Below, one piece after another: positions 1 to 64,000 of a DNA stretch of 64,000 nt. Location of the stretch: the NCBI GenBank assembly GCA_037783545.1, contig JBBELK010000666.1:1409001-1473000 (forward strand), written 5' to 3'. The DNA is from Henricia sp. BOLD:AAB3569 (Eukaryota > Echinodermata > Asteroidea > Spinulosida > Echinasteridae). The translations under genes were made by a program, and so were the position numbers. The notes below the pieces were generated by a model that saw only the letters and a list, made by a program, of their open reading frames with translations, did not search any database and was not told the origin of the DNA. The stretch's first letter is position 1; every line of letters begins with the position of its first letter.

Positions 1-718
1 GGTCACTTCTTAGTTTAAATAGGTTCCGAGACTGGCTTCCACCCACAAGGAACAATAGTTTGAGAAAAACAAATCAGTTAACTACTGTGGGATGCTGAGC
101 AAACATACAAGAATAGTTGTATCCCAAGCTTAACTCGGTTACTGAATAAGCAGCGTTGACTGTTGGCGCCCTTTGTAAAATGTGTTACCTTGTCGTGTGA
201 TTATTAGATCCTTTTTACCTTTTCTATTTCTAATGTATTTTATATGGTATTTTGTGATTTTATACAAAAATATATTTTCTCTGTGTATAATCATGTGATT
301 TCCATTGTAAAACAAAAAATGAATTCTCGTATGTTTTGTTTAAGAAATTTAATTTATTTAACGTGGATAAGAGAATTTTGGCATTTTTGTTATGACACTG
401 TAGTAGCCAGTGTTGGGGCTTATTGTCCGTATGCGAGTTCCGTATGCTTCCACAAATCGATATCCTTCCTCCTTCCTCGTGCAATACAACATCATAATGA
501 TATGTTTAAGCGATGATTTTTTTATATTTATTGTATACATATTCTTGGTGTGTCGTATTATGTTGTGTAATGTGGTTGTAATGATTGCGAGTGACAATTT
601 CCCTTTGGGGACTTATAAAAGTTTAAATTCAATTGATTAAAAGTACAAAGAAATTAATCACTCGAAACATGGTTTTCGTACTTTTTGTACACAAAGTTCG
701 TTGTCTATTAAAACTCAC
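1..718. other. Intron sequence, no gene seen
   Basis: AT-rich sequence downstream (in gene orientation) of the TM3 exon of the adhesion receptor gene. I searched the minus strand for a TM4 or TM5 exon and found none. The short open frames here have no recognisable protein features. The next receptor exon must lie left of position 1. Confidence 0.5.
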
Positions 719-869
719 CCCAGCCAATCAGCAGCCAGACAGGCGTACGGATGCGCCATCTAAATGTTGGCGTCATTTTGATGGTCAGAAGGGCGCCCTC
801 TAGTGCCATCCAAGCAAACGCTGCCAGCAGGAAAAAATGCAGCAAAATGGCAACCATAGTGCAGGCTAC
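719..869 (-). CDS. Adhesion GPCR exon 9: TM3
   Basis: The exon encodes VACTMVAILLHFFLLAAFAW and then M-A-L-E-G-A, the family signature of TM3, and runs into a basic loop with WRIRTPVW and the start of TM4 (LLIGWG). The acceptor is atatag|GTAGCC and the donor is G|GTGAGT. It starts in phase 0 and ends in phase 1 inside the glycine of GWG, where many family members also carry an intron. Confidence 0.9.
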
Positions 870-3800
870 CTATATGATTTACAAATAATGATACAAATCG
901 CGCAACTATTTAACATCGAATTGACAAACTAAACAATGTTTTAAATATTTGAATATTAATTATTGTTCATGATATTTGTCTTGACAAATTTTGGCACGTT
1001 TTGTGCCATTTCGAGCATAGTTTGCATGAGAAATTTGACATTTCATCAGTAACGAACACAGTATCTGGTATGGTGCCTGACCACCATTGAAATGAAACAA
1101 CCAAACTTGAGATTTTTTTCTCATACCAAGTTTGGACATTTCATCGGTAGGCCTATAAACCTTATAATGACTTGGGTATAAACACTCTCTTTACATCTTT
1201 CTGGAGAGTTGCAAGATTTCTTTTTCCAACTTTATCTGCATACAAATAACTGACCACAAAATGGAGCCATACTAAATCTTATAGACTAATCCGACGAAAG
1301 AAAACTGCGGTGTATCTCCAAGGTATTTACATGACGTCACAATAGTAATACACCGCAGTAACAATGGAATAATCACAAGAGGGCGGGCTCACTAAATGTT
1401 GCTCGGATTACACTACAGGACAACAATGACACAGTAGCACTTACAAGCTGCCTAAAAAATATAAACAGTGCATTAATATTCCTAGCAGCGCATCAGATGT
1501 AATGTGATAAGGTATATTTGCATCTAATGTAGTTGTCGCTACGAAAACTCACCATTTTTGTCTTTAGGTATAGCTTTATATAAGTGCTACTGTATCATTT
1601 TTTTGTACAGCTGATCTACCATTTCATAATTCTTATAACGCTCTATAAATTGTAACCGGCTTGTGGACATGTATTACGAGAGATATACAATGTATGTAAA
1701 CTGAAAAATGTGTGGACGAAATATCGACTATGAGGAACACCAAGTAACATCATTGATATCAACTGACTCACCTATAATTCAAGTAAGAATAATCATAAAG
1801 TTTGTTTAGGGTCTTGTTTGTGTGTTTTACTTAACCGTTGTGCAGTGATGTAGAAATACGGGCATTACTCCACAACAGGTTCTGCAGGGGCACACCATAT
1901 TCCAACTTGATCATGTTTTATATCAAACGCCAAAACGTCTTTGCAGTGTTTTCCCTCGGGCTGACTATTCTCCGAGGATTATTTCTGGGAGTACTTGGAT
2001 TGAAAAGTTGAAATACAAATTGACTTTAATAAGGCAATCACTTCATTCAAACATACGCTGTTTTGTGAATTTTCGATGAATAAGAACGTTATATGCGATC
2101 CCAGCAGAGACAACACGAGGTTTGCATGTGTGATGATGCGGATACTCGTCAATCTGCGGAGTAAGAAGACATCCATGTGAAACATGTAAGTGCAGATAGA
2201 ACATAAGCCAATAAGGTACTGGGCCTTAAAGGCACATGCTTGTCAGCAATGCGCGCGCCAATTTCGTGCTACGAAATACGCAGCTCCGTGTAGCAAAGAC
2301 ATGGAGCTGCGTATTTCGTGGCACAAATTTGGCGCGCGCGCATTGCTGACGAGCCTGTGCCTTTAAGCCTATAGCGTACATCGACATTGCAACTGGAAGT
2401 AGCTAGTGACAGCTCACTTGGAGCAATAAACTGGTTTCCTGTCCTCATATTTACTTCCCCTTCGCCGTATATCAGGACAGGTACACACGCCGCCATGCTT
2501 GGCATAAATATCCATGGGAGGTTTATGCAAATTAACGATTTGTACAAAATGCACAATGTAGAAAAACATGTACAAAAAGTACAATTTAGTATTACACAAA
2601 CTGACTGGTCGTAAAACAATTCAAAATGAATGACATAGCAAACAATATAAATAACATGTTAATCAAAATGTTTCCACTCAGAACCTAGCTGATGTGTACA
2701 TCGTGAAGGTGGTTAGAGTCTTAAGCCCCTTTCACACCGGATCTGCGTAGAGTTGCGTAGTGTGGCGTACCGACTACGCCGAAATTAGGCTGCGTATTAA
2801 TGAAAAAAAATGTTGCTTCGGCGTAGAATAAAATCTAGCACTGCAGGAATAGTGATTAAAAAGTCCAGCAGGGATCAAGCAGTCACTGTGGCTAGGCTGC
2901 GCGCAGGTAGGATCTAGGACGCCTTTATACGCTTTTACTGCTTCGTCGGACTGGCGTAGGGTAGCGTACTATTGCGTAGGCATGGCGTACAGTAGCGTAG
3001 TGTTGCGTAGACTTGCGTAAAAAATGCGTACTTTCTGCGTCTAGTGTCTACGCCGAAAGTACGCGAACAAAATTAAACATGTTTAATTTTTTGCGTCCAT
3101 CTCGCGCACCCATTTGCGTCCCTCAGCGTATAGTTACGTAGGCCAGCGTAGGGCAGCGTACGCTCGGCGTATTGTACGCAACACTACGCAACTCTCTACG
3201 TATGGCCCGGTGTGAAAGGGGCTTTAGAGATTATTGTAAAGAGAAACGCGTCACTGCACTACAAAGCCCGGTCTGGAGATTTGCAAAGATCAGAATTTGG
3301 CGGAAATGAGGCTAAAATGGCGCCCCGCTTCGTCCTGTTTTTGAAGGATAATTTATAGGCAAAGTGTTGAGTGGAACAGGCCTTATTTCGGTAGTGGTCT
3401 ACGTCAGAGCCATTTACTCCAAAATATAAGTGGACACAATCATTGAAAATGTAAAAGTAAATTGGAACTTTCCCGCACAGCTTAAAGTCCATGCTATTGT
3501 ATAATGTTATGAAGAGTGCCCAATTATAATTCAACGGATGTTTGTTTAGTGTGATTTTACCAAAGATTTACAGGAAGTGTACGTACCGGCAGAAGACATA
3601 GACAAGTAGTGTCAGAGACAAGCAGAATATGGACAGACCGAGTCCAGTATACGTCAGTAGATTGAGCAGGAACGTGTGGGTCTCCTCTACCTCAACCTGA
3701 GACGAGGAAACAGCAATGTCAAAATAATAAGCTAGCTCATTAAAACGTCCATCATTCTTTTAACAACCGCTAGCACGAAATCGATGAGTTAATCTATTAT

Positions 3801-6800
3801 CTAACTTTATTAAAGCTAAAGCGGGCCTCACACTGTGCGATTTTAGCTATGAATTTCCTACAATTTGGTACGATTTTGTACAATTGTGTGTAGAATCTAT
3901 AGACAGTCTCTATAGTAATCGTACCAATTCGTAGGAAATTCGTGGCAAAAAAAGCGGGCCTCCCACTGTGCGATTTTTGCCACGAATTTCCTACGATTAG
4001 CTACGATTAAGTATGATTGTGTGTAGAGTCTATAGACAGTCTCTGGTAATCGTACCAAATCGTACCAATTCGTAGGAAATTCGTGGCAAAAATCGCGCAG
4101 TGGGAGGCCCGCTTAAAGCGGGCCTCCCACTGTGCGATTTGTTTGATACGATTTTCTACGAAACTGGCTGCATTTTGCTTTATTCATTACAGAAATAAGT
4201 AAACCTTTTCTCATTAAAGTAAACCTTTTCTCATTATATCATTTGTAGATAAACTTCCTTGTAGAAAGTTTACACACACATATAGTAATACTTTAAGTAA
4301 CCTAAAGCCTCGTCTACACCATCCTGAGATCTAAGGGAATTTCCACTCTGCTAAGCGACGTTACAATGCCCACAGGAAATCCACGCAAATCTGTGAAGTA
4401 AGGCGGCTGTTACGTTCAGCAAACACATGCCCGAGTCATTTTGATGTAATTTAATCCATATGGTCATGTTATGCCGAAAAGAAACGATTTCATATACTTT
4501 CCAGAAATTGTATTGGGTTCTGTTCCTTACGACTGTCCCATTCCTTCCAAAATTTCCGGCGACGATCTTATTTACTCCGCAGTTCTTCAAATTAATAACA
4601 GTGATACACGCTGACCAACGTGAATGAAACGGATTCCCCTGTATGCTTTAAATTGCAGCCAATCGCCGACGCGGACACGGCCAGCATTACCGAGTACATT
4701 GTACATGTATCACACTCAATGCACAGTCTTTACAAACTGCGCGCGTTACATTTGAACGCCTGCAATGCACTGCCAAGCGTCCTGATTGGTCCAAAGAGGC
4801 GACAATATTTCTGTCGCTTGTTCCCCAGCGAAATGAGGCCGGTTATAAATGAGTAGGGGAGTGCGTGATAGGGGCACTGTTTCAAGATGATGCGTCTACA
4901 CTGACAAACACTCAGGTATGATTGCTGATGTTTTTCTGTGTCTCTACATCGACAAACAGAAGCAAACTTCTTGAACGGTCACGTGATCACAACTGTCTGG
5001 CTCTAATCACATGACCTGAAACTGGTTCCTGATTGGTTCAGGAATAAAACATGAGCAAACAGATGTTTGCCAATAGTTGCATGTCCAAACACCGGCAAAC
5101 ACGGTTTGGTGAAGTTTGCTGTTGTTTGCTAATGTTTTATGGGCTGTCCACATCAAACTTGTCCAAAAACATGACCGTCAAATATTTGGCAGTGTAGACG
5201 GGGCTTTAAAAAATACTTGCATGGTTTTCGTGTTGAATTTGTAAAAAAAAAAAATCGTTTGCAAACGATTTTTTTAAAGCATCTTCTTGTTCGTTATACC
5301 ATTGTTACCGACACTTTAGGTCAGAATTTTCTTTTTAACTCAATTCTGGGTCACCCCAAGTGATGTTTTGAGCTTTGTAGCTGTTGTGTTTTTCCTTCTG
5401 ACGTTTGCGTGAAACAAAATCAGTTTTTAAATAGAAGTTGTGAAATAGTTGAAATAAAAACTTGACATTTTGTTGGGCCGCCAGGGCATTATGTATTATA
5501 GTGTGTGCCTTGTACAGCCACGTAAGTGTGCATAAGAAGTGCACATTAAAGGCAGAGGCTCGTCAATGCGCGCGTGAGGCCAAATACGCAGCTCCATAGC
5601 AAAGGCACGGAGCTGCGTATTTCGTGCCACGAATTTGGCCTCACGCGCGCATTGACGAGCCCCTGCCTTTAAAGGAGCGTCACAATAGGAATAATAGGGA
5701 GTTTTTAAAAATGTGATCTGGGGCGAGTTCAATAGCACAATACGTACGCCGGTATTGGGTATTTTCCTATACCTTCACCGTTGAAGGTATTGTTGGTATG
5801 CATACGTATTGCGCTATTGAACGCGCCTCTGCTTACGCTTATTTAAGTGTGGGAAGTCCCACGGTGAAAGCTTGACCCAGGGTTTTCAGGGAAACCCAGA
5901 TTGTCTGACAGGCCCCATATTTTTGCATACAAAACAAAGAACATTCATTCCAAGGATTCTACCAGAGGAAATCAACCATCCTGTCATTGTTGAGGTAAAA
6001 GACCGCTAGTGGACACTTTCACAAAGGATTGTGCTCATCCAACATGAATATTACGCCCAATACCCAACGAGGCATGCTGAGTGCACCGCAGGCTCCAAAT
6101 TGTTTTAGTATAGCTCATTAGGCCTATAAAGATTTTGTTTTTATAAATCTTGGTGAAAGCAGTGAAAGATTGTGTCATTTATTGGTATTGGATAACTCAC
6201 CGTTGTAAGTTGAAGCAGAACGGCAAAATGTGTCATGTGATTGGAACTACACGTGACATTGTCAGGTGACTCGTTTACAACCTCCAGACCATCCGAGTAC
6301 CAAAGCCTATGCAAATGAATGATCATTACATGAACATTGTTTAAACCTCATCTATACGGTTCGAAACAAGTAACGCAAATCTAGCCGAAGAATCGAGGAG
6401 ACTGATTTTATCGGTCAGTTATAAAGTACATGAACACCTCTTGTGGCAAGGCAGACTGCACCAGCCTCCGTACGAGCCACGGAGGCAGGGTGCGCCACTC
6501 TTCATGAAGTGCTGTCTGATAATCTGCCCTTCTAGACGCACAGCTCCAGAGGTCACCTCATCCCACGCAGGTTTAATCAGATTGGAAACCTAACAAACTC
6601 GGTTATCTGGGGGCGCTTAACGACAGAATTCCCCACAGAAACAGGACATATCACAATATAATTCCACATTGTTGTGGAAATCACCCTGTTTTAAAAGGTG
6701 CACTTGATCTGGACGATATCACTGACGCGGAGTGGTCTTGCAAGTGATTCCAAAGTGAATGGTCAATCAGTGCCTTGTTATCCACATTTCTGTCAAATGT

Positions 6801-9800
6801 CTCGGAAAGATCAAGGAGACATGAACCATGCAACAACAACTTTAAATTTCACGAGTCAGACTGCCGCGTTTGGTTAACAATTCGCGTGTTTTTTGGGAAC
6901 AAGACAATTGGACCGCGTTCAACTTACGAATCGTTTTCTGACTGGAATGCGCAGACGGGCTGCTTTCCACTCGGTATCTGTCGTGAAAACACAGAGTGTA
7001 ATGTTTAGATTTTACTCAATCGTTTTTGAAACCGTAGACGTATACCTTTTGGTGGACGGCCATGACAGGGGCAGTCACATTGTCACCGTGTGTCATGCAA
7101 GGGCAGGAACGTTGTGGATCTATTCTCACATAATTTAAAGTTGCACTGCCCGTGTTTGGGCCGATTTGGGCGTCAAATTTGTTTTTTAAAGTTAAATAGG
7201 TATTTTTCTAGAATAGAAAAAGTTATCAGCTTTCATTTGGTACCAAGAACGTAAAAATCCGTCAAGGATTAATGCCAGTCGATTAAAAACAAGAAATGAT
7301 TAAAAGGCTGGAAGGTCAATTAATCGACAGGGTTATGACGTAAATGTACATGTGCGCGTACATGTGTACATTGTACACATACTATGTACATATGAGCGTA
7401 CGCGCACATGTACAACATGTGAAGCACGTTTCAAGAAAAAGGCTTGTATCTCCAATTCCCGACGTCGGAAATTTAAGTTTTTGATATTTTTCGTTACAGA
7501 GACACGTAAGCTTTCTAAATTCGTTCGCTTGTGTAAATTAATTTTTTTTAATCCTTTTACCGAAACACGGGCAATGCAACTTTAAGTATAACCTGCTCCC
7601 TGTCATGGCCGCCGCGCCGGTGCAAATGGTGTACAAGCAAAATAGAGGATGCGCGTGGTTAACGCGAGCAAAATGTGTTATGTTGTCAACGGCGTGGTGG
7701 TTCTTTCCTCGCCTTCACCTCTGGCGTCCCGGGATCGATTCCGGGGTGCATGTGGATTGGGTTTGCAGTCCCTACTTGACCGCGTGGGTTTTCCCTATAG
7801 GATACTTTACCTTTAAACTTCACTTTACAAACATCCAGTAGAGTACATGACTGGTAAACTGTTACAAAGGGAGTGTTTTCTCACTAAAGCCCATGTTGAT
7901 AAAGACTGCCGTGTAGAAATTTCAGCCACATAGATGCAGCAATACTTGAGAAAACTTGAAAAATCCATTCATGGCTTTTGTATCGAGTTGAATGGTAAAA
8001 CAAAAACTTTAGCAAAAGACTTTTAGAAAACCACCTTCAGTTGTTAATTTCTCACACAAATACCATTTTGGACAGAAACAAGTTCATTTGGTGTTTAGTA
8101 GGCCTACTATTGTTATTAACCCTTATAGTGTCATCTAAAAAGGGGGGGGGGCCTGTGTAGGTCACTCCAAATGGTGTACTCTACCTTTAGCTAATCCTGT
8201 GTAGTTGATAAAGTCTCAGCTGATGTGTTTGATTAGTCCCTGTGCGCATAAGCTGCACGGGACTGTATACTTCACAGGAAGTCGAGAAGGATTAAGGAAT
8301 GATACTACTGAGCCCAATGACCAGGGGTAATAATGCAGAAAGCGCATTGGGAGTTCCGTCGGTTCTGAAATTCGCTATATAAGAACTGCATATTATTATT
8401 ATTATTATTAGGCCTCTGCGCTGTCAATCTGATTTCGGTGTGTCAAATCCCTCACCATAAGGGGTTGGAGGGAGCGGGGGTGGAGGGAGCGGGGGAGGAG
8501 GGAGCGGGGGTGGAGGGAGCGGGGGAGGAGGGAGCGGGGGTGGAGGGCAGCGGGGGAAGAGGCAGCGGGAAGGGAATCGGGTGATGAAACGAGGCGACAA
8601 CCTACCTCCAGAATCGGAAAAGTAAGGTTGAATGGTGTATCGCCGAAGTCTACAGACACTTCCCCAGTTTCGCTGACGATTGTCAAATCGATGACTTTGC
8701 TACCAAACTCAACTAGAACTCTAGTTTTTCAATTCGTTGAAAACAGTCAAGACTACAGCAACTACGTCACAGAAATAATCAAACAAAGCTAGGTTGGTAA
8801 CGCCCCTCTAAAAAATCAACCTCATTAAAACAACGGACAAAGTTTTGCAGCGATATACGAGGTACGTTTGAATCGCTTACACGGATATACGGGTTTTACA
8901 CCGGGATATTTAGTCCAGAAGATGCAAAACGTATGTCACCGGGATTTTGCTTTGAATCCTGGGAAACATGACAAAAAGGTGGGCATTGAAAAAGAGATTT
9001 GTAGGAAAATACATGTACACCTATTCCCTCCTATGTTTTTGTCATAAATAAGTGCTTTATTTTCGTAACACGTCACAATTGTAAATTGTCCGCCATGTTT
9101 CGCTACTCGCACCTTCCGCATGGTTACTAGGCGACGTCATTACACCGAGCCTTTTTACACCGGCAGAGACCCTGCCGCGAGCCCGGGCAGTGGTCAATGT
9201 CATGTGGCGACTACTCACGTGTCTGATTGCGGTCTGTCGTTGACTGAAAGCCGGGAATAACTACTTTGTACTGCCGATCGCCCATGACTAAGTTTACTCG
9301 GTTGAAATCGCCCTCTCGTGCCGACAACGGGACGAATGCATTCGCTATATGATATATAATGCAACCAAACCACAGATTAGGTGTACTTGTAAGTATAGCA
9401 TCGCAAGTTGCGATTTACGTCAGACACATTGAATACGTTGGATTGACAGGACATTTTCACAAAAATTGTCAGCAAATCAGTAAAACCGTAGATAACGCTC
9501 CTACATGACTCACTTCGGTCAGGCTGTTCGTAGACACGTCTCCCGCCACATTGATCAGAGGTCGGATCGCCACATCGTAAGATGTACGCCCAATAAACCG
9601 GTGAGTTTTCATCTTGATCGTCGTCTAAGTCGGAACAATCCGATGTTTGGGAGCCGTCATCGGTTTGATTAGTGAACGATCCTTCGGTGTTTGCTGTGGT
9701 TAATATAAATATTTCTATCACCTTGGTTACAAATCTTGCGCGTTACATTTTATTTCCTAAAGAGAGATTAAAGGTATAGAATACAATGATTGGTATCTCG

Positions 9801-12800
9801 AGGAATAAGAAATGTTCACAGATTTACACATAACGTACACAATATAAACACGATGACGGTAGAAAACCCCCCCTGAAATGGTTTTTTTCGTCTCGCGAAA
9901 TTTTAGTATAGTATGGAATCATAAAAACTTGGTGGATACATATTACAAAATGAAGAAACTGCAATGGTAACTAACACCGTTAACAAAAACAGTAACACCA
10001 TTTCAGTGTGTGATTTACCTGGGATGGTGAAATTCTTCACGTCAGTTTGAGGATCATCACGGCCTGAGACCGAGCACATCACAACAGCACCGGCGTATCC
10101 ATGCTTCCGATAATCAGAGATGGTTATGTAAGAATCTGTGATACAGGACGTCAGCTCTATATTGCTAATCACAATCTCAGGGTATGACGAAACGGAATCC
10201 CCGTGCAAGTTTCTCCACTCGCGGCAATCAGGAAAGTAGATTCTCCATGCAATAAACGGCCCTAATGCTGCACTGGTCTTGCACACCAAGCCGAGATCGC
10301 GAGGTCCACTATCACAGGTCTTGAGACGGTGAATCCTCGGTGTAATAAAGTCTGAAAGAGGTGTAACGAGTCGCTATATTAACTTTATACATAGGCGTAG
10401 GGACGGGGGCGGGGGGGGGGGAGTCAATGGAGGCTGATGCTTATTTTTTTGGAAAATAACAAATGTTATATAACTATCTGGAGATTACTAAAGTATATAA
10501 TAAGGGGTTGATTGTATCGAGGGCGAGACTTGATACTTTCAAGAGTCTTCGACAGGACTTGAGAGTTTTCAAGAGGGTTTGGTTGAAACTACATTATTTA
10601 CCAAGACTGAACACAAGACTTTCTGCTGCGATCTATTTTTGTTTCTAAAGCGATCGGAGACTGAGCTGATTTTATCCTGGAAGAGACATTTTGTGAACTA
10701 AGTTATAGTCTGCAGTTCGTTTTTAGGTGAATGAATCCTCCCGCGTCTAGTGAATGAATCCTCCCGCGTCTATTTTTGCACCGTAACTGTGATCGCCATT
10801 CTGCCGAGCCTGTTCAAGTCCTCGCCTTGGTTTCTGTAATATATTTTGTTCTGTAAGATCTTTCTCTAAAGGGCACCTGAAATGCTCAATAACTTTATGC
10901 ACAGTTTTTGCTGCATATGAAGGATTACTTGTGTAGAAAGACAATACTACTGTTCATTTTTCAACTTAAAACATTTGTTCACATAAACTCACAGAAAGAG
11001 GGCGCTGTTTGGAACACACAGCAGAAAAGCAAAGAAAAACATAAGACTTCAAACTGGAATTGTGGAAAAATGCTGCTGTTTCCAGCCTTAGTTTTTTTTA
11101 TGGTTTGCAACAGGCAACATGTAAAACAAACCGTCATGTGTTACAAAAGTTTCAGCAAGTTGGAGAAAATTTTGGAAACATTTGTGCACAGTTGAATGAG
11201 ATTTTCCTGCGTTTTACTAATGTGACATCACCACCTTGCTTATGCATATGTAAACTTTCATTAGCATAAAAATCAAAAACCTCTATTTTAACCCCCCAAA
11301 CAACTTCCAAGTAGGGTTTTTATGATTGTAAATTAATGGACTAGTTCCATAGCACAGATTTCATTGATAAAAACACTATTTTAGGGCCCTTTAAAGGCAC
11401 AGGCTCGTCAACAATGCGCGCCCGCCAAATTCGTGCTCGAAACACGCAGCTCCATGCCTTTGCTATGGAGCTGCGTATTGCGTGGCACACATTTGGCGGG
11501 CGCGCATTGCTGACGAGCCTGTGCCTTTAAGTATTCACTACAAAATTAATCAAACCTAATCACTGTACATTTCGTGACTTGTTTTGATTCTGAGATCAGT
11601 GCATAAGTCATACTGTTTCTTTGTTCTTTATACCCCCGTCACACCGGAGGCGCGGTGCCACTGCGGTGCTTGTACGGCATAAACCGCAGTGGCACCGCCA
11701 TGGTTCCGCCCTGGTTCCGCCATTGATCGCGGACCTTCGCGGTGGCACGGCGGAAACTTTGAACATGTTCAAAACTTCCGCAGTGCCACCGCGGGTTGGG
11801 CCAATCCGCAGTGGGATCGCCGCGGCGATCCCACATGACCGCCGTGGGACCGTACAAGGACCGCAGTATAGCACCTCCATCACCGCCGTGCCTTCGCAGT
11901 ACAACCGCCGTGCAATCGCCGAAAAAGTAGACTGGCGACCCTACGGCGATCCCGTGGCGGTTCTACTGCGGTTATGGCGGTGCTACCACGATGCTATCAC
12001 GGGAGCACTGCGGGTATGGGGTGCCACTGCGGAGCCAGGGAGGAATTTTACAAAATTTGGCGATCTTACTGCAGTGCCACTGCGTTCCTACGGCGGTGCC
12101 GGCGGTGTTATTGAGGTGCTTGTACTGAGGTGCTTGCACGGTGCTACTGCGGGCATATTTTGTAAGTATAAAAGCTTCGGTTTTCTGCTTCAAACAGTTC
12201 AGATCGACAGTAGCACCGCGAAGAAAAACGGGTAGGGGAAAACTATGAAAAACTACTGGCGGTGTCACTACGTTGATGGAGGTTTTGACCAAAAACCGTA
12301 GTGGCACCGCCAATCCGGTCTGACGGGGGTATTATATCAGTGTGATCTTGCTGGATTTTGTTGCTGGATTTTTGTTGCTTTTGTTGCGTTTGGTGAGTTT
12401 CTATTTTCTATTTTTGAATAGTCTGGAACGTTCCGGACCGGAAAACAGACTAGTTTTATCTCTCTTATCTTTGACGGGATTTCAGGTCTCATTAACTGTG
12501 CCTTTTTTAGCTCCATAATTCCAGTCTGTAGGATTTCTTTCACCGGTACCTAAGTATTACAAAATCAGATTCTGTACGTTTCTCTGTATAGGTACACTGT
12601 AAGAAGTGTCCGTAATTTGAATAGTGCGGTGTGAACCGACCTTAAAAACACAACTTGACGTACAATTTCGACTATTAACCCATTTTTATATAGCAAACAA
12701 ATTTTGGATTAAGCACATTTTTCTGCTAAACAGCTTTATGAAATTGGCCCCTGGTAATATAAGTCTGAAATCTTGTCTGATATGCGCATAATTAACACAA

Positions 12801-15499
12801 CCAACCAATCAGCTTACTGAGTCGGTCTATAGTGCACCAGATGGTTAAAAGGAAAATTCAGTAAATGAACCAGCGAACTGTTTTCCTTTGTTTTTTTAAC
12901 GGACGTTTGAGATTATCGTGGAATGTTTGGGGTTGGTTAACTATTTTGGTAACTGCAGTGGTGGCACACTTTAGTCTATTCCACTTACCCAATGACTTGC
13001 ACGAATAGAGCACATTAAGCTCTTCGTCCGTAAGCACTTTGTCCATGACCGCCAGATCGCTGTACCTGACGTACTGGTTCCTCCGGTCGGTACGCCCAAA
13101 GCCCAGCAGTAGCCTATTGTCATTAAGGGCTTCATCGGCTGCTACATTGGCCTTCTCATTCTCTGTGATCGCTAGGGATTTCTGAACGCCATTCACGAAG
13201 GCCAAGGCCACGCCAGTCTTGAAATCAAAGACACACGCGATGTGTAGCCATAACTTTTTCTTTTTCAAACGACTGGTGTCGTAATGTGACACCAGCCAAC
13301 TACTTTCATTGCGAGCTGAACACAGAAACTGTCCGCTAGCTGTTAGCCAAAGATTAAAACTCGATCCAAATTCCTCGTTTCCAGATCGAACTAGATTGTC
13401 CTTTTTATTTGACCGCATTGGAGCAACGTGAATCCACACACTCCATGTGATTGCTCCCGAACTGCACTCGCCGGGATCAGAGATACACGACTGTTTGAAA
13501 ACCCCTAGGTTGACGAACTGACCTCTGGTGATCTTAACAACACAATAGATGTTGTATGGTGAAGGTTGCATTTCTACATGTTTCACCACTCTTCCTGCCT
13601 TGATAACCTCGCCATCAGAAAACGTAATTCCATCACATCCTCGCGAAGGACGTATCTCCCCAAGCGGCCAATGGCGAACCACGGACAGACCTAGAATCAA
13701 ACCAAAACAAACAAACAAACAAACAACTTTTCCGCCGAATAGAGACTTTAGTTTATCACTGAAGAGCAACACCTTGTTCTTTTAAGATCCGTATGAACTA
13801 TAATTTTTGGAGATTTTGCCAAAAAAGGTCTCACATGAATCTTTCGGGTGTTTCACTTGAACAGCGTCTTGTGTATTGACGTACATGTACTTCCTTTCAC
13901 ATCACATCTCTTCACTTAGCCAGACTAAATTCTTGTGGCGCACGCGGCAGGTGTGAAGTACAGAATCAGTACCGTGTTCACCGTAGCCTCAGAATGGTTT
14001 AAATTTAAAGCAACAGACGTGCACCACGTAGCAATAACAGCATAGTGTGTAATTGTCTAAACTGCACCTCCATTTCAAAGTGAAGGATTCGGGACACCAG
14101 TTATTATGCAGATGTTACACATTCAAAAGGCTAATTTCCGGCATTTTAATAATCATTATGCAAAATCGCAATAGCCAGTGTAATTAAAGGCACAGGCTCG
14201 TCAGCAATGCGCGCGCGCTAAATTCGTGCCACGAAATACGCAGCTCCATAGCAAAGGCATGGAGCTGCGTAATTCGTGGCACGAATTTGGCGCGCGCGCA
14301 TTGCTGACGAGTATGTGCCTTTAACAACAATATCCAAGGAAGGATATTGGCAAAGTAGCCTGCAGAAATTATAGCTACATAGAAGAACAGCGCGCTATAG
14401 GTAAGGCGTTTTACGAGCCAATGCATAGTTCCGACCTGTCAATCAACCGAACCCGCCGACCAATCACAACAGAGCTAGCAGATATCACCGACATAGGTCA
14501 AAGAGCACTGTCTCACAACAACATGATCACGCGATATGTTCTGCCGGCCCCATACAATTTGTACAGTGTTGTATGCGATGATCCGGGTGAATTGTTGGTT
14601 TCAAGGCCGGTCGTTTCGTTGTTCAAAGGTACGAAAGCACGTATGTCATGATATGACATCCGCGCCCTTTGCTCAGTGTGTTCTAAGATAACTGTCGACC
14701 CTGAAACATGAATGCCTTTGGGTTTTTCTCCAATGAATCTGCGCTTTCCGTTGAAAGTCCCATTGCTTTGTGCGTTGCGTGTCGCAATTTTGACGATAGC
14801 GTGTGAGCCATAGCAACAATATCCACGGGGGCGGGGCTAACTAGGCAAACTCGGAACTATGCATTGGCTCATTACGGCCGTTACTCATCCCCGGGTTTCC
14901 GTGGCATGGAGTGACTATAGAGCACTGCTACATGTACTCCTCCTACATGGGATGCCAGTCAACCGCAGGTCTACCCCAAGAAACTAGTTGGGTTTCCCCA
15001 ACCGTAATTGACGGTACCCATTTATACACCTGGGTTGAGAGCGACAACGTGGAGTGAAGTGTCTTGTCCAAGGACACATATTTGTTTAGCTTGTGCCGAT
15101 TTAGTCAAGTACATTCGGTATTGTGAAGAAATAATTAAATGCTAGACATCTAAATGACATTTCAGTCTATAGTTTAGAAACCAGACAAGGCTTTTCGGAT
15201 ATCAAAAACTCTCATCCGAAACCAAACGTACGATGAGGCTTGTATACAAATTATCTTGAGATAATTCACGAGTTTGTGTGAAGTGACAAAACGTCTGCCA
15301 TTGACTCGTGTGGCTAAACGTTATTCGCAGATCACGAATGAGGTACGTGTAATTTAATGGGTTAATTTATTAAACCAAACAATCCACAGTACGTTGTAAA
15401 TACTCTCAGGGGTCATTTCCTTTTTACAGTACCTGCTTGAGACGTGTCGTCCGCCGCAATACACAGGTTAGTGGCCAGAACGTAGATAACTAGCAACAT
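719..15499 (-). CDS. Adhesion GPCR with LamG/pentraxin-like ectodomain (5' part of gene, 9 exons seen)
   Basis: A minus-strand gene for a class B2 (adhesion) receptor, a self-cleaving plasma-membrane protein. Exons in gene order: 15499-15433, 13690-12989, 10351-10019, 9693-9514, 8712-8606, 6306-6201, 3696-3587, 2153-2057 and 869-719. Every junction has AG/GT sites, and the phases run 1,1,1,1,0,(gap),0,2,0,1. Domains in order: signal peptide (about residues 1-16), LamG/pentraxin-like fold (about 80-255), two cysteine-containing ectodomain exons of unknown fold, GAIN-like strand, GPS motif, then TM1 to TM3. In vertebrates the pentraxin-like arrangement resembles ADGRD-type receptors, but I cannot assign an orthologue. 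The phase step from exon 5 (0) to the GPS exon (needs 2) shows that at least one exon is not placed. TM4 to TM7 and the tail are outside the window. Confidence 0.9.
870..2056. other. Receptor intron, with a short hairpin
   Basis: No coding sequence seen. A small inverted repeat (gcggtgta ... tacaccgc) lies at about 1311-1353 around a TGACGTCA palindrome. It could be the core of a short TIR element. Confidence 0.4.
2057..2153 (-). CDS. Adhesion GPCR exon 8: TM2
   Basis: Encodes RLTSIRIITHANLVLSLLGS and then HITFLFIENSQNS. This matches the family pattern of a histidine before N-L-x-x-S-L in TM2. Acceptor ccgcag|ATTGAC, donor AGC|GTATGT. Using this donor rather than reading on restores the conserved join to VACTMVA of the next exon. 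Confidence 0.9.
2226..2366. repeat. Fold-back element, family A, copy 1
   Basis: A near-perfect palindrome of about 140 bp. It begins ttaaaggcac, ends gtgcctttaa, and has GC-rich arms (gcgcgcgcca). It lies in the receptor intron. Other copies: 5546, 11391, 14184, 50376 and 53672, plus a fragment at 24412. It has no coding capacity, so it is a MITE-like element. Confidence 0.85.
2721..3226. repeat. MITE-like element with 20-bp TIRs
   Basis: The ends are ttaagcccctttcacaccgg and ccggtgtgaaaggggcttta, which are inverse complements apart from the first bases. The interior is full of short gcgtag / ctacgc repeats in both orientations and has no open frame of note. It is a non-autonomous DNA element in the receptor intron. 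Confidence 0.8.
3587..3696 (-). CDS. Adhesion GPCR exon 7: stalk end and TM1
   Basis: Encodes VEVEETHTFLLNLLTYTGLG and then LSIFCLSLTLLVYVFCR, a textbook TM1 for this family (compare L-x-Y-x-G-x-x-I-S). Acceptor ctcag|GTTGAG, donor CG|GTACGT. It joins in frame to the GPS exon (…LTT|VEVEE…) and to the TM2 exon through a split arginine codon. Confidence 0.93.
3817..4150. repeat. Fold-back element family B, clustered copies 1-3
   Basis: Three adjoining copies or part-copies of a palindrome whose ends read aagcgggcctcccactgtgc and the inverse. The middle copy (3951-4116) is complete, the first is truncated at about 3947, and the third begins at 4115. Complete relatives lie at 19968 and 23619. 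The element appears to have inserted next to itself. Confidence 0.8.
4303..5208. repeat. TIR element, about 0.9 kb
   Basis: Ends taaagcctcgtctacac and gtgtagacggggcttta are inverse complements with one mismatch. The interior shows only short open frames and no recognisable transposase. It fits a non-autonomous DNA transposon in the receptor intron between TM1 and the GPS exon. Confidence 0.65.
5546..5672. repeat. Fold-back element, family A, copy 2
   Basis: A palindrome beginning ttaaaggcag and ending ctgcctttaa. Its arms are shorter than those of other family A copies, and it reads gtcaatgcgcg where the others read gtcagcaatgcgcg. Confidence 0.8.
5721..5828. repeat. Short palindromic element
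   Basis: Inverted arms gggcgagttcaatagc and gctattgaacgcgcc surround a centre with ggtattgggta / taccttcaccgttgaaggta. About 108 bp, no coding content. Confidence 0.6.
6201..6306 (-). CDS. Adhesion GPCR exon 6: GPS motif
   Basis: Encodes LWYSDGLEVVNESPDNVTCS and then SNHMTHFAVLLQLTT. The HM|T tripeptide followed by HFAVLL is the GPCR proteolysis site, where the family self-cleaves before the threonine. The family normally has four cysteines (C..W..W..GC..C.C). Here the GC position is a leucine and the last C-x-C reads C-S-S, so two positions are lost together. Acceptor tgcatag|G, donor ACG|GTGAGT. It requires an upstream exon ending in phase 2. Confidence 0.92.
6462..6589 (-). CDS. Candidate missing exon before the GPS (tentative)
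   Basis: A 128-nt open stretch between an acceptor-like tttgttag|GTTTCC and a weak donor TG|GTGCAG. It would start in phase 0 and end in phase 2, exactly what the flanking exons demand. It would supply VSNLIKPAWDE... and ...SGAPCLRGSYGG, then a tryptophan split across the junction. It lacks the usual C-x-x-W of the GPS upstream half, and the donor is poor. Phase agreement alone would occur by chance in a fair share of random candidates. Confidence 0.22.
7021..7150. repeat. Dispersed repeat shared with 28128-28240
   Basis: The stretch ggccatgacaggggcagtca and the following 80 bases, down to gtggatctattctcacataa, recur at about 28130-28210 with moderate divergence. Family unknown. Confidence 0.5.
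7348..7413. repeat. Strong hairpin of alternating purine-pyrimidine
   Basis: gtacatgtgcgcgtac and its inverse gtacgcgcacatgtac flank further gtacatgtgtac-type palindromes. This could form a cruciform or Z-DNA. It lies in the receptor intron. Confidence 0.6.
7672..7800 (+). repeat. SINE fragment with tRNA-like B box
   Basis: Contains ggatcgattcc (B-box-like) and then a tail shared with 27255-27400 (ttgcagtccctacttgacc / gtgggttttcccta). Both are parts of the same SINE family. Confidence 0.5.
7845..8110. repeat. Dispersed repeat related to 18073-18424
   Basis: Shares an extended, diverged alignment with 18150-18340, for example tagatgca-caat-cttgagaaaa and accattttggacagaaa against actattttggacggaaa. 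This copy has lost clear terminal repeats. Confidence 0.55.
8200..8411 (+). repeat. SINE 3' end with ATT tail
   Basis: Ends cgctatataagaactgcat followed by an (att)n tract. The same ctatataagta...attatt ending is seen at 57840-57877. Only the 3' part is clear. Confidence 0.5.
8461..8572. repeat. G-rich minisatellite beside exon 5 donor
   Basis: Units of about 16-18 bp built on ggagggagcgggggtg, about six copies, starting some 35 bases downstream of the exon 5 donor in gene orientation. The plus strand could form G-quadruplexes. The pre-mRNA strand is C-rich. Confidence 0.75.
8606..8712 (-). CDS. Adhesion GPCR exon 5: GAIN-like strand
   Basis: Encodes IEFGSKVIDLTIVSETGEVS and then VDFGDTPFNLTFPILE. 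This looks like the paired beta strands (P-x-x-L-T-F) just before the GPS in GAIN domains. Acceptor gttctag|TTGAG (an upstream tag gives an in-frame stop and is excluded), donor GAG|GTAGGT. Phases 1 in, 0 out. Confidence 0.7.
8880..9190 (-). repeat. TIR element relative, inverted copy of 16782-17273
   Basis: Segments ccagaagatgcaaaacg, gggattttgctttgaatcc and ggcgacgtcattacaccgag match the reverse complement of the element at 16782-17273 in the same order. The ends are less clear here. Confidence 0.65.
9514..9693 (-). CDS. Adhesion GPCR exon 4: acidic ectodomain segment
   Basis: Sixty codons with an acidic linker (S-D-L-D-D-D-Q-D-E-N), then VYWAYILRCGDPTSDQCGG. Acceptor accacag|CAAACA, donor CGAA|GTGAGT; phase 1 at both ends fits its neighbours. 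No family recognised. The three cysteines (including the one in T-S-D-C-S) suggest an extracellular fold, perhaps the upstream GAIN subdomain. Confidence 0.75.
10019..10351 (-). CDS. Adhesion GPCR exon 3: unassigned ectodomain
   Basis: 111 codons beginning DFITPRIHRLKTCDSGPRDL and ending NFTIPG, with cysteines in T-C-D, L-V-C, D-C-R, S-C-I and M-C-S. Acceptor ctctttcag|ACTTT, donor CCAG|GTAAAT, phase 1 at both ends. It lies between the LamG domain and the acidic linker. I do not recognise the fold. Confidence 0.8.
10867..11394. repeat. Dispersed element T, copy 1
   Basis: About 530 bp aligning to 25046-25607 along its length, for example aacataagacttcaa, caggcaacatgtaaaacaaa and gtgcacagttgaat. 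Both copies run from taaagggc to a final ggccctttaaa, suggesting short inverted ends. Family A copy 3 follows immediately. Confidence 0.75.
11391..11530. repeat. Fold-back element, family A, copy 3
   Basis: Palindrome ttaaaggcac ... gtgcctttaa with gcgcgcccgcc arms. It is very similar to copy 6 at 50376, including the odd cgaaacacgcagctcc form. Confidence 0.85.
11631..12331. repeat. TIR element rich in CCGC/GCGGTG
   Basis: Ends tacccccgtcacaccgg and ccggtctgacgggggta form imperfect TIRs about 700 bp apart. The interior is GC-rich and made of short ccgcagtgg / ccactgcgg motifs in both orientations. That base composition is what produces long open frames here on both strands. Confidence 0.75.
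12678..12754. repeat. Single arm of the element seen at 50217-50587
   Basis: acaaattttggattaagca and the following ttctgctaaacagcttta match both arms at 50.2-50.6 kb. Only one arm is visible here. Confidence 0.55.
12989..13690 (-). CDS. Adhesion GPCR exon 2: LamG/pentraxin-like domain
   Basis: A single 702-nt exon. The N-terminal third reads HWPLGEIRPSRGCDG and on. The LamG-type fold then runs from WSVWIHVAPMRSNKKDN through LWLHIACVFD, LAFVNGVQKSL and RLLLGFGR to SDLAVMDKVLTDEELNVLYS, which is the usual order W-x-V, W-x-H-x-A, V-N-G, L-x-x-G, D-x-x-x-x-x-x-x-L-x-x-E-E-x-x-x-L. Such jelly-roll domains bind ligands on the cell surface. Acceptor tgattctag|GTCTGT, donor TTGG|GTAAGT, phase 1 at both ends. 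In-frame sequence continues upstream of the acceptor but is intron. Confidence 0.93.
13925..14150. repeat. Dispersed repeat U, copy 1
   Basis: Aligns with 48515-48740: gtgcaccacgtagcaa, aactgcacctc-attt-aaagtga, caccag-attatgc-gatgttacac. Both copies lie in introns, one in each gene. Confidence 0.6.
14184..14324. repeat. Fold-back element, family A, copy 4
   Basis: Palindrome with ends ttaaaggcac / gtgccttta and long gcgcgcgc arms. Confidence 0.85.
14416..14870. repeat. TIR element, family C, copy 1
   Basis: Ends gagccaatgcatagttccga and tcggaactatgcattggctc are perfect inverse complements. The interior is shared with copies at 23811, 39669 and 42816 (tgtacagtgttgtat, gatccgggtgaatt, cctgaaacatgaatgcctt). 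About 0.45 kb, no transposase seen. Confidence 0.85.
15433..15499 (-). CDS. Adhesion GPCR exon 1: signal peptide
   Basis: ATG followed by MLLVIYVLATNLCIAADDTS. A hydrophobic core ends in C-I-A-A, a typical signal-peptidase site. It joins to exon 2 through a glycine codon split after its first base (donor GCAG|GTACTG). The start codon is chosen because it opens the signal peptide and the phase matches exon 2. Confidence 0.85.
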
Positions 15500-16015
15500 C
15501 TTGGTATCAATCGGCCAGGGGTCTTATTTTGTGAGCTAGGAAAAAAAAAAAGAACATGGTAAAAAACAAAAATATATCGAGTTTGAGTCTTTACCTAAAA
15601 TACTTTGAAGGAGCTTGTTCAGATTTTTCCAGAAAAAAAACATTTCGTTCTAACAAATTCATACAAAATGCCTCCCTAAAACTATCCATGGGAAATTTGT
15701 GTGGAAGCAAAAAGGTTGGTATAGTGACACATGATATGGTATCAAAATCTCATCACCTATGACGCAAGTCTGGGAGTCAATAAAAGTGATCTAATCATGT
15801 CACGCTTCTAAGATCAAAGTATATTTATGGGCATTTTTTGTTCACGAATATTAAAGCACAATACCGGTCTGCCTATGCCATCGCCTGTATGATGAAGACT
15901 ATATAGCGATAGCCGAAACATTGCGGTCCACAACGTTGACGACATCGTGAGACAAGACAAGAGTTGATAAATTGGGTTGAAAAACTCTGTTTGCTAGGAT
16001 AGGGCGACAATTTGT

Positions 16016-16200
16016 GTGTAAAAAGCTATATTAGGGCGACACGCTCAATAGGGCGACAATTTGGTGTCCCCTAATTTTTGGTTTTTAAACAATTTTTTAA
16101 GGTCAAAAACCATTTTTTTTTTTTTAATCGAGAACCATTTTTATTAGGTCTAGAACCAATTCTCTTAGGTCTGGAACCATTTTTGGAAGCTTTGGGTAGA
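16016..16200. repeat. Degenerate short tandem repeats
   Basis: Three tagggcgaca units, then several diverged copies of a roughly 25-bp unit around aggtctagaaccattttt. No other content recognised. Confidence 0.45.
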
Positions 16201-16359
16201 AAAATAAGGTGTCATTTTTAAAACTTGTTTGTCAAACTTAGTTTTGTGCATAGAAATATCGGTGCCGTCCATAATATTGATGAATGTGAAAGTATTTAAA
16301 GCCTGTGGGAAAACTCTAAATTGGCTATAAATTCCATGCAAACATCTGTTTTCCGACTC

Positions 16360-16592
16360 ACCTGGTGTATCGAGCCGAGCACAGCGTAGAATCTGCTACC
16401 TCCAACTCTTGAACAGAATGAGCCCGAACATGGTTGTCTTCTCTCTGATAAACAGCAGTTGCGTGACTTAATTTTCCCTGAACACGACTGTTTATTGGTT
16501 GGTCTGGTACGGTAGCTTTGATAGTACATATCTTCGATTCCATAACAGGCAAATCATCAACAGAATATCGCACAGCCAGCTGTCTTTCCACA
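16360..16592 (-). CDS. Possible exon of unknown identity
   Basis: An open stretch on the minus strand ending at a strong donor, ACACCAG|GTGAGT. Two frames are open together. One reads MESKICTIKATVPDQPINSR... and the other is cysteine-rich (NCCLSERRQPCSGSFCS). An acceptor-like gaaagacag|CTGGCT lies at its upstream end. It sits about 0.9 kb upstream of the receptor start codon, so it could be a 5' untranslated exon or chance. Confidence 0.25.
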
Positions 16593-16781
16593 GCCCACGT
16601 AGGAATTAGGAAACCTTGCTTGTGATTAGTCTGTTAACCTACTTGCATATGAATGTGTCTTCTTGATAATAACTTAAACTTAATACAACTCTACGTGTCA
16701 TGTAAAAAGTGTCATAATACAGTATTTCTAATCGCCCTGTTTGGAAGAAATTATCCGGGATCGTCGTACAGAATAATATCT

Positions 16782-17273
16782 TAAAAGGGGCGTTCGAGAT
16801 ACGTACATCGTGTAACACCAACTTCTTTTAGCCATCACGTGATACACGAGTCTGCCCCGGTGAAAGCTACCAATGTCCGAGCTCACGGCAGGGTCTGTGG
16901 TGTAAGGCTCGGTGTAATGACGTCACCTAGTAACCGTGTGGAAGTTGTGAGTATGTTTACAGTTTGGAATCGCGACGCGAGTATACCAAGAAAAACACAG
17001 ATTTATGACACGAATAAGAGGAAATAGGGGTGTAAATACATGCATGCTTATTGCTTAATCAGCAGACATGTGGACATTAACAAATATTACAGTGCCTTTA
17101 GGGCAAGTAATTTTATAAAATTACTTGTTTATAAAAGCCCCGCCTGGCAACATTTGATTTGTGTTCCCAGAATTGAAAGCGAAATCCCGTGTCGTTCGTT
17201 TTGCATCTTCTGGGGGCTTCCCCCTTTGTAAATCCCATGTTACACGGTGTAAGCATCTCGAACTCTCCTAAAA
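16782..17273. repeat. TIR element, about 0.5 kb
   Basis: gttcgagatacgtacatcgt with gtaaca at one end is mirrored by tgttacacggtgtaagcatc and tcgaac at the other. An inverted relative lies at 8880-9190. It contains a TGACGTCA palindrome and no coding sequence. Confidence 0.75.
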
Positions 17274-18072
17274 TGAGGTTACCAGCCAAACGTTTAGTTG
17301 ACTGTCATGGTATAGCAAATGACCGCAAATACCAGTCACACCACACGAGGATATCACAGGTAACCTAATTTATTCAGCCAGCGTTTTTTGCTTAAGCAAA
17401 TTTTTAATAAAACATCTCTATGAAACCAGGCCCTGGCATATATGTTGAAACCAACGTTATCGTAATTTGCTAATCTCCAACAAACAGACACCGTTATCAC
17501 CAGCATAGCGCTGGTAGTTTATCTACCATCTGCTGGAGTGTGATGTTATTTATAAAACTGCATATTGTGAAAATTGTGAGCAGTGCACACCAAAGCAGCT
17601 GCGGCATTGTTCCTTTCAAAAAGACAAACTTTTAAAAGCCACGGTTCCAAATGCCAATCATTACAATTTCTGTCAATAATTGGGTTTTTTGCCGAATATC
17701 ATTGATAGACTGAGGGAGTTAACTGAGCATTAAAGTTGCACGACGAGACATACCGGGCCTCAGTTTGCCAATGTTTGATGAGTAATTTGAAATGTATTTT
17801 GTCAAGCAATATGGAGTCGACCCCCGGAAATGTGTCGTCCAAGCCACCTCTCCCAATGTGTCCCCCAATGCGATTTGTGGTTTGAAAAAGACATGCTGTT
17901 TTAAGCTGCTTCGGGGGCGGAAGTAGAGGGAATAGTGTTCCCCCTTAAATGTGTGGTGTCACCCCTTTACAAACACCGCACCCCGCCCCTAGCCCTCTTC
18001 ACTTGAAAACGTCTGGCCACGCCACTGATGATGATGGTAACATTTCTGGTTTCATTTACATGTAATTTATAC
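17274..18072. other. Spacer, no gene seen
   Basis: Between the two genes. A short piece at about 17395-17440 (ttgcttaagcaaatttt, then ctatgaaaccaggccctgg) resembles an arm of the 50217-50587 element. I see no exon-like sequence with splice sites. Confidence 0.5.
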
Positions 18073-18424
18073 TTAAAGGCCCTATGTATCATTTGCAAGA
18101 CAACACTTTTTACAGATTCGTGGAATAAGAGTGTAAAATATCTAAGGAAGAATGTTGGTAAACTAGCCTGAAGAAATGTTAGCTACTTAGATGCATCAAT
18201 GCTTCAGAAAACCTTGAAAATCTATATATGGATTTTGTGTACAAGTGAATGGTATTAGAAACCCACCTTATGTGGTCAATTTCCAGCGTGAAATACTATT
18301 TTGGACGGAAATAAATTCATGTGGTGTTTGTTACCTTTGCTATCAACACTTTGAGTAAGGTTTTTCTTGTCAACTCATGAACAACAAAATTGGGTCATTG
18401 CAAATGTTACAATGGGCCTTTAAA
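18073..18424. repeat. TIR element, about 350 bp
   Basis: ttaaaggccctatgtatcat with ttgcaa and ttgcaaatgttacaatgggc with ctttaa are inverse complements with few mismatches. A diverged relative lies at 7845-8110. Confidence 0.7.
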
Positions 18425-18689
18425 TAACAATTGATTTATTAAGCGAACATGTTACATATTACAAAGATCCAAGTATTTCATAACAGTATGAAAGATATGT
18501 CATAAAAACGTGCGGTACGAAGTTGTCAGATCCAGCTGTGTGTTGACTTGTTCATGGTGTCATGTCCAGCACTAACTAAAACTGATACCGCAGAAACCAC
18601 GTGTAATGTGTAAAGTCTGTCGGAATGCAAAAACGGGAAAAACTTGAATATACCGACTTTAGTTATACACATGTAGTTAACAACTTAGA

Positions 18690-18830
18690 CCCCGTTCTCA
18701 CTAGAGAAATCGCTTCGTTCGACGAAGAGATTTCCTAATGTGAACGCACGCCTCTTCATTTGACGAAGCAAGTTTGTAATGTGAACGGCTGCCTTCGATC
18801 GATGAAGCGATTTGACAGGCCTGTTGCACA
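18690..18830. repeat. Fragment of TIR element J
   Basis: ttctcactagagaaatcgct followed by ttcgttcgacgaa is the inverse of the end at 40820-40850 (ttcgtcgaacgaag ... ttctctagtgagaa). tgtgaacg spacers occur in both. The element seems truncated here. Confidence 0.5.
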
Positions 18831-19030
18831 AGCGCGTTGTCTTCATTGCATTGCATCCGCTATTAGTACGCGGTTATAGTCCAACCTGGGCTACTATACA
18901 CACAATTTCGAGGCGTATAGGAGACACTGCCCCCGGCCACCAGGCCGGCAAGGAGTGCATGAGTATGTCATCATTTCACATATTGTTTGAACGAAATATA
19001 GCAGATTAAGGTTAATTAATTTTGGCGAAC

Positions 19031-19125
19031 AAGTGACTCGTGACTCGGACTCGAGGCTAATGACTCGAGACTCGGACTCGGGGCTAGTGACTCGAGACTC
19101 GGACTCTGACTCGATATTGGTGACT
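19031..19125. repeat. gactcggactcg minisatellite
   Basis: About five imperfect units of gactcgngactcggactcgg. Short reading frames across it are low-complexity products. Confidence 0.8.
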
Positions 19126-19319
19126 CGACTACAACACTGCGAAATACACGTCAATCACAAGACAGATTACGAAATAACAATTGCATTTACACTTTTCTTT
19201 TTAAAAGTAGGTCTTTATTTCTTAAATCTTGACCTAAGAAAAAATCGGAAAACATGATTTTTTGAGGCTGTAAGACCCAAACACACAATAGTCTTATTCC
19301 TCATTTCAAGAAAAATATG

Positions 19320-22300
19320 TAGAACTAGCTGTTCCGATTCCTTTTTATGAACATGTGTGGTGTTCGGGATGACCTTTGTTAGTGATCGTATATGAAGGAA
19401 TCACGATCGTAGGTCAAACGGTTGAGTTTTTATCGATTTTTAAATATTGAATATTACTACATGCCCCTTTAATCTGACATGTGGGGAAGGTCAAAGGTGT
19501 TGATATATTTTTGGATACCCCACCCTAGTCGAAGTGTAACACAGTTGACCCCATCCTGATATCTTGTTCCCCTTTCAAATGTCAAGGCAAAATCTGTTTG
19601 ACCAATAGGAAACGAGGTCAAAGGTCAAACGAGGTCGTATATGCCGAAGCAATCAAAATCGTAGGTCAAACGGTTGATTTGTTTTATTGATTTTTGAATA
19701 TTTAATTACGTAATCATCTTGTCGCTAGAGGGCGCTATTTCGTACGATGACGTCATCACTTATATTTTTGGAAATTGACCATTGACCCATCTCAATACCT
19801 CCTATCACTTTCAAATTAAGGGCCACTTCCGGAAGTAAGCAAGGTCAAAGGTCACCGCCATATTTTTTGGATATCCCACCCTAGTCGAAGTGTAACACAG
19901 TTGACCCCGTCCAAATATCTTGTACCACTTTCAAACGGCAAGGCAAAATCTGTTTGACTAATAGGTCTTAAGCGGGCCTCCCACTGTGCGATTTTGGCCA
20001 CGAATTAGGTACGATTATGTATAGACTCTATACACAATCGTACCAAATCGTTGCTAATCGATTGAAATTCGTGGCGAAAATCGCACAGTGGGAGGCCCGC
20101 TTTAAAGACCTTTGTTAGCGATCGTATATGGCGAATGAATCAAGATGGTAGGTCAAACGGTTGATTTTTTTTAAATTGATTTTTGAATATTTAATTTATT
20201 AAACTTCATGCCCCCTTAATTTGACACGTGATGACGTCATCATTACGTCATTAGTACTGTGCACTAATTCACATAGTGACCAATGTCCATGTGAAATTTG
20301 AAGTCAATCATCAATGTGCAAGTGCCCGAAATAGCGTCTGAAAAAAGTGAAAGAAGAAAAAGGAAAAACTAGACCTGTGTTCGTTCTTGACAACGAACAC
20401 ATGGCTGTTCCCTTCCTTTTTATGAACATGTGTGGTGTTCGAGACGACTTATTATCACCTATGTTGTTATATTTAACTATTTAATCATCTTGTCCCAAGA
20501 GAGCGCTATTTTATACGATGACGTCATCACTCACATTTTGGAAAGCTTGAGGCCCTTTGACATTAACACCCTTGACCCCGTATTTATACCCTCTACCATT
20601 TTCACACTAAAGGCCACTTCCCGTTTCGACCGGAAGTGAGCAAGGTCAAAGGTCACCAACCTATTTTTTAGATACCCCACCCTAGTTGAAGTGTAACACA
20701 ACTGACCTCGTCCAAATATCTTGCACCACTTTCAAATGGCAAGGCAAGATCTGTTTGACCAATAGGAAACGAGGTCAAGGGTCAAGGCGTGTGCACATTT
20801 TAAAGACCTTTGTTAGTCATCGTATATGGCGAAGGAATCAAGATCGTAGGTCAAACGGTTGATTTTGTATTGATTTTTTAATGTCTAAGTTATTAAACAT
20901 CATGCCCCTTTAATCTGACACGTGATGACGTCATCATAACGTAATCAGTTAAAGACCTTTGTTAGTTATTGTATATGGCGCAGGAATCAAGATAGTAGCT
21001 AAAATGGTTGATTTCTTACGGATTTGTTATATCCCATTTATTTTATTTGATGCCCCTTTAATCTGACACGTGATGACGTCATTATGACGTCATTAGTGAA
21101 AGACCTTTGTTAGTGATCATATTTGGCGCAGGAATCAAGATCGTAGCTCAAACGGTTGATTTTTTATTGATTTTTTATATTTCATTTATCTGTTTTCATG
21201 CCCCTTTAATCTGACATGTGATGACGTCGTCCTGACGTCATCATTTAAAGACATTTATTAGTGGTCGTATATGGCGCAGGAATGAAGATCATAGCTCAAA
21301 CGGTTGATTTGTTATTTATTTTTGAACATTTAATTTTATCAAATCCCCTTTAATCTAACACATTGAGCAAGGTCAAAGGTCGCCACCATATTTTTTGGAT
21401 ACCCCATCCTAGTCGAAGTGTAACACAATTGACCCCGTCCAAATATCTTGTACCACTTTCAAATGACAAGGCAAAATCTGTTTGACCAATAGGAAACAAG
21501 GTCAAAGGTCAAGGCGTGTGCGCATCTTAAAGACATTTGTTAGTCATCATATATGGCGAAGGAATCAAGTTCGTATGTCAAACGGTTGATTTTATATTGA
21601 TTTTTGAATATTTAATTTATTAAACTTCATGCCCCTTTAATCTGACACGTGATGACGTCATCATGACGTCATTAGTACTGTGCACAACTTCACATAGTGA
21701 CCAATGTCCATGTGAAGTTTGAAGTCAATCATCAATGTGCAAGTGTCCGAAATAGCGTCTGAAAAAAGTGGAAGAAGTAAAAGAATAAAAAAAAACTAGA
21801 AATGTGTTCGTTGAAAACGAACACATGGCTGTTCCCCTCCTTTTTATAAACATATGTGGTGTTCGGGATGACCTTTGTTAGTGATTGTTTATGAAGAAAT
21901 CACGATCGTAGGTCAAACGGTTGAGTTTTTATCTATTTTTAAATATTGAATATTATTACATGCCCCTTTAATCTGACATGTAGGGAAAGTCAAAGGTGTT
22001 GCTATATGTTTGGATACCCCACCCTAGTCGAAGTGTAACACAGTTGACCCCATCGTGGTATATTGTACCCCTTTCAAATGGCAAGGCAAAATCTGTTAGA
22101 CCAATAGGAAACGAGGTCAAAGGTCAAGGGGTGTGCGCATCTCAAAGACCTTTGTTAGTCATCGTATATGCCGAAGGAATCAAGATCGTAGGTCAAACGG
22201 TTGATTTTTTATTGATTTTCCAATATTTCATTACGTAATCATCTTGTCGCTAGAGGGCGCTATTTCGTACGATGACGTCATCACTTATATTTTTGGAAAG

Positions 22301-23400
22301 CTTAAGGGCCTCTGATAATAACACCATTGAGCCCATCTCAATACCTCCTACCACTTTCAAACTAAGGGCCACTTCCGGTTTCGACCGGAAGTGAGCAAGG
22401 TCAAAGGTCACAAAAATATTTTTTAGATACCCCACCCTAGTCGAAGTGTAACACAAGTGACTTTGTCCAAATATCTTGCACCACTTTCAAATGGCAAGGC
22501 AAAATCTGTTTGACCAATAGGAAACGAGGTCCAAGGTCAAGGGGTGTGCGCATCTCAAAGACCCTTGTTAATCATCGTATATGGCGAAGGAATCAAGATC
22601 GTAGGTCAAACGGTTGATTTTGTATTGATTTTCCAATATTTCATCACGTAATCATCTTGTCGCTAGAGGGCGCTATTTCGTACGATGACGTCATCTCTTA
22701 TATTTTTGGAAAGCTTAAGGGCCTCTGATAATAACACCATTGACCCCATCTCAATACCTCCTACCACTTTCAAACTAAGGGCCACTTCCGGTTTCGACCG
22801 GAAGTAAGCAAGGTCAAAGGTCACCAACATATTTTTTAGATACCCCACACTAGTCGAAGTGTAACACAAGTGACTTTGTCCAAATATCTTGCACCACTTT
22901 CAAATGGCAAGGCAAAATCTGTTTGACCAATAGGAAACGAGGTCAAAGGTCAAGGCGTGTGCGCATCTTAAAGACTTTTGTTAGTCATCATATATGGCGA
23001 AGGAATCAAGATCGTAGGTCAAACGGTTGATTTTTTATTGATTTTTGAATATTTAATTTATTAAACTTCATGCGCCTTTAATCTGACACGTGATGACGTC
23101 ATCATTACGTCATTAGCACTGTGCACTAATTCACATAGTGACCAATGTCCATGTGAAGTTTGAAGTCAATCATCAATGTGTAAGTGTCCGAAATAGCGTC
23201 TGAAAAAAGTGGAAGAAGGAAAAGAATAAAAAAAAAAAAAAAAATCGTAACGAAAACAAAGGCTGTTCCGACCCGAATCGGAACAGCCAAAAATAAAAAA
23301 ATCGTAACGAAAACAAAGGCTGTTCCGACCCGAATCGGAACAGCCAACAATCGGAACGAAAACAAAGGCTGTTCCGCCCGTGTCAGAACAGCCAATAACG
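19320..23400. repeat. Complex nested tandem repeat block
   Basis: Three long units begin near 19329, 20405 and 21829 with ctgttcc-ttccttttta and end near 20390, 21815 and 23240 with gtctgaaaaaagtg-aagaa and a poly-A-rich tail. Inside, a sub-repeat starting aaagacctttgttagt recurs many times. Two sub-units of exactly 413 bp stand in tandem at about 22143-22968. Most sub-units end in tgatgacgtcatcatgacgt. It closes with three roughly 60-bp units at 23240-23395 holding the palindrome ctgttccgacccgaatcgga acag. No protein gene is seen. Confidence 0.8.
19968..20105. repeat. Fold-back element family B, copy 4, nested
   Basis: A complete palindrome sitting inside a unit of the 19.3-23.4 kb block, between aataggtc and aaagacctttg. 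It therefore inserted after that block began to amplify. Confidence 0.8.
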
Positions 23401-23618
23401 CAGTGCATAAAATGTTACTTAATGGTTAAAACGTTTTAGCATGCATTTCTACATATAATGTATGTAACAAAAAATATGGAAGGACGTTTATTACTGCACA
23501 CAAACACTGGAATTCATCAGCTGCTAAACGAAATGCTCTTAAAATAATATCAGGTGCTGCTCTAACGCCCAGTATGCATAAATATACACACAGAATTGGT
23601 ATGCTCTAGCAGTCGCTG

Positions 23619-23776
23619 TTAAGCGGGCCTCCCACTGTGCTTTTTTTGCCACGAATTTCCAACGATTAGGTACGATTGTGTATAGAGTCTATAGACAGTC
23701 TCAGGTAATCTCACTAAATCGTACCTAATTGTTGGAAATTCGTGGCAAAAATCGCACAGTGGAAGGCCCGCTTTAA
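23619..23776. repeat. Fold-back element family B, copy 5
   Basis: A complete palindrome, ttaagcgggcctcccactgt ... aggcccgctttaa, with a tctatagacagtct centre. Confidence 0.85.
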
Positions 23777-23810
23777 AGATAATTAAACATCAACAAAATA
23801 AAAAAAAGGG

Positions 23811-24202
23811 CAATGCATAGTTCCGAGATTGCCCAATTAACCCCGCCCCCTTGGATATTGTTGCTATGCCTCACACGCTATCATCAAAATGTCCACACAC
23901 ACTGCACAAACCAATGGGACTTTCAACGGAAAGCACAGATTCATTGGAGAAAACTCGAAGGTATTCATGTTTCAGGGTCAACAGTTATCTTAGAACACAC
24001 TGAGTAAAGGGCCAGTAATACAGCGATTTGCCCGGCCTTGAAACCAAAAATTTACCCCGAACACTACATACAACGTATGGGCAGAACATCGCGTGATGTT
24101 GGTTTGTGAGGCAATGCACTTTGACCTAGGTGGGCGCTGTCTGCTAGCCCTGTTGTGATTGGTCGGTGGGTTCGGTTGATTGACAGGTCGGAACTATGCA
24201 TT
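23811..24202. repeat. TIR element, family C, copy 2
   Basis: Ends aatgcatagttccga and tcggaactatgcatt. In the opposite internal orientation to copies 1 and 4 (the aacactgagt and ggaaagcacagattcattgg stretches are reversed relative to 14416). Confidence 0.85.
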
Positions 24203-24411
24203 CGAAATACAAACGGTGACCCATTCAACGGCAGTTACGTAGTCCAAGTCCAGTGGATTACTTCCACCAAAATCCACTGAACCAAAATTGAAATAAAATG
24301 TGAAAGTTTTGAATTATAATTTACAGAATAAAAGTCAGCCATGCTGAAGAAAAAACTACAAAAAAAAATAATTGGGATTACTATACTACTATACCCTTAA
24401 ACCAGGTACAA

Positions 24412-24467
24412 CATAGCAAAGGCATGGAGTTGCGTATTTCGTTTTGCTGATGAGCCTGTGCCTTTAA
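24412..24467. repeat. Family A fragment
   Basis: Only the right half remains: agcaaaggcatggagttgcg to gagcctgtgcctttaa. Confidence 0.6.
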
Positions 24468-24676
24468 GTCAGCTTTGCCTTCCGACTATAAAAATACAAT
24501 ATATTTCTCTGATGTAATGGTACTACATGTATATCACAATAGAAGAACACCATTATATGGAGTCCAGTGTGTTCATTACAGCTGCTTTCAACTCAACTAA
24601 ACACCTCAACAAAAGTAAGTTCCCCCTAAACAATTGCATTTTGCAATTGATGAAAAGTGTCAATTTCACCTTTAAA

Positions 24677-25048
24677 GGGGTGTTATGGCCGAGCGGTCTA
24701 GTGCGTCGAACTCAAGTTCCTGTGCCAGTACTAGAATGTGGGTTCGATTCCGGGCCGTGACGGGTTGTGGCACTTGTGCTCTTGAGCAAGGCACTTAATC
24801 ACACTTGTTCCATCCTTTGGAAGGGATGTAAAGCCGTTGGTCCGGTGTGTTAGGTAAGGTAACGCACTTTAAAGATCCCAGAGCATTTCTTCATGAAGAG
24901 AAGGGGAGGGATTCCCCGGTGCCTCTGGCCATATCTAATTCATCATGGGTTTCCTCACGCTTGCCGCGTGAGCGACAGTGCAATGGGCACTATTGAGGAA
25001 TCCTTGGTTTCAGTACCAGAAATAAATAATAATAATAATAATAATAAA
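24677..25048 (+). repeat. tRNA-derived SINE, full length (copy 1)
   Basis: The head carries an A box (tggccgagcgg) and a B box (ggttcgattcc). A body follows with gagcaaggcactta, gtaacgcactttaaagatcc and gggtttcctcacgc, then an (aat)n tail. Bodies at 48145 and 51017 match; minus-strand heads occur at 49754 and 52541. Confidence 0.85.
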
Positions 25049-25607
25049 GGGCTGTGACGTGCTAAACAACTTTGTGCCAAAGCTTTGCTTCATAATGACG
25101 GATTACTTGTTCAGCAAGACATACTATTGTTTGTTTGGATGTAAAATCAATAAAAGGTGGCCTTTTTCAACCTTGAATATTTCACTGCAATAAATCAGAC
25201 AGAGGGCGCTGTTTTGAGTGCATCACATAAAGAAGACAGAAGGGAAAAGTTAAGAAAAAACATAAGACTTCAAGTTGGACTTGTAGCAAATTGCTGCAGT
25301 TTCTACCCCCAGTTTTGTCATGGCTTACAGCAGGCAACATGTAAAACAAACTCAAACAGCCATGGATTACAAAAGTTTCAGGAAAATTGAGAAAAAAGTG
25401 GAATCTTTTGTGCACAGTTGAATATGATTTTCCTGTGTTTGCTTCTTGTGACATAGTGACCTTGGTCATGAATATGCATATTTTCATTAGCATAAAAAAC
25501 TAAAAACCTTTGTTTTAAACCCCAAAGCAAGCTCCAAATAGGATTTTTTTTTGTTTTAAAGCATAGATTTCATTGATAAAAATCCTAAATAAGGGGCCCT
25601 TTAAACG
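25046..25607. repeat. Dispersed element T, copy 2
   Basis: Aligns with 10867-11394 throughout (agagggcgctgtttt, gcaggcaacatgtaaaacaa, tttcattgataaaaa). It begins directly at the tail of the SINE. Confidence 0.75.
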
Positions 25608-26234
25608 CCGTTCAATCATGCATGACATAAGGTATGGACCCACCACTTGAAATGTGCATTCCATGCATTGTACTAATCATTCACACCAAGTTTCGTGTAA
25701 TTCCGAAATTTACTTTGAGAGATATAATCAATTATTTAGAGGGGAACTTACTTTTGTTGAGGTGTTTATAAATTGTTCCATTAAAACATAATAAACGCCT
25801 AAAATTACTGTAACAACATGGTTCGGTTACAATATGGGTCTTTTCCATAAATTAGTGGTCCTAAAGTGTGACATATTAGTGTCCCCTGTTACACCTCACA
25901 TGTACTATTGCCATACAAGAATCATTCAAATTACCTTTAACCCATTTGTTTTCATGAATTGTACTTCGTGTACTCGATCTTTGAGATAAAAAGCCTTTAA
26001 CGAATGTGTCCTGGATTAACAAAATACAAGATATCAGATTTTAGTCGATATAATTTGCAGTAAATTTTCTGCAGATGTTGTTTAGGTGGGTTTAAATCCT
26101 ATCTCACGCTAATCATGGTCATCTCGCTAGATGATTTATAAGGATATTTACAGCGAGACATATTTGAGAAAGATTACAAAGATAACATTAATTTTACTTA
26201 TATTTAAGAAATGTTTTGTACAACTTATCTTTAT
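25608..26234. other. Spacer, no gene seen
   Basis: AT-rich, with no recognised repeat or exon. Searched without success for the last AASS exon. Confidence 0.45.
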
Positions 26235-27205
26235 CTTAAAGAGGAAGAATCCCCCTTGACGAAAATCCAGCATTTAGGCTTTTTTCGATAGTCCAAACAT
26301 CCCTCTTGCCGACGTGGATTTTTAATATTTTTTAATTGTCGGTTTTAAGTGGATAAATTGCAAGCGAAAATGAGATTTTTGCGATTTCTGAAATGCTAAT
26401 TAGGTATTCATGATATGCGCGTGACCCCGTGACGCAATCCTGAGAAAGAGAAGTCAACACGATTGTTAGCTCCATACGTTTACACGCAAAAAACTTGGAA
26501 AACCGTCTCTGTTAGCTGGTATTTTTTGAAGAATTTTGTTGGTCCAAAAAGCCAGAGATATGCCCAGTAGCTGCGTGGTTGTATGTTTTACCAGACACTA
26601 TGAAAAAAAAAGAGCACAAAGATTTTCTTTTCTATTACCAAGAAAGAGAAAAATGAGTCGCTCATTCTAACTTGTACCGGCAGATGTTCAAACACGTGGC
26701 AACTGCGACCCGCATAGAACCGTTCTATGCTGTACACAGACCGCTGTGAATGCCGTTCGTTCCGTGACAAAACCACCCGTCGCAATGCACCAGTATTTAC
26801 TTCAAAAGAGCTTCATTGTGAGCCACAATTTCACCGTTTTTTCACAAAACAGGTAATAGTAGATTGTTGTCATATTACATGAAGTATTTTTCACGTTTGT
26901 ATTTTGAATTACAAGGACAAAACAGGCATGATAAACATTCACTGAGTGTATTTTCCATTTAATACTGCACAGGCCGTTTTGTATGTTTCTCAGGATGACC
27001 TTAAAAACCCTGTTGATAAACAAACCAAGTGACCTCGAGCGTTTCAGAATTTCGGGTAAAGAGGGTCGGAACTGCTTTACGTTTTAAGCAAAAGCCTGTC
27101 GATTTTTTGTAAAAAACAAGTTGTGATGGTGTTGTAGACACATACACCTCCATGATAAACAGAAAAACTAAACAAATGTGGAAGGGGGGATTCTAGCTGT
27201 TTAAG
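26235..27205. repeat. Possible TIR element, about 1 kb
   Basis: cttaaagaggaagaatcccc at one end and ggggggattctagctgttta ag at the other are imperfect inverse complements. No transposase seen inside. Confidence 0.45.
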
Positions 27206-27254
27206 AAGAGGCGAAAACAGACTAAGCAGTCAAAAATAGCTTAGTCCGTTTGGA

Positions 27255-27500
27255 AGAATCAGGTTGGCATAGTGCTTCTTGACTCGCCTTCCAGCTCTGT
27301 GGCCCTGGTTCGAATCCCGTATGGGTCAATATGTGGATTTAGTTCTCAATCCCTGCTTGATTCAGTGGGTTTTCCCTAGATACAGAATTGTGTAGGGGTT
27401 TTCCTCCCACCTCTAAAACTGAGCATTCCTTTATCGTCTTCTCTTCACAGGTTTATTCAGGCTTATGAACTACAGGAATCCTTGGTTTCAATAGAATAAC
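27255..27500 (+). repeat. SINE-like repeat
   Basis: B-box-like ggttcgaatcc near the start. It shares ctcaatccctgcttgattca and gtgggttttccctag with 7740-7800, and ends like the main SINE family (aggaatccttggtttca). Confidence 0.5.
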
Positions 27501-27535
27501 TAATATTAACCACCATACTGACCTATGCTGAAAAA

Positions 27536-28550
27536 ATGACATTTTCTTTAAGCTGCCTTCATGTCCAGATCACTATTTTGACCCCCTATTTTGTTATGGG
27601 TGTTGGGACTTTGATACCATATCATTTATCATATTTTTCTCACTATCATTCTGAAATTTCGCATTCTCAATCCGTATATTTTCAAGGATATCGACAAAAA
27701 ACCACTAATTTATCCGGTTCCATAAAGCAGTGCAATGATTCCACATCCAAAGGATTGCAAATTTGCTGTTTTCTTCCTATAGACAGTATTTTGGGGAGGT
27801 ATTTTATGGTTCTTAGGTTAAAACACGCTCCTTTACGTAATCTGACCTTGTGGCTGTGTGGTGCTAATAGCATGCTCAGTGGTGAAGTGTACGTTTTGTT
27901 GCTCTTATATCTTCAGCTTTCAGTCGATTCAAGATTGGATGATACACATCCTTGGAGAATGGAAGAACCACGCCTTTCTGAACAATTTCACCTTAAAAAA
28001 AACAAGACAAAATTTCCATTTTTGTTTAGAATCTTCACTATTTTGAACCATAATTGTCATTTCTTACATTTTCACAAAAGCAATTCGCTCATTGCGTTGA
28101 ATGACCATATATAGAACCTTTGCATGAGCGGCCATGACGGGGGGCAGTCACATTGTCATCGTGTCATACCTGAGTAGTCACTTTGTGGATCTATTGTCAC
28201 ATCATTTAAATAGGAAAACCTGCCCCCTGTCACCCCTCCCCCATTTTTCCCCATGGGTGCTGAGATTTTATTACTATATGATTTGTAATACTTTTCTCAT
28301 TTTTATACTTAATTTTTACGCTCCCAATCCACATATTTCCAAGGATAAGGTCAGAAAATGACAGATGTTTTGTAAACTAATTTATTCAGTTATGTAAAAA
28401 GCAGTGCAGAGATTACACCAACTTTTTTGCCTCCACATACAAATTTGAAATTGCAAATTTCCTGGGTTTTTTTTCTCATTGATAGTGTTTTGGGAAGATA
28501 TTTTATATTATTGTTAGGTTAGAACAAATTCCATTTTTGTAGAAAAATTT
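27536..28550. repeat. Two diverged tandem copies of an AT-rich repeat
   Basis: Halves at about 27580-27835 and 28235-28530 align (gggtg-tgagatttt, gcagtgca-gatt, ttttggg-agatatttta). The 192-residue frame across the first half has no recognisable motif and I treat it as chance. Confidence 0.5.
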
Positions 28551-28644
28551 GGCCACGCTCCGTTAATGCTTCCTACGTGACGTGTTTTCAACATAAGAAT
28601 GGGTAAACTGTCTAAGGTATTTATGAATGATAACTTAGACTCAC

Positions 28645-28821
28645 CATTTAAGATCATCTTAGCTGCAATAGCTGTTGGGTATCCCACTGTCTTTGCCATA
28701 GCCGATTTGCCATAAGCATCTCCGTACACCGTTAAGCTTATCTCCTCCATACTGGTGAGTTTACTGGGCCATTCCACACCGACGCGATGCTTCATGATAA
28801 CCACGTCACGTTCACCGTTCT
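28645..28821 (-). CDS. AASS: AASS exon n: penultimate coding exon, source of the 158-bp array
   Basis: Encodes [20 protein letters not shown] and on to [20 protein letters not shown], the near-C-terminal SDH segment. Acceptor tgtctttacag|AGAACG, donor AATG|GTGAGT; it needs a final exon starting in phase 1. It is the only copy with the full exon and a donor. All other copies in the array stop matching after GGCAAATCnGCTAT. Confidence 0.97.
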
Positions 28822-31800
28822 CTGTAAAGACATTGATGTAATGGTATCATTAGCTATAGCTGATTTGCCATAAGCATCTCCATACACCGTTAAGCTGATC
28901 TCCTCCATAATGGTGAGTTTACTGGGCCATTCCACACCGACGCGATGCTTCATGATAACCACGTCACGTTCACCGTTCTCTGTAAAGACATTGATATAAT
29001 GGTATCATTAGCTATAGCCGATTTGCCATAAGCATCTCCATACACCGTTAAGCTGATCTCGTCCATAATGGTGAGTTTACTGGGCCATTCCACACCGATA
29101 CGATGCTTCATGATAACCACGTCACGTTCACCGTTCTCTGTAAAGACATTGATATAATGGTATCATTAGCTATAGCTGATTTGCCATAAGCATCTCCATA
29201 CACCGTTAAGCTGATCTCGTCCATAATGGTGAGTTTACTGGGCCATTCCACACCGATACGATGCTTCATGATAACCACGTCACGTTCACCGTTCTCTGTA
29301 AAGACATTGATATAATGGCTTCATTAGCTATAGATGATTTGCCATAAGCATCTCCATACACCGTTAAGCTCATCTCCTCCATACTGGTGAGTTTACTGGG
29401 CCATTCCACACCGATACGATGCTTCATGATAACGACGTCACGTTCACCGTTCTCTGTAAAGACATTGATGTAATGGTATCATTAGCTATAGCTGATTTGC
29501 CATAAGCATCTCCATACACCGTTAAGCTGATCTCCTCCATAATGGTGAGTTTACTGGGCCATTCCACACCGATACGATGCTTCATGATAACGACGTCACG
29601 TTCACCGTTCTCTGTAAAGACATTGATGTAATGGTATCATTAGCTATAGCCGATTTGCCATAAGCATCTCCATACACCGTTAAGCTGATCTCGTCCATAA
29701 TGGTGAGTTTACTGGGCCATTCCACACCGATACGATGCTTCATGATAACCACGTCACGTTCACCGTTCTCTGTAAAGACATTGATATAATGGCTTCATTA
29801 GCTATAGCTGATTTGCCATAAGCATCTCCATACACCGTTAAGCTTATCTCCTCCATACTGGTGAGTTTACTGGGCCATTCCACACCGACGCGATGCTTCA
29901 TGATAACCACGTCACGTTCACCGTTCTCTGTAAAGACATTGATATAATGGTATCATTAGCTATAGCCGATTTGCCATAAGCATCTCCATACACCGTTAAG
30001 CTAATCTCCTCCATAATGGTGAGTTTACTGGGCCATTCCACACCGATACGATGCTTCATGATAACCACGTCACGTTCACCGTTCTCTGTAAAGACATTGA
30101 TATAATGGTATCATTAGCTATAGCCGATTTGCCATAAGCATCTCCATACACCGTTAAGCTGATCTCCTCCATACTGGTGAGTTTACTGGGCCATTCCACA
30201 CCGACGCGATGCTTCATGATAACGACGTCACGTTCACCGTTCTCTGTAAAGACATTGATATAATGGTATCATTAGCTATAGCCGATTTGCCATAAGCATC
30301 TCCATACACCGTTAAGCTAATCTCCTCCATAATGGTGAGTTTACTGGGCCATTCCAAACCGACGCGATGCTTCATGATAACCACGTCACGTTCACCGTTC
30401 TCTGTAAAGACATTGATATAATGGTTTCATTAGCTATAGCCGATTTGCCATAAGCATCTCCATACACTGTTAAGCTAATCTCCTCCATACTGGTGAGTTT
30501 ACTGGGCCATTCCACACCGATACGATGCTTCATGATGACCACGTCACGTTCACCGTTCTCTGTAAAGACATTGATATAATGGTATCATTAGCTATAGCTG
30601 ATTTGCCATCAGCATCTCCGTACACCGTTATGCTCATCTCCTCCTTATTGGTGAGTTTACTGGGCCATTCCACACCGATACGATGCTTCATGATAACGAC
30701 GTCACGTTCACCGTTCTCTGTAAAGACATTGATGTAATGGTATCATTAGCTATAGCCGATTTGCCATAAGCATCTCCATACACCGTTAAGCTGATCTCCT
30801 CCATAATGGTGAGTTTACTGGGCCATTCCACACCGACGCGATGCTTCATGATAACGACGTCACGTTCACCGTTCTCTGTAAAGACATTGATGTAATGGTA
30901 TCATTAGCTATAGCCGATTTGCCATAAGCATCTCCATACACCGTTAAGCTGATCTCCTCCATAATGGTGAGTTTACTGGGCCATTCCACACCGATACGAT
31001 GCTTCATGATAACGACGTCACGTTCACCGTTCTCTGTAAAGACATTGATGTAATGGTATCATTAGCTATAGCTGATTTGCCATAAGCATCTCCATACACC
31101 GTTAAGCTGATCTCCTCCATAATGGTGAGTTTACTGGGCCATTCCACACCGATACGATGCTTCATGATAACGACGTCACGTTCACCGTTCTCTGTAAAGA
31201 CATTGATGTAATGGTATCATTAGCTATAGCTGATTTGCCATAAGCATCTCCATACACCGTTAAGCTGATCTCCTCCATAATGGTGAGTTTACTGGGCCAT
31301 TCCACACCGATACGATGCTTCATGATAACGACGTCACGTTCACCGTTCTCTGTAAAGACATTGATATAATGGTTTCATTAGCTATAGCTGATTTGCCATA
31401 AGCATCTCCATACACCGTTAAGCTGATCTCCTCCATAATGGTGAGTTTACTGGGCCATTCCACACCGATACGATGCTTCATGATAACGACGTCACGTTCA
31501 CCGTTCTCTGTAAAGACATTGATGTAATGGTATCATTAGCTATAGCCGATTTGCCATAAGCATCTCCATACACCGTTAAGCTGATCTCCTCCATAATGGT
31601 GAGTTTACTGGGCCATTCCACACCGATACGATGCTTCATGATAACGACGTCACGTTCACCGTTCTCTGTAAAGACATTGATATAATGGTATCATTAGCTA
31701 TAGCTGATTTGCCATAAGCATCTCCATACACCGTTAAGCTGATCTCCTCCATAATGGTGAGTTTACTGGGCCATTCCACACCGATACGATGCTTCATGAT

Positions 31801-34800
31801 AACGACGTCACGTTCACCGTCCTCTGTAAAGACATTGATATAATGGTATCATTAGCTATAGCTGATTTGTCATAAGCATCTCCATACACCGTTAAGCTGA
31901 TCTCCTCCTTATTGGTGAGTTTACTGGGCCATTCCACACCGATACGATGCTTCATGATAACCACGTCACGTTCACCGTTCTCTGTAAAGACATTGATGTA
32001 ATGGTATCATTAGCTATAGCTGATTTGCCATAAGCATCTCCATACACCGTTAAGCTGATCTCCTCCATACTGGTGAGTTTACTGGGCCATTCCACACCGA
32101 TACGATGCTTCATGATGACCACGTCACGTTCACCGTTCTCTGTAAAGACATTGATATAATGGTATCATTAGCTATAGCTGATTTGCCATCAGCATCTCCG
32201 TACACCGTTATGCTCATCTCCTCCTTATTGGTGAGTTTACTGGGCCATTCCACACCGATACGATGCTTCATGATAACGACGTCACGTTCACCGTTCTCTG
32301 TAAAGACATTGATGTAATGGTATCATTAGCTATAGCCGATTTGCCATAAGCATCTCCATACACCGTTAAGCTGATCTCCTCCATAATGGTGAGTTTACTG
32401 GGCCATTCCACACCGACGCGATGCTTCATGATAACCACGTCACGTTCACCGTTCTCTGTAAAGACATTGATATAATGGTTTCATTAGCTATAGCTGATTT
32501 GCCATAAGCATCTCCATACACCGTTAAGCTGATCTCCTCCATAATGGTGAGTTTACTGGGCCATTCCACACCGATACGATGCTTCATGATAACGACGTCA
32601 CGTTCACCGTTCTCTGTAAAGACATTGATGTAATGGTATCATTAGCTATAGCCGATTTGCCATAAGCATCTTCATACACCGTTAAGCTGATCTCCTCCAT
32701 AATGGTGAGTTTACTGGGCCATTCCACACCGATACGATGCTTCATGATAACGACGTCACGTTCACCGTTCTCTGTAAAGACATTGATGTAATGGTATCAT
32801 TAGCTATAGCCGATTTGCCATAAGCATCTCCATACACCGTTAAGCTGATCTCCTCCATAATGGTGAGTTTACTGGGCCATTCCACACCGATACGATGCTT
32901 CATGATAACGACGTCACGTTCACCGTTCTCTGTAAAGACATTGATGTAATGGTATCATTAGCTATAGCCGATTTGCCATAAGCATCTCCATACACCGTTA
33001 AGCTGATCTCCTCCATAATGGTGAGTTTACTGGGCCATTCCACACCGATACGATGCTTCATGATAACGACGTCACGTTCACCGTTCTCTGTAAAGACATT
33101 GATGTAATGGTATCATTAGCTATAGCCGATTTGCCATAAGCATCTCCATACACCGTTAAGCTGATCTCCTCCATAATGGTGAGTTTACTGGGCCATTCCA
33201 CACCGATACGATGCTTCATGATAACGACGTCACGTTCACCGTTCTCTGTAAAGACATTGATGTAATGGTATCATTAGCTATAGCCGATTTGCCATAAGCA
33301 TCTCCATACACCGTTAAGCTGATCTCCTCCATAATGGTGAGTTTACTGGGCCATTCCACACCGATACGATGCTTCATGATAACGACGTCACGTTCACCGT
33401 TCTCTGTAAAGACATTGATGTAATGGTATCATTAGCTATAGCCGATTTGCCATAAGCATCTCCATACACCGTTAAGCTGATCTCCTCCATAATGGTGAGT
33501 TTACTGGGCCATTCCACACCGATACGATGCTTCATGATAACAACGTCACGTTCACCGTTCTCTGTAAAGACATTGATGTAATGGTATCATTAGCTATAGC
33601 CGATTTGCCATAAGCATCTCCATACACCGTTAAGCTGATCTCCTCCATAATGGTGAGTTTACTGGGCCATTCCACACCGATACGATGCTTCATGATAACG
33701 ACGTCACGTTCACCGTTCTCTGTAAAGACATTGATATAATGGTATCATTAGCTATAGCCGATTTGCCATAAGCATCTCCATACACCGTTAAGCTGATCTC
33801 CTCCATACTGGTGAGTTTACTGGGCCATTCCACACCGATACGATGCTTCATGATGACCACGTCACGTTCACCGTTCTCTGTAAAGACATTGATATAATGG
33901 TATCATTAGCTATAGCTGATTTGTCATAAGCATCTCCATACACCGTTAAGCTGATCTCCTCCATACTGGTGAGTTTACTGGGCCATTCCACACCGACGCG
34001 ATGCTTCATGATAACCACGTCACGTTCACCGTTCTCTGTAAAGACATTGATATAATGGTATCATTAGCTATAGCCGATTTGCCATAAGCATCTCCATACA
34101 CCGTTAAGCTGATCTCCTCCATACTGGTGAGTTTACTGGGCCATTCCACACCGATACGATGCTTCATGATAACCACGTCACGTTCACCGTTCTCTGTAAA
34201 GACATTGATATAATGGTATCATTAGCTATAGCCGATTTGCCATAAGCATCTCCATACACCGTTAAGCTGATCTCCTCCATACTGGTGAGTTTACTGGGCC
34301 ATTCCACACCGACGCGATGCTTCATGATGACCACGTCACGTTCACCGTTCTCTGTAAAGACATTGATATAATGGTATCATTAGCTATAGCTGGTTTGCCA
34401 TAAGCATCTCCATACACCGTTAAGCTGATCTCCTCCATACTGGTGAGTTTACTGGGCCATTCCACACCGACGCGATGCTTCATGATAACCACGTCACGTT
34501 CACCGTTCTCTGTAAAGACATTGATATAATGGTTTCATTAGCTATAGATGATTTGCCATCAGCATCTCCATACACTGTTAAGCTCATCTCCTCCATACTG
34601 GTGAGTTTACTGGGCCATTCCACACCGACGCGATGCTTCATGATAACCACGTCACGTTCACCGTTCTCTGTAAAGACATTGATATAATGGTTTCATTAGC
34701 TATAGCTGGTTTGCCATAAGCATCTCCATACACCGTTAAGCTGATCTCCTCCATACTGGTGAGTTTACTGGGCCATTCCACACCGACGCGATGCTTCATG

Positions 34801-37800
34801 ATAACGACGTCACGTTCACCGTTCTCTGTAAAGACATTGATATAATGGTATCATTAGCTATAGCCGATTTGCCATAAGCATCTCCATACACCGTTAAGCT
34901 GATCTCCTCCATACTGGTGAGTTTACTGGGCCATTCCACACCGACGCGATGCTTCATGATGACCACGTCACGTTCACCGTTCTCTGTAAAGACATTGATA
35001 TAATGGTATCATTAGCTATAGCTGGTTTGCCATAAGCATCTCCATACACCGTTAAGCTGATCTCCTCCATACTGGTGAGTTTACTGGGCCATTCCACACC
35101 GACGCGATGCTTCATGATAACCACGTCACGTTCACCGTTCTCTGTAAAGACATTGATATAATGGTATCATTAGCTATAGCTGATTTGCCATAAGCATCTC
35201 CATACACCGTTAAGCTGATCTCCTCCATACTGGTGAGTTTACTGGGCCATTCCACACCGATACGATGCTTCATGATAACCACGTCACGTTCACCGTTCTC
35301 TGTAAAGACATTGATGTAATGGTATCATTAGCTATAGCCGATTTGCCATAAGCATCTCCATACACCGTTAAGCTGATCTCCTCCATAATGGTGAGTTTAC
35401 TGGGCCATTCCACACCGACGCGATGCTTCATGATAACCACGTCACGTTCACCGTTCTCTGTAAAGACATTGATATAATGGTTTCATTAGCTATAGCTGAT
35501 TTGCCATAAGCATCTCCATACACCGTTAAGCTGATCTCCTCCATAATGGTGAGTTTACTGGGCCATTCCACACCGATACGATGCTTCATGATAACGACGT
35601 CACGTTCACCGTTCTCTGTAAAGACATTGATGTAATGGTATCATTAGCTATAGCCGATTTGCCATAAGCATCTTCATACACCGTTAAGCTGATCTCCTCC
35701 ATAATGGTGAGTTTACTGGGCCATTCCACACCGATACGATGCTTCATGATAACGACGTCACGTTCACCGTTCTCTGTAAAGACATTGATGTAATGGTATC
35801 ATTAGCTATAGCCGATTTGCCATAAGCATCTCCATACACCGTTAAGCTGATCTCCTCCATAATGGTGAGTTTACTGGGCCATTCCACACCGATACGATGC
35901 TTCATGATAACGACGTCACGTTCACCGTTCTCTGTAAAGACATTGATGTAATGGTATCATTAGCTATAGCCGATTTGCCATAAGCATCTCCATACACCGT
36001 TAAGCTGATCTCCTCCATAATGGTGAGTTTACTGGGCCATTCCACACCGATACGATGCTTCATGATAACGACGTCACGTTCACCGTTCTCTGTAAAGACA
36101 TTGATGTAATGGTATCATTAGCTATAGCCGATTTGCCATAAGCATCTCCATACACCGTTAAGCTGATCTCCTCCATAATGGTGAGTTTACTGGGCCATTC
36201 CACACCGATACGATGCTTCATGATAACGACGTCACGTTCACCGTTCTCTGTAAAGACATTGATGTAATGGTATCATTAGCTATAGCCGATTTGCCATAAG
36301 CATCTCCATACACCGTTAAGCTGATCTCCTCCATAATGGTGAGTTTACTGGGCCATTCCACACCGATACGATGCTTCATGATAACGACGTCACGTTCACC
36401 GTTCTCTGTAAAGACATTGATGTAATGGTATCATTAGCTATAGCCGATTTGCCATAAGCATCTCCATACACCGTTAAGCTGATCTCCTCCATAATGGTGA
36501 GTTTACTGGGCCATTCCACACCGATACGATGCTTCATGATAACAACGTCACGTTCACCGTTCTCTGTAAAGACATTGATGTAATGGTATCATTAGCTATA
36601 GCCGATTTGCCATAAGCATCTCCATACACCGTTAAGCTGATCTCCTCCATAATGGTGAGTTTACTGGGCCATTCCACACCGATACGATGCTTCATGATAA
36701 CGACGTCACGTTCACCGTTCTCTGTAAAGACATTGATATAATGGTATCATTAGCTATAGCCGATTTGCCATAAGCATCTCCATACACCGTTAAGCTGATC
36801 TCCTCCATACTGGTGAGTTTACTGGGCCATTCCACACCGATACGATGCTTCATGATGACCACGTCACGTTCACCGTTCTCTGTAAAGACATTGATATAAT
36901 GGTATCATTAGCTATAGCTGATTTGTCATAAGCATCTCCATACACCGTTAAGCTGATCTCCTCCATACTGGTGAGTTTACTGGGCCATTCCACACCGACG
37001 CGATGCTTCATGATAACCACGTCACGTTCACCGTTCTCTGTAAAGACATTGATATAATGGTATCATTAGCTATAGCCGATTTGCCATAAGCATCTCCATA
37101 CACCGTTAAGCTGATCTCCTCCATACTGGTGAGTTTACTGGGCCATTCCACACCGACGCGATGCTTCATGATGACCACGTCACGTTCACCGTTCTCTGTA
37201 AAGACATTGATATAATGGTATCATTAGCTATAGCTGGTTTGCCATAAGCATCTCCATACACCGTTAAGCTCATCTCCTCCATACTGGTGAGTTTACTGGG
37301 CCATTCCACACCGATACGATGCTTCATGATAACCACGTCACGTTCACCGTTCTCTGTAAAGACATTGATGTAATGGTATCATTAGCTATAGCTGATTTGC
37401 CATAAGCATCTCCATACACCGTTAAGCTGATCTCCTCCATACTGGTGAGTTTACTGGGCCATTCCACACCGATACGATGCTTCATGATAACCACGTCACG
37501 TTCACCGTTCTCTGTAAAGACATTGATATAATGGTATCATTAGCTATAGCTGATTTGCCATAAGCATCTCCATACACCGTTAAGCTGATCTCCTCCATAC
37601 TGGTGAGTTTACTGGGCCATTCCACACCGACGCGATGCTTCATGATAACCACGTCACGTTCACCGTTCTCTGTAAAGACATTGATATAATGGTTTCATTA
37701 GCTATAGATGATTTGCCATCAGCATCTCCATACACTGTTAAGCTCATCTCCTCCATACTGGTGAGTTTACTGGGCCATTCCACACCGACGCGATGCTTCA

Positions 37801-40800
37801 TGATAACCACGTCACGTTCACCGTTCTCTGTAAAGACATTGATATAATGGTTTCATTAGCTATAGCTGGTTTGCCATAAGCATCTCCATACACCGTTAAG
37901 CTGATCTCCTCCATACTGGTGAGTTTACTGGGCCATTCCACACCGACGCGATGCTTCATGATAACCACGTCACGTTCACCGTTCTCTGTAAAGACATTGA
38001 TATAATGGTATCATTAGCTATAGCTGATTTGCCATAAGCATCTCCATACACCGTTAAGCTGATCTCCTCCATACTGGTGAGTTTACTGGGCCATTCCACA
38101 CCGATACGATGCTTCATGATAACCACGTCACGTTCACCGTTCTCTGTAAAGACATTGATGTAATGGTATCATTAGCTATAGCCGATTTGCCATAAGCATC
38201 TCCATACACCGTTAAGCTGATCTCCTCCATAATGGTGAGTTTACTGGGCCATTCCACACCGATACGATGCTTCATGATAACGACGTCACGTTCACCGTTC
38301 TCTGTAAAGACATTGATATAATGGTATCATTAGCTATAGCCGATTTGCCATAAGCATCTCCATACACCGTTAAGCTGATCTCCTCCATACTGGTGAGTTT
38401 ACTGGGCCATTCCACACCGACGCGATGCTTCATGATAACGACGTCACGTTCACCGTTCTCTGTAAAGACATTGATGTAATGGTTTCATTAGCTATAGCCG
38501 ATTTGCCATAAGCATCTCCGTACACCGTTAAGCTGATCTCCTCCATAATGGTGAGTTTACTGGGCCATTCCACACCGATACGATGCTTCATGATGACCAC
38601 GTCACGTTCACCGTTCTCTGTAAAGACATTGATATAATGGTATCATTAGCTATAGCTGATTTGTCATAAGCATCTCCATACACCGTTATGCTCATCTCCT
38701 CCATAATGGTGAGTTTACTGGGCCATTCCACACCGATGCGATGCTTCATGATAACCACGTCACGTTCACGTTCTCTGGAAAACCATTAAAAACATCGGTT
38801 CTCTGTAAGAATATACTGGACATATACAGTTAACATGCTGGGCAGTACCTTCTGGAATTTCCATTGCATTTTGGTATTTTAATTATTTTTACAACAGTTT
38901 GTAAAAAAATCTCAGTAGGTTATGGTTTTATTTTATTTCCATGAAAACGAGGCACAAGGTCCGACATTTTGATGCCTTCAAAAGTTACTGCGCAATAGTG
39001 TGAAATATTTAAAATAAATTTATCAACAGTTTTGACATGCCTTGGTATCGTAGTTTTACTAATATTTAAAAAAACAAAACAAATCAACAGCGGGAGGGGG
39101 ATATTAAGACATTTTTTAACTCTTACGATTCAATTTTGTTGTTTTACCCACTGTACAAAACATGTACATGTACTTTGTAAATTTAAATTGCACGTACATT
39201 ATGAGAGTAATTTTAATAAAATAAAGGTTTCAAAATGTTACTTGCATTTAGAAGATGACACAAGTTTATTGAATCATTCTCATCATGTTGTGGGTAATAT
39301 TAGTCCATGAGCCAAGTCCCAAATTTAGGGAAGAAGGTACCACTCGGGGGGACTAATTCTCTTATGAATTTTCAAGATATAAAAACTATGATAGACCTTC
39401 TGAAACGGTAACTAATGGTGCTTTTTCCTACATTTTTTCAAACTGTAAAATAAATATTCTTGGTGCCTTACTTTGCCAAAAACGATGACAGCTGTTTACA
39501 ATTTTTATTAAAGACACCGCAACAGATTCAACGCATTTTTATGCGAGTAGCACATATTTGCGTACACAGGAAACAGTTGTAATTTTTTTTTACATGCTCA
39601 ACGATTGTTCTCTGAAGCCTGATATAAAAGTGTCACAATGTATTTTCATGGAATCACCCGAATGTCTAATGCATAGTTCCGAGATTGCCCAGTTAACCCC
39701 GCCCCTTAGATACTGTTGCTATGGCTCACAAGCCATCGCAAACAAATGGCGACACAACGTACAAAGCAACAGGACTTGGCATGGAAAGCACAGATTCATT
39801 GGAGAAAACTCAAAGGTATTTATGTTTTAGGGTCGACAGTTACCGTAGCACACACTGAGCGAAGGGCTAGTAATGCAAGTATGCCATATATTCATAAAAA
39901 TGCGCTTTCCTACCTTTGAACAGCGAATCGCCAGACATTGAAACAAAAATTCACCCGGTCACTGGCGCATACAACATGCAAACTGTATGGGCAGAAAATC
40001 GCGTGATTGTGTGATGATTGCATCACTTTGACCTATGTGGGCGCCGTCTGCTAGCTCTGTTGTGATAGGTCGACGGGTTCGGCTTGATTGACAGGTCGGA
40101 ACTATGCATTAGTCACATGTTACAACACAACTCTCTGTGAAATGCAGAATAAAGTAACTTGTGAAGACTTCCAACTTACGGTATCTCTGTGTGTGACTAA
40201 GGTATGCAGACAGTGTTTCCAGCGGAGTGATCTTTTTATCGACTGTAGTCTCTGACAACAGACCCAACCTGTGGTTATACACACATGAATTGGTTCATAT
40301 CATTATGTTGTACAGATTCCAGATGTACTCAAACTCAACATATACAACCATTAAGAAGAATTATACAATATTGGATTGCTTTAAGGGAGAATATACCGCA
40401 TGAGTTCGGTATTTTCATGACGAGTTCGGTATATTCTTATATTACATGTACCCTCAAAGCAATCCAAATTTCCGCCGTGCAGTTGTTTACTTATACACAC
40501 AAACGTGCATTTTGGTTTTTCTCCCTCTTGATACTTTGCCAACTACTCGTGATTAAACGATTACTCGCGAGTAATTGCTGCAACTACTCGCAAGTAGCAA
40601 AATCCACTAGTCGCCCGCCAGTAATGTGAACACTCCCTTCATTCAACAAAGCGATTTGACACGTAACGAGATGGGGGCGTCACACAGCTTCATTCAATCT
40701 TCGTTAGCGGTTGTCTAATGTGAACGGTACCGCTCTTTGTTCAATCTTCGTTTGATCTTCATTAAGTGAGATGTGTAGGCACGCTTCATTTCCTAATGAT

Positions 40801-43800
40801 GATTAACTAATCTTTGTCGAACGAAGCCAATTTCTCTAGTGAGAATGAGGTCTATGATGTTAGGTTTAGGAAACATTTTCTATCTGTTAATGCCACTGAC
40901 TGCAAAATAGCACCGAGTTTCTCTTCATCTTTGTCCAGTCTGTCATACACGATGCTCTCCAGTCGATTTGACGTAGTCTGTGTGTCATATCCCAGCAGTG
41001 TGCACATCAGCTCATGCTGAGGGGAAAAAGAAATTTAAAATGTTTCAAACAAATTTTTCAAATATTTCATTGTGTAGAGCCCCTAAAAGGTCCTAATTCT
41101 ACTGGGCTACAGACAGTTTAGGGATATTTTCACTCCACCAGGTAACAAAGAAATAAATCTAGATCTTTACCCGAGTTTATAGGGAAAAAAGGCATGTTCA
41201 CTGCAAATTAATGGGTAAAACTTTCCATAGTGTAGGTGGTCCTTGCAGTTTAGCAGCAAGTCTTTTACTTAGTGTAAATATAAAACCATTTAAATACTAG
41301 TTTATCCCACATAACTCAATTAACCCCAACTCCCTAGGGTGTATGTCAAATCATATTGATTTTGGAAGATTGAGGAGTGTTTAAGGGTTAACAGCCTAAA
41401 CTGAACATTGCTTAGGACGTGCTTAACCACACCTTTTCATTAGCATAGTTTTGGGCACCTCCTTTACATACCCTCCTGGAATTGGCTTGGAATGGTACCA
41501 TAGTGCAAATTGTCACAGAAAAAAAGAGTTGACATGTTGAGGTGCTATTTTCTCTTCACGATTGTGCATGCAAACCACAGATATCCATTAAAAGCTAGAT
41601 AAGAAACGGAGGCTGTACGCGCATAACCGCGCCTTTTCATTTGCATAGTTTTGGGCACCATTTGCATAATTTTGGGCACTAACCCATTGAATTACACGTA
41701 AAACCTCCCGCATGCGCACTTTCTCAATGTTTGTGACGATCACGCATGTTATGTTCGAACACAAAACGCACTACATGCGCACGCGTTCTAAACCGCCTCA
41801 AACTGGTTACAGTGATATTGAATGGCACCATTCAATAACAGTCGTTTTTTATCTAGCTGTTAATAGAAATCTGTGATGCAAACCAAACTGACCATAGTCC
41901 TTTGTTACGGAGCCAATGTTTATCTGGCATATAATTAAAATCTGACGTTTTAGAAAGTTTGACCAGATAGACAAACTTCAAGTGGTGTTTCAGCCACTTT
42001 GGCAATGCCGTAATATTTGGTGAACATTGTTTTCTTACCCAGGTGATTTCCGGCGTCCCTTCCATCAAGACAGGGTGGGGCTTATCATCCACAAGGCCCA
42101 GGTCACGGAAACTGGTCACTGTTTTACAAAAACCCTGACAATGAGAAACAACAAAAAGGCCACAAAGGCTGAAGCTACTGTAGCAATAAATCAAGTAGGC
42201 ATTGGCAGCATAATGTTGTAATACAAGGGGTAGGTATTTTTATTTTGATGTAACAGCTAATTAGCTTGTGCCGATAGACGATAATTATATAATATTGGAT
42301 GGCTTTGAGGGTGATATGAGAATATACCGCACGAGTCATGAAAATACAGAACGAGGCGAAGGCGAGTTCGGTATTTTCATGTTGAGTGCGGTATATTCTC
42401 ATATCACCCGAAAAGACATCCAATATTATTATTGTTATATAAAATGAAGCTTTGTTTTGAAAGATTTCCGCGAGATTTTTGTCTGTTTTGTGTTGAAAAC
42501 GTTACAAATGCATGCGCTTTTGTTACTGTTGTACAGTATATTTTTTTTACTGTACTCTGGCGCGCATTGCACACTCACGCAATTCATTCCCTCGATCCAT
42601 GACATGTGTTCGTGGTGCGCCCAACGTGCACGCACATCAAATCTGGGCTCTGTGCTGCACAGTAACAAAAACGCACGCTGTCTACAAAAGCTTCATTTTA
42701 TATAATAATATCGAATATCGCTATATTAAATTCATCTGGTTTTTTAAATATCGAGATGTCATGAATGAACGATAACGAAATATTTACTGCGATATTTGCA
42801 GGCATAGTTCCGGCCTAATGCATAGTTCCGACATGTCAATCAAGCAGAACCCGCCGACCAATCACAACAGAGCTAGCATTGCCTCACAACATTAACAACA
42901 ACATACAGTTTGTACAGTGTTGTATTCAATGATCCGGGTGAATTTTTGGTTTCAAGGCCGGGCGTTTCGCTGTTCAAAGGTAAGAAAGCACGTATTTCAT
43001 GATATGACATCCCTGTATTACTGGCCCTTTACTCAGTGTGTTCTAAGATAACTGTCGATCCTGAAACATGAATACCTTCGAGTTTTCTCCAATGAATCTG
43101 TGCTTTCCGTTAAAAGTCCCATTGGTTTGTGCAGTGTGTGTGGACATTTTGACGATAGCGTGTGAGGCATAGCAACAATATCCAGGAGGGCGGGGTTAAT
43201 TGGGCAAAATCGGAACTACATGTATGCATTGCAGCTACATGTATACAGAGGAGTCCCTTGCTCTTGGATTGACATATACCTTGTATCTAAGAGTGCCCCT
43301 CATGATGGTGTGTGCCGACGGGATGCCATAGGCAAAGACATACTGCGTTGAGTCTCGGTTGAAATAGCCCTCCAGGTTGAACCCAGGCAGAAAGCTGATG
43401 TCCTGTACGTTGGTTGGGTCCATGAGCATACCAGGCGGGATGTAGACCTCATCGTCGTGCTTGAGGTACTTAGCATCACGCATGATGGCACCCAGGGACG
43501 CAGTAGCACTCCAGCTACAATGGGCAGAGAAATAAACCAGAAATGATCAATAAATCAGGGTTGAAGTAGGAAGCTGATGTCCTGTACGTTGGTTGGGTCC
43601 ATCAGCATACCGGGGGGATGTAGACCTCATCGTTATGCTTGAGGTACTTAGCATCACGCATGATGGCACCCAGGGACGCAGTAGCACTCCAGCTACAATG
43701 GGCAGAGAAATAAACCAGAAATGATCAATAAATCAGGGTTGAAGTAGGAAGCTGATGTCCTGTACGTTGGTTGGGTCCATCAGCATACCGGGGGGATGTA

Positions 43801-46800
43801 GACCTCATCGTTATGCTTGAGGTACTTAGCATCACGCATGATGGCACCCAGAAACGCAGTAGCACTCCAACTACAATGGGCAGAGAAATAAACCAGAAAT
43901 GATCAATAAATCAGGGTTGAAGTAGGAAGCTGATGTCCTGTACGTTGGTGTGGTCCATGAGCATACCGGACGGGATGTAGACCTCATCGTCGTGCTTGAG
44001 GTACTTAGCATCACACATGATGGCACCCAGGGACGCAGTAGCACTCCAGCTACAATGGGCAGAGAAATAAACCAGAAATGATCAATAAATCAGGGTTGAA
44101 GTAGGAAGCTGATGTCCTGTACGTTGGTGTGGTCCATGAGCATACCGGGCGGGATGTAGACCTCATCGTCGTGCTTGAGGTACTTAGCATCACGCATGAT
44201 GGCACCCAGGGACGCAGTAGCACTCCAACTACAATGGGCAGAGAAATAAACCAGAAATGATCAATAAATCAGGGTTGAAGTAGGAAGCTGATGTCCTGTA
44301 CGTTGGTGTGGTCCATGAGCATACCGGGCGGGATGTAGACCTCATCGTCGTGCTTGAGGTACTTAGCATCACGCATGATGGCACCCAGGGACGCAGTAGC
44401 ACTCCAGCTACAATGGGCAGAGAAATAAACCAGAAATGATCAATAAATCAGGGTTGAAGTAGGAAGCTGATGTCCTGTACGTTGGTTTGGTCCATCAGCA
44501 TACCGGGGGGGATGTAGACCTCATCGTTATGCTTGAGGTACTTAGCATCACGCATGATGGCACCCAGGGACGCAGTAGCACTCCAACTACAATGGGCAGA
44601 GAAATAAACCAGAAATGAACCAATAAATCAGGGTTGAAGTAGGAAGCTGATGTCCTGTACGTTGGTTGGGTCCATCAGCATACCGGGGGGATGTAGACCT
44701 CATCGTTATGCTTGAGGTACTTAGCATCACGCATGATGGCACCCAGGGACGCAGTAGCACTCCAGCTACAATGGGCAGAGAAATAAACCAGAAATGAACC
44801 AATAAATCAGGGTTGAAGTAGGAAGCTGATGTCCTGTACGTTGGTTGGGTCCATCAGCATACCGGGGGGATGTAGACCTCATCGTTATGCTTGAGGTACT
44901 TAGCATCACGCATGATGGCACCCAGGGACGCAGTAGCACTCCAGCTACAATGGGCAGAGAAATAAACCAGAAATGCATCAATACATCAGGGTTGAAGTAG
45001 GAAGCTGATGTCCTGTACGTTGGTTTGGTCTATCAGCATACCGGGGGGATGTAGACCTCATCGTTATGCTTGAGGTACTTAGCATCACGCATGATGGCAC
45101 CCAGGGACGCAGTAGCACTCCAGCTACAATGGGCAGAGAAATAAACCAGAAATGAACCAATAAATCAGGGTTGAAGTAGGAAGCTGATGTCCTGTACGTT
45201 GGTGTGGTCCATGAGCATACCGGGCGGGATGTAGACCTCATCGTCGTGCTTGAGGTACTTAGCATCACGCATGATGGCACCCACACTATGAACATCTAAC
45301 AATGGAAATTGGGCACACACCATTGTTACTAACAATGGGGTTACAATGAACATGTCCATGTTCTTGCTCATAGTGCCAGGGACGCAGTAGCACTCCAACT
45401 ACAATGGGCAGAGAAATAAACCAGAAATGCATCAATACATCAGGGTTGAAGTAGGAAGCTGATGTCCTGTACGTTGGTTTGGTCCATCAGCATACCGGGG
45501 GGATGTAGACCTCATCGTTATGCTTGAGGTACTTAGCATCACGCATGATGGCACCCAGGGACGTAGTAGCACTCCAGCTACAATGGGCAGAGAAATAAAC
45601 CAGAAATGATCAATAAATCAGGGTTGAAGTAGGAAGCTGATGTCCTGTACGTTGGTTGGGTCCATCAGCATACCGGGCGGGATGTAGACCTCATCGTTAT
45701 GCTTGAGGTACTTAGCATCACGCATGATGGCACCCAGGGACGCAGTAGCACTCCAACTACAATGGGCAGAGAAATAAACCACAAAATGCATCAATACATC
45801 TGGGTGTAACTAGGAAGCAGACCTTCTGCTTAACGCGTCGATGCCCTACCAATTGAGCTATGAAGCCAACTGGTGGTCTCAAAACACGTTATTGCAGTTG
45901 CTCTTCACTGTTTGGGATTGGCTATCACGTGAGCTTAGCAAGCCCCAAAGAGGGATAAACCCTGCAATGAGATACACCCTTCTCAGAGATCACTTAAGAT
46001 ACGCCCCAAAAAAACCCCTTACTTGAATTTGTAGCGCAATGGGTTCTCAGAGTTTTCAGGTGCAGGTAGACCTCCACACCACGACTCAAAGAATCGCACC
46101 TGTCGATAACAAAACAAAGAAAACCAACAAGGTTAATGGTAACTGTGTCAACAAATATAAATGATACTAAAAGTGAATTCAGCAACAAATAAATGTGAAT
46201 TTTCTTCAGACACAAGTTTAATCAAAGTTTGAACGATTCTTTTTATTTAAGTTGGTGTCTATCAAAACACATGCATATAGTCTTTTGTTGCTATGGTGAT
46301 ATAAGCCTTAAGGCGTGTTCACATTATCACGGAGAACCCACACTTATACGCTGCGCTTACCGCATTGTATGAGATCCCAATCGCCGGTCTTTCCAAAATA
46401 GAAAATTACACCCCAGTAACTTGGAGCTTCTCTTATACCTCATTGGCTGCGCGTTGGAAAGGTCACGGATGAAACTGAATAATCCTGCAATAAGGTCTAC
46501 AAACTATACAGTGATGATACCCACAAGCTGTAGACCCCTGGGACGCAGAACAAACCCTGAAGGATTGGAAATGTAGTACCTTGCCTCCTTCTGCCTTGAC
46601 GTTGTGGAAACATTCCATAGCTAACATGTGGTCAATGCCAGGGTCCAGACCAATCTCATTGAGTAATGTAACTCCAGCATCAATAGCACTGTAGGTTAGG
46701 AATTATCAACCAAATTAAATCAATGCGCGAGAAACAAATGTTTGCCACCAAATTCACCGCGCTCCGTACTAGTTGGGCAGTCGGTTGTTACGATCCCAGA

Positions 46801-49800
46801 CAGTGCAGGCTCATTGGTTTACGTACTTACATGTACAGTTGTAGTCAGAAGTTTACATACAACTGTGTTAAAACTGGTGTGCTTAAACTTGCGTTGTCAC
46901 CATTTTTGTAACAGTCTTTACTAAAGTCGTGATTTTGTGGAATTCCTCGCGTACTTAAAACATAGCTTGCACACCTTGCAATGGTTCGGGTAGTCCTGTT
47001 TACAATTTTGGGTGATGATGGTAATGGTGTAAATGTATGTAAACTTCTGACTTCTGTACATACAAACACACAGTACTGTTCGCTGTCGAGCACGCCTGCA
47101 CCCTCCGGGAAGGAGCCCAGCCTAAACAGGATGGTGGCTTTGCATATTTCTTGAAAGCATGGACAGTTTTTCATAGTTTTCTCGGAACTAGCCGAGGTAC
47201 TAAGCTGACATGTTTTTATCATACACGTCCTCACTCACACATAGAGAAAACAACGTTTGTAACCGTTTTCATTCCTATAATCTGTCCTATAAGGAAGGGA
47301 CAACACTTGCAAAGGGTTGACTAACTCTGTATGCTTCATGTAAGTCGCCATCTTTTGCAGTTCGGCGCTCGGACGGAGAGGGCGCGAGTCGGGACACAAC
47401 AGATTTTTACATACTTCACGGCGTATGGGAGTCGGGGAACAAGGCATCGATCTAGATGTCATCCATGCAGTCGTTGCATGGTTGACATCATCCCCCCTTT
47501 CAAAATGTCAAATATTAGTTGCAGAGTTTATCATCAAAATTAATTGGGTTGCTGACATTGAAAACAAGATTCTCTGATTCTCATGAAGGTTTATGCACCG
47601 GGCAATACATCGGTAATATTTGTTATTAAATTCGTCGATAACTTTAAGCAAGTGTTGTCCCTTCCTTTAAGCTTTTAATATTGAGTATGAGTGAAGATAG
47701 CTGGATACACACAAACAGAATTTACCAATTGTGCCAAGGTATTGAAGTGTAATGTCTGAAACCTAGCATTTGTACATTGGATAATTTCAGTTGAATACAC
47801 GTCATCAAATAACAAAGATACACTTTAATCCCATAAGCAGTATGAAGAATGTTACAAAATGGCGACCATCCATATTTTCAGGGACCACTCATGGCACAAC
47901 TGTAGCCTTACCTTTGTTGCAGCGCCCTCATTTCTGGTCCAGCGTAACTAGCCGTTACCATGTGCTTTTTGTGTGCTACACATTTCCTGGCAACTTGGGG
48001 GTGGAATTTCAAGGGAAGCATGCTGCAAAGACCAAAGCAAGCCAAAACATTATAACTTACAAAGACTCAAGATGACAAAACAAAAATAAGCCTAAAAAAA
48101 GGGCCTCAAAGTGTTTTTTTCTCTCTGTACTTCCTTTCAAATGCGGGGTACCTTGGCCGAGTGATTAGGGCCATTGACTCGCAATCATGGGTGAAAACTT
48201 GGGGTTGCGGGTTCAAATCCGGCTGCGGTACCTGTGCCCTTCGGCAAGGCACTCTACCACATTTGCTCCATCCTTCGAAAGGGATGTAAAGCTGTCAGTC
48301 CAGTGTGTTAGGTAATGGTAACGCACTCTAAAGATCCCAGAGCATTCTTTCGTGAAGAGCAAGGGGAATCCCCGGTGTCTCTGGCCATTTCTAATTCTTC
48401 ATGGGTTTCCTCACGCTTACGAGTGACAGTGCAATGAGCACTATTGAGGAATCCTTAATAATAATAATAAAATAATAATAAAATGCATACTTGGTATCCA
48501 CATAACCAGACTGAATTTTTGTTGCCATGGCGTAAAGTACAGAAACCATACCATGTTCACTGTAGGAGAGAATGGCATAAAGCAGCCAGACTGTTGGTTG
48601 CTATGCAATGGTGTGCACCACGTAGCAACAACTGCACCTCTATTTTAAAAGTGACGAATTTGAGGCACCAGCCATTATGCAAATGTTACACGCGAAAGCT
48701 AATTAGCATTTGGGAAAGCTCATGAATAATTCATTAGGGAAGCAGCTTGGGTCTGGTACCTGATGGTCAAGTCATGTTCCTGGATAGCTTTATTCATCTG
48801 GTCCTCATGTAAGGCAATATTGATGTAGAGTGAGTTGGTGTGTTCATACTGTGCTGCTAAGGCATCAGCCTCTGTCTTATCTGCCGACGCTGTGAAAAGA
48901 GAAATAAGTTACTGAACACACATCCTCAATCACATGTGGACATAATGCCATTTGTAACAGTTTTTACAATGTTTTTTCTCAAGTTGAAATTTAGCCCGAG
49001 TACTAGGGTTGCCAATAAGTCCCATATGATTTATCTCTCATCCTAAGTCTTGCTTTTATCTTGTTTCAGTATTCAGCTTGACATACTACATGTACATGTA
49101 CATGTAGTATGTGGGCAATTCCTGAAATTCAACTTTACACTTCAGAGACTTTGAGGGCTTGTAATGCTTCACGTATTCAAGTTGTTTGATTTTAAACACA
49201 TGTTCTTCAAGCATCATTGATGGAAGTGTAATTCCTGAAAAACTAATTGTAGTGCCATTCTCAATATGCGTGGTACATCCAAAAATATCTCGGTTTCGGC
49301 TGAAACCGAGGGTTTTGGGGGTCCTACAGACTTACTGAGAATGGCATTGCAATCAGTTTTTCAGGAATTACACTTCCATCAATAATGCTTGAGAAACATG
49401 TGTTTAAAATCAAACAACTTGAATACGTGAAGCATTACAAGCCCTCAAAGTCTCTGAAGTGTAAATTTGAATTTCCGGAATTGCCCTGTATATTCTTTTG
49501 CATGAATAGAGCAATATAGCAGTATATACATACAATGCATTGGCTCAGGGTAAACGACATTCATATAAATGCAAGAGACCAACCTATAGTAACTGCAACA
49601 CCGCCATTCTTCATGAGATATTCCACAATGGGCGTTGCCATATTACCAGAACCAAACAGTAAGACGCGCTGTTTCTTCTCTCCAAAGGACGTTGGGATGA
49701 TTCTGGTGAATCGGAACAAACAAGCAAATTAAATTTATTTATTTATTTATATACCACATCCAACAGCGGAGGGACCGCTAATTACAGGAATGGGAGCAAG

Positions 49801-52800
49801 TGTGGTTGAGTGCCTTGCTCAAGGGCACAGGTGCCACAACCCGTCACGGCCAGGAATCGAACCTACATTCTAGTACTGGCACAGGAACTTAAGTTCGATG
49901 CACTAGACCGTTCGGCTATAACACCCCACAAGCAATGTCCCTGTCAACACAGCGCAGTGGCAGTGGCTGAAGCGGCCAACTGTGGCTTTGAATGAGAGAC
50001 TTTTAAGACGGTTGGAGGGTGCAAACAAACCGGTCCTTTTCCATTGTTTACCTCACGTTTGAGCTAAAGTGTGCATGCTCACTATAATGGTTTGTTTGCT
50101 GCCACCAAGGTCTCAATAGTCTCCCAAGTGCATTACACAACACACTGGACCTACGACTTTACATCCCATCCAAAGGATGGCGCAACTAAAGTTAAACCTT
50201 GCTCAGGGGTGAAAGTACCTGGGGCCAATTTCATCAAGCTGTTCAGCAGAAACATTTGCTTAATCAAAAATTTGTTTGCTTTGTAAAAATGTAGTCGAAA
50301 TTGCATGTCAACTTGTGTTGTTTACAAGAATATTTGCTATGTTTGCCAAGTACACAAGTTGACATACGACAATTCAAGGCACAGGCTCGTCAGCAATGCG
50401 CGCCCGCCAAATTCGTGCTCGAAACACGCAGCTTCATGCCTTTGCTATGGAGCTGCGTATTGCGTGGCACACATTTGGCGGGCGCGCATTGCTGACGAGC
50501 CTGTGCCTTTAACCCATTTTTATAAAGCACACAAATTTTGGATTAAGCAAATGTTTCTGCTGAACAGCTTTATGAGATTGGTCCCTGAAGTAGTTTCAAA
50601 CAACCTTAGTGTGCATCCACGTGCAGTTTGCCAGTCATGACCTAAAAGGTTCCAACTTGACAGATGATGTTGTATGTTGTCTGGAGTGGCGTCCGCCATC
50701 GTCGGACACCGACGCCTGCCAAAATGTCATTCCATATAATACATGCAAGATACAACGGCCGTCGGCAAACAAGCCTATTTGTTTTTAACGGGTAGCTTTG
50801 GACAAACGGCGGTTCCGTGTTTCATCCGGCATAAAATTGGGAGCACTGTGATTGGCGCATGTTGATTGGAGTTCTCGGGCACTGGGTTGGCACAAAAATT
50901 CCACAGTATCCATACCAAAATAATAACTTTCTTTATTACGCAGCAGAGGGACTCTGGCAGACGCCCAGATCTGTATATACTAGGTCACTCCCTAAATGTT
51001 CCTGCCCTCGATTGTTGGGGTACCGTGGCCGAGTGGTTAGGGCCATTGACTCGCAATCATGGGTGAAAACTTGGGGTTGCGGATTCAAATCCGGCTGCGG
51101 TACCTGTGCCCTTGGGCAAGGCACTCAACCACACTTGCTCCATCCTTCGGAAGGGATGTAAACCGTTGGTCTAGTGTGTTAGGTAATGGTAACGCACTCT
51201 AAAGATCCCAGAGCATTCGTTCGTGAAGAGCAAGGGGATTCCCCGGTGTCTCTGGCCATTTCTAATTCTTCATGGGTTTCCTCACGCTTGCGAGTGACAG
51301 TGCAATGAGCACTATTGAGGAATCATTGGTATGAATACCAGAAAGAAATAATAATAATAACATGTACCTCGTTCGTTTAACCAAAACGCTATGGGCTGCC
51401 GATCCATTAGGATGGGGTACTTACGGCATTGTAACCTCCCTGAGTTGCTGAATGTATTTATATTTTGGAGTCAGTTTGCCATTTGAAGCAATGATAGCCT
51501 GTAACAAGACAGAAATAGAACTATTCAAACAGGGGTTTATTCGTTTCCACGTGGATGACTGAGGGGCTAGCTAAACTTTCTGAAAAGCTGATAGCAAAAA
51601 AAAGGAAATGTCAAATTGACCTCTCATGCTTCTTGATCCTGTTTTGCATCTTCCATTTTTATGCGCAAGTTATTTTTTAGCTTTGTTTACAAAACTTGCC
51701 CCTATTCCGTCAGGCGTAAAATTTCCAACATGATGACGATGTTAATGAAAACATGAAACCTATGTCTACCGATGTGTGTGAGCCAATTTTCTAAAAATGT
51801 TCATTTTAACTACAATCTCATGGGTGTCTACTTTTGTCTGATACACCCTGTACATGTATGTCACTATGTCAGAGCTGTGTACTTACATCTTTGACGACTC
51901 GAGACAGGTTATCCTCTTCAAACGGTTTCTTCGCATCAGACTTGAGCTACAAAAGACCGATATAATATGAGGGGTTAAAAATAAAAATTAAAACGTGACT
52001 TTGAGAACAGTTTTCTGGAGGTCGTTTGAAGGATTTCAACTAAAAAACCTGGTGAAAGACAAGCCCAAGAAGGGACAAGCTTACCATTTCAGGGAGTAGC
52101 GGCTGAAGCAGGGTCCCAAAGAAGTCTGTTGCTTCTCGTGGGAGCTGGGCAGGCATGTTATCAATGGAACAGACTAGTACACCGTCTCCAGAGAACCTGG
52201 AATGAAACGAGGACACAAAATGCTCTAACACGTCTTGATGTCACACAGTTTACAGAAGCCATGACTTCCGTGTTCCTAAAGACCATAAATATTAAGGGGC
52301 CGTCCAAAGTTTTCAACATTTTCACATTTTTACAGAGAGTAGTATTTTTCAAGACTCCCCTCCCTCTCCCAGAAATACTACTTATAAACATTTTTCATTC
52401 ACCAACATGAAATGCCAACATTTTACAGCGTATGTAAAGACTAAAGTCCTACGCGACCTTTGACCCCCACCCTCTTCCTACGTTTTGTAGAACCGTTAAA
52501 CTAAAAATAAAAATAGATCAGATTTTCAAGCCTGTTTATGATACCAGTGGCTGGGAGGGATAACTAGTCGAGACAACCAAGTTGCCTCTGCCCTATTATG
52601 AGCAACCATGGTAAAGTGCCTTGCACAAGGGCACAAGTGTCAAAACTTGTCAAGGCCAGGATTCGAACCCACATTCCGATATCTGGCACAGGAACTCAAG
52701 TTTGTTGCACTAGACCACTAGGTCATAACATCCCAACCCACATAGGGTGAAAGCCTTAATGTAGATTTTATAGGGCCTATGCCATGTCCAAGTTGTATTG

Positions 52801-55800
52801 AAACACACTCGTTTTGTGCCATCTGCACTTGAAAAACTTGAACCAGACTAAAAAATGTTAAAACCAACCAGGCATCTATCGTCCCTTTAAGACAACCTAT
52901 CTGATGTGCTCTCCAACAATAAGAAGTTGTCAAGCGTCTTGGGTAGTAATAAATGGAAAACAAAATGACATTACGGTTAGTTACATTACAGTTGGTGCAT
53001 ACATAATGTTACATAATTTATGACATTTCCCACAACAAAATCAAACATGTTTCTAGAGAAGCTTGAAACAAATGTGTTATCAGTTAAAGCCTTTTCCATA
53101 CACATATCATTCCAAATGACAAGTCCACTTATCATGGAATTGCCTAGCCTTGTCCAAGGCCGTCTCCAGAGAGAATATTGGGTCTAGCGCATTGAAACTG
53201 CACACGGCATCCAAACGAGCCACTGTGCGATGAAGACTTCCATAGTACAACCCGTACGGCAACACAATGACTGCGTACATACAGCACTAGCTGCGTACGA
53301 CCTGCTCTAGCTCGAAAGACAGCCTTGTCGAGTCTGTCACTTCCAGGTTTAATGTGTTTCTTTATTTTTTTGGCTAGTTTTGGCCAAAAATGGGCGGGCC
53401 TTGGATATGCGGGTATGCAAGGTATGAATATTTAACATTTGTCTTGAGCCAATCAAGAGCTTCATGAGTAGCACGTAATGACGCGAAGCTGCATTATGCA
53501 TGTAATGGCGTCCTCCATGTTACGAGAACCGTGGCATGATCGATGGACGAAAACAACAAATATTCTCGGGTTCATAGCATTTATTGTGCTTTTCTGTTTA
53601 CGTATTTGATTACACTTCTGGGGGACAATGGTCGTAATATGACAGCTTTCCTGAATGATTTGTGTGAGCTCTTAAAGGCACAGGCTCGTCAGCAATGCGC
53701 GCGCGCCAACACGAAATACGCAGCTCCATATCAAAGGCACGGTGCTGCGTATTTCGCAACACGAAATTGGCGCGCGCGCATTGCTGACGAGCCTGTGCCT
53801 TTAATACTGCCTCGGATGAACGAACTGGGGATCGCAGATCAAAGCGTTTTTCAAACATAACCAGTCGTGCGTCGACCAATGAAATGTCAGCACACGCTGG
53901 GGTGGTTTCCCTATTACTGCAATGAGTTTCGCTGGCCGAATGCAGAACCATCAAGGCGTTGGGTTTATAGGGATCGTACTGATACATGTACGTGCGTGTG
54001 TGTGCATAGTCGTAGCGCGGCGCACTGTGAGCCAATACGTGCAACAGATGCCGTAGCTTATAAGCGCTTTGTTTTATCTTCAGCGGGCGGTCTAGAAGAC
54101 AAGCCCAACGCCTAGATCAAGGCTAGGAATTGCCCAGAATTAGTTTCATTCCACAAACAAATAAAATTATTAATAATAAAAATAAATTAATAACTAACAA
54201 ACAGCAGAAACAACTGCTCAGAATGACACACAATTTTAGCAAGAAAAAAATTCTGAATAGCTGTTTGTTATTTTCCATGCCATAAAACCTGCAAAAATTA
54301 ACGATTTTATTAGATTTCCATTTAAAGTTGAACACAAAACACTGAAAAAGACAATTGTGAATGAAATATTGAACAAATGAACAAATGAACAAATGAACAA
54401 ATGACTGCATGCACACATATTTTAGTATAAACTTTTTGTTTCCGTGTGTTAGCAGATACATAACTTTCAACTTTAATAAACTATAGAAAGAAATGGTGCA
54501 CGACGTTAATTGAAGACTTAAAGATAGTATACATGATTGGTAAACTGTTACAAATAGTTTTATCCTCCTGTGTGATTGAAGATATGCATGATTAAAACCA
54601 GCCTGAGCAAAAACCAGCTCCGTACTTCGTCTAACTGAGAAAACAGTCAAAAAAGGGTTTGCAGTCATTTCGCCCCAAAACCACTTCGCCCTGAACCATT
54701 TCGCCTTGAACCACGGCCTGTGCACGAAGTGGTTTTGGGGCGAAGTGGCATTAGGGCGAAGTGGCATTTGGGCGATGTAGTGTTTGGACGAAGTGATTTT
54801 TGAGGCGAAATGGCACTCGGGCGAAGTGGTTTGGGGCCAAAATGGCACTTGGGCGAAATGGTTTTGGGGGCGAATTGAATTTTCGTCTCATGAGACGAAA
54901 AATAATTGTTTTACTCATTTCTCAAAGACTACATCACTTCAGACAAAACCATTTCAGGGGAAGTTTTCTACGGTCATCGTGTTTATATTGTGTAAGTTAG
55001 GTGTAAATCTGTGAACATTTCTGATTTTCGAGATACCAATCATGTATACTGCCTTTAAGTCAATACACGTATTAGTTGCCGTTTGCATTATGTGGCATTT
55101 TAGCCGGCCCCTAACGTTCTCTAGTTGCTGCATTTTGGCTGTGTAACACAACCACCGACTACATGCACCAACCTCACATGGCCATTTACTGTATGCAAAT
55201 CAATTGCCTTGGTACAATCACTGGAGATAGCTTTTGTTTTTCTTTATCATTGTGCTCCAGGGTAAGTATTATGGCTAAATCTATGTACAGAAAAGTACAG
55301 TTCTTATTACAGAAAATTACCAGGCTCTATAGACCTTTATCACGGTGTGGCCATCTTCCATTTCCCCTATTAAAATAAACGTAACCAAAGAGAGGCTTGC
55401 AGGGAAAAATAGATTGGCCCGTGTTGAAAATGTTAATCACCATGACATGCGCGCAGCGCGATCAAGAAAATGCGCAGCGCAGACAGTGATTCTCTCAAAA
55501 CAACAAAGGAAGATTGCACGTGCTATCATCACGCAGTCGCGCAGATGCATTGATCGTGCCCGACACGTACTATGGGGAACAAGGCAAAGATAGACGCACC
55601 GTGATAAAGGTCTACTACATGTATTTGAACAATGATGATGAATGTTACATTGTGTACAAATCCACCATGCAAGGGTGCTCACGTCATTACACCTGATCAG
55701 TGGGCTCATCTATATCATTCCATACAGCCCCGGCTGCTTGTTAGGCACTCATGAGCTAATCGTACTTACACCACCCAGACAGGTACACATTTGCTCCTGG

Positions 55801-58387
55801 GTGGAGAGATGCAACTTAATGTAAAGTACCTTGCTTAAGGGCACATGCACCAAGACATGATCTAGATTCGAATCTATAACTAGTAGAATCAAACAGGGTC
55901 ACATTCCATAGCAACAGTGACATCAGCTAGGTATGAGCAACATCAAACTATTATACAGTATGCAGTATGTACATGGACCGGTACACATACACGTGTAAGT
56001 TCAAGCTCACAACATAATAAGCACTGCCGTCTAAACCATATTCAAGTGTTTATGCCAAGATGTTTGTCTGAGTTCAACTGATTTGCATAAAATCTTTGTA
56101 AGCCATATGAGGTCACTGTTTGAACTCAATTTTGGAGCCGGCACCCCGTACGCAGTGACGCAGCCAGAATAACTAATCGGTGGCGAAGACGCAAATAACA
56201 AAGTCAAGTACCTTGGATAAGGCTAGAAAAACTGGTGAAAAAACCAAAATGCAAAAATCACTCTCCGAATGAAATTATGCACAGGGGTGTGGGGGGAAAA
56301 AAAGTAAAATTTGATTATTTAAAATTTGCCAGAAGCAACCTTGAAGCCAAATGATTTCAAAGCATTGTTTTAAGTTTAGAGAAATGAAAGTACACTGGAT
56401 TTTGAACCTGGGAATCTGAGAATATACATGAGTCTTTCCACAGTAAAGGGGGCATTTTGGCAACACAGACCATATTTTCAAGGAAATACCTTTGTCTGGT
56501 CTCAAAATAAACAAAATAATTTTTGGTTGTTCTGAACAGACTTACATGTAAGCCCAAAAAGGGTTACAAATAGTGTGACAACATACCTTTTAAAAAACCC
56601 TCTGTACAAATTTCCAATATACGCTCGTAACCGGGACGGCCCCAAAATGTAACACAAGTGTCTGTCCCAGTTACAAGCGTACATGTATATTGGAAATTTG
56701 TACACAGGGTTTTTAGAAAGGCATGTTGTCACACTATTTGTAAAAAATTTTGGGCCTAAGTTATCTTTTCAGAACAACTAAAACCTATTTCTTTTATTTT
56801 GAGACCAGACAAAGGTATTTCATTGAAAATATGGTCTGTGTTGCCAAAATGCCCCCTTTACTGTGGAAAAACCCACATGTAACTAGTTTACCATAGTAGC
56901 AGACCAGAGGGTGTAGAAAAATGGGAAAGGCAGCTTGGCCACATAATTAGAAGCTGGATATGGTGGGACTTTTTGAGATTAAAATTTATTTGAAGCTACG
57001 AATGAATGGAGTGAATAGACAACAAGAACATTGGAGCTAGAGATCACAGGTTCAAATCCCAGGTAAATTAAACTCCAACTGCTTACCAAACAATTAAATA
57101 CTTTAATCATTGTGTCAAAATGTACAAACCTTAATCTTCTAGAGTGTGGGACAGAGGAGATTTCATGGAAGATTTAAGAACAGAAGTGCAGAAAATGTTT
57201 AAAAAAAAGCAGAAATTAACCCTTTTAATAATTTGTTTTTAGACACAAATTATGCAATCTCATCACGGTTGGTGCAGTACATCAAAAATTCAAGAAATTT
57301 AGCATTTTTTTATGACAACATTTTTGTATTTGTTATGTATGATTCAGTTTCACAGGCAAGAATAATTTGCTTGAAGTTACATTGCACATGTACATGTACA
57401 TGTGTACTAAAAATCAAAAAGAGCAACTGATTAATTATCACTCCATGAGCATGAATTTCATGAAGACATCACATACAACTTGTGAATAGAAGAGGTTTCT
57501 TACAATTTTAAAGAATTACAACTCAAAATCTCAACAGATGTTTCACAGAGCACATGAGGTCTAGTGGGTACACAGCCATGCTTGTGATCGAAGGGTTATG
57601 GTTCCGAGCCCCACTTGTGCTAATGTGTTTGTGTCCGTGGGCAAGACACTTAATCTCAATTGCCTCGTCAACCCAAGCGATGGGGAGCTGTTAGGGGGAA
57701 TGCCACAATCTAACTGCTGATAGGCTTGTGCGCCTTGGCCAGGTAGCCACCTAGTTGAAGCAAAATGGTTCTGGTGATTTCCTGATGGCAGCAGTAATAA
57801 TGGCAACAGCACCAGGAGCACCCCGCAGGGGTGGACATGTGCGCTATATAAGTATCCACCATCATCATTATTATTATGTTCCTTGGAAAATCAAACTTTC
57901 AACCACTTGCTCCAGACAGCGGCTGTAAAAGGTTACATGTACTCGGCCTTGTGACTCGGGCCATTATCAGGCTATATGCCCCCAGGCGGTCTTAAATACA
58001 CAGTTTACGACTGGCAAAACGAACTTAATAAAACATTTAAAAGGACAAATGTGCACGAGTTGCAAACTATTGACAATAATTAATAACTGTCAATACGTGT
58101 CTTGACCTGGGGCAATGTCTCTGACTGACGGATAATAAGTTCAAACAGGTCCACTTGGACTTGGTAAAAATACTGAAGCGAAACAGTCGGGAAAGCGATT
58201 CCAATGTGATTGGTTGATCAGTGTCTTGTTATAAACAAGTTCAGATGAATAATTGATACTGTATTTCATCAGAATAAAATGCTCACCTGTGACTCATGAA
58301 GTGTTGATGTTTGTGATTAGCGTCATACAGATCAAACGGACTCTCAATGCTGCTACACTCCTTAATAAACTCAATAGATCCACCAAC
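28645..58387 (-). CDS. AASS: Alpha-aminoadipic semialdehyde synthase (AASS), C-terminal two thirds, 14 exons
   Basis: AASS is the mitochondrial bifunctional enzyme that joins lysine to 2-oxoglutarate as saccharopine (LKR half) and then oxidises saccharopine to glutamate and aminoadipic semialdehyde (SDH half). Exons in gene order: 58387-58287, 52196-52085, 51946-51887, 51498-51425, 49702-49584, 48889-48760, 48022-47912, 46688-46580, 46099-46023, 43514-43280, 42134-42039, 41016-40901, 40268-40180 and 28821-28645. They give 535 codons with every phase consistent. Landmarks: [18 protein letters not shown] near the LKR end, a GSGNMATP nucleotide-binding loop, [42 protein letters not shown] and [17 protein letters not shown]. 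The N-terminal LKR part lies beyond 64000. The short last exon was not found. Three exons have become satellites. Confidence 0.96.
28690..38790 (-). repeat. Exon-derived satellite 1, 158-bp unit, about 64 copies
   Basis: Each unit holds about 126 nt of the 5' part of AASS exon n plus about 32 nt of the intron before it, including the acceptor tgtctttacag. Copies differ at few fixed positions (gatacg/gacgcg, taacg/taacc, ccataat/ccatact, gatgtaat/gatataat), so the array is young or homogenised. The unit is 2 modulo 3, so an extra copy in mRNA would shift the frame. The authentic exon is the 3'-most copy in gene orientation. The far edge at about 38.77 kb decays into unrelated intron. Confidence 0.97.
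32290..37955. repeat. Higher-order duplication inside satellite 1
   Basis: A block from about 32.29 to 34.79 kb recurs from about 35.29 to 37.95 kb. Rare variants mark it: catcttcatacacc at 32671 and 35673 and caacgtcacg at 33541 and 36543, both 3,002 bp apart (19 units). The tagatgatttgccatcagc variant at 34546 recurs 3,160 bp later (20 units), so one unit was gained in between. A separate 1,580-bp (10-unit) duplication links about 30.5 and 32.1 kb. Confidence 0.85.
39032..39660. other. Intron, no gene seen
   Basis: AT-rich AASS intron between the satellite and a family C element. The open frames here have no recognisable features. Confidence 0.45.
39669..40110. repeat. TIR element, family C, copy 3
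   Basis: Ends atgcatagttccgagatt and acaggtcggaactatgcat, flanked by ta on both sides, which suggests a TA target duplication. In the same internal orientation as copy 2. Confidence 0.85.
40180..40268 (-). CDS. AASS: AASS exon m
   Basis: Encodes [20 protein letters not shown] and then AYLSHTQRY, matching the LGLL..E......LDAL..HL stretch of the family. Acceptor ccacag|GTTGGG, donor TACC|GTAAGT. Phase 2 in, 1 out. The next exon lies 11.3 kb away across satellite 1. Confidence 0.95.
40368..40468. repeat. Palindromic element O, copy 1
   Basis: ggattgcttta-gggagaatataccgc and gcggtatattct-like arms with attttcatga at the centre. A second copy lies at 42284. Confidence 0.6.
40540..40856. repeat. 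TIR element J region
   Basis: Contains repeated taatgtgaac and caacaaagcgatttgac motifs and ends ttctctagtgagaatgaggt, the inverse of 18690. The right end abuts the end of AASS exon l by about 45 bases. Confidence 0.5.
40901..41016 (-). CDS. AASS: AASS exon l
   Basis: Encodes [20 protein letters not shown] and then [19 protein letters not shown]. Acceptor cccctcag|CATGAG. The donor CA|GTCAGT is chosen because it alone joins in frame to LGLLSE of the next exon. Phase 0 in, 2 out. Confidence 0.93.
41060..42030. other. AASS intron with internal duplications
   Basis: cattagcatagttttgggca (about 41440) and catttgcatagttttgggca (about 41640) are a diverged duplication. gctagataagaaacg at 41600 and its inverse cgttttttatctagc at 41850 suggest a TIR or fold-back element between them. 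No exon seen. Confidence 0.4.
42039..42134 (-). CDS. AASS: AASS exon k
   Basis: Encodes [20 protein letters not shown] and then [12 protein letters not shown]. Two acceptors are possible. tgtcag|GGTTTTT is chosen because it continues …RYK|GFCKT… in phase 0 and restores the conserved G-[YF]-x-K segment; an internal aacag would not. Donor TGG|GTAAGA. Confidence 0.94.
42284..42436. repeat. Palindromic element O, copy 2
   Basis: aatattggatg-ctttgagggtgat and gagaatataccgca are mirrored by tgcggtatattctc, atatcaccc and acatccaatatt. About 150 bp. Confidence 0.75.
42816..43231. repeat. TIR element, family C, copy 4
   Basis: The left end is taatgcatagttccgac. The right end, tcggaactac, is interrupted by a 6-bp acatgt before atgcatt. 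It lies within 50 bases of the donor of AASS exon j. Confidence 0.8.
43280..43514 (-). CDS. AASS: AASS exon j, source of the 178-bp array
   Basis: Starts C|TGGAGT and encodes [20 protein letters not shown], then [28 protein letters not shown] and [17 protein letters not shown]. The NLEG..NRDST and GIPSAHT..RGTLRYK stretches are the saccharopine dehydrogenase signature. Acceptor gcccattgtag|C, donor AAG|GTATAT. Phase 2 in, 0 out. This 3'-most copy is the only one that runs past CAGCTT to a donor. Confidence 0.97.
43392..45800 (-). repeat. Exon-derived satellite 2, 178-bp unit, 13 acceptor copies
   Basis: Each unit contains the end of the intron (ttatttctctgcccattgta g) and the first part of AASS exon j through GACATCAGCTT, then returns to intron (cctacttcaaccctgattta). 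Thirteen acceptors can be counted, from 43515 to 45759. Some units have lost one base in the cgggcgggatg run, which would break their frame. The unit is 1 modulo 3. Confidence 0.95.
45283..45375. mobile_element. 93-bp insertion in one unit of satellite 2
   Basis: One unit is interrupted between gatggcacc and cagggacgcag by about 93 bp whose ends read cactatga and tcatagtg. The interior holds the further inverted pair accattgtt / aacaatgg. It looks like a tiny TIR element that inserted after the array formed and has not spread to the neighbouring units. Confidence 0.75.
45815..45885 (-). repeat. tRNA-like 5' half next to satellite 2
   Basis: The minus strand reads tagctcaattggtagggcat followed by cgacgcgttaagcagaagg, a D-arm and anticodon-arm-like stretch, without a T arm. 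It is probably the head of a degraded SINE rather than a tRNA gene. It lies at the upstream edge of satellite 2. Confidence 0.45.
46023..46099 (-). CDS. AASS: AASS exon i
   Basis: Encodes [20 protein letters not shown] and then LRYKF, with the invariant CGGLPAPE motif. Acceptor tatcgacag|GTGCGA, donor TTCAA|GTAAGG. Phase 0 in, 2 out. The split asparagine leads into W-S-A-T of exon j. Confidence 0.97.
46580..46688 (-). CDS. AASS: AASS exon h
   Basis: Encodes [20 protein letters not shown] and then [26 protein letters not shown] is a hallmark of saccharopine dehydrogenases. Acceptor acctacag|T, donor AAG|GTACTA. Phase 2 in, 0 out. Confidence 0.97.
46836..47056. mobile_element. Non-autonomous Tc1/mariner-like element
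   Basis: The left end cagttgtagtcagaagttta plus catac and the right end gtatgtaaacttctgacttc plus tg are inverse complements, flanked on both sides by TA. The end sequence strongly resembles the known Tc1-family motif CAGTTGAAGTCGGAAGTTTA. At 221 bp it has no transposase and would rely on one encoded elsewhere. Confidence 0.88.
47291..47667. repeat. TIR element with perfect 20-bp ends
   Basis: aaggaagggacaacacttgc and gcaagtgttgtcccttcctt are exact inverse complements 377 bp apart, in the AASS intron. No coding content. Confidence 0.85.
47912..48022 (-). CDS. AASS: AASS exon g
   Basis: Encodes [20 protein letters not shown] and then [16 protein letters not shown]. This matches S-L-L-P-x-x-x-H-P-x-V-A and MVTASY of the family. 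The acceptor tttgcag|CATGCT is preferred to the internal ttgccag, which would delete the conserved LP...HP segment. Donor AAAG|GTAAGG. Phase 2 at both ends. Confidence 0.96.
48145..48483 (+). repeat. tRNA-derived SINE, copy 2
   Basis: Head ggtaccttggccgag...ggttcaaatcc...gcggtacc, body with gtaacgcactctaaagatcc, tail (aataat)n. Nearly identical to the copy at 51017. Confidence 0.88.
48515..48740. repeat. Dispersed repeat U, copy 2
   Basis: Shares gtgcaccacgtagcaa and caccag-cattatgcaaatgt with 13925-14150. It ends just before the donor of AASS exon f. Confidence 0.6.
48760..48889 (-). CDS. AASS: AASS exon f
   Basis: Encodes [20 protein letters not shown] and then [22 protein letters not shown], the segment after the nucleotide-binding loop. 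Acceptor tttcacag|CGTCGG, donor ATCAG|GTACCA. Phase 1 in, 2 out. Confidence 0.95.
49113..49486. repeat. Long fold-back element M
   Basis: Arms of about 150 bp (gggcaattcctgaaatt ... and inverse, ending ggaattgccc) with a short centre around ggtttcggctgaaacc. The arms are highly similar, so the RNA would form a long hairpin. It lies in the AASS intron between exons f and e. Confidence 0.88.
49584..49702 (-). CDS. AASS: AASS exon e: nucleotide-binding loop
   Basis: Encodes [20 protein letters not shown] and then [31 protein letters not shown] is the G-x-G-x-x-x-x-P Rossmann loop of the SDH half. Acceptor ttcaccag|AATCAT, donor ATAG|GTTGGT, an unusual GTTGGT donor that also appears at every unit junction of satellite 3. 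Phase 2 in, 1 out. Confidence 0.96.
49754..49927 (-). repeat. SINE head, inverted
   Basis: Reverse of the 24677 SINE head: gaatcgaacc (B box), ccttgctcaagggcac and ccgttcggctataacacccc. Only about the first half is present. Confidence 0.75.
50217..50587. repeat. TIR element with a nested family A insertion
   Basis: ggccaatttcatcaagctgt with tcagcagaaacattt is mirrored by aaatgtttctgctga with acagctttatgagattgg. Family A copy 6 sits inside it. Confidence 0.75.
50376..50512. repeat. Fold-back element, family A, copy 6
   Basis: A complete palindrome inserted inside the 50217-50587 element. Very close to copy 3 in sequence. Confidence 0.85.
51017..51361 (+). repeat. tRNA-derived SINE, copy 3
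   Basis: The head keeps a 7-bp acceptor stem (ggtaccg / cggtacc), an A box (tggccgagtgg) and a B box (gattcaaatcc), but the anticodon arm does not pair normally. The body and (aataat)n tail match copy 2. Confidence 0.88.
51425..51498 (-). CDS. AASS: AASS exon d
   Basis: Encodes [20 protein letters not shown] and then EVTM, matching A-V-I-x-S-N-G-x-L-x-x-K-Y-x-Y-I of the family. Acceptor tgttacag|GCTATC, donor ATGCC|GTAAGT. Phase 0 in, 2 out. Confidence 0.95.
51887..51946 (-). CDS. AASS: AASS exon c
   Basis: A 20-codon exon, [20 protein letters not shown]. Acceptor ttttgtag|CTCAAG, donor GAT|GTAAGT, phase 0 at both ends. Confidence 0.92.
52085..52196 (-). CDS. AASS: AASS exon b
   Basis: Encodes [20 protein letters not shown] and then [17 protein letters not shown], the near-invariant end of the LKR half. 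Acceptor ttccag|GTTCTC, donor ATG|GTAAGC. Phase 2 in, 0 out. It fixes the 3' end of exon a by sharing a split arginine codon. Confidence 0.97.
52541..52736 (-). repeat. SINE head, inverted, diverged
   Basis: gattcgaaccc, ccttgcacaagggcac and ctagaccactaggtcataac match the inverted SINE head at 49754. Confidence 0.7.
53672..53804. repeat. Fold-back element, family A, copy 7
   Basis: Palindrome ttaaaggcacaggctcgtca ... inverse, ending gtgccttta. Confidence 0.85.
54371..54402. repeat. aacaaatga short tandem repeat
   Basis: A unit of 8-9 bases repeated about four times. It lies within a 241-residue minus-strand frame that I consider non-coding. Confidence 0.8.
54664..54890. repeat. gggcgaagtgg degenerate repeat block
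   Basis: About eight copies of a 16-20-bp unit built on gggcgaagtggcatt on the plus strand, preceded by three inverted copies (ccacttcgccc). It has a short fold-back organisation and no coding evidence. Confidence 0.75.
55330..55614. repeat. TIR element with perfect 18-bp ends
   Basis: tagacctttatcacggtg and caccgtgataaaggtcta are exact inverse complements 285 bp apart. Confidence 0.85.
55816..55890 (-). repeat. SINE head fragment, inverted
   Basis: taccttgcttaagggcacat and agattcgaatct resemble the inverted SINE head. Short and diverged. Confidence 0.5.
56426..56880. repeat. Long fold-back element N
   Basis: Arms of about 220 bp with high similarity (ttccacagtaaagggggcat ... and inverse, ending ccctttactgtggaa), centred near 56650 around gggacggcc. 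RNA would form a long hairpin. It lies in the AASS intron. Confidence 0.88.
57550..57877 (+). repeat. SINE of a second family
   Basis: Head with ggtctagtggg and ggttccgagccc, body cgtgggcaagacacttaatc, 3' end gcgctatataagtatcca and an (atc/att)n tail. The ending is shared with 8370-8411. Confidence 0.75.
58287..58387 (-). CDS. AASS: AASS exon a, source of the 101-bp array
   Basis: Encodes [20 protein letters not shown] and then [13 protein letters not shown], matching GGSIEFM.EC..I..PF.LYDA of the family. The donor is CACAG|GTGAGC; the last two bases complete arginine with exon b. This is the only copy in the window followed by this donor. The 5' end at GTTGG is inferred from the unit boundary; the authentic acceptor must lie beyond 64000 or at a unit junction. 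Confidence 0.88.
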
Positions 58388-61300
58388 CTGTGACTCATGA
58401 AGTGCTGATGTTTGTGATTAGCGTCATACAGATCAAACGGACTCTCAATGCTGCTACACTCCTTAATAAACTCAATAGATCCACCAACCTGTGACTCATG
58501 AAGTGCTGTTTGTGATTAGCATCATACAGATCAAACGGACTCTCAATGCTGCTACACTCCTTAATAAACTCAATGGATCCACCAACCTGTGACTCATGAA
58601 GTGTTGATGTTTGTGATTAGCATCATATAGATCAAACGGACTCTCAATGCTGCTACACTCCTTAATAAACTCAATAGATCCACCAACCTGTGACTCATGA
58701 AGTGCTGATGTTTGTGATTAGCATCATACAGATCAAATGGACTCTCAATGCTGCTACACTCCTTAATAAACTCAATAGATCCACCAACCTGTGACTCATG
58801 AAGTGTTGATGTTTGTGATTAGCATCATACAGATCAAATGGACTCTCAATGCTGCTACACTCCTCAATAAACTCAATGGATCCACCAACCTGTGACTCAT
58901 GAAGTGCTGATGTTTGTGATTAGCGTCATACAGATCAAACGGACTCTCAATGCTGCTACACTCCTTAATAAACTCAATAGATCCACCAACCTGTGACTCA
59001 TGAAGTGCTGATGTTTGTGATTAGCGTCATACAGATCAAACGGACTCTCAATGCTGCTACACTCCTTAATAAACTCAATGGATCCACCAACCTGTGACTC
59101 ATGAAGTGCTGATGTTTGTGATTAGCATCATACAGATCAAACGGACTCTCAATGCTGCTACACTCCTTAATAAACTCAATGGATCCACCAACCTGTGACT
59201 CATGAAGTGTTGATGTTTGTGATTAGCATCATACAGATCAAATGGACTCTCAATGCTGCTACACTCCTCAATAAACTCAATGGATCCACCAACCTGTGAC
59301 TCATGAAGTGTTGATGTTTGTGATTAGCGTCATACAGATCAAACGGACTCTCAATGCTGCTACACTCCTCAATAAACTCAATAGATCCACCAACCTGTGA
59401 CTCATGAAGTGTTGATGTTTGTGATTAGCGTCATACAGATCAAACGGACTCTCAATGCTGCTACACTCCTTAATAAACTCAATGGATCCACCAACCTGTG
59501 ACTCATGAAGTGTTGATGTTTGTGATTAGCATCATACAGATCAAACGGACTCTCAATGCTGCTACACTCCTTAATAAACTCAATAGATCCACCAACCTGT
59601 GACTCATGAAGTGTTGATGTTTGTGATTAGCATCATACAGATCAAACGGACTCTCAATGCTGCTACACTCCTCAATAAACTCAATAGATCCACCAACCTG
59701 TGACTCATGAAGTGTTGATGTTTGTGATTAGCATCATACAGATCAAACAGACTCTCAATGCTGCTACACTCCTTAATAAACTCAATAGATCCACCAACCT
59801 GTGACTCATGAAGTGTTGATGTTTGTGATTAGCATCATACAGATCAAACAGACTCTCAATGCTGCTACACTCCTTAATAAACTCAATGGATCCACCAACC
59901 TGTGACTCATGAAGTGTTGATGTTTGTGATTAGCATCATACAGATCAAACGGACTCTCAATGCTGCTACACTCCTTAATAAACTCAATAGATCCACCAAC
60001 CTGTGACTCATGAAGTGTTGATGTTTGTGATTAGCATCATACAGATCAAACGGACTCTCAATGCTGCTACACTCCTTAATAAACTCAACGGATCCACCAA
60101 CCTGTGACTCATGAAGTGCTGATGTTTGTGATTAGCATCATACAGATCAAACGGACTCTCAATGCTGCTACACTCCTTAATAAACTCAATGGATCCACCA
60201 ACCTGTGACTCATGAAGTGTTGATGTTTGTGATTAGCATCATACAGATCAAACGGACTCTCAATGCTGCTACACTCCTTAATAAACTCAATGGATCCACC
60301 AACCTGTGACTCATGAAGTGTTGATGTTTGTGATTAGCGTCATACAGATCAAACGGACTCTCAATGCTGCTACACTCCTTAATAAACTCAATAGATCCAC
60401 CAACCTGTGACTCATGAAGTGTTGATGTTTGTGATTAGCATCATACAGATCAAACGGACTCTCAATGCTGCTACACTCCTTAATAAACTCAATGGATCCA
60501 CCAACCTGTGACTCATGAAGTGTTGATGTTTGTGATTAGCGTCATACAGATCAAACGGACTCTCAATGCTGCTACACTCCTTAATAAACTCAATGGATCC
60601 ACCAACCTGTGACTCATGAAGTGTTGATGTTTGTGATTAGCATCATACAGATCAAACAGACTCTCAATGCTGCTACACTCCTTAATAAACTCAATGGATC
60701 CACCAACCTGTGACTCATGAAGTGCTGATGTTTGTGATTAGCATCATACAGATCAATTGGACTCTCAATGCTGCTACACTCCTTAATAAACTCAATAGAT
60801 CCACCAACCTGTGACTCATGAAGTGCTGATGTTTGTGATTAGCATCATACAGATCAATTGGACTCTCAATGCTGCTACACTCCTTAATAAACTCAATAGA
60901 TCCACCAACCTGTGACTCATGAAGTGCTGATGTTTGTGATTAGCATCATACAGATCAAACGGACTCTCAATGCTGCTACACTCCTTAATAAACTCAATGG
61001 ATCCACCAACCTGTGACTCATGAAGTGTTGATGTTTGTGATTAGCGTCATACAGATCAAATGGACTCTCAATGCTGCTACACTCCTTAATAAACTCAATG
61101 GATCCACCAACCTGTGACTCATGAAGTGTTGATGTTTGTGATTAGCATCATACAGATCAAACAGACTCTCAATGCTGCTACACTCCTTAATAAACTCAAT
61201 GGATCCACCAACCTGTGACTCATGAAGTGTTGATGTTTGTGATTAGCATCATACAGATCAAACGGACTCTCAATGCTGCTACACTCCTTAATAAACTCAA

Positions 61301-64000
61301 TAGATCCACCAACCTGTGACTCATGAAGTGTTGATGTTTGTGATTAGCGTCATACAGATCAAACGGACTCTCAATGCTGCTACACTCCTTAATAAACTCA
61401 ATGGATCCACCAACCTGTGACTCATGAAGTGTTGATGTTTGGGATTAGCATCATACAGATCAAACGGACTCTCAATGCTGCTACACTCCTTAATAAACTC
61501 AATGGATCCACCAACCTGTGACTCATGAAGTGTTGATGTTTGTGATTAGCATCATACAGATCAAACGGACTCTCAATGCTGCTACACTCCTTAATAAACT
61601 CAATGGATCCACCAACCTGTGACTCATGAAGTGCTGATGTTTGTGATTAGCATCATACAGATCAAACGGACTCTCAATGCTGCTACACTCCTTAATAAAC
61701 TCAATAGATCCACCAACCTGTGACTCATGAAGTGTTGATGTTTGTGATTAGCATCATACAGATCAAACGGACTCTCAATGCTGCTACACTCCTTAATAAA
61801 CTCAATGGATCCACCAACCTGTGACTCATGAAGTGTTGATGTTTGTGATTAGCATCATACAGATCAAACAGACTCTCAATGCTGCTACACTCCTTAATAA
61901 ACTCAATGGATCCACCAACCTGTGACTCATGAAGTGTTGATGTTTGTGATTAGCATCATACAGATCAAACGGACTCTCAATGCTGCTACACTCCTCAATA
62001 AACTCAATGGATCCACCAACCTGTGACTCATGAAGTGTTGATGTTTGTGATTAGCATCATACAGATCAAATGGACTCTCAATGCTGCTACACTCCTTAAT
62101 AAACTCAATGGATCCACCAACCTGTGACTCATGAAGTGCTGATGTTTGTGATTAGCATCATACAGATCAAATGGACTCTCGATGCTGCTACACTCCTTAA
62201 TAAACTCAATGGATCCACCAACCTGTGACTCATAAAGTGTTGATGTTTGTGATTAGCATCATACAGATCAAACAGACTCTCAATGCTGCTACACTCCTTA
62301 ATAAACTCAATGGATCCACCAACCTGTGACTCATGAAGTGTTGATGTTTGTGATTAGCGTCATACAGATCAAACAGACTCTCAATGCTGCTACACTCCTT
62401 AATAAACTCAATGGATCCACCAACCTGTGACTCATGAAGTGTTGATGTTTGTGATTAGCGTCATACAGATCAAATGGACTCTCAATGCTGCTACACTCCT
62501 TAATAAACTCAATAGATCCACCAACCTGTGACTCATGAAGTGTTGATGTTTGTGATTAGCATCATACAGATCAAACAGACTCTCAATGCTGCTACACTCC
62601 TTAATAAACTCAATGGATCCACCAACCTGTGGCTCATGAAGTGTTGATGTTTGTGATTAGCGTCATACAGATCAAATGGACTCTCAATGCTGCTACACTC
62701 CTTAATAAACTCAATGGATCCACCAACCTGTGACTCATGAAGTGTTGATGTTTGTGATTAGCATCATACAGATCAAACGGACTCTCAATGCTGCTACACT
62801 CCTTAATAAACTCAATGGATCCACCAACCTGTGACTCATGAAGTGTTGATGTTTGTGATTAGCATCATACAGATCAAATGGACTCTCAATGCTGCTACAC
62901 TCCTTAATAAACTCAATAGATCCACCAACCTGTGACTCATGAAGTGTTGATGTTTGTGATTAGCGTCATACAGATCAAACAGACTCTCAATGCTGCTACA
63001 CTCCTTAATAAACTCAATGGATCCACCAACCTGTGACTCATGAAGTGTTGATGTTTGTGATTAGCATCATACAGATCAAACGGACTCTCAATGCTGCTAC
63101 ACTCCTTAATAAACTCAATGGATCCACCAACCTGTGACTCATGAAGTGTTGATGTTTGTGATTAGCATCATACAGATCAAACAGACTCTCAATGCTGCTA
63201 CACTCCTTAATAAACTCAATGGATCCACCAACCTGTGACTCATAAAGTGTTGATGTTTGTGATTAGCGTCATACAGATCAAATGGACTCTCAATGCTGCT
63301 ACACTCCTTAATAAACTCAATGGATCCACCAACCTGTGACTCATGAAGTGTTGATGTTTGTGATTAGCATCATACAGATCAATTGGACTCTCAATGCTGC
63401 TACACTCCTCAATAAACTCAATGGATCCACCAACCTGTGACTCATGAAGTGCTGATGTTTGTGATTAGCATCATACAGATCAAATGGACTCTCAATGCTG
63501 CTACACTCCTTAATAAACTCAATGGATCCACCAACCTGTGACTCATGAAGTGTTGATGTTTGTGATTAGCATCATACAGATCAAACGGACTCTCAATGCT
63601 GCTACACTCCTTAATAAACTCAATGGATCCACCAACCTGTGACTCATGAAGTGTTGATGTTTGTGATTAGCATCATACAGATCAAACGGACTCTCAATGC
63701 TGCTACACTCCTTAATAAACTCAATGGATCCACCAACCTGTGACTCATGAAGTGTTGATGTTTGTGATTAGCATCATACAGATCAAATGGACTCTCAATG
63801 CTGCTACACTCCTCAATAAACTCAATGGATCCACCAACCTGTGACTCATGAAGTGTTGATGTTTGTGATTAGCATCATACAGATCAAATGGACTCTCAAT
63901 GCTGCTACACTCCTTAATAAACTCAATAGATCCACCAACCTGTGACTCATGAAGTGCTGATGTTTGTGATTAGCATCATACAGATCAAATGGACTCTCAA
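58287..64000 (-). repeat. Exon-derived satellite 3, 101-bp unit, at least 56 copies
   Basis: Head-to-tail copies of AASS exon a, running off the right edge. One unit near 58501 lacks four bases. Repeat homology ends exactly at the exon end in the 3'-most copy, where the real donor GTGAGC replaces GTTGGT. Each junction reads CACAG|GTTGGT. No intron is visible between copies. Substitutions are few and recurrent (cgg/tgg/cag, gtc/atc, gatcc/gatcc with a/g before it). The unit is 2 modulo 3. Confidence 0.97.

Follow-up and report, generated by a model that had tools for sequence, protein, structure and literature searches.

We identified four satellite arrays in the AASS gene of the starfish Henricia, each built on the boundary between one exon and an intron and each leaving one intact copy of its exon in place. 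We believe them to be neutral satellites that began as small tandem duplications, each spanning exactly one splice boundary, and that grew by unequal exchange; we put the probability of this reading at roughly 0.7. The layout of the arrays, the intact exon copies and the local homogenisation of the array with a 158-bp unit can be seen directly.

The AASS gene and its arrays

The window is the whole 64,000-nucleotide stretch analysed (contig C666:1409001-1473000, from an assembly of 740.7 Mb in 2104 contigs), and positions are numbered from its first base, also beyond its end. The minus-strand gene was recognised as AASS (LKR/SDH, alpha-aminoadipic semialdehyde synthase) by comparing its exon-joined translation with starfish proteins, the identity being 79% with Acanthaster planci, 78% with Patiria miniata and 74% with Asterias rubens. 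Our exon model, guided by Patiria AASS, contains 21 coding exons running from about 81710 to 27876 on the minus strand, for a gene of 53.8 kb whose 5' start lies 17.7 kb past the window end. All 21 exons are collinear with Patiria AASS in a comparison of coding sequence, and the arrays sit in the introns beside exons 3, 7, 16 and 20. AASS appears single in the assembly, as all 13 scored matches to a query of its non-array exons were on C666. A comparison of array haplotypes was considered and ruled out, since a gene found once in the assembly offers no second allele.

We delimited the arrays by their self-offset edges and with TRF; like the exons, they are given on the minus strand. The last coding exon, exon 21 (27876..27990, including the stop codon), was placed by tblastn with Patiria AASS residues 914-951 and from the sequence, and exons 20 and 21 joined match Pfam PF16653. 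Exon 20 (28645..28821 when intact, with acceptor TCTTTACAG and donor GTGAGT) is the 3'-most unit of an acceptor-side array of 63.8 copies of 158 bp (28695..38772). Upstream in the gene follow exon 19 (40165..40270), exon 18 (40890..41016), both with approximate ends, and exon 17 (42039..42134). Exon 16 (43280..43514 when intact, acceptor CCCATTGTAG) is the 3'-most unit of a second acceptor-side array, of 13.4 copies of 179 bp (43387..45786). No arrays of period at least 40 were listed in the stretch holding exons 15 to 8 (46025..52196, ends approximate). Exon 7 has a donor-side array of 126.0 copies of 101 bp (58282..71003), of which the window holds 58282..64000, the 3' part in gene sense, and exon 3 has a donor-side array of 4.0 copies of 156 bp outside the window (77714..78340). 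Another AASS intron has about 2.7 kb of a 21-bp minisatellite, in which no exon sequence was seen.

An earlier note on this DNA had described the three arrays within the window as anchored on three different AASS exons and unrelated in sequence, which we confirm, with one unit length corrected from 178 to 179 bp. Its estimate of about 18 kb of array is right for the window; in the whole gene the arrays total 25.8 kb, about half of its length, on 4 of the 21 exons. The proposal that AASS exons had been seeded repeatedly is likewise supported, and extends to four arrays on four exons.

Each AASS unit holds a single splice site together with part of a single exon. The two acceptor-side units consist of an intron tail, the acceptor and the start of the exon (in the 158-bp unit, the first ~120 nt of exon 20, without the donor), and the two donor-side units consist of the exon end and the donor. 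The earlier idea that exonic sequence was the seed is not fully accurate, as what each unit represents is one exon-intron boundary. All are tandem repeats (TRF rows with 93-98% matches and periods constant except in a few copies; the 179-bp array has one irregular 275-bp spacing), and the four AASS arrays and a fifth array on a FAM194 exon, described below, are internal tandem repeats at exon-intron boundaries, with splicing predicted from sequence. They are not arrays of mutually exclusive exons: each unit has a single splice site, the copies run into stops, and four of the five unit lengths (158, 179, 101, 156 and 154 bp, which modulo 3 give 2, 2, 2, 0 and 1) are not multiples of three. Retained copies would therefore give no alternative protein.

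Position of the intact exons

In the acceptor-side arrays, the 3'-most copy alone continues into the remaining exon and its donor, and in the donor-side arrays (101 and 156 bp) the 5'-most copy alone is continuous with the exon's first part. As read from the sequence, the intact exon is the copy that adjoins its partner splice site. The claim that the 3'-most copy is always the real exon holds for the 158- and 179-bp arrays and fails for the 101-bp array, in which intact exon 7 (71186-70903, outside the window), identified by collinearity with Patiria, is the 5'-most copy. The 3'-most copy of that array has only a GTGAGC donor and then runs into the intron.

Intact exon 7 now ends CAG/GTTGGT, and a CAG/GTGAGC donor is found at the far end of the array, 12.6 kb away; this GTGAGC is probably the former donor of exon 7. 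If exon 7 is joined to exon 8 from its first donor, as predicted, the reading frame is maintained, with two residues fewer than in Patiria at the join. The donor at intact exon 7 looks poorer than the displaced one, which counts against the neutral model.

Proposed origin and exchange of the copies

In the mechanism we propose, each array started as a small tandem duplication across one splice boundary that left the exon whole. The readable first junctions have little or imperfect homology (by eye, zero shared bases at the 101-bp junction and a short imperfect match at the 179-bp junction), which makes break repair or template switching the likely first step. Under exon definition, splicing would pair the partner site with the copy nearest to it, so that the extra copies would become intron, the mRNA would be unchanged and the array would be invisible to selection. 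Duplications within an exon or of a whole exon would mostly have been purged, because the protein would change. From two copies on, unequal exchange or replication slippage would enlarge and homogenise the array.

The mean pairwise difference between copies is 3.1% in the 158-bp array, 2.5% in the 101-bp array and 1.8% in the 154-bp FAM194 array. Neighbouring 158-bp copies are closer to each other (difference 0.025 at lag 1 versus 0.036 at lag 8), a pattern that local exchange gives. No neighbour effect was found in the 101-bp array, where the difference is flat over lags, and this counts against the neutral model.

Of 122 sites compared with intact exon 20, the 158-bp consensus differs at 5 and the closest single copy at 1; for the 101-bp consensus and intact exon 7, the count is 2 of 98. 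One differing residue is serine in both intact exon 20 and Patiria and isoleucine in the 158-bp copies, and at another (valine versus isoleucine) it is the copies, not the intact exon, that agree with Patiria. These differences and agreements suggest that the arrays drift from their parent exons and apparently exchange with them. For the roughly 30 bases of intron tail in the 158-bp unit, no counterpart was found ahead of the first copy, where other acceptor-like sequence stands; across the 314 kb examined they have one loose match, which lies elsewhere in AASS and looks like chance. The 158-bp array is therefore not a simple copy of its present flank, a further observation that counts against the neutral-duplication model.

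Placement at exon-intron boundaries

The arrangement of the arrays could also be caused by a preference of satellite seeding in this genome for exon-intron boundaries, with transcription, R-loops, chromatin at exons or steps in base composition as the cause, although we consider this unlikely. With the extra copies removed, AASS measures 28.6 kb, of which 2.87 kb is exon, and a random unit of these lengths would span an exon boundary with a probability of 0.14-0.21. Random seeding would thus hit a boundary about one time in five, and all four times with a probability of about 0.001 (a post hoc value for a gene chosen for its arrays). That all four AASS arrays lie on boundaries counts against the neutral model and suggests that boundaries are seeded more often, or that an unseen effect is at work. 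Among arrays of period at least 90 in the 314 kb, exon linkage was found in 4 of 4 with at least 10 copies versus 1 of 10 with 3-7 copies (Fisher P = 0.005, grouped post hoc and with three of the four long arrays in one gene), but the nine other low-copy arrays may include exonic ones. AASS, with 4 of its 21 exons arrayed, is unusual; the corresponding Fisher value of 0.002 is no real test, because the gene was picked for its arrays.

The fifth boundary array, about 35 copies of 154 bp, lies on the same contig about 150 kb from AASS (230797-236195 on the window's scale). An open exon encoding a FAM194 domain (PF14977, E = 4.4e-12) forms its 5'-most copy, and the donor GTGAGT is present in 25 of 25 scored copies. 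By eye, the copies seen and the consensus have a common internal deletion relative to the intact exon, so a derived copy was amplified. The one-splice-site layout is thus found in all five boundary arrays examined (four in AASS, one in FAM194), and AASS is not alone. The earlier note had proposed a process special to the AASS locus; this is not supported, given the FAM194 array, which has the same design, and the putatively exonic donor-motif arrays on many contigs.

The AASS units themselves are not dispersed satellites where this was checked. All 64 matches to the 158-bp pattern are at AASS, and the 101-bp pattern has 124 matches in all, compared with about 126 copies in the AASS array itself; among the 100 of these matches listed, all are at AASS. 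Abundance of the units elsewhere, which the earlier note had said would speak against their origin in AASS, was therefore not seen for these two units.

We searched the genome for arrays of the perfect donor motif AGGTRAGT, three times at 140-170 bp spacing, using the reversed motif as the one control. There were 169 donor rows versus 119 reversed rows, rows not being equivalent to arrays. On contigs up to C665, the range over which the listed rows are complete, and with related arrays merged by hand, we counted 16 non-redundant donor places versus 11 reversed ones (ratio 2.3, P = 0.02); as single sites, the donor motif occurs 25,557 times and the reversed motif 41,067 times, 1.6 times as often. 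The enrichment relative to this single control motif is modest, and the arrays with a perfect donor motif, found on many contigs, are only putatively exonic. At 109-139 bp spacing there were by count 20 donor places versus 11 control places on contigs up to C324, yet about eight of the 20 have a common spacing of 121 bp, perhaps as a single dispersed satellite, and this spacing range was left out of the test. A preference for boundaries also agrees poorly with three Pfam families in which 109 exon matches (67, 14 and 28) contained one neighbour pair on the same profile stretch, from an aldehyde-dehydrogenase exon on C666, 342 bp apart (13 of 184 candidates scored in that family).

Open frames of 500-900 aa in CCT genes were considered as hidden arrays and rejected. 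The C205 frame spans an intronic 78-bp array that has tRNA-like sequence inside and no CCT match, and at four other CCT loci the largest array was 103 bp x 2.9. C387 shares the 78-bp array of C205 (5.8 versus 12.5 copies, with pieces mostly 91-95% identical), and the two may be alleles or paralogues.

More speculatively, exon-intron boundaries could be favoured birthplaces of long satellites whose arrays exchange with the working exon, such that a gene feeds its own satellite and is overwritten by it; we regard this as doubtful. Duplications with one splice site would then be the exon-overlapping duplications hidden from selection, and some process would seed them more often.

Splice-site variation and assembly

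It is improbable that the arrays act in splicing or expression, with AASS output tuned by dozens of decoy splice sites or by taking out the long intron in steps, and with selection keeping the sites. Selection on transcript processing, offered as an alternative in the earlier note, is weakly hinted at by two post hoc results: splice windows in the five arrays have 3 variant columns versus 9.0 expected (P = 0.014, with two odd-length copies of 670 and 275 bases omitted), and the exon parts have 21 synonymous changes out of 54 versus 13.5 expected (P = 0.026). Synonymous changes and motifs were scored in exact-period copies (62, 122, 3, 25 and 5; the final figure excludes 4 of 9 copies because they were out of register). 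All scored copies have ACAG in the 158-bp array (62 of 62), CAGGTT in the 101-bp array (122 of 122) and a 14-base donor context in the 154-bp array (25 of 25), but such similar copies would be expected to share sites anyway, and the AG ahead of each 101-bp junction has no pyrimidine tract. The few splice-window variants and the synonymous excess lean weakly towards constraint and leave room for a processing role.

Expansion of one or a few extra copies by the assembler is very improbable: although arrays of 10-13 kb are near common long-read lengths, the flanks are unique, the 314 kb examined are free of N, the period is constant (64 matches to the 158-bp pattern span exactly 63 x 158 bases) and distinct units are many (34 of the 62 scored 158-bp copies and 46 of the 122 scored 101-bp copies).

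Comparison with known systems

Satellite DNA in general consists of homogenised tandem arrays. The AASS arrays are likewise homogenised and tandem, but the two units tested were seen at one gene, with the parental exon intact in place. One study, by its title, reportedly deals with alternatively spliced introns that arise from tandem arrays. We know of no earlier case of boundary repeats of this scale and clustering, and among titles and abstract openings of the open-licence PubMed Central literature we found no exon-boundary satellites of such size, or in starfish.

Duplications of this kind are known, and the AASS arrays are an extreme example. Human genes in segmental duplications have internal tandem repeats at exon-intron boundaries, which changed intron or exon length and for which slippage or unequal crossing-over was invoked (De Grassi and Ciccarelli 2009, PMC2812944). 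That boundary class comprised 162 alignments before manual filtering and 27 intron modifications after it, with an average of four 30-bp units, 160 bp in all. The AASS units are also tandem and on exon-intron boundaries; unlike the human repeats, they measure 101-179 bp, reach 126 copies (12.7 kb) and occur as four arrays in one gene. Tandem duplication is also a cited route of intron gain, with 24-bp AGGT repeats of fission yeast among the examples (PMC4974935). As in that route, the duplicated AASS segments carry splice signals and the extra sequence is presumably spliced out, and the 101-bp unit has AG/GT at each junction, comparable to the yeast AGGT repeats. Unlike in intron gain, existing AASS introns appear to be lengthened, no new intron position was seen in the comparison of coding sequence with Patiria, and the copy numbers are far higher.

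Significance

Gene finders may mispredict loci such as these. With one working splice site next to dozens of nearly identical decoys, these loci offer a natural system in which splice-site choice by exon definition is directly testable. The birth of a satellite is visible here from a known parent, and because the parent exon is still in place, each array can be read for its age, direction and exchange. The AASS arrays may show where genes tolerate satellite DNA, and would yield a simple rule on the exon-overlapping repeats that a gene survives.

Arrays within and beside AASS

Directly upstream, in gene sense, of the first copy of the 158-bp array at AASS exon 20, two acceptor-like stretches, TTCTTACAGAGAAC and TTTTCCAGAGAAC, occupy the place (window 38773-38850) where the intron tail of the repeat unit would be expected. 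Downstream of AASS, three further arrays with units of 148, 413 and 57 bp occupy window 20800-23351. A 21-bp minisatellite of about 130 copies lies in an AASS intron outside the window (window-scale 73938-76665, or 9938 of stretch L002 to 2665 of L003). It stops about 90 bp short of an exon, and no exon sequence was seen within the minisatellite itself.

Arrays elsewhere in the assembly

The 154-bp array of the FAM194-domain exon has about 35 copies, from L022 6800 to L023 2345 (window-scale 230800-236345); the copies inspected all lack an internal segment that the intact exon has. Arrays containing a tRNA-like sequence (AGCTGAGCTGGTAGAGCATCTGC or close to it) were found at unlinked locations: window-scale 211158-211842, L030 2015-2994 and L031 1865-2358. 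The last two are on related stretches of contigs C205 and C387, where the array has 12.5 copies in L030 and 5.8 in L031. Because the same families or arrays were matched on both contigs of the pairs C99/C218, C205/C387, C70/C480 and C91/C121, the assembly (G000) may have kept both haplotypes in places.

Possible further duplications on the AASS contig

Two 67-bp arrays on C666, the contig carrying AASS, are 7.7 kb apart (window-scale 107640-107885 and 115383-115628) and have identical listed length, score and consensus start, as if an array-bearing block had been duplicated. At G000:C666:818561-819097, two aldehyde-dehydrogenase exon matches spaced 342 bp apart cover one stretch of the profile, the second containing a stop; this pair may represent another exon duplication on the same contig.
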